A stretch of DNA of 64,000 bases from Procambarus clarkii (Eukaryota > Arthropoda > Malacostraca > Decapoda > Cambaridae). Under the pieces are notes generated by a model. It saw nothing but the letters and a program-made list of their open reading frames with translations. It was not told the DNA's origin and did no database searches. The stretch lies in assembly GCF_040958095.1 (NCBI RefSeq), contig NC_091233.1, forward strand, positions 21,459,297 to 21,523,296, read 5' to 3'. Every line of letters begins with the position of its first letter. The first letter of the stretch is position 1. Below are positions 1 through 64,000 of this stretch, in pieces. Both the position numbers and the translations under genes were made by a program.

Positions 1-551
1 GTACCCTAAAGGTTGCCATGGGTACCCTAAAGGTTGCCATGGGTACCCTAAAGGTTGCCATGGATGCCATAAGGTTCCCATGGGTGTCATAAAGGTTGCC
101 ATGGGTGCTATAATGGTTGCCATGGGTACCCTAAAGGTTGCCGGGCGCCATAAAGGTTGTCATGGGTGCCATAAAGGTTGCTATGGGTGCCATAAAGGTT
201 GCCATGGGTGCCATAACGGTTGCCATGGGTGCCATAACGGTTGCCATGGGTGCCATAATGGTTGCCATGGGTACCGTAAAGGTTGCCGGGTGCCATAAAG
301 GTTGTCATGGGTGCCATAAAGGTTGCCATGGGTGCCATAATGGTTGCCATGGGTACCCTAAAGGTTGCCGGGTGCCATAAAGGTTGCCATGGGTGCCATA
401 ACGGTTGCCATAAAGGTTGCCATGAGTGCCATAATGGTTGCCATGGGTACCCTAAAAGTTGCCGGGTGCCATAAAGGTTGCCATGGGTGCCATAAAGGTT
501 GCCATGGGTGCCATAATGGTTGCCATGGGTGCCATAATGGTTGCCATAAAC
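1..551. repeat. 21-bp minisatellite
   Basis: About 26 tandem copies of a roughly 21-bp unit built on GGTTGCCATGGGTGCCATAA, with GTACCCTAAA and GGGCGCC variants. Some copies are shortened, for example around 410-425. The array starts before the window. Cys/His/Gly-rich open frames on both strands come from the unit length being divisible by three and are not evidence of a gene. Confidence 0.9.
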
Positions 552-589
552 GAGAAAAGTGGCACGTTAGACAGTATCACCACATACAA

Positions 590-925
590 CAGTGACAGGT
601 AATGACAGTAAGGTTTCCCAACAGCAACAGACAGCAGATTCACGAACATTAACAGTATACTCACAAAAAACGGCAACAGATAGTAGACTCAACAGTGACC
701 ATATACTCACAAGTAACAGCAATAGACAGTAGACTTACAACAGTAAACAGACGTATAAACAGTAGTAGACAGCAGACTCACAAGTAACAGCAATAGACAG
801 TAGACTTACAACAGTAAACAGACGTATAAACAGTAGTAGACAGCAGACTCACAAGTAACAGCAATAGACAGTAGACTCACAACAGTAAACAGACGTGTAA
901 ACAGTAGTAGTCAGCAGACTCACAT
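590..925. repeat. 71-bp tandem repeat with degenerate left flank
   Basis: Three near-identical 71-bp units start near 699, 770 and 841, recognised by CAGCAGACTCACAAGTAACA. From about 590 to 698 the same CAGTAGAC/AACAG vocabulary continues in a more decayed form, so the array is probably older on the left. No coding potential. Confidence 0.8.
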
Positions 926-1124
926 TTAACAACAGAGTATAAGGATAAATTAATTTGAAGATCTATTGGCCTATACGAGACAGCTTCTGTTTACAATCAC
1001 TTCCTCGTATCTTCCATTTAGTTTATGTGGGCTGATGTTCGCCGTTCGATCCCCGACGATCCAAGTGGCTGAGCCCAATCTGTTCCCATCGTCTTATCCC
1101 AGCGCCTTAACCTCGTATCCCTTT

Positions 1125-1295
1125 CAAGAACGCCGCATTCCGTTCGTATGCGATACATACGGCCAACAATTGTCGTATTATAAAATGGAAGCGGCTGGCG
1201 AAATTGACGTATTGTCCCGTTTTCTGTTTGGGGTCCTCTGGTGGGTTAGGAGAGACTACTTTAACTGTTTTCTGGACGTTAAGAAACCTTAGGAG
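1125..1295 (+). mobile_element. Fam-X dispersed repeat copy
   Basis: Contains the blocks CATACGGCCAA, GGAAGCGGCTG and CGTTTTCTGTT followed by GGGTTAGGAGAGACTAC. The same blocks in the same order recur at 35531-35680, and inverted at 15655-15800 and 42395-42510. No coding capacity and no clear terminal repeats, so the class is unknown. Confidence 0.65.
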
Positions 1296-1344
1296 GTCAG
1301 TTGGTCTCTCTCACTCACACACACACACTACGCCCTTACACCTA

Positions 1345-1736
1345 GGCCAGATTCACCAAGCAGTTACGCAAGCACTTACGAACCTGAGGGCCAGATTCAC
1401 GAAGCAGTTACGCAAGCACTTACGAACCTGGGGGCCAGATTCACGAAGCAGTTACGCAAGCACTTACGAACCTGGGGGCCAGATTCACGAAGCAGTTACG
1501 CAAGCACTTACGAACGTGTACATCTTTCCTCAATCTTTGACGGCTTTGTTTACATTTATTAAATAGTTTACAAGCATGAAAACTTGCCAATCAACTGTTG
1601 TTATTGTTATAAACAGCCTCCTGGTGCTTCGGAGCTCATTAACTGTTTAATAATTGTAAACAAAGCCGCCGAAGATTGAGAAAAGATGTACAGGTTCGTA
1701 AGTGCTTGCGTAACTGCTTCGTGAATCCGGCCCCTG
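1345..1736. mobile_element. MITE-1 with four tandem copies of its left end
   Basis: Left side: four 44-bp units each with AGATTCACGAAGCAGTTACG, then GTGTACATCTTTCC and a CTTTGACGGCTTTGTTTAC segment. Right side (about 1660-1735) carries the reverse complement of these blocks: GTAAACAAAGCCGCCGAAG, GAAAAGATGTAC, then one inverted terminal unit. This is a non-autonomous element with inverted repeats of about 75 bp around a core of about 120 bp, whose left terminal unit has been multiplied. A second copy with a much longer array is at 30883-32427. Confidence 0.75.
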
Positions 1737-2109
1737 ATTAAGCCTGGTATTTACAGTTAATATACCAATATCACCAAACTTTATCTGATAAAAGCGTCTT
1801 AGTACAGGTGATTTATTAACTATCTTATCTCCTTTATTGATCCTCAAAACTGCTCAATAAAAACTGCCCTCAAGGAGGAAGGGAAGATGTTACTCCTATC
1901 TTCAAGTCAATCAATCCTAGCATCCTAATAGTCCAATACAAATTAAATAAATAAAACATTATAAACCGAAGAACTGGTAAGAATGTTTACCTGAACCTAG
2001 TCCAAGGCGAAGAGCTTTATCTCACTGAGCGAAACACTGAGAATAGTTCCAGGGTTTAGTGCTGTTCTCCAGAGATCCAGCAGGTTGTTAGTGAGGCCCT
2101 TGGGGGAGT
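1737..2109. other. No feature seen
   Basis: AT-rich unique sequence. I see no gene, no repeat array and no convincing RNA structure. Confidence 0.5.
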
Positions 2110-2630
2110 GGTGACCTCTTGGTTGCAAGGGGGCTGCAGGTGTTGGTTGCAGGGGGGGCTGCAGGTGTTGGTTGCAAGGGGGCTGCAGGTGTTGGTTGCA
2201 AGGGGGCTGCAGGTGTTGGTTGCAAGGGGGCTGCAGGTGTTGGTTGCAAGGGGGCTGGTGTTGGTTGCAAGGGGGCTGCAGGTGTTGGTTGCAAGGGGGC
2301 TGCAGATATTGGTTGCAAGGGGGCTGAAGGTGTTGGTTGCAAGGGGGCTGCAGGTGTTGGTTGCAAGGGGGCTGCAGGTGTTGGTTGCAAGGGGGCTGCA
2401 GGTGTTGGTTGCAAGGGGGCTGCAGATATTGGTTGCAAGGGGGCTGAAGGTGTTGGTTGCAAGGGGGCTGCAGGTGTTGGTTGCAAGGGGGCTGCAGGTG
2501 TTGGTTGCAAGGGGGCTGGTGTTGGTTGCAAGGGGGCTGCAGGTATTGATTGCAAGGGGGGGGGCTGCAGGTATTGATTGCAAGGGGGCTGCAGGTGTTG
2601 GTTGCAAGGGGGCTGCAGGTATTGCTAACA
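2110..2630. repeat. 24-bp minisatellite with 120-bp super-unit
   Basis: About 21 copies of a 24-bp unit (GGTTGCAAGGGGGCTGCAGG plus GTGTT), with a few 21-bp copies lacking one GCA. The variant pair CAGATATTGG then CTGAAGG occurs near 2303 and again near 2423, so part of the array was duplicated as a block of five units. All six frames are open for long stretches because 24 and 21 are multiples of three. I do not call a protein. Confidence 0.9.
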
Positions 2631-2649
2631 TGGCGTCTCCAAGATGGAA

Positions 2650-2905
2650 CAGGTGACATGGAGCATGAAATAGAAATTCCCGCCAATTGGGCACTTTTGT
2701 TAACCGCCCGGTACAGGAAGCCATTACCTCTGACCGCTCGAAAAGTTCCAATGAGCCAATTAAATCCTCAAGTCCACTATAGAACCTCGAAATCACCCGC
2801 GGTACGTGATTGGCTGAGAGGATCACGTCACCCCCGGGTACCTGATATGATTGGCTCAGAGGATCACGTCGCTAACGGCTCCATGATGTGATTGGCCGAA
2901 ATGAG
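2650..2905. promoter_or_regulatory. Candidate promoter-like CCAAT/CRE cluster
   Basis: CCAAT or its reverse ATTGG occurs near 2683, 2756, 2809, 2850 and 2891. The last three are spaced about 40 bp apart, and two sit in a repeated block ATTGGCTGAGAGGATCACGT, which also holds a CRE-like TCACGTCA. The patch is more GC-rich than its surroundings. CCAAT boxes are typical NF-Y sites, but no gene start is visible next to it, so this is a weak regulatory call. It could simply be a short tandem duplication. Confidence 0.3.
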
Positions 2906-3654
2906 GATTTCAATGGAAGACCCCAAAAAAAAAAGTTTCTGAATCCAGAGAAGTCTACAAAAAATTCAATAATTAAGAGGAAATTGTAGAAATTCTATTG
3001 ACCATTGCAAGGAAACTCCTATTGACCCTTAGACAAAGCAGGTTTGGTCTAAGTGTCCTTTTGTACTACCATTCAAGTACATTTATTGGGACAAAGTAGC
3101 TTAGGCTACTTCAACCCTCTTTCACTCCCGTTCTCCCTCAGACAATTGGAGACTGAATGACTGTTACCAAGACCGGGAGGCAATCTTAAGGAGTCGGGGA
3201 AGTAGGTCATTAAGGCGAGTCAACGAGGGTGATAAGACATGATAGTCGGCGCAGAACAAAAGGATTTGATAACAGCCAACGCGCAATGAAACGTAAACAA
3301 ATATATCAGAACACAATCGGGAATTCGGGAAAAAACATTCATGGCTATATTTTTCGCTATCTACTAACGAGTTATTACTGAATCTACTAAAGAGTTATTA
3401 TTGAATCAATACGTCCCTATACTGTGTAATCAATACACTACTAACTTTATATATAACTCTTGATTACTTTATAACAATGGTTCCTTATGATCTTCCTACA
3501 TCTGCTGTGTATTGATATGAAACAGATACGCACATATTACACATATTTAGGTCAATTTGATTCCTAAATTAATAATTTTCAATTTGAAAATTTATCATGG
3601 AAAGTATATTTATTAAACTTATCTAGACAAACGACGTTGGCGTAACTATGATCC
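2906..3654. other. No feature seen
   Basis: AT-rich intergenic sequence with short A tracts near 2925-2935. No gene, array or recognisable transposon. Confidence 0.5.
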
Positions 3655-3766
3655 TAATTTAACATTATTGGAGCATTGACATTATTGTGTTTGAAGGTAA
3701 ACTACGTTAATTTAACATCATTGGAGCTTCAACGTTATCGTGTTTGAAGGTAAACTATGTTGATTT
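3655..3766. repeat. 53-bp direct duplication
   Basis: Two adjacent diverged copies starting at 3655 and 3708, each with TAATTTAACAT, TATTGGAGC and GTGTTTGAAGGTAAACTA. A simple local tandem duplication. Confidence 0.7.
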
Positions 3767-4304
3767 AACACCAACAATTAACATTTACCCGGTGGGAAGT
3801 GAAGGCACACAAGCAGCCAGATATAATGAGACCTGGGAGGGTAGGAGAGTGGCCCTGGTTGTGGAGGGAGCCGGCTGGTGTAGGCGGGTACAACATGTTT
3901 GTCCACTGAGCCTTTCTGGACCCCGCAGGAGCGGCCGGATATAAACAAACTTGGCGAAGCGTGATTTCTCGTGTCTCTTGGACTTGCTGTTGTATAATCA
4001 TGGTAAAATTGATCTTAATTTGATATGAATGATGCTTTTATAATTAAATTCACTTTTTAATACATTTTCTTTCAATTTGGTGTTTAATGGGAGACTTATC
4101 GCTTACAATACTGCAGGAAATCGAGAACAAATTCATATTAAAAGAGAGTTGTTTTCTTAATATTAAAATTGAATATATCGAAGAGCACAGGAAATATGTC
4201 CAATATAAACCTCTCAAAATCTTAATATGGCTGTTATATTTTGACTCAAGACGCAACTTGATAAGCCTATCCTCTCGAGCGCTCACGACGTAACTAAACT
4301 GATG
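3767..4304. other. No supported gene
   Basis: An open frame of 68 codons (4087-4293, plus) has no recognisable motif and sits in AT-rich sequence. I regard it as chance. Confidence 0.4.
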
Positions 4305-4375
4305 TATTAAGTTGCCTGAGCCTAACCTAACAGAAGACCCACGAGTAGAAAACGGCACATCACGTCAATTTTGAG
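4305..4375 (-). mobile_element. Fam-X fragment
   Basis: CCTAACCTAACAGAAGACCC followed by GAAAACGG and ACGTCA matches the CCTACCAGAGGACCC...GAAAACGGGACAGTACGTCA block of the Fam-X copies at 15655 and 42395, but is more diverged. Confidence 0.45.
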
Positions 4376-4525
4376 ATCCGCATTGAAGTTTGGTACGTCG
4401 GTTATTGTTCTTAGGGGAATACATGGGTTAAAATGCCATGATGTACAGTTTCAAAGGTCGGGTTGCTCCGTTTTCTGTGTGATAAACGATTTATGGAAAT
4501 TTAATTCTAATTACCTATGATCTTG

Positions 4526-4548
4526 ACACACACACACGCACGCACACA

Positions 4549-4619
<71 letters not shown>

Positions 4620-4627
4620 GCACGCAC

Positions 4628-4678
<51 letters not shown>
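4526..4678. repeat. (CA)n/(CGCA)n microsatellite
   Basis: About 150 bp of CA dinucleotides with two interspersed CGCA blocks. Its Cys/Val and Thr/His frames are not genes. Confidence 0.95.
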
Positions 4679-4679
<1 letters not shown>

Positions 4680-4684
4680 GTTGT

Positions 4685-4772
4685 TGTGGCTCTTGTGGCT
4701 TAGTGGTGAAAGTACTGGACACGCGCATGGAGCTCCTGGCTGTCTGGGTTCGAATCCCTCCCCAGGGATGAA
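4685..4772 (+). mobile_element. tRNA-like SINE head
   Basis: Pol III style internal promoter: box A-like GTGGCTTAGTGGTGAAAG and box B GGTTCGAATCC about 40 bp later. It lies directly after the CA microsatellite. The stems are imperfect, so I read it as a tRNA-derived SINE remnant, not a functional tRNA. Confidence 0.45.
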
Positions 4773-4959
4773 GGATTTGAACACTTTCTCAAGAGACAAG
4801 CTACACGCATACGACTGCTGCGCAACACAATAGCAACGTTGAAACTGAACACCACAATGTCCTCAGGAGACGAGAGAAAGGCAAAACTGCTGAGATTTAT
4901 CTAAAACTTTGATCAATTGACCTGATCAAAGAATTTACACACAAGCAAGAAAACAGGGG

Positions 4960-5198
4960 CCTCGTAGCCTGGTGGATAGCGCGCAGGACTCGTAATTCTG
5001 TGGCGCGGGTTCGATTCCCGCACGAGGCAGAAACAAATGGGCAAAGTTTCTTTCACCCTGAATGCCCCTGTTACCTAGCAGTAAATAGGTACCTGGGTGT
5101 TAGTCAGCTGTCAAGGGCTGCTTCCTGGGGGTGGAGGCCTGGTCGAGGACCGGGCCGCGGGGACACTAAAGCCCCGAAATCATCTCAAGATAACCTCT
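4960..5198 (+). mobile_element. SINE-1 (tRNA-Thr-derived), full length
   Basis: The 5' head folds as a tRNA: acceptor arms GCCTCGT (4960) and ACGAGGC (5022-5028) pair perfectly, the T arm is GCGGG-TTCGATT-CCCGC, and the anticodon loop CTCGTAA gives anticodon CGT (Thr). The body (GTTACCTAGCAGTAAATAGG, GGCTGCTTCCTGGGGG) and the tail from GGAGGCCTGGTCGAGGACC to CTCAAGATAACC are shared by all SINE-1 copies here. The tail matches a LINE 3' end at 50150-50215, the usual arrangement for a SINE mobilised by a partner LINE. Confidence 0.85.
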
Positions 5199-5424
5199 TC
5201 ATGCCAGAACGCTGCACAAAATTGAACACTGGAAAATGTATCCACAAAACAGATAAATTTTTATTGTAATGCATTTTTATTGATGTAAAAATGCATAATA
5301 TAGGAGAATTGATGATAAACATGTAGGAATGATTACCTATAGGTGATTAAAGGGGAATAGAGTTGGTGTGAACAAATGCCCATTGGATGGGGGGGGGGGG
5401 TGAATTTGTATTGTCAATGGGGGG

Positions 5425-5541
5425 AAGACCTGGGTAAATACTGGTTTCAAAATTGTGTTGTTGGTTTAATGGAACAAATTATCAGGTAACATATCTATGT
5501 TTCAGGCGTAGGTTAGTCATAGGAATTTGGGTGATTGCAAA
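5425..5541 (+). mobile_element. LINE-D C-terminal fragment
   Basis: Translates in part as EDLGKYWFQNCVVGLMEQ, resembling the conserved end of LINE reverse-transcriptase ORFs (F.NRVVDLWN type), then reaches GGCGTAGGTTAG and ATAGGAGCTGCCTCGTATGG. The same coding block recurs at 8190-8262. The 3' part recurs unexpanded at 18870-18960, 21362-21475 and 48842-48935. It runs straight into the 24-bp array. Confidence 0.6.
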
Positions 5542-6650
5542 TAGGAGCTGCCTCGTATGGACCAATAGGAGCTGCCTCGTATGGACCAATAGGAGCTGCC
5601 TCGTATGGACCAATAGGAGCTGCCTCGTATGGACCAATAGGAGCTGCCTCGTATGGACCAATAGGAGCTGCCTCGTATGGACCAATAGGAGCTGCCTCGT
5701 ATGGACCAATAGGAGCTGCCTCGTATGGACCAATAGGAGCTGCCTCGTATGGACCAATAGGAGCTGCCTCGTATGGACCAATAGGAGCTGCCTCGTATGG
5801 ACCAATAGGAGCCGCCTCGTATGGACCAATAGGAGCTGCCTCGCTTGGACCAATAGGAGCTGCCTCGTATGGACCAATAGGAGCTGCCTCGTATGGACCA
5901 ATAGGAGCTGCCTCGTATGGACCAATAGGAGCTGCCTCGCTTGGACCAATAGGAGCTGCCTCGCTTGGACCAATAGGAGCTGCCTCGTATGGACCAATAG
6001 GAGCTGCCTCGTATGGACCAATAGGAGCTGCCTCGTATGGACCAATAGGAGCTGCCTCGTATGGACCAATAGCAGCTGCCTCGTATGGACCAATAGGAGC
6101 TGCCTCGTATGGACCAATAGGAGCTGCCTCGTATGGACCAATAGGAGCTGCCTCGTATGGACCAATAGCAGCTGCCTCGTATGGACCAATAGGAGCTGCC
6201 TCGTATGGACCAATAGCAGCTGCCTCGTATGGACCAATAGGAGCTGCCTCGTATGGACCAATAGCAGCTGCCTCGTATGGACCAATAGGAGCTGCCTCGT
6301 ATGGACCAATAGCAGCTGCCTCGTATGGACCAATAGGAGCTGCCTCGTATGGACCAATAGGAGCTGCCTCGTATGGACCAATAGGAGCTGCCTCGTATGG
6401 ACCAATAGGAGCTGCCTCGTATGGACCAATAGGAGCTGCCTCGTATGGACCAATAGGAGCTGCCTCGTATGGACCAATAGGAGCTGCCTCGTATGGACCA
6501 ATAGCAGCTGCCTCGTATGGACCAATAGGAGCTGCCTCGTATGGACCAATAGGAGCTGCCTCGTATGGACCAATAGGAGCTGCCTCGTATGGACCAATAG
6601 GAGCTGCCTCGTATGGACCAATAGGAGCTGCCTCGTATGGACCAATAGGT
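5542..6650. repeat. 24-bp array, ~46 copies, inside a LINE-D 3' end
   Basis: Exact 24-bp units (AGGAGCTGCCTCGTATGGAC plus CAAT) with few variants: CTTGGACC in three units, AGCAGCTGCC in several. No unit length changes are visible. Left flank (GGCGTAGGTTAG) and right flank (CAATAGGTCTTCT) are the two sides of the same spot in unexpanded LINE-D copies, so this is an internal expansion. Frames of about 400 codons on both strands follow from the unit size. Confidence 0.93.
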
Positions 6651-6655
6651 CTTCT

Positions 6656-7000
6656 ATATTATTATATATTCTCATGTCCTTATATATCAGTCCATCCTCC
6701 TGTTTTCCGGAAAACTGTTTTCGACTTGTGTTGCAAAGACAAACCTAACCTAACCTTCCAGGTCCTAATACACGATATCTAAGGCTTAATATAGTACATA
6801 TGTATACTATACTAGACCTAAGAATATTTCTTTTTTTTTTTAGCTTCATTTTTGTCAGGCTCTTATAAAGTATACAGTACAAAGTTCTATCTAATTGTTT
6901 AGAACGTCAAGTTCTAAGTGCTTAGAACGTCAATCTTTTTACTATAGTTACCAAAACTACTATCTAAACATGGGAATAGGTTGTAAACATTGTGTTTAAA
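6656..7000. other. LINE-D right flank and AT-rich sequence
   Basis: Right border of the array, then AT-rich sequence with a T10 run near 6830 and a short CCTAACCTAACC motif near 6743. No gene. Confidence 0.45.
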
Positions 7001-7155
7001 GGTAAATTTCAAATATGCTGAATAAAATAAATCAGAAAATAATATTTATTATATTATAATATAGTGAATAAACCCTATCATGGGTAGTAGGCATCCATGG
7101 GTAAAGAATTACCTAACAGGTAAAATTCAAATATGCTGAATGAAGTAAATAAATT
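7001..7155 (+). repeat. Duplicated segment with LINE RT scrap
   Basis: A block AGGTAAATTTCAAATATGCTG near 7001 recurs near 7118. Just before the second copy, ATGGGTAAAGAATTACCTAACAGG translates as WVKNYLTG when read from the TGG, like the LINE reverse-transcriptase segment between motifs A and B also present at 7815-7860. A decayed remnant. Confidence 0.4.
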
Positions 7156-7404
7156 GACTGTTTAGTGTTGAGAGACTAGACAACTTTTCAGACTGATTCA
7201 GACATTTAAAAAAAAAAACTTTAGAAAAAGGCTGAGGCAAACAGACATGGAAATTGTGCTTTGGAGTAATGTGCTTGAATAACAGAAAGGCTCTTCCTAC
7301 ATTTCAAAGGCTCCAGCCACAGATTCAAGTGTTTCGGAAATTCAAAAAAAATTGTGTTTCTCAAGTTTGCTGTTTGTCTTGGAGTTCCTCACAATTTTAA
7401 ATCG

Positions 7405-7455
7405 TACACACACACAAACACACACGCACGCACGCACACACACACACACACGCAC
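7405..7455. repeat. (CA)n/(CGCA)n microsatellite
   Basis: Short CA-type tract directly 5' of a truncated LINE-A copy. Confidence 0.9.
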
Positions 7456-7650
7456 GAATTTTTTCAGTGTCAGGGTAGTTAACAAATGGAATGCATTAGG
7501 CAGTGATGTGGTGGAGGCTGACTCCATACACAGTTTCAAGTGTAGATATGATAGAGCCCAGTAGGCTCAGGAACCTGTACACCAGTTGATTGACAGTTGA
7601 GAGGCGGGACCAAAGAGCCAGAGCTCAACCCCCGCAAACACAACTAGGTG
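7456..7650 (+). mobile_element. LINE-A, 5'-truncated 3' end
   Basis: Encodes FFSVRVVNKWNALG...SFKCRYDRAQ then TAG: the C-terminal signature of a non-LTR retrotransposon reverse-transcriptase ORF. The 3' UTR (CAGTTGATTGACAGTTGAGA, GCGGGACCAAAGAGCC) ends in AACTAGGTGAGTAC and CA-type sequence. Other copies: 43042, 51548, 52095 and, inverted, 40638. Only the last ~35 codons survive. Confidence 0.8.
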
Positions 7651-7712
7651 AGTACGCACGCATGCACGCACCCCTCGCACTTACGCACGCAAACGGCAGT
7701 GAAGGTTGGGCA

Positions 7713-7862
7713 GATTGCGTATTTCAGGACTGGCAAAAAGCCTTTGACACAGTACCTCAGACGAGATTGAGATATAAACTTGAAAGGCAGGAGAAGTAAG
7801 CGGAAAAGCCTTAACATGGGTAAGGAATTACCTAACAGGAGTCAGAGAGCAACAGTAAGGGA
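7713..7862 (+). pseudogene. LINE reverse transcriptase fragment (motif A region)
   Basis: Reads VFQDWQKAFDTVPQTRLRYKL, matching RT motif A (F.DF.KAFDTVPH..L), including the aspartate expected in the catalytic position. After a break, TGGGTAAGGAATTACCTAAC reads WVRNYLTG..., the next conserved RT stretch. The part between is deleted and stops follow, so this is a dead fragment. SINE-1 begins right after it. Confidence 0.7.
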
Positions 7863-8096
7863 GCCGGTGGCCGAGTGGACAGAACACTGGACGCGTGATC
7901 TTGTGGTCCCGGGTTCGATCCCAGGCGCCGGTGAGAAACAATGGGCAGAGTTTCTTTTATCCTGATGCTCCTGTTACCTAGCAGTAAATAGGTACCTGGG
8001 AGTTAGTCAGCTGTCACGGGCTGCTTCCTAGGGGTGGAGGCTTGAGGACCGGGCCGCGGGGACACTAAAGCCCCGAAATCATCTCAAGATAAGGTG
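7858..8096 (+). mobile_element. SINE-1 copy
   Basis: Head GGGAGCCGGTGGCCGAGTGG with box B GGTTCGATCCCAGG, the GTTACCTAGCAGTAAATAGG body and an almost complete tail. A few bases (CCTGGTCG) are missing before AGGACCGGGCCGCGGGG. Confidence 0.85.
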
Positions 8097-8189
8097 GGTA
8101 AGAAGTTAAAACTGACGTATAGATTACCTCAACGACCGGTGCTGGCTATTTCTTATATATCTAAACGACCTACTTTGTGTTGAAGATCA

Positions 8190-8262
8190 ATAGGGAAGAC
8201 CTGGGTAAATACTGGTTTGAAAACAGTGTTGCTGGTTTAAGGAACAAATTATCAGGTATAGC
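8190..8262 (+). mobile_element. LINE-D coding scrap
   Basis: Matches 5425-5490: GAAGACCTGGGTAAATACTG and GGAACAAATTATCAGGTA. Translates as EDLGKYWFENSVAGL. Ends without the downstream GGAGCTGCC part. Confidence 0.55.
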
Positions 8263-8308
8263 GGGAGCCCACCCTGCAATAAACAAAAAAAAATTGCTCC
8301 TGACCCCA

Positions 8309-8346
8309 GCACGGATTCACACCGTACTCGAGGTGTGAATCCGTGC
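8309..8346. other. Perfect 15-bp hairpin beyond the gene's stop
   Basis: GCACGGATTCACACC (8309-8323) and its exact reverse complement (8332-8346) enclose an 8-nt loop. It lies 27 bp beyond the stop codon of the minus-strand gene, so it would be in the 3' UTR. ATCCGTG is repeated just after it. A 3'-UTR role is possible but unproven, and it could be a transposon end. Confidence 0.5.
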
Positions 8347-8373
8347 GAATCCGTGTGAATCCGAGACGACTCA

Positions 8374-11300
8374 TCAGATAGTCTCCCTCTCGTCGTTAGA
8401 CGTAGTCACAGACCAGCTTGTACCATCAAAAGATTCATGCAATGAAGTCGAGGAGTAGTCTGATTCCATCTGACTCTCCACCTCCACCACTGGGGTCGAG
8501 GAGTAGTCTGATTCCATATCCTGACTCTCCACCTCCACCACTGGGGTCGAGGAGTAGTCTGATTCCATCTGACTCTCCACCTCCACCACTGGGGTCGAGG
8601 AGTAGTCTGATTCCATCTGACTCTCCACCTCCACCACTGGGGTCGAGGAGTAGTCTGATTCCATCTGACTCTCCACCTCCACCACTGAGGTCGAGGAGTA
8701 GTCTGATTCCATCTCCTGACTCTCCACCTCCACCACTGAGGTCGAGGAGTAGTCTGATTCCATCTCCTGACTCTCCACCTCCACCACTGAGGTCGAGGAG
8801 TAGTCTGATTCCATCTGACTCTCCACCTCCACCACTGAGGTCGAGGAGTAGTCTGATTCCATCTGACTCTCCACCTCCTCCACTGAGGTCGAGGAGTAGT
8901 CTGATTCCATCTCCTGACTCTCCACTGAGGTCGAGGAGTAGTCTGATTCCATCTGCTGACTCTCCACCTCCACCACTGGGGTCGAGGAGTAGTCTGATTC
9001 CATCTCCTGACTCTCCACCTCCACCACTGAGGTCGAGGAGTAGTCTGATTCCATCTCCTGACTCTCCACCTCCACCACTGAGGTCGAGGAGTAGTCTGAT
9101 TCCATCTCCTGACTCTCCACCTCCACCACTGAGGTCGAGGAGTAGTCTGATTCCATCTCCTGACTCTCCACCTCCTCCACTGAGGTCGAGGAGTAGTCTG
9201 ATTCCATCTCCTGACTCTCCACCTCCTCCACTGAGGTCGAGGAGTAGTCTGATTCCATCTCCTGACTCTCCACCTCCACCACTGAGGTCGAGGAGTAGTC
9301 TGATTCCATCTCCTGACTCTCCACTGAGGTCGAGGAGTAGTCTGATTTCATCTCCTGACTCTCCACCTCCACCACAGGGGTCGAGGAGTAGTCTGATTCC
9401 ATCTCCTGACTCTCCACCTCCACCACTGGGGTCGAGGAGTAGTCTGATTCCATCTCCTGACTCTCCACCTCCACCACTGAGGTCGAGGAGTAGTCTGATT
9501 CCATCTCCTGACTCTCCACCTCCACCACTGAGGTCGAGGAGTAGTCTGATTCCATCTCCAGACTCTCCACCTCCACCACTGAGGTCGAGGAGTAGTCTGA
9601 TTCCATCTCCTGACTCTCCACCTCCACCACTGAGGTCGAGGAGTAGTCTGATTCCATCTCCTGACTCTCCACCTCCTCCACTGAGGTCGAGGAGTAGTCT
9701 GATTCCATCTCCTGACTCTCCACCTCCACCACTGAGGTCGAGGAGTAGTCTGATTCCATCTCCTGACTCTCCACCTCCACCACTGAGGTCGAGGAGTAGT
9801 CTGATTCCATCTCCTGACTCTCCACCTCCACCACTGAGGTCGAGGAGTAGTCTGATTCCATCTCCTGACTCTCCACCTCCACCACTGAGGTCGAGGAGTA
9901 GTCTGATTCCATCTCCTGACTCTCCACCTCCTCCACTGAGGTCGAGGAGTAGTCTGATTCCATCTCCTGACTCTCCACCTCCACCACTGAGGTCGAGGAG
10001 TAGTCTGATTCCATCTCCTGACTCTCCACCTCCTCCACTGAGGTCGAGGAGTAGTCTGATTCCATCTCCTGACTCTCCACCTCCACCACTGAGGTCGAGG
10101 AGTAGTCTGATTCCATCTCCTGACTCTCCACCTCCTCCACTGAGGTCGAGGAGTAGTCTGATTCCATCTCCTGACTCTCCACCTCCACCACTGAGGTCGA
10201 GGAGTAGTCTGATTCCATCTCCTGACTCTCCACCTCCACCACTGAGGTCGAGGAGTAGTCTGATTCCATCTCCTGACTCTCCACCTCCACCACTGAGGTC
10301 GAGGAGTAGTCTGATTCCATCTCCTGACTCTCCACCTCCACCACTGAGGTCGAGGAGTAGTCTGATTCCATCTCCTGACTCTCCACCTCCACCACTGTGG
10401 TAGAGGAGTAGTCTGATTCCATCTCCTGACTCTCCACCTCCACCACTGAGGTCGAGGAGTAGTCTGATTCCATCTCCTGACTCTCCACCTCCTCCACTGA
10501 GGTCGAGGAGTAGTCTGATTCCATCTCCTGACTCTCCACCTCCACCACTGAGGTCGAGGAGTAGTCTGATTCCATCTCCTGACTCTCCACCTCCTCCACT
10601 GAGGTCGAGGAGTAGTCTGATTCCATCTCCTGACTCTCCACCTCCACCACTGAGGTCGAGGAGTAGTCTGATTCCATCTCCTGACTCTCCACCTCCACCA
10701 CTGAGGTCGAGGAGTAGTCTGATTCCATCTCCTGACTCTCCACCTCCACCACTGAGGTCGAGGAGTAGTCTGATTCCATCTCCTGACTCTCCACCTCCTC
10801 CACTGAGGTCGAGGAGTAGTCTGATTCCATCTCCTGACTCTCCACCTCCTCCACTGAGGTCGAGGAGTAGTCTGATTCCATCTCCTGACTCTCCACCTCC
10901 TCCACTGAGGTCGAGGAGTAGTCTGATTCCATCTCCTGACTCTCCACCTCCTCCACTGAGGTCGAGGAGTAGTCTGATTCCATCTCCTGACTCTCCACCT
11001 CCACCACTGGGGTCGAGGAGTAGTCTGATTCCTCCTGCTGACTCTCCACCTCCTCCACTGAGGGGAAGAATGGCACTTTGGTCGTTACTTTTCTTTCAAC
11101 CTCTTCCTCAGAAGCCACAAACTCCATGTGATTATGGCCGCATATTCTGCACATATTCTGAAAATACTTCTCCCTTTTCAAGGCCTCGGTTGCGGCCACG
11201 TGGTCCCGCCAGGCGCCCAGACCGATACATAAGCACCCCAAGAATCCGAACGGGAAAGGTACTGCACCGAACAGCCCGGCGCCAGTGGCGTAGAAAACCG

Positions 11301-12063
11301 GGCCCGCGTTCCAGCCGGGGACAGGAGGGACTTCCTCTTTCATCTGAGGATTCATGCACTTCTGGCAGTCCTCTGTGCAAGGGTATCGGTATTTGTTCGG
11401 TATTGCCATCAGCAACGCCGGCCGGACACTCTTGGGTCGCGTTCCTGCTGCTGGAACACCAGTAGCCGTTCCTGCTGGAGCTGTAACCGCTCCTGCTGGA
11501 GCAGCTGTAGCCTCTCCTGCTGGAGGAGGTGTAGCCGCTCCTGCTGGAGCTGTAACCGCTCCTGCTGGAGCAGCTGTAGCCTCTCCTGCTGGCGGAGCAG
11601 AAGCCTCGCCGCAGGCTCCACGAGGCTCCTGCAAGAGGAGACATAGGCCCCCAACCAGCCAAATCCCTAAATCCTGGACCACACAAACCAGGCAGTTAAC
11701 GGTGGCACCCCAGAGCCCCAGGAGAACGAGCGTGCCCACCAACATACCCAGCAGCGCTGATGCCCAGAAATGCACGAGTCCCCCCGGTGGTTCTACGCCC
11801 CGAGCGCGCCCTTGGGTTCTCAGGTTCGAGAACCGCTGCCAGAGTCGGTTCAGAGTAGGTAATCTACCCAACCAGGGCAGGCTGACGACGCCTGGAGGCT
11901 CATGCCCCCGCAGGAAGCTAATGGCGCCAAAGGTAAAGAAAGGTTCCATGACAGACTCCAGCTCCTGGTTCACCGCCTTGGTGACGGTGATCAAGCACTG
12001 CGCTAAGCACTCCGCCAGGCTCTCAAACACCACAAACTGAGTTAAAACCCGTAAACCAAACAT
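8374..12063 (-). CDS. Repeat-rich putative membrane protein, 1229 aa
   Basis: Intronless ORF from ATG at 12061-12063 (A at -3) to TGA at 8374-8376. Layout: hydrophobic stretch about residues 97-145 (probably one or two membrane helices); Pro-Ala-Gly tandem repeats 152-205; C229, C233, C236; hydrophobic 254-283 containing FPFGFLGCLC; C305/C308 with H310 and H312; then about 51 copies of a 17-residue acidic Ser-rich repeat (VVEVESQEMESDYSSTS) to near residue 1205; a short unique tail. The Cys pair, FPFGF hydrophobic segment and Cys pair recall BRI3/LITAF-type membrane zinc modules, an inference from pattern only. Evidence for coding: every repeat is 51, 48 or 39 bp, all multiples of three. At 10395-10405 a variant unit creates a stop on the plus strand but only one silent change and Ser-to-Thr on the minus strand. 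The product could be a phosphorylated or extended cytoplasmic or surface protein. Function unknown; further exons cannot be excluded. Confidence 0.6.
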   Translation of the reverse strand: MFGLRVLTQFVVFESLAECLAQCLITVTKAVNQELESVMEPFFTFGAISFLRGHEPPGVVSLPWLGRLPTLNRLWQRFSNLRTQGRARGVEPPGGLVHFWASALLGMLVGTLVLLGLWGATVNCLVCVVQDLGIWLVGGLCLLLQEPRGACGEASAPPAGEATAAPAGAVTAPAGAATPPPAGEATAAPAGAVTAPAGTATGVPAAGTRPKSVRPALLMAIPNKYRYPCTEDCQKCMNPQMKEEVPPVPGWNAGPVFYATGAGLFGAVPFPFGFLGCLCIGLGAWRDHVAATEALKREKYFQNMCRICGHNHMEFVASEEEVERKVTTKVPFFPSVEEVESQQEESDYSSTPVVEVESQEMESDYSSTSVEEVESQEMESDYSSTSVEEVESQEMESDYSSTSVEEVESQEMESDYSSTSVEEVESQEMESDYSSTSVVEVESQEMESDYSSTSVVEVESQEMESDYSSTSVVEVESQEMESDYSSTSVEEVESQEMESDYSSTSVVEVESQEMESDYSSTSVEEVESQEMESDYSSTSVVEVESQEMESDYSSTTVVEVESQEMESDYSSTSVVEVESQEMESDYSSTSVVEVESQEMESDYSSTSVVEVESQEMESDYSSTSVVEVESQEMESDYSSTSVEEVESQEMESDYSSTSVVEVESQEMESDYSSTSVEEVESQEMESDYSSTSVVEVESQEMESDYSSTSVEEVESQEMESDYSSTSVVEVESQEMESDYSSTSVVEVESQEMESDYSSTSVVEVESQEMESDYSSTSVVEVESQEMESDYSSTSVEEVESQEMESDYSSTSVVEVESQEMESDYSSTSVVEVESLEMESDYSSTSVVEVESQEMESDYSSTSVVEVESQEMESDYSSTPVVEVESQEMESDYSSTPVVEVESQEMKSDYSSTSVESQEMESDYSSTSVVEVESQEMESDYSSTSVEEVESQEMESDYSSTSVEEVESQEMESDYSSTSVVEVESQEMESDYSSTSVVEVESQEMESDYSSTSVVEVESQEMESDYSSTPVVEVESQQMESDYSSTSVESQEMESDYSSTSVEEVESQMESDYSSTSVVEVESQMESDYSSTSVVEVESQEMESDYSSTSVVEVESQEMESDYSSTSVVEVESQMESDYSSTPVVEVESQMESDYSSTPVVEVESQMESDYSSTPVVEVESQDMESDYSSTPVVEVESQMESDYSSTSLHESFDGTSWSVTTSNDERETI
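8440..11060 (-). repeat. 51-bp coding minisatellite, ~51 copies
   Basis: Unit marked by TCGAGGAGTAGTCTGATTCC. Most copies are 51 bp, about a dozen are 48 bp (loss of one Glu codon) and three are 39 bp (loss of four codons). A GTG/GAG switch gives the VVEVES and VEEVES forms. The short 48-bp forms cluster near the 3' end of the gene. The most diverged unit (SQQEESDYSSTP) is at the N-terminal edge near 11020-11050, as expected for an array that homogenises in the middle. Confidence 0.9.
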
Positions 12064-12267
12064 ATTATAAGATTTAGTTTTGCATCATTTGTGCCTTTAT
12101 GCTTTTCATTGCACGGAAGTTGAATGAGACATGGTTAAATGTTGCAACAGGAAAAGAGGGATGAATTGTGACAGGATTCTGACTGATCTGTTGACTGTCT
12201 GACTGATCCTCTGACTGGAAAGCGCTCAGCCTCTTAACAGGAATCAGAAAACGTCTTCACGCCTGTC

Positions 12268-12330
12268 ACAGCCCCACTCCTGTTCCGGGTAAGTCCACTA
12301 CGGGCTCACCATAGCCCGTGCTACTTGGAG
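12268..12330 (+). mobile_element. HP element, single half copy
   Basis: AAGTCCACTACGGGCTCACC followed by ATAGCCCGTGCTACTTGGAG. The core ACGGGCT-CACCAT-AGCCCGT is a perfect 7-bp hairpin. It is preceded by CCCACTCCTGTTCCGGGT, the part that becomes the rest of the 56-bp unit in the arrays at 16025 and 32735. Confidence 0.75.
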
Positions 12331-12484
12331 AAGCTGAATCTATAACAACGCCTTCAATCTCTCAAATGACACAACTACCCAATGTTAGATGCAGTGAAAT
12401 GAGGTGAATCACTGCTAACAGACGTTACCTTTACATAAACATACCACTTTTAACGTTCAAATCATCTTATATGTCATTCTACCA

Positions 12485-12600
12485 AGATTGGGCACCATTC
12501 CTTTCCCCCGTCCCATCCCAAAACCTTATCCTAACCCCTTCCAAGTGCTACATAGTCATAATGGCTTGTCACTTTCCCCCTGATAAATTCCCTCCCCTCC
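12485..12600 (+). mobile_element. SINE-2 3' body fragment
   Basis: GGGCACCATTCCTTTCCCCC, CATCCCAAAACCTTATCCT and CATAATGGCTTGTCACTTTC match the body of SINE-2 copies at 17148 and 56885. The tRNA-like head is missing. Confidence 0.65.
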
Positions 12601-12945
12601 CTACCAACTCAAACATCTCAATAAATGGATAATGACAATGAAAAAAATTAATTTCAGGCTCTATAGATGTACTGTTATTGTTTTTAGCTAAGATCTTCTT
12701 CACTAAATAAAATTTTAATAATATTATTACTTCTAATAAAAACAATATTAGCATTATTTTGTCAAAGTTAAATATGCAACAGATTATTTATCTTCATTAT
12801 AGGTTATAAAAGAGAATATTATAACTATTGGAATAATAATAATAAGAAGTTATGAAAAATGTACCAAAAGCAATTACCGTTTCATTTCCTTTTCCCGACT
12901 AGTCTGGTCAGCAGCCCCAAGGAAACATATTATCCTAACACAGCG
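12601..12945. other. No feature seen
   Basis: AT-rich unique sequence containing only a short chance ORF. Confidence 0.5.
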
Positions 12946-13015
12946 GAGTTTACTACGGGCTCACCATAGCCCGTGCTGCTTAGAACTTTTTTGTTCCGAG
13001 TAGCGAATGTTGAAC
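12946..13015 (+). mobile_element. HP element, half copy
   Basis: TACGGGCTCACCATAGCCCG hairpin plus the second hairpin GAAC-TTTTTT-GTTC and GAGTAGCGAATGTTGAACA. It corresponds to one arm of the complete foldback at 19856-20059 and leads directly into the 32-bp array. Confidence 0.75.
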
Positions 13016-13029
13016 AGGAACAGTAGTAG

Positions 13030-13335
13030 TTTACTACGTGGGTGCTCACTAAGGGGGTGTTTCCCCTACGTGGGTGCTCACTAAGGGGGTGTGTCCCCTA
13101 CGTGGGTGCTCACTAAGGGGGTGTTTCCCCTACGTGGGTGCTCACTAAGGGGGTGTTTCCCCTACGTGGGTGCTCACTAAGGGGGGTGTGTCCCCTACAT
13201 GGGTGCTCACTAAGGGGGTGTTTCCCCTACGTGGGTGCTCACTAAGGGGGTGTTTCCCCTACGTGGGTGCTCACTAAGGGGGTGTTTCCCCTACGTGAGT
13301 GCTCACTAAGGGGGTGTGTCCCCTACGTGGGTGAA
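13030..13335. repeat. 32-bp minisatellite
   Basis: Nine to ten units of 32 bp (CTACGTGGGTGCTCACTAAG plus GGGGTGTTTCCC), with a TTT/TGT switch and one extra G. The first unit follows TAGTTTACTACG at the end of an HP element copy, so the array may have started at that border. Confidence 0.9.
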
Positions 13336-13594
13336 CACATTCAATAATCTCTGAAAAAAAGTCTTGCTAGCCATAATTTACCCGTAGTCCCATAAAACAG
13401 ACTAATCTCTCTCAGCTTCAGGGGGTTCCTCAAGCCCTAGTTGCTCTCAACGTAACTGGGCTAACTATTGTATTTTGTAATAATTCACACCACTAAGCCT
13501 CTTCCTTACCAGGGTCCCACCCACACAGCAATAAGAAAATAATATTTTGTATAGTATAGAGATAGTGATGGATGGATGGAAAGCTAGAGCGAGG
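13336..13594. other. No feature seen
   Basis: Unique sequence. A short GGATGGATGG run lies near 13570. Confidence 0.4.
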
Positions 13595-13832
13595 ATCTAT
13601 CTTGAGATGATTTCGGGGCTTTAGTGTCCCCGCGGCCCGGTCCTCGACCAGGCCTCCACCCCCAGGAAGCAGCCCGTGACAGCTGACTAACACCCAGGTA
13701 CCTAATGTACTGCTAGGTAACAGGGGCATAGGGCGAAAGAAACTCTGCCCAATGTTTCTCGCCGGCGCCTGGGATCGAACCCAGGATCACAAGTCCCGCG
13801 TGCTGTCCGCTTGGCCGACCGGCTCTCCATAT
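13595..13832 (-). mobile_element. SINE-1 copy, minus strand
   Basis: Complete in reverse: tail at 13600 (TTGAGATGATTTCGGGGC), body GTACTGCTAGGTAACAGGGG, head with reversed box B GGGATCGAACCC and AAGTCCCGCG, ending GGCCGACCGGCTC. Confidence 0.85.
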
Positions 13833-14007
13833 AGTTCAAGGGTTTATTGAACAAGTGGGAAAGACTACGTGAGCCAAGGGGGATCCAAGCTACGGCCACT
13901 GAATTGAGGGTGGGATTGAGTTAAGAGAGAAAACCGAAAAGAAGAGAATTGTAGGTGAAAGCAATTGCTTGGATCAAGAATAGGCTTTGCTTCCCCTGCA
14001 AACACAC

Positions 14008-14240
14008 AAACACACAACGTATCGGATGCTATTGTTTCCTGGTTACAACATGTTACATCGTGTTATATATATATAGTTTTTATGACGAAGTTGTTACAGT
14101 TTGTTTATATTGGTTGTTACAACTTATTAGGCGTTATAACTTGTTCCAACGTTGTTTCAACGTTGTAGCCACGTTGCAGGAACGCTGTGGCAACGTCGTA
14201 ACAACGTCGTAGTTTCGTATTGTGTTTTAGCGGGTTCACA
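14008..14240. mobile_element. MITE-2, old copy
   Basis: Rich in GTTACAACTT, TTGTTCCAACGTTG and CAACGTCGTAGTTTCG, shared with the better preserved copies at 21806 and 46464. Ends are diverged (CCCCTGCAAACACAC left, TGTGTTTTAGCGGG right) but still roughly inverted. Confidence 0.65.
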
Positions 14241-14550
14241 ACATGGGACGCGGGAATTATTGCACATTTAGGTGTTGAGAAAAAAAAGGGGTAGAAGAAA
14301 ACGGGTAAAACAAATGAATAGAAAATCGAAGCCCGAATTGTATTTCGCTTTCAGGATAATTTGTGAATAATTTTTTATGGGAGGAGGATAAAGTATGAAG
14401 TTAAATTTGATGATTTTAAGACCTGAAGACATTGGTGGCAGGCTGATGTGTAGGCAATATGTTGAGTTATGAAGATAACTGAGTAATGTCGCTAACCCAG
14501 CACACACACGAAGCTAAAAGGGCTCCCTCTTCACGTCCTAGGGCTTGAAG
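14241..14550. other. No feature seen
   Basis: AT-rich unique sequence before the 14-bp array. Confidence 0.4.
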
Positions 14551-14553
14551 AAC

Positions 14554-14996
14554 CCTAGGATGGAAGCCCTAGGATGGAAGCCCTAGGATGGAAACCCTAG
14601 GATGGGAGCCCTAGGATGGAAGCCCTAGGATGGAAGCCCTAGGATGGAAGCCCTAGGATGGAAGCCCTAGGATGGAAGCCCTAGGATGGGAGCCTTAGGA
14701 TGGAAGCCCTAGGATGGAAGCCCTAGGATGGAAGCCCTAGGATGGGAGCCCTAGGATGGGAGCCCTAGGATGGAAGCCCTAGGATGGAAACCCTAGGATG
14801 GAAGCCCTAGGATGGGAGCCCTAGGATGGGAGCCCTAGGATGGAAGCCCTAGGATGGAAGCCCTAGGATGGAAACCCTAGGATGGAAGCCCTAGGATGGA
14901 AGCCCTAGGATGGAAGCCTTAGGATGGAAGCCCTAGGATGGAAGCCCTAGGATGGAAGCCCTAGGATGGGAGCCCTAGGATGGAAACCCTAGGTCC
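14554..14996. repeat. 14-bp minisatellite
   Basis: About 32 copies of a 14-bp unit (GAAGCCCTAGGATG) with GGAG and GAAA variants. Each carries the CCTAGG palindrome. The array ends at CCCTAGGTCCACTAGG. No coding signal. Confidence 0.93.
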
Positions 14997-15242
14997 ACTA
15001 GGAAGGGCCCTGAAGAGTCCTAGGGGCCCCCCGTCAAGTCCTGGGCCCTTTTGAAAGAGGTCCGGGATATAAGGAACTCGAACCCACAGAACCACCACCA
15101 CAATCCCACATCTATAGATGGGTTTGGATAACTGTTACAACCATGCTGTTGTGACTTGCTCGCTGCACGAGTAGGTTTTAAGATGGCGTCTTAGAAGAGG
15201 CAAATGAATGCACCGTCAATATTTGTTGCAGAATAAATCACA

Positions 15243-15484
15243 GGGGAGCCGGTCGGCCGAGCGGACAGCACGCTGCACTTGTGATCCTGGGTTCGATCCC
15301 AGGCGCCGGCGAGAAACAATGGGCAGAGTTTCTTTCACCCTATGCCCCTGTTACCTAGCAGCAAAATAGGTACCTGGGTGTTAGTCAGCTGTCACGGGCT
15401 GCTTCCTGGGGGTGGAGGCCTGGTCGAGGACCGGGCCGCGGGGACACTAAAGCCCCGAAATCATCTCAAGATAACCTCAAGAAG
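15243..15484 (+). mobile_element. SINE-1 copy
   Basis: Head AGCCGGTCGGCCGAGCGGAC with anticodon loop CTTGTGA (TGT, Thr). Eight bases are missing from the variable region before box B. Body and tail are complete, ending CTCAAGATAACCTCAAG. Confidence 0.88.
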
Positions 15485-15654
15485 GAGTAAAAACTAACAA
15501 TACTTTAAATACTGTAGAAGCTTGGATAAGAGATCGGAAAGTTGTAATACTTTTTCAATTTGTGAGTAATAGGCTTGAAGGAGCGTAGTGGCAGCGGCTT
15601 GTCAATGCAGCCCGTTCTCCTAAGCTTTTAAAAAGTCAAGAATTTAAGTCAATT

Positions 15655-15800
15655 TAAAGTGGTCTCTCCTAACCTACCAGAGGACCCAAAACAGAAAACG
15701 GGACAGTACGTCACTTTCACCAGCCGCTTCCAATTTGCTAGTACGACAATTTTTGGCCGTATGTAACGCCTACGAGCGGAAAGCGACGTACTTTGTGAGA
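15655..15800 (-). mobile_element. Fam-X copy, inverted
   Basis: CTCTCCTAACCTACCAGAGG, AGAAAACGGGACAGTACGTC, CAGCCGCTTCC and TTTTTGGCCGTATGTAACGC are the reverse of the blocks at 35531-35680. Confidence 0.65.
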
Positions 15801-16024
15801 GTTTGGGCTTCCGAGTCACTGAAAATGGGAAGTTACATAACTATGAAATTTAGCATAGCTAAATTACTACGCAATTATAACTTGTGCAATTATTATACTG
15901 GAATGTTTACCTGGTTGTCTGACGACCCTTCAGTGCGGTCAGTGACTTCACACAAGTCCTGTCTGACTCCACAGGTGACATCACTCAACGTTATTGTTGT
16001 TGTTTTTGATTCAGCTACTCAGAA

Positions 16025-16998
16025 CATAAGTGCCAAGTAGCACGGGCTATGGTGAGCCCGTAACTTACCTGGCACAGGAGCGGGGCAAGTAGCACGGGCT
16101 ATGGTGAGCCCGTAGTGGACTTACCTGGCACAGGAGCAGGGCAAGTAGCCCGGGCTATGGTGAGCCCGTAGTGGACTTACCTGGCACAGGAGCGGGGCAA
16201 GTAGCACGGGCTATGGTGAGCCCCGTAGTGGACTTACCTGGCACAGGAGCGGGGCAAGTAGCACGGGCTATGGTTAGCCCGTAGTGGACTTACCTGGCAC
16301 AGGAGCGGGGCAAGTAGCACGGGCTATGGTGAGCCCGTAGTGGACTTACCTGGCACAGGAGCGGGGCAAGTAGCACGGGCTATGGTGAGCCCGTAGTGGA
16401 CTTACCTGGCACAGGAGCGGGGCAAGTAGCACGGGCTATGGTGAGCCCGTAGTGGACTTACCTGGCACAGGAGCGGGGCAAGTAGCACGGGCTATGGTGA
16501 GCCCGTAGTGGACTTACCTGGCACAGGAGCGGGGCAAGTAGCACGGGCTATGGTGAGCCCGTAGTGGACTTACCTGGCACAGGAGCGGGGCAAGTAGCAC
16601 GGGCTATGGTCCCCGTAGTGGACTTACCTGGCACAGGAGCGGGGCAAGTAGCACGGGCTATGGTGAGCCCGTAGTGGACTTACCTGGCACAGGAGTGGAG
16701 CAAGTAGCACGGGCTATGGTGAGCCCGTAGTGGACTTACCTGGCACAGGAGCGGGGCAAGTAGCACGGGCTATGGTGAGCCCGTAGTGGACTTACCTGGC
16801 ACAGGAGCGGGGCAAGTAGCACGGGCTATGGTTAGCCCGTAGTGGACTTACCTGGCACAGGAGCGGGGCAAGTAGCACGGGCTATGGTCCCCGTAGTGGA
16901 CTTACCTGGCACAGGAGCGGGGCAAGTAGCCCGGGTTATGGTGAGCCCGTAGTGGACTTACCTGGCACAGGAGCGGGGCAAGTAGCACGGGCTATGGT
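16025..16998 (-). repeat. 56-bp array of HP element units, ~17 copies
   Basis: Units of 56 bp: AGTAGCACGGGCTATGGTGA, GCCCGTAGTGGACTTACCTG, GCACAGGAGCGGGGCA. Each contains the ACGGGCT/AGCCCGT hairpin. Two units have lost GAG, giving GGTCCCCGTAG, and two have GGTTAGCCC. Opposite in orientation to the array at 32735-33245. GGTAAG on the other strand resembles a splice donor, but nothing else suggests an exon. Confidence 0.93.
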
Positions 16999-17147
16999 TA
17001 GCCTCGTCTCTGCGTGTCACTCAACGTGTTCGGGTCAGTATATAAACTCGCTTCTGCCTGGAATTTACCTGAAGGAGGTTCTGAGAGTCGTTTTACTCCA
17101 TAAACCCGGCCATAGAGCTAGTCATGACTATCCGGGAGTTTAGCTCT

Positions 17148-17330
17148 AACACTTGAGCTGGATGGTAGAGCGACGGTCTCGCTTCATGCTGGTCGGCGTT
17201 CAATCCCCGAACGTTCACAAGTGGTTGGGTAGCATTCCTTCCCCCCCCCCCCGTTCCATCCCAAATCCTTATCCTGACCAGTGCTATACAGTCGTAATGG
17301 CTTGGCGCTTTCCCTGAAATCTCCTCCTCT
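17148..17330 (+). mobile_element. SINE-2 copy
   Basis: tRNA-like head GCTGGATGGTAGAGCGACGG (box A) and GGCGTTCAATCCCCGAACG (box B), body AAGTGGTTGGGTAGCATTCC, then a C-run and CGTAATGGCTTGGCGCTTTC. Other copies: 28508 and 45675 (minus), 56885 (plus). Confidence 0.75.
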
Positions 17331-17474
17331 CTGGGCGGCCCAAGTGCCAATGGCGGCCCAACTGGTTCTGTATTTCCTGAAGGAACTATTCTCGCGGTTT
17401 CTTGAACATGTTACATTAAGCACCTACAGAACATTACAAGCTCCTGAAGAACAAACTTAGAGAACAAATATGTT

Positions 17475-17582
17475 ACTATTCCTGTGAAGCCTATGGCAAA
17501 TCAACATGAGAATGGTCCAATCGACCATTCTCAAGTTGAGAATGGACCATTCACAATCGACTTGAGAATGGTCGGGAGCCAT
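17475..17582 (+). mobile_element. Fam-Y repeat, left part, split by SINE-1
   Basis: Repeated GAGAATGG and TTCTCAAG blocks forming short inverted repeats, ending CGACTTGAGAATGGTC. The remaining part (GGTCCAGGACGGACCGAAAC) resumes at 17833 after the SINE. Confidence 0.55.
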
Positions 17583-17832
17583 TCGCGAGCCGGTCGGCCG
17601 AGCGGACAGCACGCTGGACTTGTGATCCTGTGGTCCTGGGTTCGATCCCAGGCGCCGGCGAGAAACAATGGGCAGCGTTTCTTTCACCCTATGCCCCTGT
17701 TACCTAGCAGTAAAACAGGTACCTGGGTGTTAGTCAGCTGTCACGGGCTGCTTCTTGGGGGTGGAGGCCTGGTCGAGGACCGGGCCGCGGAGACACTAAA
17801 GCCCCGAAATCATCTCAAGATAACCTCAAGAT
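17583..17832 (+). mobile_element. SINE-1 inserted in Fam-Y
   Basis: Complete head (CGAGCCGGTCGGCCGAGCGG), body and tail ending ATAACCTCAAG. It interrupts Fam-Y, and ATGGTC occurs on both sides, a possible short target duplication. Confidence 0.85.
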
Positions 17833-17885
17833 GGTCCAGGACGGACCGAAACGTCGTCGTCCCTTCACCTTCTAGTGTGTGGCCT
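17833..17885 (+). mobile_element. Fam-Y repeat, right part
   Basis: GGTCCAGGACGGACCGAAAC, GTCGTCGTCCCTTCACC and TCTAGTGTGTGGCCTAG. The same order appears at 20595-20660 and 45910-45970. Confidence 0.65.
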
Positions 17886-18700
17886 AGTCAACAAGCCTAT
17901 GACAAAAATCCCTCACTAAAAAAGATATTCAAAAGAATATACAATAATTTATCAGTCGGAAAATTAAGAAGAATTATTGATGAAAGAGGAGAAATCTCTC
18001 TCTTTTTAGAGAGATTAAGAGGCGGGACTCAAGATACGTCTCCAAGAAAAAATAAGATTATCTACAGTGATAAACTCGTAGCAACAACAAAAACTCCTTA
18101 TTGACGTCACAGTGACGTAACTCAGTATTGACTTTTGCTAATAACGTAACTATTAACTAGCCAAAGAGCCGTGAACGCTCTTCAGGCGATTAATATCACT
18201 TTTGTATTACTTAAAATGGGATTTTAATCGCTATAGCGTCAAGAAGATTGAAGCCTAATAGCTAATAAGAGCTAAAGTCTTGTATAATATACACAACCGT
18301 GTATAATACACCGAGACCTGTATAGAGTATAAAATACCATCATCTATTCGAAAATCTATACAAGTTTACCATATAAAATAATATCAGATAACTACCATAG
18401 AAAATACGGAATCGTTAATTGGATTCGACTCGTAACGAGAGGATTATGTTCAGCTTCGTTATGTAAAACAAAAAACATATGGCATTAATAAGAATTTTGC
18501 ATTAATGTATCGTAAAGAATTTTATTTTTACTATTTAGTGTTGATCAGCATATGTGAGTTTATTCTTAATTTAATTCATTTATGTGAATTATCGGATTAT
18601 TTAGATATTGATTTAAATCAAATTTTAAGCCTGTTAATTGCCCGTGTTGGTTCTTTTGATTTGTCACTCCTTAAAAAAAAACAATAAAATAGTCTAACCA
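17886..18700. other. No supported gene
   Basis: AT-rich. Short open frames such as the 60-codon one at 18505-18687 have no motif. Nothing else recognised. Confidence 0.45.
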
Positions 18701-18772
18701 GAAACGTACAAACCCAAGCAACCCACCTTATCGAATCCGATGCATAGAAAACGCATTTAAGCCCATTACTGT
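18701..18772 (-). mobile_element. Fam-W fragment
   Basis: CCAAGCAACCCACCTTATCG and GCATAGAAAACGCA are the reverse of Fam-W blocks at 42595 and 33285 (TTTTCTATGC...GGTAGGTGG). Confidence 0.45.
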
Positions 18773-18869
18773 CCATAATAGGCTGAATTTGTAACGTTTG
18801 GTTGCTCGAGGTAAGAAATGCGACTTATTTATTAGTTAAGGGGGATGAGTTGGTTGGTGATCGGTTGTT

Positions 18870-18962
18870 ATGAGTGGGATTGGGTGGTTATAAATAGGAG
18901 CTGCCTCGTATGGGCCAATAGGCCTTCTGCAGTTACCTTTGTTCTTATGTTCTTATGTTATT
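18870..18962 (+). mobile_element. LINE-D 3' end, unexpanded
   Basis: GAGTGGGATTGGGTGGTTAT, then a single AGGAGCTGCCTCGTATGGGC unit, then CAATAGGCCTTCTGCAG and a 9-bp terminal repeat (TTCTTATGT twice). This single unit is the ancestor-like form of the 46-copy array at 5542. Confidence 0.75.
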
Positions 18963-18965
18963 TGT

Positions 18966-19855
18966 TGGTATTTATGAGAAGTGAACTTCTCCCTCAATCT
19001 TCTTCAGTCTCCCCTCTCTCTCTCTCTCTCTCACCTTCTCATTAATTAAATTTCCTGTTCCTCCCACGCAGCAAAAACACTAGTCAAGCTGCTAAACTAA
19101 TTATCCAGTAACGATAGTTCCATATAGTTAAAATTCACAATAACGCCATAACCTCCATTACTGCTTCAGAAACTTCAATCCACTATTTAAAAAAAATACT
19201 AAAAAGAAAACGAACTTTTTAACAGTGACATTGGATCCGTATTAAAAGCAGCTACAAGCACAAAGAATGAGAAATTTAAGCTGTTTTTTAAAGCTGGAGA
19301 AAAAGCTTAGTATTAAAGCGTGCTCGTGAGCATATGATGTATGCTGATTCATACATAGTGCATGGGAAGAATACATAGTGTATAGGAAAGCATACTTATA
19401 CACCGGAACACTTCTAACGTTCAAAATATCCATCTTACTGAACAGCAAATTTGAGATTAATTTTAAAATATTTATATTTTCATGGTGATCAGATCAGCTC
19501 CCTCTGGTGTGGATCGGCGATCTAATTCATAGTTTTATATGACGTGAAATACAGTTAATAATAATTATCGAACAAACGAGCCATACAGAATGCCATTTTC
19601 TGCCTTGCCCCCGAACACTATGCGGTCCGCGAACATTTACAACAATTGTGTTAAGAGCCATTTTACATGATTTATTTCTAAATTATCTTTAGTGTCTAGG
19701 TTTATATATATTTTAGACACAGTGTTTAGAGTTTTTAAAACTCTTAAGAATTAACAGTTCTTAGTGATTATACAGCGAATGATTCATTTACCATAAGTGC
19801 TCACTTCCAGTTATTAAGCGCCAAGTTACTTACACGTAGCAGTAGGCTACGGGTG
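18966..19855. other. No supported gene
   Basis: A short TC run at 19014-19033, otherwise AT-rich unique sequence. No gene or transposon recognised. Confidence 0.45.
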
Positions 19856-20059
19856 ACTACGGGCTCACCATAGCCCGTGCTACTTGGAACTTTGTTCCAG
19901 GTAGCGAATGTTTAACAACAACAATGTTACGAGTACGAGAAAACATGTAGCTTAGTAAACTCCATCCTGCTACGTGCCAAGAGGACAAGGTTGTTGTTGT
20001 TAAAGATTCGCTACCTGGAACAAAGTTCCAAGCAGCACGGGCTATGGTGAGCCCGTAGT
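19856..20059. mobile_element. HP foldback element, complete
   Basis: Inverted repeats of 68 bp with only two mismatches: left starts ACTACGGGCTCACCATAGCC, right ends with its complement GGCTATGGTGAGCCCGTAGT. Each arm itself holds two hairpins (ACGGGCT/AGCCCGT and GGAAC-TTT-GTTCC). The core is about 67 bp and non-coding. This is the only two-armed copy here. The others are single arms or arrays. Confidence 0.8.
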
Positions 20060-20060
20060 G

Positions 20061-20534
20061 CCTTTGAGGACACGGGCAAAAACTGCTCTTGTCCTCTTGA
20101 CTGGATAATAATAATCTTATCTCTCTCTCTCTCTTCCACCTGTGTGGGATATATTCTGCCCAAATGAGCTCACTTTTTCACTGCCTCTGATGATTCTCCT
20201 GAGTGTTTTAGCGAAACACTTCCTTTAACGACACGTGTTAGCCCCATTAAAAGTGTGCAAAAACTTTAGAGAGAAATTGTTTTTTAACTTTTTACCTAAC
20301 AAAGAAAAATCAATTCCTACTAGAATCATTGATCTAACATTTTCGGTCATAGTGAAAATTTCGGTCATACGCGTCTATAAGAATACATAATTATGTAATA
20401 TAAAAAGCAGCCAAACACCTTTTTATATGAAATTTTAGCGTCGAAGTTCAAGAAGGCTTTAGAAGCGACTTTTAACTTCCTCCAAAAAAGCAGACGAGGA
20501 GTCACAATAACGTGGCTGAAATATATTGACCAGA
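20061..20534. other. No feature seen
   Basis: CT microsatellite near 20121-20134, then AT-rich unique sequence. Confidence 0.45.
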
Positions 20535-20662
20535 CCACACACTAGAAAGTGAAGGGACGACGACATTCCGGCCCGTCCTGGACCGAATCGACTTGAGAAC
20601 GGTCCAGGACGGACCGAAACGTCGCCGTCCCCCCTTCACCTTCTAATGTGTGGTCTGGCCAA
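20535..20662. mobile_element. Fam-Y, palindromic copy
   Basis: Left arm CCAGACCACACACTAGAAAG...CGTCCTGGACC and right arm GGTCCAGGACGGACCGAAAC...TAATGTGTGGTCTGG are inverted repeats of about 55 bp separated by GAATCGACTTGAGAAC. Several differences between the arms show age. Confidence 0.7.
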
Positions 20663-20869
20663 CATATTCCTCCAAGACTCTCACATATTCATTTACCGCA
20701 ACGCTTAATATCGCATTACGGGTTTCATTACATGACATCAAAACCGACCAATCACCCGGTTCCCACATCTACAAACCATCAAAGAACCTCGCCCGTGCTC
20801 CCAGGGTTATGATCGAGAGCATAATCAATAACTTTTCTTCGATTCAGTTCTTATGCGCGGGGAGATGTG

Positions 20870-20932
20870 CCAGCGGCTCGCGGAATAGCGTCTCGTTTTC
20901 TGTTTTAGGTTCTCTGGCGGGTTAGGACAAGA
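20870..20932 (+). mobile_element. Fam-X fragment
   Basis: GTCTCGTTTTCTGTTTTAGG then TTCTCTGGCGGGTTAGGA matches the 3' part of Fam-X at 35610-35665. Confidence 0.5.
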
Positions 20933-21069
20933 ACATTTTAGTATATAAGTTTTATTAATGCTGCTCACTACCGGTGTCCCTGCATCATTAGCTGTTAATA
21001 TATACAAGTTTGAGAGTAAATTTCCAGATTAAACCTCCTCAGATGATAGTACTCATAGCTACTATTTAT

Positions 21070-21288
21070 TCTAAGGCCTCATTATATTGATGGTAGGCCT
21101 CATTATATTGATGGTAGGCCTCATTATATTGATGGTAGGACATTATATTGATGGTAGGCCTCATTATATTGATGGTAGGACATTATATTGATGGTAAGCC
21201 TCATTATATTGATGGTAGGCCTCATTATATTGATGGTAGGCCTCATTATATTGATGGTAGGCCTCATTATATTGATGGTAGGCCTACA
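21070..21288. repeat. 21-bp minisatellite
   Basis: About ten copies of GGCCTCATTATATTGATGGT plus A, two of them shortened to 19 bp (GGACATTATATTGATGGTA). Alternation of full and short units near 21130-21190. Confidence 0.9.
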
Positions 21289-21361
21289 CTAATGCTTGTT
21301 TTATCCTGATTTGATGGTTTGGACATTAAATATTTACTATATATTAGTTCGTTTCTGCATT

Positions 21362-21476
21362 TCATAAGAACATGAGAATTAAGTAAAGTGCAGATAGCCT
21401 ATTGCGCCCTGCGAGGCAGCATAATATACCCACCCAAACTAATATATATGTCTAACCTACGCTTGAAACAATCAAA
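21362..21476 (-). mobile_element. LINE-D 3' end, unexpanded, minus strand
   Basis: Reversed: CATAAGAACATGAGAATTAA (terminal repeat side), CTATTGCGCCCTGCGAGGCAG (single unit position), TATATGTCTAACCTACGCTT. Diverged but in the same order as 18870 and 48842. Confidence 0.65.
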
Positions 21477-21805
21477 GGCTCCCCAGCCTGTCGTTTTATT
21501 GCTATATGCTTCTAGAAATAAATCCTAATATCCTAATGTACTTTATTTTCAACATTTATGGATTGATTTCTAAGGTTTAAATTTCTACTAATCGTCACCC
21601 CCTCCCTCTCAATCCCAGATTTTTTTCACAATTAGGCTTTGTAATTTTAATATCATCCAATATTTTAAACATATCATCATATTTTATTAACATACCATTT
21701 TCTAACTATCGTCATTACCTAGCCTCAAAAATCTTTAATTTTGTCCGCATAAAACTGCCAATCTTTCGACCATTTCAAAAGCCTATCTAAACCGTCTTTA
21801 ATTAC

Positions 21806-22012
21806 CCTGGAAACACAAACCGAAACTTTCTTTATTTTCCGCTTGTTACAACTTGTAATAAAGTTGTTACATCTTGGCTTAACGTGTTTATGACGTATTA
21901 GAACGTTGTTACAACTTGCTATATTGGTTGTTATAACTGGTTAGGTGGTGTTAAAACTTGTTCGAACGTTGTACCAACGTCGTAGTTTCGGTGTGTGTTT
22001 GGCAGGAAGAGA
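21806..22012. mobile_element. MITE-2, best copy
   Basis: About 205 bp with terminal inverted repeats: left CCTGGAAACACAAACCGAAAC and right GTTTCGGTGTGTGTTTGGCAG. The interior is full of GTTACAACTT and AACGTTGTACCAACGTCG and has no ORF. Nearly identical to the copy at 46464-46667. Confidence 0.8.
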
Positions 22013-22440
22013 TTTCGAGTCTTATTTTGAACTTATTTATTGTTTAATTATCGCATCGTCTACAAATTTGGTAAAAAATGCGGCTTTGTCTATAATCTAA
22101 ATCATTTATATATATATGGTAAAGAAATAGGTCCCAGGAGAGAGCCTTGAGGCACTCCATATAAAACGGTTTCCCACTCTTAACCCTATTGACTTAAGCT
22201 TCCCATCTTTCATGTTCAGGTCTGTCCAATATATGCATTTATGAAATTCCTTAGTCCATTAAAATCACCTTTTTTTTGGAAATCTGACACATTAACATAA
22301 TTTTCCTCTTATTTCAATAGCATTTTTTCTCGATGTGACTTGACAAAGATGTAAATAAAAACTGTTAATCTCCATGTTTCTTAGTCCTTATCTTGTATAT
22401 TTATATATATTTATTCTGTATATTTACGACAATTTACGTC
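22013..22440. other. No supported gene
   Basis: AT-rich sequence. Phrases such as CCAGGAGAGAGCCTTGAGGC may be an old LINE remnant, but I cannot read a clear motif. Confidence 0.4.
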
Positions 22441-22451
22441 AGTCTTGAGGT

Positions 22452-22512
22452 ACTCACCCAGTTGTACTCACCTAGTTGTGCTTGCGGGGGTTCTTGCGGG
22501 TATACTGAATCA
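22452..22512 (-). mobile_element. LINE-A tail fragment, minus strand
   Basis: GTACTCACCTAGTTGTGCTT and GCGGGGGTT are the reverse of the LINE-A 3' end (AACCCCCGCAAGCACAACTA). GTACTCACCCAGTTGT just before is a second short copy of the terminus. Confidence 0.65.
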
Positions 22513-22515
22513 GGA

Positions 22516-22864
22516 CCTGGTTGTATAACCTTGTGTATAACATGTATAAAACATGTATTTAACATGTATTGAAGATTGCTATATTACTTTTGCTAAGCGA
22601 GTCTCTGTGAACCAAGTTTCTTTGCAACCTGTCTCTGCCTGTCTATACATCAATCTCTTTCCAGACTTGCAAAGAAGTAAACAGAGAAAAGGCAAGGTTT
22701 ACACAGAGTACACGCTTATGTGGATAATTTTAATGATGTTAGTCTACCGCCGGTGATTGTGTTGTCGTAGTACGGTCATTATTGTACGAATTGGGTTTAC
22801 AGAGTCACAAATTTGTAAAGAATTTACAATTTAGTCCCGCCTCTGAGAGTGACGAGAGAGAGAG
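22516..22864. other. No feature seen
   Basis: Unique sequence ending in a short GAGA tract at 22850-22864. Confidence 0.4.
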
Positions 22865-22865
22865 A

Positions 22866-24588
22866 GATTCTACCTTGGAAATAGACATTCTACCTTGGCT
22901 CTAGACATTCTACCTTGGCCCTAGACATTCTACCTAGGCCCTAGACATTCTACCTTGGCCATAGACATTCTACCTTAGCTCTAAACATTCTACATTGGCC
23001 CTAGACATTCTACCTTGGAAATAGACATTCTACCTTGGCCCTAGTCATTCTACCTTGGTCCTAGACATTCTACCTTGGCCTTAAACATTCTACCTTGGCC
23101 CTAGACATTCTACCTTGGAAATACATTCTACCTTGGAAATAGACATTCTACCTTGGCCCCTAGACATTCTACCTTGGCTCTAAACATTCTACCTTAGCCC
23201 TAGACATTCTACCTTGGCCCTAGACATTCTACCTTGGCCCTAGACATTCTACCTTGGCCATAGACATTCTACCTTGGCCCTAGACATTCTACCTTGGCCC
23301 TAGACATTCTACCTTGGCTCCTAGACATTCTACCTTGGCCCTAGACATTCTACCTTGGCCCTAGACATTCTACCTTGGCCCTAGACATTCTACCTTGGCC
23401 ATAGACATTCTACCTTGGCCCTAGACATTCTACCTTGGCCCTAGACATTCTACCTTGGCCCTAGACATTCTACCTTGGCCCTAGACATTCTACCTTGGCC
23501 CTAGACATTCTACCTTGGCTCCTAGACATTCTACCTTGGCCCTAGACATTCTACCTTGGCCCTAGACATTCTACCTTGGCCCTAGACATTCTACCTTGGC
23601 CATAGACATTCTACCTTGGCCCTAGACATTCTACCTTGGCCCTAGACATTCTACCTTGGCCCTAGACATTCTACCTTGGCCCTAGACATTCTACCTTGGC
23701 CATAGACATTCTACCTTGGCCCTAGACATTCTACCTTGGCCCTAGACATTCTACCTTGGCTCCTAGACATTCTACCTTGGCCCTAGACATTCTACCTTGG
23801 CTCTAGACATTCTACCTTGGCCCTAGACATTCTACCTTGGCCCTAGACATTCTACCTTGGCCCTAGACATTCTACCTTGGCCCTAGACATTCTACCTTAG
23901 CCCTAGACATTCTACCTTGGCCATAGACATTCTACCTTGGCCATAGACATTCTACCTTGGCTCTAAACATTCTACCCTGGCTCTAGACATTCTACCTTGG
24001 CCCTAGACATTCTACTTTGGCTCTAGACATTCTACCTTGGCCATAGACATTCTACCATGGCCCTAGACATTCTACCTTGGCTCCTAGACATTCTACCTTG
24101 GCCCTAGACATTCTACCTTGACTCTAGACATTCTACCTTGGCCATAGACATTCTACCTTGACTCTAGACATTCTACCTTGGCCCTAGACATTCTACCTTG
24201 GCCCTAGACATTCTACCTTGGCCCTAGACATTCTACCTTAGCCCTAGACATTCTACCTTGGCCATAGACATTCTACCTTGGCCATAGACATTCTACCTTG
24301 GCTCTAAACATTCTACCCTGGCTCTAGACATTCTACCTTGGCCCTAGACATTCTACTTTGACTCTAGACATTCTACCTTGGCCATAGACATTCTACCATG
24401 GCCCTAGACATTCTACCTTGACTCTAGACATTCTACCTTGGCCCTAGACATTCTACCTTAGCCCTAGACATTCTACCTTGGCCATAGACATTCTACCTTG
24501 GCTCTAGACATTCTACCTTGGCTCTAGACATTCTACCTTGGCTCTAGACATTCTACCTTGGCTCTAGACATTCTACCTTGGCCCTCAC
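22866..24588. repeat. 20-bp minisatellite, ~86 copies
   Basis: Unit ACATTCTACCTTGGCCCTAG, 20 bp, with 21-bp forms (GGCTCCTAG) and variants GAAATAG, CATAG and CTCTAG. A distinctive run of variants (TTAGCCC, CATAG, CATAG, CTCTAAA, ACCCTGG) occurs at about 23895-24010 and again at 24236-24355, so a block of about 341 bp was duplicated. 20/21-bp units keep no frame, so non-coding. Confidence 0.95.
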
Positions 24589-24654
24589 ACATAATATAAC
24601 CGCAAAACTATTATGTAACTACCAAAGGTTGAAAGTATATCGAAAGAGATAGTA

Positions 24655-24757
<103 letters not shown>

Positions 24758-24913
24758 GCTATACATGGAACTGTATGAACGATACATGCCTAAAATAGCC
24801 TGAATGACGTTTATCAGATAAAAAAAAATCATGATAATTCTTGATGATAATGCACGATAGAAATGAAGAATGAGTATATCGGAAAATTTGTCTGAGCATA
24901 AGATCATTCTTTG

Positions 24914-25034
24914 CAAGATACGATTGGAAGATACGATTGGAAGATACGATTGGAAGATACGATTGGAAGATACGATTGGAAGGTACGATTGGAAGATACG
25001 ATTGGAAGATACGATTGGAAGATACGATTGATGG
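24914..25034. repeat. 13-bp minisatellite
   Basis: Nine to ten copies of GAAGATACGATTG, one with GAAGGTACGATTG. Confidence 0.93.
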
Positions 25035-25140
25035 ATAAATGGATCGTGTTATTGCAAAATCGTCCATTCAAGGAACGAAGTGTAAAAGTTTAGAGATTAA
25101 ATGCAGGAATTTATGAGTGAGAAGATGATGATCAAATGGT

Positions 25141-26905
25141 TAGCGATCTTCCAGCAAGAGTACAAGAAGTGATCTTCCAGCAAGAGTACAAGAAGTGAGT
25201 GATCTTCCAGCAAGAGTACAAGAAGGAAGTGATCTTCCAGCAAGAGTACAAGAAGGAAGTGATCTTCCAGCAAGAGTACAAGAAGTGATCTTCCAGCAAG
25301 AGTACAAGAAGTGATCTTCCAGCAAGAGTACAAGAAGTGATCTTCCAGCAAGAGTACAAGAAGTGATCTTCCAGCAAGAGTACAAGAAGTGATCTTCCAG
25401 CAAGAGTACAAGAAGTGATCTTCCAGCAAGAGTACAAGAAGTGAGTGATCTTCCAGCAAGAGTACAAGAAGTGAGTGATCTTCCAGCAAGAGTACAAGAA
25501 GTGATCTTCCAGCAAGAGTACAAGAAGTGAGTGATCTTCCAGCAAGAGTACAAGAAGTGATCTTCCAGCAAGAGTACAAGAAGTGAGTGATCTTCCAGCA
25601 AGAGTACAAGAAGTGATCTTCCAGCAAGAGTACAAGAAGTGAGTGATCTTCCAGCAAGAGTACAAGAAGTGAGTGATCTTCCAGCAAGAGTACAAGAAGT
25701 GATCTTCCAGCAAGAGTACAAGAGGTGATCTTCCAGCAAGAGTACAAGAAGTGAGTGATCTTCCAGCAAGAGTACAAGAAGGAAGTGATCTTCCAGCAAG
25801 AGTACAAGAAGGAAGTGATCTTCCAGCAAGAGTACAAGAAGTGATCTTCCAGCAAGAGTACAAGAAGTGATCTTCCAGCAAGAGTACAAGAAAGAGGTGA
25901 TCTTCCAGCAAGAGTACAAGAAGGAAGTGATCTTCCAGCAAGAGTACAAGAAGTGAGTGATCTTCCAGCAAGAGTACAAGAAGTGATCTTCCAGCAAGAG
26001 TACAAGAAGTGATCTTCCAGCAAGAGTACAAGAAGGAAGCGATCTTCCAGCAAGAGTATAAGAAGGAAGTGATCTTCCAGCAAGAGTACAAGAAGGAAGT
26101 GATCTTCCAGCAAGAGGACAAGAAGGAAGTGATCTTCCAGCAAGAGGACAAGAAGAAAGTGATCTTCCAGCAAGAGTACAAGAAGTGATCTTCCAGCAAG
26201 AGTACAAGAAGTGAGTGATCTTCCAGCAAGAGTACAAGAAGTGAGTGATCTTCCAGCAAGAGTACAAGAAGTGATCTTCCAGCAAGAGTACAAGAAGTGA
26301 TCTTCCAGCAAGAGTACAAGAAGTGAGTGATCTTCCAGCAAGAGTACAAGAAGGAAGCGATCTTCCAGCAAGAGTATAAGAAGGAAGTGATCTTCCAGCA
26401 AGAGTACAAGAAGGAAGTGATCTTCCAGCAAGAGTACAAGAAGGAAGTGATCTTCCAGCAAGAGTACAAGAAGGAAGTGATCTTCCAGCAAGAGTACAAG
26501 AAGTGATCTTCCAGCAAGAGTACAAGAAGTGATCTTCCAGCAAGAGTACAAGAAGTGATCTTCCAGCAAGAGTACAAGAAGTGAGTGATCTTCCAGCAAG
26601 AGTACAAGAAGAAAGTGATCTTCCAGCAAGAGTAGAAGAAGAAAGTGATCTTCCAGCAAGAGTACAAGAAGGAAGTGATCTTCCAGCAAGAGTACAAGAA
26701 GAAAGTGATCTTCCAGCAAGAGTACAAGAAGGAAGCGATCTTCCAGCAAGAGTACAAGAAGAAAGTGATCTTCCAGCAAGAGTACAAGAAGGAAGCGATC
26801 TTCCAGCAAGAGGACAAGAAGGAAGCGATCTTCCAGCAAGAGTACAAGAAGGAAGTGATCTTCCAGCAAGAGGACAAGAAGAAAGTGATCTTCCAGCAAG
26901 ATCAG
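25141..26905. repeat. 26/30-bp minisatellite, ~62 copies
   Basis: Core GATCTTCCAGCAAGAGTACA with AGAAGT (26 bp), AGAAGTGAGT (30 bp) or AGAAGGAAGT (30 bp) endings. The left two thirds mix 26- and 30-bp forms. From about 26580 all units are 30 bp. Mixed lengths break any frame, and the long minus-strand frames simply switch repeat phase, so I do not call a protein. A 146-codon plus-strand frame (26581-27021) over the uniform 30-bp part has no start or family support. Confidence 0.93.
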
Positions 26906-27269
26906 AACAACAACAGATCAGCAGAAAGTTTACCACAGAGAATGTCTGCAGACCAGCAGACAAGTTACAGCAGAAAATCATTAATAGCAGCTTTACTGTA
27001 AACCAAGAACCACAATTCTAATTAAACTCCAGTGAGAATTTATCAATTCGTTATGGCTCCCTCGAGGAATCCCAAGAATCTTCATATTCTTCAACTTCTA
27101 TCTTAATATATCTCTCCACCGGCAACTTAAATATATCTCTCTGGGTATATCCTTGTCAGGTCGTAGATCTTCCCTTGTCCACTAACTTGTCTCTCTTTAT
27201 GTCTTGCTCTCATAACTCACTCTTGGAATGTTCTTCCTCGTGGCTCTATTACTCACTTTCTTCAATTTA

Positions 27270-27625
27270 TTTCCCCAGGGCCATTGTGACTCTTGGATTT
27301 TTTTCCCAAAGGCCATCTTGACTTTTGGATTTTTTCCCAAGGCCATCTTGACTCTTGGATTTTTCCCCAAAGGCCATCAGGACTCTTGGATTTTTCCCCA
27401 AAGGCCATCAGGACTCTTGGATTTTTCCCCAAAGGCCATCAGGACTCTTGGATTTTCCCCAAAGGCCATCAGGACTCTTGGATTTTTCCCAAAGGCCATC
27501 AGGACTCTTGGATCCCCCCCCCCCAAGGCCATCAGGACTCGGATTTTCCCCTAAAGCCATAAAGATTCTTGGATATTTTCCCAAAGCCAACAGGATTCTT
27601 GGATTTTTTCCCTAAGCCTTCATGA
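27270..27625. repeat. ~31-bp minisatellite
   Basis: About eleven diverged units with GACTCTTGGATTTTTCCCCA and AAGGCCATCAG. Central units are nearly identical and outer ones decay, with TTGGATATTC echoes reaching 27760. Confidence 0.85.
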
Positions 27626-28164
27626 GAGCTACTCTTCTCTTGGATATTTTTCCCCGTGGCTACTAGCTGCCTTGGTTTTTCTTGGGTTTTTTTAGAAGCC
27701 TTTATATGGTTCTTAATTTTCTTCGAATTATCCTCATAACTTCCTAACTTTCTTGGATATTCTTGGCTTTTCCCCAGACTCCACTCTCTCCCTCACCGTA
27801 TACTGTACATATGTATAAATATGTATAATCTTATAATCAATGAAATCATTTCGATAGTGTACTTTAACTCCAGCAAATATATCTTCAATTCGGATGCTTA
27901 TTCACTCCCAAAACTAATTTCAATACGGCAAACTGACTCCTCCCCCCCTCCCGTAATACGAACTAAGAGGTGATAGAGGACTTTCAAACAAGTCAAACAA
28001 GTCAAGAGGACAAACAAGTCAAAACAACAACTATGTTACAGCCGGCAACAATACTGATTCTTGATGCAAAATGTATTCCAATGCAGAAGTGTTTAAAAAT
28101 GATATATTTAAGACAATACAGAACGAGTTATAGTCAAGAAAAATAGAATATTCTATAGTATGAC
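27626..28164. other. No feature seen
   Basis: Pyrimidine-rich then AT-rich sequence. CAAACAAGTCAA is repeated three times near 27986-28022. No gene. Confidence 0.45.
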
Positions 28165-28167
28165 TGC

Positions 28168-28428
28168 CGAGTTCCTTCTTGAGGTTATCTTGAGATGATT
28201 TCGGGGCTTTTAGTGTCCCCGCGGCCCGGTCCTCGACCAGGCCTCCACCCCCAGGAAGCAGCCCGTGACAGCTGACTAACACCCAGGTACCTATTTTACT
28301 GCTAGGTAACAGGGGCATAGGGTGAAAGAAACTCTGCCCATTGTTTCTCGCCGGTGCCTGGGATCGAACCCAGGACCACAGGATCACAAGTCCCGCGTGC
28401 TGTCCGCTCGGCCGACCGACTCCCTTGT
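28168..28428 (-). mobile_element. SINE-1 copy, minus strand
   Basis: Complete: tail TTGAGGTTATCTTGAGATG at left, body, reversed box B CTGGGATCGAACCC, Thr-type loop (TCACAAG reversed), head end GGCCGACCGACTCCC at right. Confidence 0.88.
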
Positions 28429-28507
28429 CCGAAACTCGGGAAGGAATCACACTGCGATAAGCATATAAAACAGAAGGCTTGGTAATCATGTATCAGGAGG
28501 TAATTAT

Positions 28508-28668
28508 CAGAAGAACGTACTAAGTACTGGGAAGGGGTCAGGATAAGGATTTGGGATGGGACGGTGGGAAAGGAATGGTGCCCAACCACTTGAGGATGGT
28601 CGGGGATTGAACGCCGACCTGCATGAAGCGAGACCGTCGCTCTACCGTCCAGCCCAAATGCCTGGTAA
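28508..28668 (-). mobile_element. SINE-2 copy, minus strand
   Basis: GTCAGGATAAGGATTTGGGA, AATGGTGCCCAACCACTTGA, GGGGATTGAACGCCGACCTG and CGAGACCGTCGCTCTACCGT are the reverse of the SINE-2 body and head. Confidence 0.8.
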
Positions 28669-28671
28669 TAA

Positions 28672-28916
28672 TAGGTTATCTTGAGATGATTTCGGGGCCT
28701 AGTGTCCACGCGGCCCGGTCCTCGACCAGGCCTCTACCCCCCAGGAAGTACCCCGAAGTGGCTGTCTAACTCCCAGGTACCTATTTACTTCTAGATAACA
28801 GGGACATCGAGGTGAAAGAAACATTTTGCCCATTTGTCTCCGCCTCCACCGGGGATCGAACTCGGAACCTCAGGACTACGAATCCGAAGCGCTGTCCACC
28901 CAGCTGTCAGGCGCCT
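28672..28916 (-). mobile_element. SINE-1 copy, diverged, minus strand
   Basis: TTATCTTGAGATGATTTCGG tail, TACCTATTTACTTCTAGATA body and reversed box B GGGATCGAACTC, with loop ACTACGAAT (CGT, Thr-like). It abuts SINE-2 at its left. Confidence 0.8.
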
Positions 28917-29040
28917 CAGGCTACCATAAAAGCAATATGTCTCCACGAGAGTAATAACACAGGATTTTACACAATTAAAATATAGTTTGAGGACGAAAAA
29001 ACTTTTATAGCGGCATATTAACCAATTTCGGGATCGGGTT

Positions 29041-30752
29041 AACCTGGTTGATACCTGGTTGATGGGGTTCTGGGAGTTCTTCTACTGCCCAAGCCCGGCC
29101 CGAGGCCAGGCTTGACTTGTGAGAGTTTGGTCCACCAGGCTGTTGCTTGGAGCGGCCCGCAGGCCCACATATACCTGGTTGATGGGGTTCTGGGAGTTCT
29201 TCTACTGCCCAAGCCCGGCCCGAGGCCAGGCTTGACTTGTGAGAGTTTGGTCCACCAGGCTGTTGCTTGGAGCGGCCCGCAGGCCCACATATACCTGGTT
29301 GATGGGGTTCTGGGAGTTCTTCTACTGCCCAAGCCCGGCCCGAGGCCAGGCTTGACTTGTGAGAGTTTGGTCCACCAGGCTGTTGCTTGGAGCGGCCCGC
29401 AGGCCCACATATACCTGGTTGATGGGGTTCTGGGAGTTCTTCTACTGCCCAAGCCCGGCCCGAGGCCAGGCTTGACTTGTGAGAGTTTGGTCCACCAGGC
29501 TGTTGCTTGGAGCGGCCCGCAGGCCCACATATACCTGGTTGATGGGGTTCTGGGAGTTCTTCTACTGCCCAAGCCCGGCCCGAGGCCAGGCTTGACTTGT
29601 GAGAGTTTGGTCCACCAGGCTGTTGCTTGGAGCGGCCCGCAGGCCCACATATACCTGGTTGATGGGGTTCTGGGAGTTCTTCTACTCCCCAAGCCCGGCC
29701 CGAGGCCAGGCTTGACTTGTGAGAGTTTGGTCCACCAGGCTGTTGCTTGGAGCGGCCCGCAGGCCCACATATACCTGGTTGATGGGGTTCTGGGAGTTCT
29801 TCTACTCCCCAAGCCCGGCCCGAGGCCAGGCTTGACTTGTGAGAGTTTGGTCCACCAGGCTGTTGCTTGGAGCGGCCCGCAGGCCCACATATACCTGGTT
29901 GATGGGGTTCTGGGAGTTCTTCTACTGCCCAAGCCCGGCCCGAGGCCAGGCTTGACTTGTGAGAGTTTGGTCCACCAGGCTGTTGCTTGGAGCGGCCCGC
30001 AGGCCCACATATACCTGGTTGATGGGGTTCTGGGAGTTCTTCTACTGCCCAAGCCCGGCCCGAGGCCAGGCTTGACTTGTGAGAGTTTGGTCCACCAGGC
30101 TGTTGCTTGGAGCGGCCCGCAGGCCCACATATACCTGGTTGATGGGGTTCTGGGAGTTCTTCTACTGCCCAAGCCCGGCCCGAGGCCAGGCTTGACTTGT
30201 GAGAGTTTGGTCCACCAGGCTGTTGCTTGGAGCGGCCCGCAGGCCCACATATACCTGGTTGATGGGGTTCTGGGAGTTCTTCTACTGCCCAAGCCCGGCC
30301 CGAGGCCAGGCTTGACTTGTGAGAGTTTGGTCCACCAGGCTGTTGCTTGGAGCGGCCCGCAGGCCCACATATACCTGGTTGATGGGGTTCTGGGAGTTCT
30401 TCTACTGCCCAAGCCCGGCCCGAGGCCAGGCTTGACTTGTGAGAGTTTGGTCCACCAGGCTGTTGCTTGGAGCGGCCCGCAGGCCCACATATACCTGGTT
30501 GATGGGGTTCTGGGAGTTCTTCTACTGCCCAAGCCCGGCCCGAGGCCAGGCTTGACTTGTGAGAGTTTGGTCCACCAGGCTGTTGCTTGGAGCGGCCCGC
30601 AGGCCCACATATACCTGGTTGATGGGGTTCTGGGAGTTCTTCTACTGCCCAAGCCCGGCCCGAGGCCAGGCTTGACTTGTGAGATTTTGGTCCACCAGGC
30701 TGTTGCTTGGAGCGGCCCGCAGGCCCACATACCCACCACAGCCCGGTTGGGT
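29041..30752 (-). mobile_element. LINE-B 3' end expanded into a 14-copy 120-bp array
   Basis: Fourteen almost identical 120-bp units (TATGTGGGCCTGCGGGCCGC on the minus strand). The right edge keeps about 20 bp of upstream LINE-B coding sequence (CAACCGGGCTGTGGTGGGTA). The left edge is the LINE end CATCAACCAGGTATCAACCA. Units at 29641 and 29761 carry GGGGAGTAG in place of GGGCAGTAG, and the one at 30601 carries a G-to-T change. In LINE-B each unit contains the last ~30 codons, the TAG stop and about 28 bp of 3' UTR. Frames of about 550 codons on both strands are by-products of the 120-bp period. Confidence 0.88.
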
Positions 30753-30882
30753 GATGTGAATCATTAAACAAAGTTACCACGATCTCAATTTTAATTTAAA
30801 TTGTTAACAAAATTTAACCAATAATAGAAACAGAATTATTAGTGAACAATACGAAGAGAAATGGTAAGGTAACAGTGACCAG
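30753..30882. other. Short unique spacer
   Basis: AT-rich spacer between the LINE-B array and MITE-1. Confidence 0.4.
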
Positions 30883-32427
30883 AGGCCAGATTCACGAAGC
30901 AGTTACGCAAGCACTTACGCACCTGGGGCCAGATTCACGAAGCAGTTACGCAAGCACTTACGCACCTGGGGCCAGATTCACGAAGCAGTTACGCAAACAC
31001 TTACGAACCTGGGGCCAGATTCACGAAGCAGTTACGAACCTGGGGCCAGGTTCACGAAGCAGTTACGCAAGTACTTACGAACCTGGGGCCAGGTTCACGA
31101 AGCAGTTACGCAAGCACTTACGAACCTGGGGCCAGATTCACGAAGCAGTTACGCAAACACTTACGAACCTGGGGCCAGATTCACGAAGCAGTTACGAACC
31201 TGGGGCCAGATTCACGAAGCAGTTACGCAAGCACTTACGAACCTGGGGCCAGGTTCGCGAAGCAGTTACGCAAGCACTTACGAACCTGGGGCCAGGTTCA
31301 CGAAGCAGTTACGCAAGCACTTACGCACCTGGGGCCAGATTCACGAAGCAGTTACGCAAGCACTTACGCACCTGGGGCCAGATTCACGAAGCAGTTACGC
31401 AAGCACTTACGAACCTGGGGCCAGATTCACGAAGCAGTTACGCACCTGGGGCCAAGTTCACGAAGCAGTTACGCAAGCACTTACGAAGCAGTTACGCAAG
31501 CACTTACGAACCTGGGGCCAGATTCACGAAGCAGTTACGCAAGCACTTACGCACCTGGGGACAGGTTCACGAAGCAGTTACGCAAGCACTTACGAACCTG
31601 GGGCCAGATTCACGAAGCAGTTACGCAAGCACTTACGAACCTAGGGCCAGATTCACGAAGCAGTTACGCAAGCACTTACGAACCTGGGGCCAGATTCACG
31701 AAGCAGTTACGCAAGCACTTACGAACCTGGGGCCAGATTCACGAAGCAGTTACGAACCTGGGGCCACATTCACGAAGCAGTTACGCAAGCACTTACGAAC
31801 CTGGGGCCAGATTCACGAAGCAGTTACGCAAACACTTACGAACCTGGGGCCAGATTCACGAAGCAGTTACGCAAGCAGTTACGAACCTGGGGCCAGGTTC
31901 ACGAAGCAGTTACGCAAACACTTACGAACCTGGGGCCAGATTCACGAAGCAGTTACGCAAGCACTTACGAACTTGGGGCCAGATTCACGAAGCAGTTACG
32001 CAAGCAGTTATGAACCTGGGGCCAGATTCACGAAGCAGTTACGCAAGCCCTTACGAACCTGGGGCCAGATTCAAGAAGCAGTTACGCAAGTACTTACGAA
32101 CCTGGGGCCAGATTCACGAAGCAGTTAAGCAAGCACTTACGAACGTGGGGCCAGATTCACGAAGCAGTTACGCAAGCACTTACGAACGTGTACATCTTTC
32201 CTCAACCTTTGACGGCTTTGGTTACATTTATTAAACAGTTTACAAGCATGAAAACTTGCCAATCAACTGTTGTTATTGTTATAAACCGCCTCCTGGTGCT
32301 TCGGAGCTCATTAACTGTTTAATAATTGTAATGATGAACAGGTTCGTAAGTGCTTGCGTAAATGCTTCGTGAATCTGGCCCCAGGTTCGTAAGTGCTTGC
32401 GTAACTGCTTCGTGAATCTGGCTCCCC
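30883..32427. mobile_element. MITE-1 with ~30-copy expansion of its left terminal repeat
   Basis: Array 30883-32185 of 43-bp units (AGATTCACGAAGCAGTTACG, CAAGCACTTACGAACCTGGG), some shortened to about 27 bp. Then GTGTACATCTTTCC, TTTGACGGCTTTGGTTAC and the same core as 1515-1660 (CATGAAAACTTGCCAATCAA). The right end has lost the CAAAGCCGCC part but keeps two inverted terminal units (AGGTTCGTAAGTGCTTGCGT). A 428-codon frame through it is not a gene. Confidence 0.85.
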
Positions 32428-32439
32428 TGGCACTCCCCT

Positions 32440-32530
32440 ACACACACACTCAGCGTCTGGGATCATCCCAGGCGTAGATTCGAACCCTCATCACGGCCCT
32501 TGGAGATTTGTTCATTTTAAAGCACCCTCA
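32440..32530 (+). mobile_element. SINE-3 (tRNA-like) fragment
   Basis: CAGCGTCTGGGATCATCCCA, GTAGATTCGAACCCTCATCA and CGGCCCTTGGAGATTTGTTC match the tRNA-like repeats at 36460-36572 and 46085-46185. Confidence 0.6.
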
Positions 32531-32734
32531 TTTCGACGTTGTCCATAACACACTATTTCAAGGAACCCATTTGGAAATCTGAAATAGTATGGAGATACGC
32601 AAGGTGGACCGTCTTAGCTAATCTAACCCGTTTTCTCAACTAGTACCACGAATTTTCTACGTTGTGGTCGCCAAAGACCAAAGTACTACGAAAGGTGTGA
32701 GACGGAACACCTATCCACCCAAAAAAAAGTTACA

Positions 32735-33275
32735 GCCCCGCTCCTGGGCCAGGTAAGTCCACTACGGGCTCACCATAGCCCGTGCTACTTGCCCCGCTCC
32801 TGTGCCAGGTAAGTCCACTACGGGCTCACCATAGCCCGTGCTACTTGCCCCGCTCCTGTGCCGGGTAAGTCCACTACGGGCTCACCATAGCCCGTGCTAC
32901 TTGCCCCGCTCCTGGGCCAGGTAAGTCCACTACGGGCTCGCCATAGCCCGTGCTACTTGCCCCGCTCCTGTGCCAGGTAAGTCCACTACGGGCTCACCAT
33001 AGCCCGTGCTACTTGCCCCGCTCCTGTGCCAGGTAAGTCCAATACGGGCTCACCATAGCCCGTGCTACTTGCCCCGCTCCTGTGCTAGGTAAGTCCACTA
33101 CGGGCTCACCATAGCCCGTGCTACTTGCCCCGCTCCTGTGCCAGGTAAGTCCAATACGGGCTCACCATAGCCCGTGCTACTTGCCCCGCTCCTGTGCCAG
33201 GTAAGTCCACTACGGGCTCACCATAGTCCGTGCTACTTGCAACTTTTTGTTCCGAGTAGCTGAATCTTAAACATC
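32735..33275 (+). repeat. 56-bp HP array, 9 copies, ending in an HP arm
   Basis: Units TTGCCCCGCTCCTGTGCCAG, GTAAGTCCACTACGGGCTCA, CCATAGCCCGTGCTAC (56 bp). The last unit continues into TTGCAACTTTTTGTTCCGAG and AGCTGAATCTTAAAC, the normal end of an HP arm. So the array is an HP arm whose outer part has been multiplied, in reverse orientation to 16025-16998. Confidence 0.9.
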
Positions 33276-33283
33276 ACCACCTA

Positions 33284-33340
33284 TTCCCCCATTTTCTATG
33301 CCTCAGTGGGTTAGGTAGGTGGGTGGCTTGGGTGCGTACC
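33284..33340 (+). mobile_element. Fam-W fragment
   Basis: TTTTCTATGCCTCAGTGGGT then TAGGTAGGTGGGTGGCTTGG. Compare 42595-42680 and 57628-57700. Confidence 0.5.
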
Positions 33341-33609
33341 TTTATGAATAGGTTAGTACAGTATTTTATACACAGCCAAACACAGAGGAGACATGATCGA
33401 GACATGAAATACTTAAGAGAGATTAACATGATGCAAAATATGGAATGACTACGCAATGAACAAGATGGCGGACAGATGAACCCTAAGTAGAGAATTACGA
33501 CTCATTTAGCGTAAAAGTTTCTGGACATTTTAAACTAATTAAGCAAATGGAAGATCTCTTATTACATTTATAATTTAACAAATTAAGCTAATTATGAGGA
33601 TAAAACGCT

Positions 33610-33736
33610 AAGCCAGAATGAATTAGCAAAGGTATCGGAGGAGTTGGGATATGTGGACGGAGCCCAACCGCTTAGGTCACTGGGGATCGAACGCCGGCCT
33701 GCAAGAAGCGAGGCCGTCGTTGTACCGACCAAAACA
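33610..33736 (-). mobile_element. SINE-2-like copy, old, minus strand
   Basis: GAGCCCAACCGCTTAGG, GGGGATCGAACGCCGGCCTG and GAAGCGAGGCCGTCG match reversed SINE-2 with many changes. Confidence 0.6.
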
Positions 33737-33764
33737 GCAGATATAAACAAATTTTGTTGTGATG

Positions 33765-34742
33765 TTAATGAAAAAGGCTTAAATATCGTCGTCTGTCAAG
33801 ACTAAAGACCTTAATATCGTCTCCTGTCAAGAAAAAAACCTTTAATATCGTCTCCTGTCAAGAAAAAAGGCTTTAATATCGTCTCCTGTCAAGAAAAAGG
33901 CTTTAATATCGTCTTCTGTCAAGAAAAAGGCTTTAATATCGTCTTCTGTCAAGAAAAAAGGCTTTAATATCGTCGTCTGTCAAGAAAAAAGACTTTAATA
34001 TCGTCGTCTGTCAAGAAAAAGGCTTTAATATCGTCTTCTGTCAAGAACAAAGGCTATAATATCGTCTTCTGTCAAGAAAAAAGACTTTAATATCGTCGTC
34101 TGTCAAGAAAAAGGCTTTAATATCGTCTTCTGTCAAGAACAAAGGCTATAATATCGTCTTCTGTCAAGAACAAAGGCTTTAATATCGTCGTCTGTCAAGA
34201 AAAAAGGCTTTAATATCGTCGTCTGTCAAGAAAAAGGCTTTAATATCGTCTTCTGTCAAGAACAAAGGCTATAATATCGTCTTCTGTCAAGAAAAAAGCT
34301 ATAATATCGTCTTCTGTCAAGAAAAAAGGCTTTAATATCGTCGTCTGTCAAGAAAAAAGGCTTTAATATCGTCGTCTGTCAAGAAAAGCCTATCAAGAAA
34401 AAGGTTTTAATATCGTCGTCTGTCAAGAAAAACGGCTTTAATATCGTCGTCTGTCAAGAAAAAGGCTTTAATATCGTCTTGTCAAGAAAAGCCTATCAAG
34501 AAAAAGGCTTTAATATCGTCGTCTGTCAAGAAAAACGGCTTTAATATCGTCGTCTGTCAAGAAAAAGGCTTTAATATCGTCTTGTCAAGAAAAGCCTATC
34601 AAGAAAAAGGCTTTAATATCGTCTTGTCAAGAAAAGCCTATCAAGAAAAAGGCTTTAATATCGTCTCCTGTCAAGAAAAAGGCTTTAATATCGTCTCCCG
34701 TCAAGAAAAAGGCTTTAATATCGTCTCCTGTCAAGAAAAAAA
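33765..34742. repeat. 30-bp minisatellite with a mixed super-unit
   Basis: About 33 copies of GGCTTTAATATCGTCGTCTG plus TCAAGAAAAA (28-31 bp), varying at TTC/GTC/TCC. From 34383 on, an extra GAAAAGCCTATCAAG piece recurs every one to three units, giving a compound repeat. Confidence 0.92.
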
Positions 34743-34745
34743 GAT

Positions 34746-35304
34746 AGATCAATGTGTGCTATAAGAGAATAATTACACACTTCCGCTTAAACTGAAATTT
34801 GACTGAAAACTTATTAAGTAACCGAGACAGAAAATTTCCCAAGATAAATACAAAACAATATATTAAAAATAAGATATCTTGAAGATTTTGAAAAATAAAA
34901 CCATTAATCTTAAGAACCAACATGGGACCAGAGTTAGCAATGGCTGATAAAAAATAAATAAAAATTAATAAAAATAAAATAAGTATTTTCCAAGAATCTT
35001 TACAATAGACTGAGCGAAGCGCTAGGCTTTTGTTTTTCCTATTCAACTACATTCATATATATAACCTTTACTTATTTATAGCCTTATAAAGAATTTTTGG
35101 GGGGTTTATTTTGTCTAGCAAAACAGCTGTGTTTTGTTTATAAGTAGAACTACGCCTCTATACGTTTTCTATGAATATTACACGAACTTCAAACGAAGAA
35201 AACTAAATTCTTTAATATATAATTATATTACATTTTGGTGTGTGTTTTATATATGTATTTATTTTTAAATGTAAATATAGAGAGTACAGTGGATTTGCTT
35301 TCGA
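34746..35304. other. No supported gene
   Basis: Strongly AT-rich. The 95-codon minus-strand frame (34759-35046) is hydrophobic with low complexity and has no recognised motif. Confidence 0.4.
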
Positions 35305-35385
35305 CTCGCAATTGTGAGTTACTGGGTTCGATTCTCGAGTGGGATTGAAGCAGTTAGGCACGTTTTCTTTCACTTGAGGATCAGT
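35305..35385 (+). mobile_element. tRNA-like SINE head
   Basis: CTTTCGACTCGCAATTGTGA and GGGTTCGATTCTCGAGTGGG (box B type) followed by TTTTCTTTCACTTGAGG, echoing the SINE-1 body start. Tail absent; the 15-bp array follows. Confidence 0.5.
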
Positions 35386-35530
35386 AGCCTGTGCTCCTAC
35401 AGCCTGTCCTCCTACAACCTGTCCTCCTACAGCCTGTGCTCCTACAGCCTGTCCTCCTACAACCTGTCCTACAAGCTGTCCTCCTACAACCTGTCCTCCT
35501 ACAACCTGTCCTCCTACAACCTGTCCCCTT
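35386..35530. repeat. 15-bp minisatellite
   Basis: About ten copies of CTGTCCTCCTACAAC and CTGTGCTCCTACAGC. One copy is shortened (CTGTCCTACAAG). Confidence 0.9.
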
Positions 35531-35682
35531 ACAAACAACGTCGCTTTCCGCTTGTAGGCGTTACATACGGCCAAAAATTGTCTTAATAGACAATGGAAGC
35601 GGCTGACGAAAGTGACGTATTGGCTCGTTTTCTGTTTTAGGTCCTCTGGGAGGTTAGGAGAGACTACCTTATATTAGTACCA
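35531..35682 (+). mobile_element. Fam-X copy
   Basis: CGTCGCTTTCCGCTTGTAGG, CGTTACATACGGCCAAAAAT, GAAGCGGCTGACGAAAGTGA, TTTTCTGTTTTAGGTCCTCT and GGTTAGGAGAGACTACC in order. The best preserved plus-strand member. Confidence 0.7.
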
Positions 35683-35827
35683 CAGTTAATTGACGTTAGG
35701 AACGCTCACGATAAGGGCCTGATTAATGCATTAATTGCATCATTTAACTACGTGTTTGTGTACAGGTAATTTCACTGAACGTTTCGAGGAATATTTATGT
35801 TACATTAGTTCAATTGTTTTCAGAGTC

Positions 35828-35965
35828 CTTTGTTAGTGTGTGGTGAACAGTTTAGGAGGGGGGGGTAGTGAACAGTTCTTTGTTATAGTGTGTGGTGAAC
35901 AGTTTAGGAGGGGGGGGGGGGGTAGTGAACAGTTCTTTGTTACAGTGTGTGGTGAACAGTTTAAG
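35828..35965. repeat. Three diverged 50-60-bp repeats
   Basis: TGTGTGGTGAACAGTTTA, a G-run of variable length, TAGTGAACAGTTCTTTGTTA. The G-runs are 8 to 12 long. Confidence 0.75.
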
Positions 35966-36055
35966 TGAACATAAGACAACAACTTCACACCCAACTTCTT
36001 AACAGTCAGGCAAGCTCCTGCAAGGCGAGGGAGGCAATATAAACCTATACCTGCT

Positions 36056-36122
36056 ATATCTACGGGCTCACCATAGCCCGTGCTACTTGGAACTGTGTTC
36101 CAGGTAGCGAATCTTTAACAAC
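36056..36122 (+). mobile_element. HP element, half copy
   Basis: CTACGGGCTCACCATAGCCC, GTGCTACTTGGAACTGTGTT and CCAGGTAGCGAATCTTTAAC: one arm of the foldback. Confidence 0.78.
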
Positions 36123-36284
36123 GTATACCTGCTCAAAACTATCACTAGGGGAGCAAACAAGGTTCAATTTACGGTACTCCTGTGAAATATCAAGGAACGG
36201 GAATTATGACAAGAACGCTGCAGGCGTTCTAACTATTTAGGCGTTCTGTAACTACACAGGAAGAGATACGAAGACATTACTGGC

Positions 36285-36388
36285 GCTAAGTAGGCCGGAA
36301 TGAACGATGATCAACCACTTGGACCACTGGGAATCGAACTCCTTCTCGCGAGACGAGAAGCCCTTGCTATACCGACCATCCAAGAGGC
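36285..36388 (-). mobile_element. SINE-2-like copy, old, minus strand
   Basis: ATCAACCACTTGGACCACTG, GGAATCGAACTCC and GAAGCCCTTGCTATACCGAC resemble reversed SINE-2. Confidence 0.5.
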
Positions 36389-36461
36389 TGGACATGTATA
36401 AGGATATTGGATATAATAAGGATATTGTGGCTTATAAAACCAGGCTTAATAAACTCCACAA

Positions 36462-36562
36462 AGGGCCGTGACGAGGATTCGAACCCACGTCCGAGAGCAT
36501 CCCAGCCGCTGCCTTAATCGATGCTCCCAGACGAAGGTTCGAATCCTCGTCACGGCCCTTGT
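36462..36562. mobile_element. SINE-3 inverted pair (palindrome)
   Basis: AAGGGCCGTGACGAGGATTC at left and GAATCCTCGTCACGGCCCTT at right are exact inverse copies. Both contain a box-B type sequence (GGTTCGAATCC). Each half is the 3' part of a tRNA-like repeat also present at 46085. Confidence 0.7.
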
Positions 36563-36587
36563 GGCGTTGTTCATTTGATGCATCATG

Positions 36588-36795
36588 CTGTGGTCCTGGG
36601 TTCGATCCCAGGCGCCAGCGAGAAACAATGGGCAGAGTTTCTTTCACCCTATGCTCCTGTTACTTAGCAGTAAAATAGGTACCTGGGTGTTAGTCAGCTG
36701 TCACGGGCTGCTTCCTGGGGGTGGAGGCCTGGTCGAGGACCGGGCCGCGGGGACACTAAAACCCCGAAATCATCTCAAGATAACCTCAAGATAAC
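36588..36795 (+). mobile_element. SINE-1, 5'-truncated
   Basis: Starts inside the tRNA head at CTGTGGTCCTGGGTTCGATC, then complete body and tail, ending in two CTCAAGATAACC terminal repeats. Confidence 0.82.
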
Positions 36796-36861
36796 CAGCT
36801 TAATAATCCAAATATGTGACCTCATTGCCATGCAATATATGGCAACCATGAATATCATCAT

Positions 36862-36936
36862 GGCCTGGTCGAGGACCGGGCCGCGGGGACACTAAAGCCC
36901 CGAAATCATCTCAAGATAACCTCAAGATAACCTCCA
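36862..36936 (+). mobile_element. SINE-1/LINE tail only
   Basis: GGCCTGGTCGAGGACCGGGC to CTCAAGATAACC repeated three times. Only the shared tail is present. Confidence 0.75.
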
Positions 36937-37074
36937 GAATCATTGCAATATGTTCCAATAAATACCCACATAATAATTTATTTTCTAGTTTTAAAAAATT
37001 TTTAAAACAAGATTTAAAACGTTTAAATTCTCATAAATCTCCACAACTTCACACGAAGGATTACTTTACCAAGC

Positions 37075-37220
37075 TGGGGGATTAATAAATGGACCCCGTC
37101 AATGGGGGTAATACATGGAGCCTATCAATAGGATTAATAAATGGAGGCGATCAATAAGATTAATACATGAAGCCTATTAACTGGATTACTGCGCGGAGCA
37201 TATCAATGGGATTAATACAG
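37075..37220. repeat. ~30-bp degenerate repeat
   Basis: Five loose units with TCAATGGG/TCAATAGG, ATTAATACATG and GGAGCCTAT. Diverged, probably old. Confidence 0.6.
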
Positions 37221-37225
37221 ACTAT

Positions 37226-38360
37226 GAAGTCACTATACGTCTGACAGATGCAAATATACACAAGAATTCACTATACACATGCCAGAAGTTACTATACACA
37301 TGCCAGACGTCATTATACACATGCTAGAAGTCACTATACACATGCCAGAAGTCACTATACACATGCCAGAAGTCACTATACACATGCCAGAAGTCACTTT
37401 ACACATGCTAGAAGTCATTATACACATGCCAGAAGTTACTATACACATGCCAGAAGTTACTATACACATGCCAGAAGTTACTATACACATGCCAGTAGTC
37501 ACTATACACATGCCAGAAGTCACTATACACATGCCAAGTCACTGTACACATGCCAGTAGTCACTATACACATGCCAGAAGTCACTATACACATGCTAGAA
37601 GTCACTATACACATGCCAGAAGTCACTATACACATGCCAGAAGTCACTATACACATGCCAAGTCACTATACACATGCCAGTAGTCACTATACACATGCCA
37701 GTAGTCACTATACACATGCTAGAAGTCACTATACACATGCTAGAAGTCACTATACACATGCCAGAAGTCACTATACACATGCCAGAAGTCACTATACACA
37801 TGCTAGAAGTCACTATACACATGCCAGAAGTCACTATACACATGCCAGAAGTCACTATACACATGCTAGAAGTCACTATACACATGCCAGAAGTCACTAT
37901 ACACATGCCAGTAGTCACTATACACATGCCAGAAGTCACTATACACATGCCAGTAGTCACTATACACATGCCAGTAGTCACTATACACATGCCAGAAGTC
38001 ACTATACACATGCCAGAAGTCACTATACACATGCCAGTAGTCACTATACACATGCCAGAAGTTACTATACGCATGCTAGAAGTCACTATACATCTGACAG
38101 ATGCAAATATACACAAGAATTCACTATACACATGCCAGAAGTCACTATACACATGCCAGTAGTCACTATACACATGCCAGAAGTCACTATACACATGCCA
38201 GTAGTCACTATACACATGCCAGAAGTCACTATACACATGCCAGAAGTCACTATACACATGCCAAGTCACTATACACATGCCAGTAGTCACTATACACATG
38301 CCAGAAGTCACTATACACATGCCAGAAGTCACTATACACATGCTAGAAGTCACTACATCT
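37226..38360. repeat. 21-bp minisatellite, ~53 copies, with ~855-bp block duplication
   Basis: Unit AGTCACTATACACATGCCAG plus A, with GCTAG, GTAGT and TTACT variants. A unique insert, CTGACAGATGCAAATATACA then CAAGAATTC, occurs at about 37240 and again at about 38095, so the array was partly duplicated as a block of about 855 bp. Multi-frame ORFs follow from the 21-bp period. Confidence 0.93.
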
Positions 38361-38365
38361 AACAT

Positions 38366-39824
38366 CATCTAAAAAAAAAAAAAAAAGAGTCCGACGTTTG
38401 CACTGTAAACAATCACAGCTTAGTTACCCCTTGAAACAATGTTGAATATTGAAAAAACGACAAAACTCCAACATATATTTTATTTTCGCGTGATGTGTAT
38501 ACCCTTTGTAATATCTCTCACCCCCAGGCCGTCCCTTCCCTGCCACTTCAATGTCACAACAACTCCAAAATTCAAAAAATGTTTTGGCGCGACAATGCCG
38601 TCTCCCGCCCACGCTTCCCGCCCAACAGAAAACGCATCCTTGACGCACATTTTTCCCAACGAACTCTAACGACGTACTCGTGTGTATGTGCGTTTTGCGT
38701 CTTGTAGCGCTATTTTATCACTTTTTGGCTACAGTCCAACAGGAGCGTATTACTCCAACAGCTGTCCTGAGGAGGATAAGATCTGGGAAGAGACAGAAGA
38801 GTCTGAATTTTGAAGTGGATCTTCTGTTAGAGTGGATAAGCTCTTCGGAAATTTACATTTTTTATGTTCCATTTTTTGTTACGTTTTTCAACGATAAGGG
38901 GATACTACTCCATTCCCTTCAGTGGGTGAATGTAATAGGATATTGAGAGCGTTCTGCTCACAGAAGAAAGCTTATCAGCACCAATTAAATTTAATACGCT
39001 TGAGGCTCCGGTGTTGGGTTACAGGCTCAAATTCTACGAAAATAATTATTATTATCGCAATAAAAACAGCAATAATGCTAATAATAATCGGATCCTATTA
39101 GAGAAAAGCTACAAATGTTAATTGTATTTTCATTTAAATCGTCCGTATATGTCTTTAAGAGCGAATGTGTGTGTGTTTGTCTATCTTAGGCTGGAGACCA
39201 GAATATTGTGGCTATCCTAACCCAACTTTGCAGGGGGACGGGTCTTGGGTACAGGACGGAAATAGGCTGATCAGGGTTAACATAATTCAAGAGGGAACAG
39301 CAAGCCATGGTCACACAATGACCCCCACGACGGATTTTGCTACTGGCCATCACCCATGCCAGGATAAATATTTGAAATATGAAAATAAAAAAATGATAAC
39401 TCCTATAGTAATATGAAAAATTATGCACTGATTACGGGAAAGTTAAAAAAAAAAGTCTAATCAGAGGGGGAGAGATTAGAGAGGGATAAGATGGGGACAG
39501 AGACTCAGGTGGCCTTGCCTCTTCCAACTATGAAGCATGTGGGGTATGGGAGTGTCATAGGCCGGTCGGGGTCAGTCCAAGTGCCACACTTTTAAGAAAT
39601 ATTGGCATCTTAGACCCCCCCCCCTTTCTCCTTTCCCTGTGCAATTTTCAAGGTTTGAAATAATGTTTTGTCTGCAGACTTATTTAGTGAATTTACTTAT
39701 GCGTTATATAATTTTTTCTGAGATGGGGAAGTTTGAAAAGAGGGAAATGTTGAATGATTGGCGATATTTTAATGGTGAAAATACTAATTACAAAAATGCT
39801 TAATAATTGAGGCTACCTACCTTG
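38366..39824. other. No supported gene
   Basis: An A15 run at about 38371-38386, then mixed unique sequence. Several frames of 60-90 codons overlap without a family motif. I found no repeat matching elsewhere in the window. Confidence 0.4.
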
Positions 39825-39890
39825 AGGCTACCTTGAGGTGCTTCCGGGGCTTAGTGTCCCCGCGGCCCGGTCGTCGACCAGGCCTCCAAT
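39825..39890 (-). mobile_element. LINE-B2 type tail, minus strand
   Basis: CTACCTTGAGGTGCTTCCGG, GGCTTAGTGTCCCCGCGGCC and CGGTCGTCGACCAGGCCTCC. Uses the CACCTCAAGGTAG ending of the LINE copy at 50050, not the CTCAAGATAACC ending of SINE-1, so it is probably a LINE end. Confidence 0.65.
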
Positions 39891-40344
39891 GGTATATTTG
39901 ATGGTATATTTATAATATTGACGATAAAAAAATTAGATGATTATCTCAGTATATACACAGCCGGAATTCATGCAATCGTGTGCCTGCCGCCACCACCAAC
40001 AACCTTTTAAAACAGGTGTTAAAAAAATAAAAAAAATAAAAAAAAAAGTTCACGCGATTTAAAAAGGTTACATTCACACGTTCGACACCCGATCACTTCC
40101 CACCGTGAATCCCGGTAATCCCTCTCTTAATCCTCTTACCAGCAAATACCAGCTTGTCGCAAAGAGTAAAATGATAGTTTTACGGTGCAATAAATCCTTT
40201 TTTATTGAAATAATCTTACTGGGCGATTTCATTGCAACTATATATCAAGGAGGACATTAGCTTTATATATTGGTATATAAAGGAAGTAGGACATTAGCTA
40301 TATGTAGATATATATACATATACAGCATCGCGAGGAAATATGGA
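39891..40344. other. No feature seen
   Basis: AT-rich with an A-rich patch near 40020-40047. Confidence 0.4.
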
Positions 40345-40420
40345 AGCCGTAGAATGGGATCGAACACGCATCGGTGGGGACGCCCACACAACCGACTCAG
40401 CCATAATGACCTTACAAGTA
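40345..40420 (-). mobile_element. tRNA-like repeat, minus strand
   Basis: GAATGGGATCGAACACGCAT (reversed box B) and CACACAACCGACTCAGCCAT (reversed box A region). Stems are weak. Confidence 0.4.
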
Positions 40421-40561
40421 TGTAAGGCGCTACTGACAGATGTATTTAGAGTGTTGAAAGCAGTATTCCCTTGAGATACTTTAGAGCTCATCATAGCTTA
40501 GTCGGTAGTGTGTGTGCGAGCCGACGACATGAATGTATTGTGTGTTTATATGTATATATAC

Positions 40562-40562
<1 letters not shown>

Positions 40563-40636
<74 letters not shown>
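40563..40636. repeat. (GT)n microsatellite
   Basis: About 74 bp of GT. On the minus strand it is the (CA)n that follows the LINE-A tail at 40638-40722. Confidence 0.95.
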
Positions 40637-40637
<1 letters not shown>

Positions 40638-40638
<1 letters not shown>

Positions 40639-40722
40639 ACTAGTTGTGTTTTTACGGGGGTTGAGCTTTGCTCTTTCGGCCCGCCTCTCAACTGTCAATC
40701 AACTGTTTACTAACTACTTTTT
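40638..40722 (-). mobile_element. LINE-A 3' tail, minus strand
   Basis: CTAGTTGTGTTTTTACGGGG, GTTGAGCTTTGCTCTTTC and CCGCCTCTCAACTGTCAATC are the reverse of the LINE-A 3' UTR. No coding part is left. Confidence 0.75.
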
Positions 40723-40744
40723 TTTTTTTTTCCCACACCACACA

Positions 40745-40921
40745 CCCCAGGAAGCAGCCCGTGACAGCTGACTAACTCCCAGGTACCTATTTACTGCTAG
40801 GTAACAGGGGCATTCAGGGTGAAAGAAACTTTGCCCATTTGTTTCTGCCTCGTGCGGGAATCGAACCCGCGCCACAGAATTACGAATCCTGCGCGCTATC
40901 CACCAGGCTACGAGGCCCCTT
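40745..40921 (-). mobile_element. SINE-1, tail missing, minus strand
   Basis: CCAGGAAGCAGCCCGTGACA body, TATTTACTGCTAGGTAACAG, and a complete tRNA-like head (GCCTCGTGCGGGAATCGAAC ... GGCTACGAGGC) of the CGT-anticodon type seen at 4960. Another CCACCAGGCTACGAG echo follows at 40922-40936. Confidence 0.8.
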
Positions 40922-40933
40922 CCACCAGGCTAC

Positions 40934-40936
<3 letters not shown>

Positions 40937-41007
<71 letters not shown>

Positions 41008-41024
41008 TATATATATATATATAA
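40937..41024. repeat. (GT)n then (TA)n
   Basis: About 70 bp of GT passing into about 17 bp of TA directly before MITE-3. Confidence 0.93.
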
Positions 41025-41530
<506 letters not shown>

Positions 41531-41789
41531 CATTCTAGCTAGTGGTTGGTCTGTATGTTAATACAGCCTGTTAATACACCCTGTATATAGGTAAATCTGT
41601 ATGATAATGAATGATGTACTCATTAAAAGCAAGAGCAGACCGGCCAGGGGAGTGAATGAATACATCATTCACATTCATCATTCTGCCTGCTGAATGTATC
41701 AACTGAGTGCCCAAGATCACCACAACTCTCAATATTCTTCACCATTCACTTAATTACTCAACCATTGTCATTAAGGAAGTGGGGAGCGA

Positions 41790-42045
41790 CTAGGGAGCCG
41801 GTCGGCCGAGCGGACAGCACACTGGGCTTGTGATCCTGTGGTCCTGGGTTCGATCCCAGGCGCCGGCGAGAAACAATGGACAGAGTTTCTTTCACCCTAT
41901 GCCCCTGTTACCTAGCAGTAAAATAGGTACCTGGGTGTTAGTCAGCTGTCACGGGCTGCTTCCTGGGGGTGGAAGCCTGGTCGAGGACCGGGCCGCGGGG
42001 ACACTAAAGCCCCGAAATCATCTCAAGATAACCTCAAGATAAGGA
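41790..42045 (+). mobile_element. SINE-1 copy
   Basis: GGGAGCCGGTCGGCCGAGCG head, Thr-type loop CTTGTGA, full body and tail with two terminal CTCAAGATAA repeats. Confidence 0.88.
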
Positions 42046-42394
42046 GATTGTTATTCATTCTTGTTAATTGTTGACTTGAGTTTATACATAGGGGCTCCAT
42101 TTTTTTTATTAGATTTGTTATGGGAATTATAGTTTATATATAAAAATATATATATATAAATTATATATAAAGATGTTTTTTATGCGTGTTATATTTTCTT
42201 CTTTAAACTGAAAGCGGATTTTGAATTTTATATGTATACAATTTATTTATAAAGCATCCCCTACATGTATACTGTGTTATATGATACATAAGTTGGGTTA
42301 TTTATTTCCGTCTTGTTTTTTGGTGGTATTTTCTACGCCGTGCACAGTACATCGTCCTAAGGTTCCCCAACGTCAAGAAACCGTCGTACTAAAG
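42046..42394. other. No feature seen
   Basis: AT-rich with short TATA runs near 42136-42165. Confidence 0.4.
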
Positions 42395-42512
42395 TGCCCT
42401 TATCCTAACCTACCAGAGGACCCACAACAGAAAACGGGACAGTACGTCTCTTTCGCCAGCCGCTTCCATTTTTTCTACTACGACAATTATTGGCCGTATG
42501 TAATACACTGTA
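42395..42512 (-). mobile_element. Fam-X copy, inverted
   Basis: CCTAACCTACCAGAGGACCC, AGAAAACGGGACAGTACGTC, TCGCCAGCCGCTTCCATTTT and ATTGGCCGTATGTAAT, the same order as 15655-15800. Confidence 0.65.
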
Positions 42513-42591
42513 CGAATTACAATATATTACATAATTACACAATCTCAACGTATGAATTGCACTGTACTATGAAAAATTGCGACTCATAAAT

Positions 42592-42690
42592 ATCCACATT
42601 TTCTATGCATCGCTAGATTAGGTTAGGTAGGTGGTTTGGGTTGGTGCGCTTCTGATACGTTAGCACGTCCTATTTTGTACGTTGTGTCAA
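42592..42690 (+). mobile_element. Fam-W copy
   Basis: ACATTTTCTATGCATCGCTA, GATTAGGTTAGGTAGGTGG, TTTGGGTTGGTGCG. The longest Fam-W copy. Confidence 0.5.
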
Positions 42691-42756
42691 CGTACTGGAC
42701 CATTTGTACACCACAAAAGTTGTGCAACTTCATAATTCCACTTATCTGTGCCTCCA

Positions 42757-42815
42757 AGGACCGGGCCGCGGGGACGCTAAGCCCCGAAAATCATCTCAAG
42801 GTAACTACGAGTCAT
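42757..42815 (+). mobile_element. SINE-1/LINE tail fragment
   Basis: AAGGACCGGGCCGCGGGGAC, GCTAAGCCCCGAAAATCATC, TCAAGGTAAC. Tail only, intermediate between the two tail types. Confidence 0.65.
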
Positions 42816-42934
42816 CTTGAGATAGGCAGAAGAGTGACAGTGAATCAAGTAGTTACGTGTAACTACCTCCTCGCTCACCAGGACTCTCAGACCAATCAGA
42901 GCTGCCGACAGCTAATCACAGGATGCCACAGCTT

Positions 42935-43020
42935 GTTAAGTGAGAAGAGGAAGAGAGAGAACGAGGGAGAGGAAGAGAGAGAACGAGGGAGAGAAAGAGA
43001 GCGAGAGATAGAAGATAAAA
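42935..43020. repeat. GA-rich tract
   Basis: Purine-rich sequence (GAGGAAGAGAGAGAACGAGG twice) before CACACACACAG and LINE-A. Confidence 0.8.
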
Positions 43021-43041
43021 AAGAGAGACTGATTCACACAC

Positions 43042-43400
43042 ACACAGAAGAGTTAGGGGGGGACATGATCACCACATTCAAGATTCTGAAGGGAATTGAT
43101 AGGGTAGATAAAGACAGGTTATTTAACACAAGGGGCACACGCACAAGGGGACACAGATGGAAACTGAGTACCCACATGAGCCACAGAGACGTTAGAAGGA
43201 ACTTTTTCAGTGTCAGAGTAGTTAACAGATGGAATGCATTAGGCAGTGATGTGGTGGAGGCTGACTCCATACACAGTTTCAAGTGTAGATATGATAGAGC
43301 CCAATAGGCTCAGGAACCTGTACACCAGTTGATTGACAGTTGAGAGGCGGGACCAAAGAGCCAGAGCTCAATCCCCGCAAGCACAACTAGGTGAGTACAG
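43042..43400 (+). mobile_element. LINE-A, 5'-truncated
   Basis: Starts right after CACACACACACAG. Encodes EELGGDMITTFKILKGIDRV...NFFSVRVVNRWNALG...FKCRYDRAQ and TAG, then the 3' UTR to ACTAGGTGAGTAC. About 90 codons of the RT C-terminal region remain. One extra G near the start (GTTAGGGGGGGACATG) shifts the frame against the 51608 copy. Confidence 0.85.
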
Positions 43401-43410
43401 AAGGTTTAGA

Positions 43411-44264
43411 GATATAGATAACAAATCTTAAAATTAAAACAAATACATTTAACAACACAGGAGTCATTTTGATAGCTAATTAAACGATAACAGTTTGATG
43501 CCACTAAACATATAAATATAAGCTGTTATCATGGAATCTGAGATGTGTTGAAGCCCAGGAAAGACGCCCGAGAAGCTTAAAGCTGAAGACGGGAGTTGCA
43601 GAGAGCAATTAAGGAAACATGAGAGAACAGGTAGGCGTCTTCTCGTGTCCATGCATAATGCAACACCTAACAGGCTGAGAAGTCACGAGCTAACGTTACA
43701 TCGGATGTCAACTCTGAACACACACTATGTAAAGCTATGTTAATGCCTAGATCTGGGTACGTGGGGAGGGGTCGCAATAGGGACAAACCCCACTAAAAGG
43801 GGGGAAATGGCACCGACATCCCGATCGTCCTATGACAATCCCACACCTTCATCTGGTTACCCTGCAAAGTTTGATAAGCCTAGCCCCCAGGAGCCTCCCT
43901 CCAGCCTTAAACAGATAGAATAGATATCTTTTCCACCCCCATCTCCCCCCCCCCTTTCTGCCCACTACCCCCTCTCTACCCCTTCCCAATTTCCCCTATC
44001 CTTCCCCCCTCAAACCTCACACACACAGAGACATTTCCATTCACATATATACAAGTGTTACCCGGCTGAACCCGGGTCTCTTCCCCATCATCTTAGGACA
44101 TCCCTTCGTCCCTTCTCCCCCCCCCCTCCTCTTCCCTTTTTCTCAGAAATTGTATTATTATCACTAAAAACTTTAAGTGGAAACACACGAAATATTGGGT
44201 ACTTCACGTCAATAAAATCGAAATGGTGGCAATTTTCTGAAATATCCTGATATCGGATATCAGG
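43411..44264. other. No supported gene; C-rich patches
   Basis: Unique sequence. C-runs and CCCTTCCC-type pyrimidine strings at 43940-44010 and 44105-44145. No gene or known repeat. Confidence 0.4.
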
Positions 44265-44530
44265 ATATCATAGTCCTGATATCCGTGTACATAGATTTGA
44301 TATCCATGTACATAGGCCTGATATCCGAGTCCATAGCCCTGATATCCGTGTCCATAGCCCTGATATCCGTGCCCATAGCCCTGATATCCGTGCCATTAGC
44401 CCTGATATCCGTGCCCATAGCCCTGATATCTGTGCCCATAGCCCTGATATCTGTGCCCATAGCCCTGATATCCGTGCCCATAGCCCTGATATCTGTGCCC
44501 ATAGACCTGATATCCGTGCCATTAGCCCAA
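44265..44530. repeat. 21-bp minisatellite (GATATCC type)
   Basis: About 12 copies of CCTGATATCCGTGCCCATAG plus C. Each has the GATATC-like palindrome. The same unit forms the interrupted array at 46410-46782. Confidence 0.9.
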
Positions 44531-44734
44531 TCGTGTTCACCACTAATCCGGAGACTTTGTTTAAACAATTCTAATGACCTGAATAATCCTAGAAAAGTAT
44601 GATTTAAATGGGAATTAATCCCCAATTTCCGGATTTGGACCAAATATTGAATAAGTTGTTCAAGCACCATTAAGCCTGGGACCTATTTTTCTTCCCATTT
44701 TTAAACATAATTCTAGTGAACCCAGAATGATTTA

Positions 44735-45180
44735 TTGAAGCAAGAGTTATCTTTGTCGACAGATAACAGAATCTGCTCACTTCTGTTACCTTTGTCGACA
44801 GATAACAGGATTTGCTCAATTGTGTTACCTTTGTCGACAGATAACAGAATCTTCTAAATTCTGTTAACCTTTGTCGACAGATAACAGAATCTGTTAAATT
44901 CTGTTACCTTTGTCGACAGATAACAGAATCTGTTAAATTCTGTTACCTTTGTCGACAGATAACAGAATCTCCTAAATTCTGTTACCATTGTCGACAGATA
45001 ACAGAATCTGTTCACTTCTGTTACCTTTGTCGACAGATAACAGAATCTGCTCAATTCTGTTACCTTTGTCGACAGATAACAGAATCTCCTAAATTCTGTT
45101 ACCATTGTCGACAGATAACAGAATCTGCTCAATTCTGTTACCTTTGTCGACAGATAACAGAATCTGCTCACTTCTGTTAT
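44735..45180. repeat. 39-bp minisatellite
   Basis: Eleven copies of TTACCTTTGTCGACAGATAA plus CAGAATCTGCTCAATTCTG. One has a base insertion. Each unit can fold between CTGTTA and TAACAG. The 105-codon minus frame is a by-product. Confidence 0.92.
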
Positions 45181-45509
45181 CGTCTATCTCTCAGATATAT
45201 CCCATATTGACTCAGGACCCAACTACAAGTGCCAAATCTGTTAATATTTTTTTGTAATTGCAAAATTGCAACGCAGCAGCGATTGCAAGAGCTCGTACTG
45301 ATAAGAGCCTTCACACCAAACTTTTCCGCAGGTCCCTCCTTCTCACCATACCCGCTGCATTGATAACAGCTTCTACACATTCAAAAGCAACTTCGCTGAC
45401 AATTTTTTATCAACATAACTTTCCCTCCTCAAGGAGCGATACGGTTCAGGTATACCACTGTATGTATACCGCTATGTGTACCAGAATGCATACCAGAATG
45501 AATGACGTG
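45181..45509. other. No supported gene
   Basis: Unique sequence. The 86-codon plus frame (45258-45518) has no recognised motif. Confidence 0.4.
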
Positions 45510-45600
45510 AGTGGTTAGAAGACTGAGCTGCCAGGGGTTACACAGGCTGCCTAGGTTCGAATCCTTGAGGGGTCATAGAGGTATATATAGGAAAGGCCTC
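45510..45600 (+). mobile_element. tRNA-like SINE head
   Basis: GTGAGTGGTTAGAAGACTGA (box A type) and CTAGGTTCGAATCCTTGAGG (box B). No clear tail. Single member in this window. Confidence 0.45.
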
Positions 45601-45674
45601 TTCACCATTGACAAGTCCACCAGGCTGTTAAACCCCTGTGATCACCCTGGAATGAATGAATGAATGAACTATGA

Positions 45675-45842
45675 GAAGGAAGCACCAAGCCATTGCGACT
45701 CTATAGCATTTGGAAGGGGTCAGGGTAAGGGTTTGGGATGGGACGGTGGAAAGGAATTGTTCCCAACCACTTGGACGGTCGGGGATTGAACGCCGACCTG
45801 CATGAAGCGAGACCATCGCTCTACCGTCCAGCCCAAGTGGCT
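45675..45842 (-). mobile_element. SINE-2 copy, minus strand
   Basis: AAGCACCAAGCCATTGCGAC, GTCAGGGTAAGGGTTTGGGA, GGGGATTGAACGCCGACCTG and GACCATCGCTCTACCGTCCA, the reversed SINE-2 body and head, well preserved. Confidence 0.82.
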
Positions 45843-45894
45843 GGGATCACCCCGGAAGCACACACGAAAAACACATCAATGATGGGAACACCTC

Positions 45895-45972
45895 ACAATC
45901 GACTTGAGAATGGTCCAGGACGGACCGAAACGTCGTCGTCCCTTCTCTTTCTAGTGTGTGGTCTAATCAACT
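45895..45972 (+). mobile_element. Fam-Y half copy
   Basis: CACAATCGACTTGAGAATGG, TCCAGGACGGACCGAAACGT, CTAGTGTGTGGTCTAATC. One arm of the palindrome at 20535. Confidence 0.68.
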
Positions 45973-46084
45973 CGTCAATAATGCGTTCTTAGTGCTTGAA
46001 ATCTTGCAAACTTCGTGTGCTTGGAGAAACAGTCCTGTGTAATCTCTCGTGGGGCGAATTTGACGACCTGATGCAATCCTGTGA

Positions 46085-46185
46085 CCCAAAAAAACTCACA
46101 GGAGACTCAGTCGATTAAGGCAGTGTCTGGGATGCTCCCGGACGCAGGTTCGAATCCTCGTCACGGCCCTTGTGGATTTGCTCAC
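46085..46185 (+). mobile_element. SINE-3 copy
   Basis: ACTCAGTCGATTAAGGCAGT (box A type), GCAGGTTCGAATCCTCGTCA (box B), CGGCCCTTGTGGATTTG. The head seems derived from a Leu/Ser-like tRNA (GATTAAGGC), an inference. Confidence 0.65.
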
Positions 46186-46409
46186 AGGAGAGTTCGTTCA
46201 TCCCAGAGATTGTTGGAAAGTGTAAATGCGTCTCTTGCAGGTGTGACAATGTGAATCTTGCAGAATATGCCAGGGGTTAACCTGGGCCGACTGCTGGCAT
46301 TAACCTAAGTCAAGCGGTTAACAATTTGGAGGAGGACCTACCTAGTTATATCTCTATTACCTGCTGGAAAGGTATTGAGGTAAAATCTCAGTGGAGTTAT
46401 AACTCGAAA

Positions 46410-46463
46410 TATGTAGCTCTGATATTCGTGTTCGTAGCCCTGATATCCGTGCCCATAGCCCTG
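46410..46463. repeat. 21-bp GATATCC array, left part
   Basis: Two to three units (CGTAGCCCTGATATCCGTGC) before the MITE-2 insertion. Confidence 0.8.
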
Positions 46464-46667
46464 ATATCCCTGGAAAAACAAACCGAAACTGTCTCTATTT
46501 TCCGCTTGTTACAACTTGTAATAAAGTTGTTACATCTTGGCTTAACGTGTTTATGACGTATTAGAACGTTGTTACAACTTGCTATATTGGTTGTTATAAC
46601 TGGTTAGGACGTGTTAAAACTTGTTCGAACGTTGTACCAACGTCGTAGTTTCGGTGTGTGTTTGGTG
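46464..46667. mobile_element. MITE-2 nested in the 21-bp array
   Basis: Left end CCCTGGAAAAACAAACCGAA, right end GTTTCGGTGTGTGTTTGGTG. The interior is nearly identical to 21806-22012. Array units lie on both sides, so it inserted into the minisatellite. Confidence 0.82.
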
Positions 46668-46782
46668 GGATTCGTGTTCGTAGCCCTGATATCCGTGCGC
46701 ATAGTTCTGATATCCGTGCGCATAGCCCTGATATCCGTGCCCATAGCCCTGATATCCGTGCGCATAGCCCTGATATTGAAAC
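46668..46782. repeat. 21-bp GATATCC array, right part
   Basis: Five units (CCTGATATCCGTGCGCATAG), resuming with the same TTCGTGTTCGTAGCCCTG phrase seen left of the MITE. Confidence 0.85.
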
Positions 46783-47354
46783 ATTATCCCTAAAAACTGT
46801 CCCTGACTAGCTAAAAAAAATTACCTTTCCGATTACATCAACCTAATTTTAAGTCCATAAAAATTTACTCCAGTCGTATTATTGTAAATTTATGTCCCCC
46901 ATAAATATTTACATAAAAAAAAACTCATCACGCGTACAACATTTCATGTTTAAATAATAAAAGCCTGATACCCTATTACCATATTTGCGGAGACACTCAA
47001 TTTGCGAAATATCCATGCCATAAATTCCCGACACCACCATTAGAGGAAATAAAAATATTAATGTGAACCTGAAACTCCATTAGTGCCGTCGGGGCAACGT
47101 TTTCTAACATTCAGGCAACATTAACGCTGAGGTAAGTACATTATAGTTGGCCAGTTGGCCAGGGACGGAGGGTGAATGTTGCGGTTAGGTTTTCTTTAGG
47201 TTTCCTTCAAGTGTAATGAGTTACGAAGGGGGCGGCCATGTTTTAACTTTTTTAATATAGTTAGTGTTGTTAGTAAGGTGTTCTGAGTTTTTTTTCTATG
47301 AGGAATTTGTTATCTAGACTGTTCTTAGTAGGGTAGGTGTTCTTTATATCTGTA
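46783..47354. other. No supported gene
   Basis: AT-rich unique sequence. No gene or repeat recognised. Confidence 0.4.
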
Positions 47355-47432
47355 AACAAAGCCGCTATCATTGGTGAAAAATGTAGAGGCTTCGTATGTC
47401 AATGCGAAAATGCTTCATGAATCCTGTTCTGA
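47355..47432 (-). mobile_element. Degenerate MITE-1 right end
   Basis: TGTAAACAAAGCCGC, GAAAAATGTAGAGGCTTCGT and AATGCTTCATGAATCCTGTT line up with the MITE-1 right inverted repeat at 1660-1735 with many changes. A single, old, unexpanded copy. Confidence 0.5.
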
Positions 47433-47499
47433 GAAACGACCATCTTGGGTTCGCAGTACATCCTCATAAATAAATACCTAAAGTCCACTCCATCCACCC

Positions 47500-47820
47500 G
47501 TCAAACCCTCAGCTGTTTATGAATGAAAAACGGTTTACACACGACTCACAACTGATGACGTTCGAACACTTCCGGAACAAGTGCTTCACTGACGAATTTT
47601 GTTCGAACCACAATGCTGTAAATGCTTCACTCACGTACTACAAATACAAATAATCACCAACAGAACCTAAACATCTAATCTAACCTATGCCTATATATGC
47701 ACAATATGCTAATATATTATTAATTTATATTTGAGAAAATTTCCGTTTTGAATGAACAGCATGTAAAAATTTATGACTGCGTCTGTGGGGTCGACCGCTG
47801 GGAGGAATGGACTGGAATCG
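47500..47820 (-). mobile_element. Fam-V, unexpanded copy, minus strand
   Basis: Reversed relative to 53070-53560: TTTATGAATGAAAAACGGTT, GTTCGAACACTTCCGGAAC, then CCTAAACATCTAATCTAACC in a single short block, then TTTTGAATGAACAGC and GGTCGACCGCTGGGAGGAAT. This copy shows what the element looks like without the TTAGG array. Confidence 0.65.
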
Positions 47821-48184
47821 AGGACGGGTTGCCCTGTTGAAGTATTCCTAAACACTATTTAAGTGTTTAACAAGAAGTCGGCACTCAGCTGGCCTCCCCC
47901 CCCCCCCCACTCACCAGGTTTGAGATCCATTTACTAGGATGGGTACTGGGTACATAATAAACACATTAATCTATGTGGTGTGGGGTCGGAGACGTGTTCG
48001 ATTCTGTATATTACTGCTCTTGCCAGAGGTACACGGAGAACAGGTGTCCGAGGCAGGTGTTACAGGCGATATTGGTCGCGCTCTACTACACAAGTGAGCA
48101 GCTGTGCATAACCCGGATGGCATGGATCTTCAGACACAGACACACACTGAGATGGTGACATGTGAAATGAGACAATAGTACAAG
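47821..48184. other. No supported gene
   Basis: A C-run at 47898-47909. The 61-codon frame at 47973-48158 lacks any motif. Confidence 0.4.
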
Positions 48185-48272
48185 TGGAACCTCGGTCCAA
48201 CGAACCTCGGGCCAATGAATCTCGGTCCAACGAACCTCGGGCCGATGAATCTCGGTCCAACGAATCTCGCTT
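48185..48272. repeat. 18-bp repeat
   Basis: Five copies of CTCGGTCCAACGAACCTC type units alternating with CTCGGGCCAATGAAT. Confidence 0.85.
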
Positions 48273-48841
48273 CAGCAAAATCTCCGGTTGGAACACACCT
48301 ATCCATGGCAGATTTACTCGCCCGATTCCATGCACAGGAGTCGCTGAAGCGGGATATGTGTGGATTTGCTTAGGATGTTGAGACTGAGTTTACAGATCCT
48401 TGTCCTCATATCCCAGCACCTTGTGTACTCGTATCCCAGCACCTTACTGTCTATATTAACGAATATAACCTCGCATGGCGTGCGTTCCTTCACTGCCACC
48501 AGGTAATGTTTATGATAATGTTTCTGCCGTCATAACCCCAGGTATCTAAACAGATCGACCACATTCAACATTTCAACATTTGTTTCAGGCATACTTTCAT
48601 CCACATTCACTATTAACAAAGTCTTTTCTCCCATAATGCAATTTTCAACTAATCTATGCAACTCCTCAACTCTAAAAGAACTAGACAGTACTTTGTAAAT
48701 TCAATTTTACATAAATTGGTCATATTAGGTCCATACACAAGGTATACACTGTATTTCAACGTTCTAGCTCAGAGCCGTTCTCTTCCCCCCCCCCTTTATA
48801 TATATAGTGAACCCCAGGTTTAAACATCATATAAAAAAAAA
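48273..48841. other. No supported gene
   Basis: Unique sequence. CATATCCCAGCACCTTGTG occurs near 48408 and an echo lies near 62812. No gene recognised. Confidence 0.4.
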
Positions 48842-48936
48842 CAGTACAGGCCTATTGGCTTATATGAAAGAGCTCTTATTTATACCAACCCAATCCCACT
48901 CATATATATGTCTAACCTACGCTTGAAACACTAGTA
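48842..48936 (-). mobile_element. LINE-D 3' end, unexpanded, minus strand
   Basis: CAGGCCTATTGGCTTATATG (single unit position), CCAACCCAATCCCACTCATA, TATGTCTAACCTACGCTTGA, the same order as 21362-21476. Confidence 0.68.
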
Positions 48937-49034
48937 TAATAAACTTTCCGGTAATTTGTTCTATGAACAATCCTGTCATAGACCAATCTGCACTTCTACA
49001 AAGAACCCTTTAGGTGTATTTAAGAGAACACAGT

Positions 49035-49104
49035 TCCATATCTACCTTGAAGAGTTTCCGGGACTTAGCTTCCCTGTGGCCCGGTCGTCGACCAGGCCTC
49101 CTAA
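49035..49104 (-). mobile_element. LINE-B2 type tail, minus strand
   Basis: CTACCTTGAAGAGTTTCCGG, GACTTAGCTTCCCTGTGGCC, CGGTCGTCGACCAGGCCTCC. Tail only, diverged. Confidence 0.6.
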
Positions 49105-49234
49105 ATCTAATCTAGAGCAGGAAGGAAAAAATTGCATTCCAGTCCGCCATTTAAGACGAGTCCATTTTCCATTGAATAGGTCTCGTTTTCTTTCAATCTC
49201 CTCCCAAGTTTATCTACCTGACGCGCAATACTTC

Positions 49235-49272
49235 TGGATCCTTCGGGATCCTTCGGGATCCTTCGGGATCTT
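49235..49272. repeat. 12-bp repeat
   Basis: GGATCCTTCGGGATCCTTCG: about three copies in tandem. Confidence 0.85.
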
Positions 49273-49439
49273 CTGCAGGATGTCCCAAGCTCCTCAGCGT
49301 CGACAAGGAGGCCTGGTGGCCAGGATTGCTTCCTTCTGACAAGAGGTGTTCATGTGAGGACATGTAATCTCCATTTCTATAACGTATGTCAGTCAGTTGG
49401 TGTAGGCTGAATGAGAGTGGTGGAGCTTAACTTGAACCC

Positions 49440-49580
49440 TTATACAATACAATACAATTTTATTTAGGTAAGGTACATACATACAACAAATTTTTACAAG
49501 GATTGGTTGACTTATAGGTAGAGCTAGTACATACAATGCCTAAAGCCACTATTACGCAAAGCGTTTCGGGCATCATTTAT
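49440..49580 (-). mobile_element. LINE-C 3' end, minus strand
   Basis: TACAATACAATACAATTTTA (tail microsatellite) then TTTAGGTAAGGTACATACAT and GCTAGTACATACAATGCCTA, AAAGCCACTATTACGCAAAG, CGTTTCGGGCA. Shares all blocks with 49645-49806. Read on the minus strand it ends in AATAAAA and a short-repeat tail. Confidence 0.6.
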
Positions 49581-49644
49581 AGTGTGTGAGTAGCTCCTAC
49601 TGATTGTATATGGCCTCCACTGAATACACACAGCCCTATATTAA

Positions 49645-49646
49645 GT

Positions 49647-49690
<44 letters not shown>

Positions 49691-49806
49691 TTTTATTTAG
49701 GCAAAGGTACATACATAAAGAGATTTTACAAAGTTTGTTGGCTTTATAGATAGAGCTAGTACATACAATGCCTAAAGCCACTATTACGCAAAGCGTTTCG
49801 GGCAGG
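49645..49806 (-). mobile_element. LINE-C 3' end with (TAA)n tail, minus strand
   Basis: (TAATAA)n of about 40 bp, then TTTTTATTTAGGCAAAGGTA and the same AATGCCTAAAGCCACTATTA and CGTTTCGGGCAG blocks. Two copies of one family in the same orientation within 400 bp. Confidence 0.62.
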
Positions 49807-50049
49807 GTTTCGGTTCGAGTTTCGGGCAGTTTCGGGCAATAGTTCCCAGTGAGGCCTATATAGTCTACATATAGCCCTTATGAAGCATATAACCCCGATA
49901 TAAGACGATGTATGCTATTAGTAAAGGAGGACTTAACAGAGCAAAGGACATTGTGTTGGATTATTTCTATGTTTTGCATCCTATTGGACGAGAGAAATTA
50001 TAGTGAACATTTATGTTAGGGTGATTGAATTAGCCATTTTATATTATGT

Positions 50050-50216
50050 AGATACCTGATCCAAAGGATACCTGATCAACCAGGCTGTGACTCATACGTC
50101 AGGCTGCGAGCAGCCGCGTCCAACAGCCTGGTTGATCAGTCCGGCAACCAGGAGGCCTGGTCGACGACCGGGCCGCGGGGACGCTAAGCCCCGGAAGCAC
50201 CTCAAGGTAGATTATC
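50050..50216 (+). mobile_element. LINE-B2 3' end (SINE-1 partner tail)
   Basis: Reads DQPGCDSYVRLRAAASNSLV, DQSGNQEAWSTTGPRGR and then TAA, homologous to LINE-B at 61097-61218 (DQPGCGGYVGLRAAPSNSLV). From GGAGGCCTGGTCG onward it matches the SINE-1 tail in the same frame (EAWSRTGPRGH, stop). Ends CACCTCAAGGTA. 5'-truncated. Confidence 0.8.
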
Positions 50217-50224
50217 CATATTGT

Positions 50225-51070
50225 ATTTTACGATATAGGTGGACTATAAGTCCACCTATATTGTGGACTATAAGTCCACCTATATTGTAGACTATAAGTC
50301 CACCTATATTGTAGACTATAAGTCCACCTATATTGTGGACTATAAGTCCACCTATATTGTAGACTATAAGTCCACCTATATTGTAGACTATAAGTCCACC
50401 TATATTGTAGACTATAAGTCCACCTATATTGTAGACTATAAGTCCACCTATATTGTAGACTATAAGTCCACCTATATTGTAGACTATAAGTCCACCTATA
50501 TTGTAGACTATAAGTCCACCTATATTGTGGACTATAAGTCCACCTATATTGTGGACTATAAGTCCACCTATATTGTAGACTATAAGTCCACCTATATTGT
50601 AGACTATAAGTCCACCTATATTGTAGACTATAAGTCCACCTATATTGTAGACTATAAGTCCACCTATATTGTAGACTATAAGTCCACCTATATTGTAGAC
50701 TATAAGTCCACCTATATTGTGGACTATAAGTCCACCTATATTGTAGACTATAAGTCCACCTATATTGTAGACTATAAGTCCACCTATATTGTGGACTATA
50801 AGTCCACCTATATTGTAGACTATAAGTCCACCTATATTGTAGACTATAAGTCCACCTATATTGTGGACTATAAGTCCACCTATATTGTGGACTATAAGTC
50901 CACCTATATTGTGGACTATAAGTCCACCTATATTGTGGACTATAAGTCCACCTATATTGTAGACTATAAGTCCACCTATATTGTAGACTATAAGTCCACC
51001 TATATTGTGGACTATAAGTCCACCTATATTGTGGACTATAAGTCCACCTATATTGTGGACTATAAGTCCA
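50225..51070. repeat. 24-bp hairpin minisatellite, 35 copies
   Basis: Exact 24-bp units (GACTATAAGTCCACCTATAT plus TGTA/TGTG) with only a G/A switch and no length change. The G form makes GGACT-ATA-AGTCC, a perfect palindrome, in each unit. It begins about 10 bp after the LINE-B2 end. Confidence 0.95.
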
Positions 51071-51189
51071 AATACTGACTTGCTAGAGCTTTTGTATTCA
51101 GCATTTGACTTAAACATCGTGAACCTCTAAGAGATCGAAGGTTCCAGAACCTGTACATTATTATAGTGAAGTTTGAGAACCAGAGCGTA

Positions 51190-51456
51190 AATGTAGAAGT
51201 TCAGTCCACGTAAGGACAGCTCCGTGTAAGGAAGTACTCGTTCCTTGTAAGGGTGGTCAACAAGTGGAATTCACTTGAAGGAGGAAGGTCTGGAAGCCAC
51301 CTCCAGCCACAACTTTATGGTCAGATTTGACCAAGAATTCAATCGACAGGAAAGTTCAATTATAAAGGAACAGGTAGAACAAGGCTGATAGATACGGGGG
51401 ATCACGAGCCAGACCTCACTTTCCTGCATTCACTGTTAGGTAAGCACTGTTAGGCC

Positions 51457-51460
<4 letters not shown>
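51190..51460 (+). mobile_element. Decayed LINE C-terminal fragment
   Basis: YSFLVRVVNKWNSLEGG followed by frame damage (SGSHLQPQL) and a tail ending GTTAGGCCAGTACACACACA. The motif matches LINE-A type ends but the DNA is far diverged. Confidence 0.6.

Positions 51461-51545
<85 letters not shown>
51461..51545. repeat. (CA)n microsatellite
   Basis: About 85 bp of CA between two LINE fragments. Confidence 0.95.
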
Positions 51546-51547
<2 letters not shown>

Positions 51548-51548
<1 letters not shown>

Positions 51549-52005
51549 AGACTAAGCTGGAAAAGGTTCAAAGGTTTGCCACCAGACTAGTACCCGAGCT
51601 GAGAGGTATGAGCTACGAGGAGAGACTACGGGAATTGAACCTCACTTCGTTGGAAGACAGAAGAGTTAGGGGGGACATGATCACCACATTCAAGATTCTC
51701 AAGGGAATCGACAGGGTTGATAAAGACAGGCTATTTAACACAAGGGGCACACGCACTAGGGGACACAGGTGGAAACTGAGTGCCCAAATGAGCCACAGAG
51801 ATATTAGAAAGAACTTTTTTAGTGTCAGAGTGGTTGACAAATGGAATGCATTAGGAAGCAATGTGGTGGAGGCTGACTCCATACACCGTTTCAAGTGTAG
51901 ATATGATAGAGCCCAATAGGCTCAGGAACCTGTACACCTGTTGATTGACGGTTGAGAGGCGGGACCAAAGAGCCAGAGCTCAACCCCCGCAAGCACAACA
52001 AGGTG

Positions 52006-52007
<2 letters not shown>
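51548..52007 (+). mobile_element. LINE-A, longest copy, 5'-truncated
   Basis: Open from KTKLEKVQRFATRLVPELRG and SYEERLRELNLTSLEDRRVR through GDMITTFKILKGIDRV to FFSVRVVDKWNALG and FKCRYDRAQ with TAG at 51917-51919: 123 codons of the conserved C-terminal part of a CR1/Jockey-type LINE ORF2. The catalytic RT core is absent, so not functional. 3' UTR as in other copies, passing into (CA)n. Its 5' edge is also CA repeat. Confidence 0.88.

Positions 52008-52094
<87 letters not shown>
52008..52094. repeat. (CA)n microsatellite
   Basis: About 85 bp of CA, continuous with the LINE-A terminus GTGAGTAC. Confidence 0.95.
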
Positions 52095-52214
52095 GGCCCA
52101 GTAGGCTCAGGAATCTGTACACCAGTAGATTAACAGTTGAAAGGCGGGACCAAAGAGTCAAAGCTCAACCCCCGCAAGCACAACTAGGCGAGAGAGTACA
52201 CACACACACACACG
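52095..52214 (+). mobile_element. LINE-A tail, second copy
   Basis: CCCAGTAGGCTCAGGAATCT to CAAGCACAACTAGGCGAG and then CACACACACAC. About 110 bp, begins and ends in CA repeat. Differs from the first copy at several bases, so not a fresh duplication. Confidence 0.8.
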
Positions 52215-52479
52215 AACCTTACATATACATATGTCAGTCATGCTCAAGGAACATATTAAAGCAGATATGTGCAGCCATTAAATAGTTTATCTGCTTTATG
52301 TGGAGACAAGCATGAGGGTTTATGTGGGTGTGTGTCAGTAGGAGAATATTAAGCGGATTTATACTCTGTCCAATACACCAACCCGTCCCCTCTATCCGTG
52401 TAGACCTGGTATCCTTACTCCCTCTCCTATCTCCGCCTCGTTTTACTCCCTCTCCTATCTCCGCCTCGTTCGCGAGTTA

Positions 52480-52700
52480 AATTTGATGCTGGAGAAGAAA
52501 CAGAGGGAACATGATCACTATATACAAGATAATGAGAATAGACAAGGTGGGCATGGACAAGATGTTTGAGCTAAGACGTGAGAACATAAGGGAAAGCTGG
52601 GAAGGCAAATAGATGGAAGAAATGTATGGAAGTGGTCTGAATGAAGTCGTGAAAGCCACCTCCTTCCACACCTTTACAACCAGTTACAAAAAATCGAAAA
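52480..52700 (+). pseudogene. Decayed LINE RT C-terminal fragment
   Basis: Echoes of MITIYKIMRIDKVGMDKMFELR, similar to LINE-A's MITTFKILKGIDRVDKDRLF, and then stops. Non-functional. Confidence 0.55.
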
Positions 52701-53067
52701 TTATGAACGTTATAAGGCGAAACAGGCAGTCAAATGAGGTTCTAGGCTCATTGCCATAACCAGAGACCCAAGAGCTGCCAGTTTCCTGTTACAGCGCCTC
52801 AGTGTAGTGATCCAGAGAGGCAGCGCCACCTGTATTACCTGAATTTACCTGAGGCCTAAATCTCTAGTGGCCTCGATAGTGCCACTGAGGATGGATTATT
52901 CCTGAGGATTCTCTACTGTTTGGAATTTGAAGAAATTAAAGAAATTCATAACATTTGAGCATTCATTCTAATCAGCTAAAAAAAATATTTATGTTCAATA
53001 AAGCAAAAACAAAAAACAATGACAAAAACCATCGGTATATAGAGTCTCTGCAACTCAGGCTATGACC

Positions 53068-53174
53068 ATTCCATCCAGCGGTCGACCCCAAAGATGCATT
53101 CAACAATTTTAATATCCCGTTCATTCAAAATGTGATTTTTTGCCAATTATATATTTGCATATTTCGCACATGTG
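53068..53174 (+). mobile_element. Fam-V, left part
   Basis: ACCATTCCATCCAGCGGTCG, ACCCCAAAGATGC, CGTTCATTCAAAATG, TATTTGCATATTTCGCACAT. Matches reversed 47690-47820. Confidence 0.65.
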
Positions 53175-53410
53175 TAGGTTAGGTTAGGTTAGATTAGGTG
53201 TTTAGGTTAGGTTAGGTTAGGTTAGGTTAGATTAGGTTAGGTTAGGTTAGGTTAGATTAGGTGTTTAGGTTAGGTTAGGTTAGGTTAGGTTAGGTTAGAT
53301 TAGGTGTTTAGGTTAGGTTAGGTTAGGTTAGGTTAGGTTAGGTTAGGTTAGGTGTTTAGGTTAGGTTAGGTTAGGTTAGGTTAGGTTAGGTTAGATTAGG
53401 TGTTTAGGTT
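53175..53410 (+). repeat. (TTAGG)n-like array inside Fam-V
   Basis: About 235 bp of TTAGG repeats interrupted by ATTAGGTGTTTAGG at roughly 50-bp steps, so it is organised as a higher-order repeat and not a pure telomere tract. The unexpanded Fam-V at 47500 has one TAGGTTAGATTAGATGTTTA block at the same place. Hence an internal expansion. Confidence 0.85.
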
Positions 53411-53560
53411 CTTTTGGCGATTAGTTTTTAATATGCGTATGAAGCATTTTCACCGTTGCTGTTCGAACCACTGTTCAAAAAAACGTTCGAACATCAATTG
53501 AGAGTCGTATGTAAAGTGTTTTTTCATTTATGAATAGCGAGTTTAGCGGCTGCACGGAAC
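53411..53560 (+). mobile_element. Fam-V, right part
   Basis: TTTTGGCGATTAGTTTTTAA, GAAGCATTTTCACC, ACGTTCGAACATCAATTGAG, AGTCGTATGTAAAGTG. Matches reversed 47510-47660. Confidence 0.65.
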
Positions 53561-53738
53561 GAGCCTTTGGCCCTTGTTGATGAGGACAGGTTGTTTCATT
53601 CATAAATAGGGTGGTTTGGTGGCTGGATTAACGAGCCATTGTTTTGATGATGAGGGCTGGAAGATTTGTTGAACACGAACCATTGTCTGAAACAGTATAT
53701 ATTAGCGTCTTCGAAAGACTACTATATAATTACCAAAA

Positions 53739-53744
<6 letters not shown>

Positions 53745-53822
<78 letters not shown>

Positions 53823-53825
53823 ATA
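53745..53825. repeat. (TA)n microsatellite
   Basis: About 80 bp of TA with one TTTA. Confidence 0.95.
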
Positions 53826-53826
53826 G

Positions 53827-53967
53827 TGTCAGACCACGGAGGAAAATTTAAACAGGAATTTCCTTAAGTACTTTCGTATATTAATACATCTTCAGAAGGA
53901 TGTATTAATATACGAAAGTACTTAAGGAAATTCCTGTTTCAATTTTCCTCCGTGGTCTGACACTGTC
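53827..53967. mobile_element. Foldback element, 66-bp arms
   Basis: AGTGTCAGACCACGGAGGAA at left and TTCCTCCGTGGTCTGACACT at right. The arms pair almost perfectly through AAGTACTTTCGTATATTAAT to an 8-nt centre (TTCAGAAG). TA repeat touches its left edge. Confidence 0.82.
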
Positions 53968-53996
53968 ACATTCTTAATCACGTGTTTATTTTCGTG

Positions 53997-53999
<3 letters not shown>

Positions 54000-54063
<64 letters not shown>
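54000..54063. repeat. (CA)n microsatellite
   Basis: About 62 bp of CA. Confidence 0.95.
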
Positions 54064-54066
<3 letters not shown>

Positions 54067-54097
54067 TATAGCACACACATATAATATTATATATATA

Positions 54098-54098
54098 T

Positions 54099-54181
<83 letters not shown>
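54098..54181. repeat. (TA)n microsatellite
   Basis: About 80 bp of TA up to MITE-3. Confidence 0.95.
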
Positions 54182-54184
<3 letters not shown>

Positions 54185-54567
54185 GTACCTAGTAGCCAGA
54201 ACGCACTTCTCAGCCTACTATGCAAGGCCCGATTTGCCTAATAAGCCAAGTTTTCATGAATTAATTGTTTTTCGACTACCTAACCTACCTAACCTGACCT
54301 AACCTAACTTTTTCGGCTACCTAACCAAACCTAACCTATAAAGATAGGTTAGGTTAGGTTAGGTAGGGTTGGTTAGGTTCGGTCATATATCTACGTTAAT
54401 TTTAACTCCAATAAAATAAAATTGACCTCATACATAATGAAATAGGTAGCTTTATCATTTCATAAGAAAAAAATTAGAAAAAATATATTAATTAAGGAAA
54501 ACTTGGCTTATTAGGCAAATCGGGCCTTGAATAGTAGGCCAAAAAGTGAGTTCTGGCTACTAGGTAC

Positions 54568-54570
<3 letters not shown>
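54182..54570. mobile_element. MITE-3 copy 2
   Basis: 389 bp, ends GTCGTACCTAGTAGCCAGAA and TTCTGGCTACTAGGTACGAC. Interior with CTAACCTAACC and GGTTAGGTTA runs, reversed relative to 41025-41409. TA repeats on both sides. Confidence 0.84.

Positions 54571-54645
<75 letters not shown>
54571..54645. repeat. (TA)n microsatellite
   Basis: About 75 bp of TA between MITE-3 and the long palindrome. Confidence 0.95.
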
Positions 54646-54646
<1 letters not shown>

Positions 54647-55090
54647 CTGAAAACTCACACCCCAGAAGTGACTCGAACCCATACTCCCAGAAGCAACGCA
54701 ACTGGTATGTACAAGACACCTTATTCCACTTGACCATCACGACCGGACAAAATGAGGTGATAGCCGAGGCTATTTGAACCACCCCACCGCCGGCACTCGG
54801 ATAGTAATCTTGGGCATAGCATTTTACCAAATCACCTCATTCTTTGGGGCACACGTGAGGAACACATTTGTGTTCCTCACGTGTGCCCCAAAGAATGAGG
54901 TGATTTGGTAAAATGCTATGCCCAAGATTACTATCCGAGTGCCGGCGGTGGGGTGGTTCAAATAGCCTCGGCTATCACCTCATTTTGTCCGGTCGTGATG
55001 GTCAAGTGGATTAAGGCGTCTTGTACATACCAGTTGCGTTGCTTCTGGGAGTATGGGTTCGAGTCACTTCTGGGGTGTGAGTTTTCAGTT
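54646..55090. mobile_element. Near-perfect 445-bp palindrome of a tRNA-like repeat
   Basis: Two arms of about 222 bp, centre at 54867-54868 with a 2-nt spacer. I see only a few mismatches, for example CACCTTATTCC against GGATTAAGGCG. Each arm carries a tRNA-like head (GTCAAGTGGATTAAGGCGTC box A; GGGTTCGAGTC box B), Leu/Ser-like. It can be read as two SINE copies head to head or as a foldback element. Confidence 0.85.
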
Positions 55091-55122
55091 GCATATTGTC
55101 CTGGGGACCATTCAGGCTTGTT

Positions 55123-55125
<3 letters not shown>

Positions 55126-55173
<48 letters not shown>
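55126..55173. repeat. (TA)n microsatellite
   Basis: About 48 bp of TA. Confidence 0.95.
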
Positions 55174-55177
<4 letters not shown>

Positions 55178-55387
55178 CATTGATATATGATATAAATACG
55201 ATATCCACAATATCAAACACTTCAAGAAGTGTTCAAAACCTGACAAGATGCTGCCATATCGACCACCAGATAATGAGATGCAAGATCTCATCTCAATGGC
55301 CGGGAGATGAAGCCGAGGATGCTGAAGCAATTAAATTTACGTTACTGATTTACCCCGAGATAACGAGCTCGTAAAAACAAAGGAAGA

Positions 55388-55520
55388 CTGCAGCACGTAC
55401 AGGAAGACCCAAGAGTAAGCAAATGGCTGCTGGAGTTCAATCCCACTAAGTGCCAGGTAATGAGAATGAGGGAGAAAAGAGCAGAAGTTGTCTACGAAAA
55501 AAGGATATGGAAGTGGCTAC
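55388..55520 (+). pseudogene. LINE reverse transcriptase fragment
   Basis: Reads KWLLEFNPTKCQVMRMREK, the conserved W..FN..KC.VM stretch downstream of the RT catalytic motif in many LINEs. Neighbouring frames are broken. The rest of 55174-55734 holds nothing else I recognise. Confidence 0.65.
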
Positions 55521-55737
55521 CTAATACCAGAGCCACACATATAGACATAAGAACATCGTCAGCATATGAGACGCTAGAGGATACTATCACGTCATTTAGA
55601 ATATAAATGAGTACTTTTTCAAGGTAATTACATAGCTTTTATAAGACCAGTCGTTCTCAGGGTCCCAGGTTAGGGTCCCAGAGCCCCTTGCGATCACAGA
55701 GGGCCCTCAAGATTGGATTATCCCAGTTTGGGGTTCC

Positions 55738-56038
55738 TTCCTTTACTGGATTGGAGTTCCTCCCTTGATTGGATTGGAGTTCCTCCCTTGATTGGATTGG
55801 GGTTCCTCCCTTGATTGGATTGGGGTTCCTCCCTTGATTGGATTGGAGTTCCTCTCTTGATTGGATTGGGGTTCCTCCCTTGATTGGATTGGGGTTCCTC
55901 CCTTGATTGGATTGGGGTTCCTCCCTTGATTGGATTGGAGTTCCTCTCTTGATTGGATTGGGGTTCCTCCCTTGATTGGATTGGAGTTCCTCTCTTGATT
56001 GGATTGGGGTTCCTCCTTTGATTGGCTTCCTCCCCAAT
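55738..56038. repeat. 23-bp minisatellite
   Basis: Thirteen copies of GATTGGATTGGGGTTCCTCC plus CTT, with GAGTTCC and CTCTCTT variants. Because 23 is not a multiple of three, the minus-strand frames of about 110 codons cycle through three reading phases. Not a gene. Confidence 0.93.
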
Positions 56039-56179
56039 CCACTCCACTTATATTGTAAATGCCACCTTTAGGAGCCAAAGTGCCTACCCTTTGAGAATCA
56101 TTAAGTTAGCCCACTACCTGAATATGTAGCACCTGTCTCGAATCTCTACCTTGCTCCTGTCCCTACCACACCCGTATCT

Positions 56180-56572
56180 ACATATTAAAATAAGTATAAA
56201 TAATACATATTAAAATAAGTATAAATAATACATATTAAAATAAGTATAAATAATACATATTAAAATAAGTATAAATAATACATATTAAAATAAGTACAAA
56301 TAATACATATTAAAATAAGTATAAATAATACATATTAAAATAAGTATAAATAATACATATTAAAATAAGTATAAATAATACATATTAAAATAAGTATAAA
56401 TAATACATATTAAAATAAGTACAAATAATACATATTAAAATAAGTATAAATAATACATATTAAAATAAGTATAAATAATACATATTAAAATAAGTATAAA
56501 TAATACATATTAAAATAAGTATAAATAATACATATTAAAATAAGTATAAATAATACATATTAATATATTTAT
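56180..56572. repeat. 25-bp AT-rich minisatellite
   Basis: Sixteen almost identical units of ACATATTAAAATAAGTATAA plus ATAAT. Two have GTACAAA. Confidence 0.95.
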
Positions 56573-56884
56573 TCACATTATTGTATTTTGCATATTCCTT
56601 TCCTCCCCTAACGGTCATAGCTTCTCCCTCCCTTCCACCCTCCCCCCCCCCCCTCCTTACCTACCCCCCTCTCTCCCATCCCCCCCCCCCTCCCATTCCA
56701 CCCTCTTCCACACCCCCGTCACTCCACTATTGACAGTTTTATCAAATTTCTTTTCCTATATTTGCTCTTCACCTCTCTCCCCCTTCCCTGATGCCTTCTC
56801 TACCTTCCCAACCTGTTCCGTCTTTCCCATGTCTCTCTTTCTCTCTCCTTGACTCTCTCTTCACCTTTCTTCCTCTGTAGCACC
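56573..56884. other. Pyrimidine-rich tract
   Basis: C/T-rich strand with several C-runs of 9-12 bases near 56641-56690 and CTCTCTTT strings to 56870. No gene. Confidence 0.6.
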
Positions 56885-57070
56885 CCAACCACTTGGGCTG
56901 GACGGTAGAGCGACGGTCTCGCTTCATGCAGGTCGGCGTTCAATCCCCGACCGTCCACAAGTGGTTGGCCACCATTCCCTTCTCTCGTCCCATCCCAAGT
57001 CCTTATCCTGACCCTTTCCCAGTGCTATATAGTCGTAATGGCTTGGCGCTTTCTCCTGATAATTCCCTTC
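56885..57070 (+). mobile_element. SINE-2, best copy
   Basis: TTGGGCTGGACGGTAGAGCG, ACGGTCTCGCTTCATGCAGG, GGCGTTCAATCCCCGACCGT, then GGCCACCATTCCCTTC, CGTAATGGCTTGGCGCTTTC. Full head and body. Confidence 0.85.
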
Positions 57071-57075
57071 CCTTC

Positions 57076-57245
57076 CCCTCTGTAGCTCAGTGGTCTACGT
57101 CTTTGGCTCATAACTATAGGACCCGGGTTCAATCCTCCAGGATAGAAATGGTCGGGAATGTCTCTCAACTGATGCCTCTGTTCACCTAATAGTAAAATAG
57201 GAACCCGTGAGCTAGGCGACTGTTGTGGGTTGCATCTGGAGGGAG
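57076..57245 (+). mobile_element. tRNA-like SINE with SINE-1-like body
   Basis: Head TCTGTAGCTCAGTGGTCTAC (box A) and CCCGGGTTCAATCCTCC (box B), loop CTCATAA. Body CTGTTCACCTAATAGTAAAA and GGAACCCGTGAGCTAGGCGA parallels the SINE-1 body. A different tRNA head on a related body. Confidence 0.65.
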
Positions 57246-57324
57246 TTAATAATTTTATATACAAATGTGAAATAGGAAAAAACTGTTCACTAATTTGTAT
57301 AGAGAATGTCTCCATATTGGTCTC

Positions 57325-57566
57325 CAAGGGGCCTGACAGCTGAGTGGACAGCGCTTTGGATTCGTAATCCTGAGGTTCCGGGTTCGATCTCCGGTGGAGG
57401 AGGAAACAAAAATGGGCAGAGTTTCTTTCGCCCTGATGCACCTGTTCACCTAGCAGTAAATAGGTACCTGGGAGTTAGACAGCTGCTACGGGCTGCTTCC
57501 TGGGGGTGTGTAACAAAAAGGAGGCCTGGTCGAGGACCGGGCCGCGGGGACGCTAAGCCCCGATAT
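57325..57566 (+). mobile_element. SINE-1 copy, diverged
   Basis: GGGCCTGACAGCTGAGTGGA head with loop TTCGTAA (CGT, Thr-like), GGGTTCGATCTCCGG, CACCTAGCAGTAAATAGGTA and tail GGAGGCCTGGTCGAGGACCG ending GCTAAGCCCCGATATCAAG. A small insert GTGTAACAAAAA precedes the tail. Confidence 0.82.
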
Positions 57567-57627
57567 CAAGATATATCAGTTAAAAATATGACGTACTAGC
57601 AATAAATGACGTAGCGAAAAATTTCAC

Positions 57628-57702
57628 GTTTTCTATGGATCGACTTCGATTGGTAAGGTGGGTTGGTTGGGTTCATTGGTTTCTGGTTAGGCAAAAACAG
57701 TT
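57628..57702 (+). mobile_element. Fam-W copy
   Basis: CACGTTTTCTATGGATCGAC, TGGTAAGGTGGGTTGGTTGG, GTTTCTGGTTAGGCAAAAAC. Confidence 0.5.
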
Positions 57703-57774
57703 ATATTTTTAACGTAGTGGCAAGTCAAAGAAAACGGGTCTTATTATACGATACTGCTTGTATAAAATACTGAG

Positions 57775-57870
57775 AGCCATGCTGTAGGATCGAACCCTCA
57801 TCCCAGGGGCTCCCCAGACACACGAACCAGGGACGGGAGTTAGATCCCATTGCATGGCCTCAATATTTTC
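57775..57870 (-). mobile_element. tRNA-like repeat, minus strand
   Basis: GTAGGATCGAACCCTCATCC is a reversed box B and GGAGTTAGATCCCATTGCAT follows. No matching copy in the window. Confidence 0.35.
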
Positions 57871-58086
57871 TCCCAGATCACGTTTTTTCTCATTTTTTTG
57901 AGCAATACTCATCATGATTTGGGAATAATTGCAAGACCGTCGTCTTAATTGAAAGGCATGATGCAATTTGCAAGGAGGATTAGTTACCACGAGTTTAACT
58001 CTCATCTCGTGGCTATAATTAGGATTTTGCAATTGGGTAATTAACCCGGCAAACTCGCCCGCACATGATTCAGTCTTTTGAAAGTC

Positions 58087-59388
58087 CAGGAGCAGACGAC
58101 TGCTGACTCCTGTTAGCTGGCTGAGAGCTTTCCCTTCCCATAGCTCATGGTAAGCCTTACCCTACTAGTTTTACACACAGGAGGGTACAGGAGCAGACGA
58201 CTGCTGACTCCTGTTAGCAGGCTGAGAGCTTTCCCTTCCCATAGCTCATGGTAAGCCTTACCCTACGAAGTTTTACACACAGGTGGGTACAGGAGCAGAG
58301 GACTGCTGACTCCTGTTAGCTGGCTGAGAGCTTTCCCTTCCCATAGCTCATGGTAAGCCTTACCCTACTAGTTTTACACACAGGAGGGTACAGGAGCAGA
58401 CGACTGCTGACTCCTGTTAGCTGGCTGAGAGCTTTCCCTTCCCATAGCTCATGGTAAGCCTTACCCTACTAGTTTTACACACAGGAGGGTACAGGAGCAG
58501 ACGACTGCTGACTCCTGTTAGCTGGCTGAGAGCTTTCCCTTCCCATAGCTCATGGTAAGCCTTACCCTACTAGTTTTACACACAGGAGGGTACAGGAGCA
58601 GACGACTGCTGACTCCTGTTAGCAGGCTGAGAGCTTTCCCTTCCCATAGCTCATGGTAAGCCTTACCCTACTAGTTTTACACACAGGTGGGTACAGGAGC
58701 AGAGGACTGCTGACTCCTGTTAGCTGGCTGAGAGCTTTCCCTTCCCATAGCTCATGGTAAGCCTTACCCTACTAGTTTTACACACAGGAGGGTACAGGAG
58801 CAGACGACTGCTGACTCCTGTTAGCTGGCTGAGAGCTTTCCCTTCCCATAGCTCATGGTAAGCCTTACCCTACTAGTTTTACACACAGGAGGGTACAGGA
58901 GCAGACGACTGCTGACTCCTGTTAGCGGGCTGAGAGCTTTCCCTTCCCATAGCTCATGGTAAGCCTTACCCTACTAGTTTTACACACAGGAGGGTACAGG
59001 AGCAGACGACTGCTGACTCCTGTTAGCTGGCTGAGAGCTTTCCCTTCCCATAGCTCATGGTAAGCCTTACCCTACTAGTTTTACACACAGGTGGGTACAG
59101 GAGCAGAGGACTGCTGACTCCTGTTAGCTGGCTGAGAGCTTTCCCTTCCCATAGCTCATGGTAAGCCTTACCCTACTAGTTTTACACACAGGAGGGTACA
59201 GGAGCAGACGACTGCTGACTCCTGTTAGCTGGCTGAGAGCTTTCCCTTCCCATAGCTCATGGTAAGCCTTACCCTACTAGTTTTACACACAGGAGGGTAC
59301 AGGAGCAGACGACTGCTGACTCCTGTTAGCTGGCTGAGAGCTTTCCCTTCCCATAGCTCATGGTAAGCCTTACCCTACTAGCTTTCCC
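58087..59388. repeat. 101-bp satellite with 404-bp higher-order repeat
   Basis: Thirteen units of 101 bp (CAGGAGCAGACGACTGCTGA, GCTTTCCCTTCCCATAGCTC, GGTAAGCCTTACCC). The variant pair GTGGGTACAGGAGCAGAGGA recurs at about 58281, 58685 and 59089, exactly 404 bp apart, so four-unit blocks amplify together. Each unit has the palindrome GGTAAGCCTTACC. Confidence 0.95.
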
Positions 59389-59733
59389 TGGAACACAACC
59401 CGCATTCGGTTAACAACCAGGTACCCAATTTCTACTGAGTGAACAGTTAATTAAACCAATCCTCTCTGGCCAGGATTCGAACCGAAAACCTTAAAAAATC
59501 GAACCATATTTTTAGAGATTACAAAAATACACCTATTGCAAAGGAAGCACAAAGCACATAATTACAGAATGTTGGCTACTCCTCCCTGTAACGCTCCCCC
59601 CCCCATACACCCAGAACTCAGATATTACGGAATGCGTTAAAAAAAAAAAGTATTTGTAGATTTAAAGCACAGTATTACCGACGTTCTCAGTTCAGCGCCA
59701 TCTATGGGCTAGAGTTTAGTCGTCTCTGGTAAG

Positions 59734-59734
<1 letters not shown>
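59389..59734. other. No supported gene
   Basis: Contains CCAGGATTCGAACCGAAAAC near 59471 (a reversed tRNA box B remnant) and C/A runs. Nothing else. Confidence 0.4.
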
Positions 59735-59817
<83 letters not shown>

Positions 59818-59825
59818 CTGTATAT
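59735..59825. repeat. (TA)n microsatellite
   Basis: About 90 bp of TA. Confidence 0.95.
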
Positions 59826-59954
59826 ACACACACACCTGTCGGTGTATATATCCCTTATACAGGCTTGGAGAGGAACTTGACACTGATGTGGGGGTGCCAA
59901 TCCTTGCCTGAAATTCAACTCTTCACTAATGTAAAAATGTTCGTATCTTAATTT

Positions 59955-60190
<236 letters not shown>

Positions 60191-60454
60191 GAGAGAGACG
60201 GAGTGATAATTTTAAACACGCTCACTAAAGTTTATAAACCCAATTTGGAAGCATAAATCTCATGACATTTTCTGAGACGCGAGTACAATAGACCTTCAGA
60301 CAGATGAAGGCGAAAAACAAGATATCCGCGTTATCAGACCACAACGAAGAACAACAAACCTAAACGTTTATCCTAACGCGAAACGTTCAAAAATGCATTA
60401 TTTTCCCCCTACCAGACACGCAAAACAAAAAATAAAATGAAACCTTAACCTAAC
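60191..60454. other. No feature seen
   Basis: Unique sequence without gene or repeat. Confidence 0.4.
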
Positions 60455-60522
60455 CCCCCAAAAAACTCACGAACCCAACCAACCCACCTAACCTATTGAG
60501 CCCAATACATCATAAATGCCAA
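60455..60522 (-). mobile_element. Fam-W fragment
   Basis: CCCAACCAACCCACCTAACC and CATCATAAATGCC are the reverse of Fam-W blocks. Confidence 0.45.
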
Positions 60523-60834
60523 TATTATGTTGCTTTAATTATTTTGTTCCTACTAACTCCTCGCAGAACTTGGTGAATCGGCCAATTCCATATATAAACA
60601 CTACTTCCTGTTTCCAATGTATTAATATTCCTGTCGATCGGGTATTAGTATTCCCATCTGGTTGCTTATATTTATGGTGTCACAAAGTTAATGTATATAG
60701 TTGTCTAACGCTTCAAAGACATTTTGACGGTTAGATAAGATTTGTCAAAAGCGGGTTTTATATTAGGCTAAGTAGCATGCGGATTTTTTTATTTTTTTTA
60801 CTGCATTTAAACCAGTCAGGTTTTAAGACCGTTT

Positions 60835-61218
60835 GGTGTGTTTAAAATAAACACCTGGAAGATACTGGAGGGACAGGTCCCAAATCTGCACAGTAAAATA
60901 ACAACGTACTGGAGTGAACGACATGGAAGAAAATGCAGAATAGAACCAGTGAAGAGTAGAGGTGCCATAGGCACAATCAGAGAACACTGTATGAACATCA
61001 GAGGACCACGGTTGTTCAACGTCCTCCCAGCGAGCATCAGAAATATTACAGGAACAACCGTGGACATCTTCAAGAGGAAACTAGATTGTTTCCTTCAAGG
61101 AGTGCCGGACCAACCGGGCTGTGGTGGGTATGTGGGCCTGCGGGCCGCTCCAAGCAACAGCCTGGTGGACCAAACTCTCACAAGTCAAGCCTGGCCTCGG
61201 GCCGGGCTTGGGCAGTAG
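60835..61218 (+). pseudogene. LINE-B ORF C-terminus
   Basis: About 125 open codons. Recognisable parts: TYWSERHGRKCRIEPVKSRG, IRGPRLFNVLPASIRNITG, TTVDIFKRKLDCFLQGVPDQ, PGCGGYVGLRAAPSNSLVDQ, ending GLGQ and TAG at 61216-61218. The GP.LFN.LP.SIRN...FKRKLD.FL pattern is the usual C-terminal end of non-LTR reverse-transcriptase ORFs. The RT core is absent (5' truncation). The last 30 codons lie in the first 120-bp unit of the array that follows. Confidence 0.82.
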
Positions 61219-62110
61219 AAGAACTCCCAGAACCCCATCAACCAGGTATATGTGGGCCTGCGGGCCGCTCCAAGCAACAGCCTGGTGGACCAAACTCTCA
61301 CAAGTCAAGCCTGGCCTCGGGCCGGGCTTGGGCAGTAGAAGAACTCCCAGAACCCCATCAACCAGGTATATGTGGGCCTGCGGGCCGCTCCAAGCAACAG
61401 CCTGGTGGACCAAACTCTCACAAGTCAAGCCTGGCCTCGGGCCGGGCTTGGGCAGTAGAAGAACTCCCAGAACCCCATCAACCAGGTATATGTGGGCCTG
61501 CGGGCCGCTCCAAGCAACAGTCTGGTGGATCAAACTCTCACAAGTCAAGCCTGACCTCGGGCCGGGCTTGGGGAGTAGAAGAACTCCCAGAACCCCATCA
61601 ACCAGGTATATGTGGGCCTGCGGGCCGCTCCAAGCAACAGCCTGGTGGACCAAACTCTCACAAGTCAAGTCTGGCCTCGGGCCGGGCTTGGGGAGTAGAA
61701 GAACTCCCAGAACCCCATCAACCAGGTATATGTGGGCCTGCGGGCCGCTCCAAGCAACAGCCTGGTGGACCAAACTCTCACAAGTCAAGTCTGGCCTCGG
61801 GCCGGGCTTGGGGAGTAGAAGAACTCCCAGAACCCCATCAGCCAGGTATATGTGGGCCTGCGGGCCGCTCCAAGCAACAGCCTGGTGGACCAAACTCTCA
61901 CAAGTCAAGTCTGGCCTCGGGCCGGGCTTGGGCAGTAGAAGAACTCCCAGAACCCCATCAACCAGGTATATGTGGGCCTGCGGGCCGCTCCAAGCAACAG
62001 CCTGGTGGACCAAACTCTCACAAGTCAAGCCTGGCCTCGGGCCGGGCTTGGGCAGTAGAAGAACTCCCAGAACCCCATCAACCAGGTATCAACCAGGTAA
62101 CCAGGTATCG
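61121..62110 (+). mobile_element. LINE-B 3' end expanded into 8 x 120 bp
   Basis: Eight units of 120 bp, identical in sequence type to 29041-30752 but in plus orientation. Units 4-6 have GGGGAGTAG, the rest GGGCAGTAG; units 5-7 have CAAGTCAAGTCTGG. Ends in the short terminal repeat ATCAACCAGGTATCAACCAG, then GTAACCAGGTATC. Frames of over 300 codons on both strands are by-products. Confidence 0.9.
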
Positions 62111-62719
62111 ATTGTTATATTAAAAAAATATATTGTGTTAGATTCAATGCTGTGAGTGAGATTTTTAATTATTGATATGTTTCTCTCGTATTCTCTCTGG
62201 TCCTATGTATACCTTATATAATCGATAGGATTATACCTATCACTTGCCTGTGGTCCTATGTACTTTCCGCACACTTAAAAATACAAAACAGTAAAATAGC
62301 CTATTCCTACACACCGAAAATGTCTTATTTCGCCCCAAGAGAAGTGCAATTTTAAAAGACCCAATATCTCCCGAATATTGGGTCGAATACAATACCCGAA
62401 CACACACACACACACCCGTCCCATACCGATGGAACGGTGTGAATTCGCCTATAAAAATGGAACAGAGAGCCGAGTCGTGATGTCCCGAGATAGACTTTCC
62501 TTGGAGAATATTCTTTCGTAGAATAGTTGTAGTTTAAGGAAAGTCCACTCGAATATGAGGCTCCTCTGATGGACTCTGCGTTAGGATTTTATCTAATATT
62601 CCGTGTGCTGGATTCTAATCCAATATATATATTGCTTCCCGTACTTGGATTTTATCTAATAAATTTGGATTATATATATAAATTGCATTTCATATTACTT
62701 AGCCTCGTGACTTTGTTTG
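62111..62719. other. No supported gene
   Basis: AT-rich. TTGGATTTTATCTAATA-type phrases occur three times near 62584-62665. No gene. Confidence 0.4.
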
Positions 62720-62945
62720 ATTGGTAAATACGAGAGCCTCGCTTCTTGCAGAGTCGGGGTTCGATCCTCGATGGTTCAAGTGATTGGGCACCGTTATTTC
62801 AGTCCCTCTTCATATCCCAGCACCTCGTGTCCCAATTCCTTGTCCTCATATCCTAGCTCTTAGACTGTCGCATAACCTTTCCAATTGCTGACCATATTGG
62901 GCCAGCGCTTTCACCTAAGCCTCTGCCGACTGACAAAACCTAATA
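62720..62945 (+). mobile_element. SINE-2-like copy, old
   Basis: CGAGAGCCTCGCTTCTTGCA, GGGGTTCGATCCTCGATGG, AAGTGATTGGGCACCGTTAT, CCAGCGCTTTCACC. Head and body in SINE-2 order with an insert (CATATCCCAGCACCTCGTGT). Confidence 0.6.
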
Positions 62946-62965
62946 AACCTCGTGTTTCACCTGGG

Positions 62966-63030
62966 ATATTACGGGCTCGCCATAGCCCGTGCTACATGGA
63001 CACTTTCGTTCTGTGTAGCTCAATCTGAAA
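62966..63030 (+). mobile_element. HP element, half copy
   Basis: TTACGGGCTCGCCATAGCCC, GTGCTACATGGACACTTTCG, TGTGTAGCTCAATCTGAAAC. The second hairpin is degraded. Confidence 0.7.
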
Positions 63031-63254
63031 CAACAACCTGGGATAGCAAACTTCGACCCGGACAAGATTAATGAAGGAGGTTAATGAACAATTAACCTTT
63101 TCTGTGGACAGACATAACAAATCACTGCTTTCTTACAAGAAATAATGGGTAGAGTTTTCACCTAATTTTACCTATTTTACTTAATTATTTGCTGCCTCTG
63201 GTCCCTACGCGTAAGGGCTTTCAGTTTCTCGATTCTGAAATTTCTCTTCTCTAT

Positions 63255-63580
63255 TGCCGGAACAACCGTGGACATCTTCAAGAGAAAACTGGACGGTTTT
63301 CTAAGAGAAGTTCCGGATCAGCCGGGCTGTGGTGGGTATGTGGGCCTGCGGGCCGCTCCAAGCAACAGCCTGGTGGACTAAACTCTCACAAGTCGAGCCT
63401 GGCCTCGGGCCGGGCTTGGGGAGTAGAACAACTCCCAGAACCCCATCAACCAGGTATATGTGGGCCTGCGGGCCGCTCCAAGCAACAGCCTGGTGGACTA
63501 AACTCTCACAAGTCGAGCCTGGCCTCGGGCCGGGCTTGGGGAGTAGAACAACTCCCAGAACCCTATCAACCAGGTATAAG
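63255..63580 (+). mobile_element. LINE-B copy with 2 x 120 bp
   Basis: Begins GCCGGAACAACCGTGGACAT (TTVDIFKRKLDGFLREVPDQ), then two 120-bp units. Both share private changes (AAGTCGAGCC, GAGTAGAACAAC) not seen in the other two arrays. Ends AACCAGGTATAAG. 5'-truncated. Confidence 0.85.
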
Positions 63581-63856
63581 TCTTTCGCCTTAGTTACCCC
63601 TTGAATTTTCTCAAGATAAAACAAATTCCTATCTTAAACCGCTTACAACACTATAAACGCCGAGTCCTTCGCCATTCAGCCAGCAGGGTGCTGTCATGCC
63701 TTCCATTCATATCTTAACTAAAAAAATCTCTAATACCCTTCGTCCTCTTTACATAAAAAAAAATCAGACATAACAATGCCAAACCTTCACAAATCTTAAG
63801 AAAACTGCACCATTTCCACGTAACAAATATACTGCATAGACTCCCAACCAGCAAAA

Positions 63857-63930
63857 GTCCACTACGGGCTCACCATAGCCCGTGCTACTTGGAACTTTTT
63901 GTTTCAAGTAGCGAATCTTAAACAACAACC
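63857..63930 (+). mobile_element. HP element, half copy
   Basis: GTCCACTACGGGCTCACCAT, AGCCCGTGCTACTTGGAACT, TTTTGTTTCAAGTAGCGAAT, CTTAAACAACAAC. Both hairpins present. Confidence 0.78.
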
Positions 63931-64000
63931 ACCCAACCAGCAACAAGGAAATGTATATGTTTATCTCTCAGAATGTTCGGTAATATGTTTATTGTTTGTG

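Follow-up and report, generated by a model that had tools for sequence, protein, structure and literature searches.

Mobile elements that bear tandem arrays are a known kind of behaviour. The SVA/LAVA elements of apes are composite retrotransposons with a variable number tandem repeat (VNTR), mobilised by non-LTR machinery and varying in unit number, and the part of that study cited here describes new cell-culture insertions without a change in unit number (PMC4432496). Moreover, regions near the 3′ end of LINEs have given rise to tandem repeats in CR1, L1 and HeT-A/TART, according to the portion drawn on here of a review (PMC9659126). In the present large genome, such behaviour is found in several families side by side.

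The window, i.e., the whole 64-kb stretch of Procambarus clarkii DNA (NC_091233.1) that was analysed, was searched for arrays with Tandem Repeats Finder, and 26 arrays of at least 200 bp were found to occupy 33% of its length. Eight of the 26 belong to five named families (LINE-D, LINE-B, MITE-1, HP and Fam-V), and for the other 18 no element continuing on both flanks was seen in a comparison with a small sequence set. An Rfam scan of the window returned tRNA only. The genome is array-rich: tandem repeats with a period of at least 7 make up 34% of the window (LINE-B excluded) and 16–20% of the other fetched loci. A sequence-only reading of this DNA had stated that five families are found both with and without one fixed segment expanded in tandem at a defined place; for unrelated families this was confirmed, the expansion sharing its base position across insertions (with arrays at a fixed place in LINE-B, HP and MITE-1), but several of the single-unit copies it had named proved wrong. 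Its proposal that the flanks continue the parent element held for LINE-B, HP, MITE-1 and Fam-V (where both sides align), whereas for LINE-D an upstream body or a 3′ tail was visible at some of the nine fetched loci, but not at all of them. The arrays are real, and most of those whose setting could be checked occupy a fixed position within a dispersed element. Across the genome, the exact unit–unit junction was encountered 4,380 times for LINE-B, 7,676 times for LINE-D, 19,626 times for HP and 6,685 times for MITE-1, and among the copies listed those with a single unit outnumber those with several.

The LINE-B copies of the window are the following:

29051..30730, minus strand: 3′-terminal LINE-B array of 14 × 120 bp, with the fixed 3′ end at 29041-29050 and ~20 bp of body at 30731-30749.
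61130..62089, plus strand: 3′-terminal LINE-B array of 8 units, with ~284 bp of body upstream (60846-61129).
63338..63577, plus strand: two-unit LINE-B copy, with ~86 bp of body upstream.

These three copies had been cited for the occurrence of LINE-B with and without expansion; they hold 14, 8 and 2 units, and it is elsewhere in the genome that single-unit copies exist. A LINE-B body fragment (locus L035) matches the reverse transcriptase PF00078 (E 1.8e-27). While body length varies among copies, i.e., variable 5′ truncation, the 3′ end is fixed, with 28/28 copies starting at unit base 1–3 (17 of them after AACCTGGTT(G)). On the truncated side, 12 of 45 array copies end inside a unit, although later deletion could likewise leave a partial unit. 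The motif GGTAT is common to the unit ends and to the border between body and unit. Target-site duplications did not rise above the null in the 12 LINE-B arrays tested, so it is the end structure that suggests target-primed reverse transcription (TPRT) for this family. Some non-LTR retrotransposon clades make no target-site duplication.

LINE-D is represented by one large array with its flanks:

5540..6649, plus strand: LINE-D array, 24-bp unit × 46.2, GGACC type (Tandem Repeats Finder).
~5498-5539 and ~6650-6683, plus strand: flanks of this array, a body remnant upstream and a tail remnant, respectively.

Supposed single units at 18896, 21400 and 48850 turned out to be 30–117 bp matches at 67–97% identity, and at the nine fetched loci the upstream body or 3′ tail was recognised by eye in some cases only. 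The unit edges carry AATAGG as a short direct repeat. With places taken from the first 100 matches listed, the derived base (GGACC) was present in 10 of 13 listed array loci (7/10 places when neighbours up to 10 kb apart are counted as one), and in 0/100 of the unit-tail matches listed on C1.

The SINE-like HP element is represented by the following stretches:

15995..17003, minus strand: HP array of 17 full 56-bp units (Tandem Repeats Finder 16034-17003), beginning inside a unit; the flanks carry an 11-bp duplication, ACGTTGAGTGA, separated from the array by 15 bp on the 5′ side.
32735..33281, plus strand: HP array of 9 units (Tandem Repeats Finder 32735-33240), complete at its 5′ end and with a 3′ hairpin tail; the flanks carry the candidate 7-bp duplication CACCTAT.
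12271..12341, plus strand: one-unit HP copy with full 5′ end and shortened 3′ hairpin.
12947..13021, plus strand: 5′-truncated single HP copy; a 32-bp array begins 13 bp beyond it.
19856..19923, plus strand: 5′-truncated single HP copy; a duplication was looked for and not found.
19992..20060, minus strand: 5′-truncated single HP copy, inverted relative to 19856..19923.
36060..36122, plus strand: 5′-truncated single HP copy with duplication TATACCTGCT.
62970..63037, plus strand: 5′-truncated single HP copy with duplication ACCTGGGATA.
63855..63933, plus strand: 5′-truncated single HP copy with duplication CCCAACCAGCAA.

The earlier "single arms" of HP were thus in part misread: the one at 12268 is a one-unit copy with full 5′ end, but in those at 36056, 62966 and 63857 the 5′ part of the unit is missing. 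Flank words of at least 7 bp, i.e., candidate target-site duplications, were present in 11/11 tested HP arrays, and words of at least 8 bp in 10/11, against 15/306 and 7/306 mismatched pairings, respectively; some of these words are as far as 28 bp away from the end of the element. The 11 arrays comprise two from the window and nine of the 11 fetched loci, out of 47 array places among the matches listed, with L089 left out because its 3′ flank is cut off, and L092 because it represents the insertion also seen as L093. Shared flank words also accompany 4 of 7 single copies. These candidate target-site duplications outside the array support insertion of HP by TPRT.

Unit number in HP arrays ranges from 2 to 17, and these arrays combine 52- and 56-bp units in differing order. 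A distinct GCA-type first unit is found in seven arrays at six loci and in 0/30 of their later units (the 30-bp GCA-type first unit of L092 was missed by the search pattern, and L092 was counted among the other arrays). Since L092 and L093 are ~95% identical over 551 bp, they are copies of one insertion, and their unit numbers differ: change of HP unit number in place, at the DNA level, is real.

For MITE-1, three stretches are relevant:

30884..32423, plus strand: MITE-1 copy consisting of 31 units in the left inverted repeat (43 bp for the most part, 31 bp in some), a centre, and 2 units in the right inverted repeat.
1345..1732, plus strand: MITE-1 copy, 4 units on the left and 1 on the right.
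47343..47424, plus strand: diverged MITE-1 end fragment, 82 bp, 76% identity.

The left array of the first copy spans 30884-32187 (43 bp, ~31 units; Tandem Repeats Finder). Of the two copies proposed as its unexpanded form, the one at 1345 is already an array and the one at 47355 is the end fragment listed above. Five of the eight copies examined have several units in both arms, and exact junctions on both strands were present at 5/21 loci listed on C4. No consistent target-site duplication was apparent by eye in the eight copies examined. MITE-1 is foldback-like, its inverted repeats being built of tandem subrepeats.

Finally, Fam-V does occur with and without an array, as had been proposed, on the evidence of one pair of copies within the window that align on both sides:

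53066..53586, plus strand: Fam-V copy with a TTAGG-like array at 53171-53410 (Tandem Repeats Finder).
47461..47810, minus strand: Fam-V copy without array, in which the seed TAGGTTAGATTAGATGTTTAGGTT is retained.

How the arrays came to be dispersed was addressed via unit variants in LINE-B. Within the 39 arrays analysed, C37G, T63C, C29G and G8C segregate inside 12, 9, 9 and 8 arrays, respectively, whereas in 1,000 simulations no allele exceeded 7 arrays. Overall allele sharing amounted to 85/156, against a simulated mean of 62 and with the simulated maximum only just reached. This test kept 39/45 arrays and 163/175 units, after removal of units that had more than 8 mismatches, of arrays in which fewer than 2 units then remained, and of duplicate flanks. 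Because 28 LINE-B loci had been retrieved with the C37G-rich array of the window as query, C37G is over-sampled; G8C is absent from that query. Neither C37G nor G8C appeared in 27 LINE-B copies with fewer than 1.5 units, but T63C was present in 8/27 and C29G in 2/24 single copies, which runs counter to inheritance. The 27 low-unit copies stem mostly from C1 and include at least five duplicate pairs as well as L059, which is really a diverged array of ~1.7 units, and the 30 single-unit loci include local and segmental duplicates. No position-specific alleles were found, and adjacent units are slightly more alike than chance (p ~0.01), as local duplication would give.

Shared unit variants and truncation inside units together indicate that arrays predate insertion and are inherited. 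In LINE-D, HP and LINE-B the arrays thus seem to be carried along by the elements and not to arise anew at each landing site. We therefore favour, with a probability of roughly 0.72, mobile elements that harbour an internal VNTR, the multi-unit form of which spread by transposition as its own lineage and subsequently drifted in unit number. In each family, a source copy would have gained one or a few duplicates of one short fixed segment, i.e., the 3′-terminal segment in LINE-B and LINE-D, nearly the whole body in HP, and the outer part of the inverted repeats in MITE-1, and direct repeats at the segment edges (AATAGG in LINE-D, GGTAT in LINE-B) may have aided this first duplication. The multi-unit form would then have transposed as a separate lineage, in HP by TPRT, as supported by the flank duplications, in the LINEs presumably by TPRT as well, as 5′ truncation and the fixed 3′ end suggest, and in MITE-1 probably by some DNA transposase. 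Afterwards the unit number of each copy would drift, plausibly by slippage or unequal exchange, post-insertion change having been seen at the one duplicated HP locus; a hypothetical reshuffling of units during reverse transcription may add to this.

An unlikely alternative would have the array made or reshuffled at each insertion, by slippage or template switching of reverse transcriptase during TPRT, possibly between RNAs. LINE-B alleles that are common to loci yet hold no fixed position in the array, the varied order of 52- and 56-bp HP units, and, at the sequence level, the GGTAT shared by LINE-B unit ends and the body–unit border would all fit. However, one RNA pool should also supply C37G and G8C to the low-unit LINE-B copies that lack them, the structure of MITE-1 is not that of a retroelement, and in the cited part of the SVA/LAVA work, insertions newly made in cell culture showed no altered unit number (PMC4432496). 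A narrower version, in which the LINE reverse transcriptase jumps between 3′-terminal segments of the same or different RNAs, so that LINE-B and HP arrays would be mosaics composed per insertion from a shared pool, seems rather improbable.

Equally doubtful is independent amplification at each site after insertion, by slippage, unequal exchange or break-induced repair. Both the genome and the window are array-rich, adjacent LINE-B units are slightly more similar, and direct repeats border the LINE-B and LINE-D units. Moreover, the difference in units between L092 and L093 implies that local amplification acts on array length, though it probably does not give rise to the array at each site. Against it stand unit variants common to array loci, some of which (LINE-D GGACC, LINE-B C37G and G8C) went unseen in the single copies examined, arrays truncated inside a unit (the 12/45 in LINE-B and the HP array at 16025), and an identical junction across thousands of copies. 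The many side-by-side local amplifications that the sequence-only reading had put forward are thus mostly unsupported, since multi-unit loci of LINE-D, HP and LINE-B have unit variants in common and several insertions break off within a unit.

Chromosomal domains prone to tandem amplification, creating arrays of any family, are distinctly unlikely as the source. Based on the first 100 matches listed and on partly interpolated contig extents (which also holds for the C4 junction places of MITE-1 above), 9/9 MITE-1 array loci on C1–C3 have a LINE-B array less than 0.5 Mb away (shift mean 0.77, p 0.0005), as do 6/69 MITE-1 variant loci across the genome up to C79 (mean 0.90, p 0.0025); on C4, 15/16 LINE-B loci are near MITE-1 arrays (p 0.02), and C1 has hardly any LINE-B or MITE-1 arrays despite 100 listed copies of each. 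However, MITE-1 copies chosen by point variant, with arrays ignored, lie within 0.5 Mb in 11/18 cases and share the same domains on C2–C6, and because this control matches the domain sharing, regional amplification was dropped as the main reading (the control list ends at C39, and the copies in it may be members of the lineage that bears arrays). Furthermore, 0/26 MITE-1 array variants on C7–C39 are within 1 Mb of LINE-B arrays found with the window query, MITE-1 arrays predicted at 14–17 Mb of C6 were not seen (one is at 33.93 Mb), and most LINE-D arrays and C1 HP arrays listed fall outside the LINE-B/MITE-1 domains. The domains shared by these two families include C2 47–51 Mb, C3 11–20 Mb and C4 2.7–8 Mb.

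That unrelated elements invaded older satellite arrays is hardly credible: the 18/26 large window arrays without element link in the small comparison set and the LINE-D arrays without recognisable element flanks would fit, but arrays occupy a fixed place within LINE-B, HP and MITE-1 copies, and the HP flank duplications outside the arrays contradict for that family an origin that the sequence-only reading had itself raised. Rather than forming the long element-independent arrays of a classical satellite, the fetched LINE-B, HP and MITE-1 arrays (2–31 units) are contained in dispersed elements.

At least four families of three kinds (two LINEs, one SINE-like and one foldback-like element) in one genome thus carry the same sort of internal array, and their thousands of exact junctions per family provide natural replicates for telling unit-number change in DNA from change during reverse transcription. 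Caution is due, as such arrays may get tallied as independent satellites.

The closest parallels are the VNTRs of SVA and the Galileo and Tetris elements. HP would be a VNTR-bearing non-LTR retroelement that, as far as the cited part of the SVA/LAVA study goes, resembles SVA/LAVA in its internal tandem array, particular end units and DNA-level unit change, but differs in its size (~100 bp plus extra units), in a unit that makes up most of the element and in its host animal, and no Alu or SINE-R part was noticed in HP (PMC4432496). The likeness is one of kind only. MITE-1 shares tandem units in inverted repeats with Galileo (PMC3573991) and Tetris (PMC4079207), and with Galileo F the differing unit numbers of the two arms of one copy (PMC3573991), but in the sections cited the repeats measure ~210 bp in Galileo F (PMC3573991) and ~220 bp in Tetris (PMC4079207), whereas MITE-1 is far smaller with its 43-bp outer unit. 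LINE-B and LINE-D are comparable to CR1, L1 and HeT-A/TART in that a region near the 3′ end turned tandem, although the portion of the review cited lists mainly satellites, while the short arrays described here stay inside dispersed copies (PMC9659126). Arrays dispersed inside mobile elements are likewise described, in the part cited, for the Helitron-borne satellites of oysters; those elements are rolling-circle, whereas the present ones are LINE, SINE-like and foldback-like (PMC11136912).

The window spans C84:21459297-21523296 in a genome of 4.03 Gb and 2,308 contigs. Its element-associated arrays are best explained as internal and inherited: the lineages that bear them would have carried them along as they spread, with array length drifting. 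This account is based on variant tests in three families (i.e., LINE-B, LINE-D, and HP) and was extended to MITE-1 on structure only. All arrays named in the sequence-only reading were recovered by Tandem Repeats Finder. That reading had also listed MITE-1 and LINE-B among the families occurring both with and without an expansion inside the window; however, the MITE-1 copy at 1345, taken as unexpanded, is already an array, and 3/3 window copies of LINE-B have at least two units. For Fam-V (one pair only), the flanks of the copies at 53175 and 47680 align both upstream and downstream of the array position, where a short seed is retained in the copy that lacks the expansion.

Within the small set of sequences compared, no element link was found for 18 of the 26 large window arrays. 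Minisatellite sequence built on one 21-bp motif (TAGCCCTGATATCCGTGCC type) recurs at 44269-44528, 46413-46469, and 46681-46776, three sites that all lie within 2.5 kb. Furthermore, ARAGORN yielded four tRNA-Thr-like predictions, two of them with a tRNA match in Rfam:
4959-5029, tRNA-Thr-like, Rfam tRNA match
28349-28420, tRNA-Thr-like
28841-28914, tRNA-Thr-like
40846-40916, tRNA-Thr-like, Rfam tRNA match
All four fall within a repeat of ~220 bp (28700-28916 and ten matching places), which is probably a tRNA-derived SINE.

The LINE-B set of 28 copies, including the window's own array (L001), revealed a fixed start at unit base 1-3 in 28/28 copies, immediately preceded by AACCTGGTT(G) in 17, and followed mostly by whole 120-bp units and then, where present, by the body, cut at varying points. 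Read on the opposite strand, LINE-B is a LINE whose 3′ end is fixed and whose 5′ end is truncated, and a body fragment encodes reverse transcriptase. Genome-wide, the body-unit junction had 15,940 exact matches and the unit-unit junction 4,380; the first 30 body-unit matches listed, all on C1, each contained one unit (one copy being interrupted by N). Of 45 array copies, 12 end in a partial unit, an outcome not readily expected from a single-unit insertion. No target-site duplication above chance was found at the 12 arrays where it was sought. Moreover, four unit alleles segregate within the 39 arrays scored (C37G in 12, T63C in 9, C29G in 9, and G8C in 8), each exceeding the simulated maximum of 7 arrays, with no tie found to position within the array. 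C37G and G8C were absent from the 27 copies with <1.5 units, among which T63C and C29G do occur. Separately, array-variant junctions cluster at C6:15290550-15296370 with spacings of 120-122 bp or multiples, amounting to ~48 units if contiguous, far above the other LINE-B arrays seen.

Exact LINE-D junctions numbered 27,545 (unit-tail) and 7,676 (unit-unit) genome-wide. Among the matches listed, all 100 tails (on C1) carried GGGCC and 81 of 100 unit-unit junctions carried GGACC; by eye, 0/100 of these tails had a listed unit-unit junction immediately upstream. GGACC was present at 10 of 13 array loci (7 of 10 places when loci within 10 kb were merged). Of the nine array loci fetched, some but not all showed recognisable LINE-D body or tail sequence. 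In the 3′ flank of one locus (L108), a diverged LINE-B-like unit adjoins the LINE-D array, hinting that the LINE families are related.

The short HP element always starts at the same 5′ position and has a hairpin at its 3′ end together with a tail rich in AAC. Its units measure 52 or 56 bp (with a few other lengths) in mixed order. A GCA-type first unit was found in seven arrays at six loci, as opposed to 0/30 later units. Exact junctions amounted to 19,626 (unit-unit) and 18,762 (unit-tail) genome-wide, and for 12 of the first 100 tails listed, all on C1, exact junctions showed two or more units. A flank word of at least 7 bp was common to both sides of 11/11 arrays and 4/7 single copies, versus 15/306 mismatched pairings; the array at 16025 starts within a unit and is flanked by an 11-bp duplication. 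Two loci (L092 and L093) share ~95% identity over 551 bp, indicating copies of one HP insertion, yet their unit numbers differ, which shows DNA-level change. A 32-bp array (13034-13333) starts 13 bp beyond the HP copy at 12947-13021.

MITE-1 was sampled through eight copies (six fetched via the array junction and two from the window). Its inverted repeats are made of 43-44-bp units, although the long array also includes 31-bp steps and a single step of 66 bp. Two arms were visible in six copies, five of which had arrays in both. Genome-wide, 6,685 unit-unit and 11,301 inner junctions matched exactly, and none of the 100 inner-junction copies among the matches listed, all on C1, overlapped that contig's two MITE-1 array loci.

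On C1-C3, 9/9 MITE-1 arrays were located within 0.5 Mb of LINE-B arrays (shift p 0.0005); the figure was 6/69 MITE-1 variant loci genome-wide to C79 (shift mean 0.90, p 0.0025), and on C4 MITE-1 arrays were near 15/16 LINE-B loci (p 0.02). Nevertheless, 11/18 control MITE-1 copies on C2-C6, picked by point variant, were likewise within 0.5 Mb of LINE-B arrays, and on C7-C39 0/26 MITE-1 array variants were within 1 Mb of arrays of the 28-copy set, so that shared insertion compartments suffice to explain this proximity. On C1-C6, C11, and C12, the copies of LINE-B, HP, and MITE-1 are distributed unevenly, in Mb-sized compartments, and C1 carries LINE-B and MITE-1 copies but almost no arrays of either.

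Minisatellites are reported as abundant in crayfish genomes (PMC13130569), which would apply here only if the host is a decapod crayfish, as such sequences may suggest. Known parallels are the VNTRs of SVA and LAVA (PMC4432496), Galileo (PMC3573991), Tetris (PMC4079207), and the Helitron-borne repeats of oysters (PMC11136912), with further cases collected in a review (PMC9659126).
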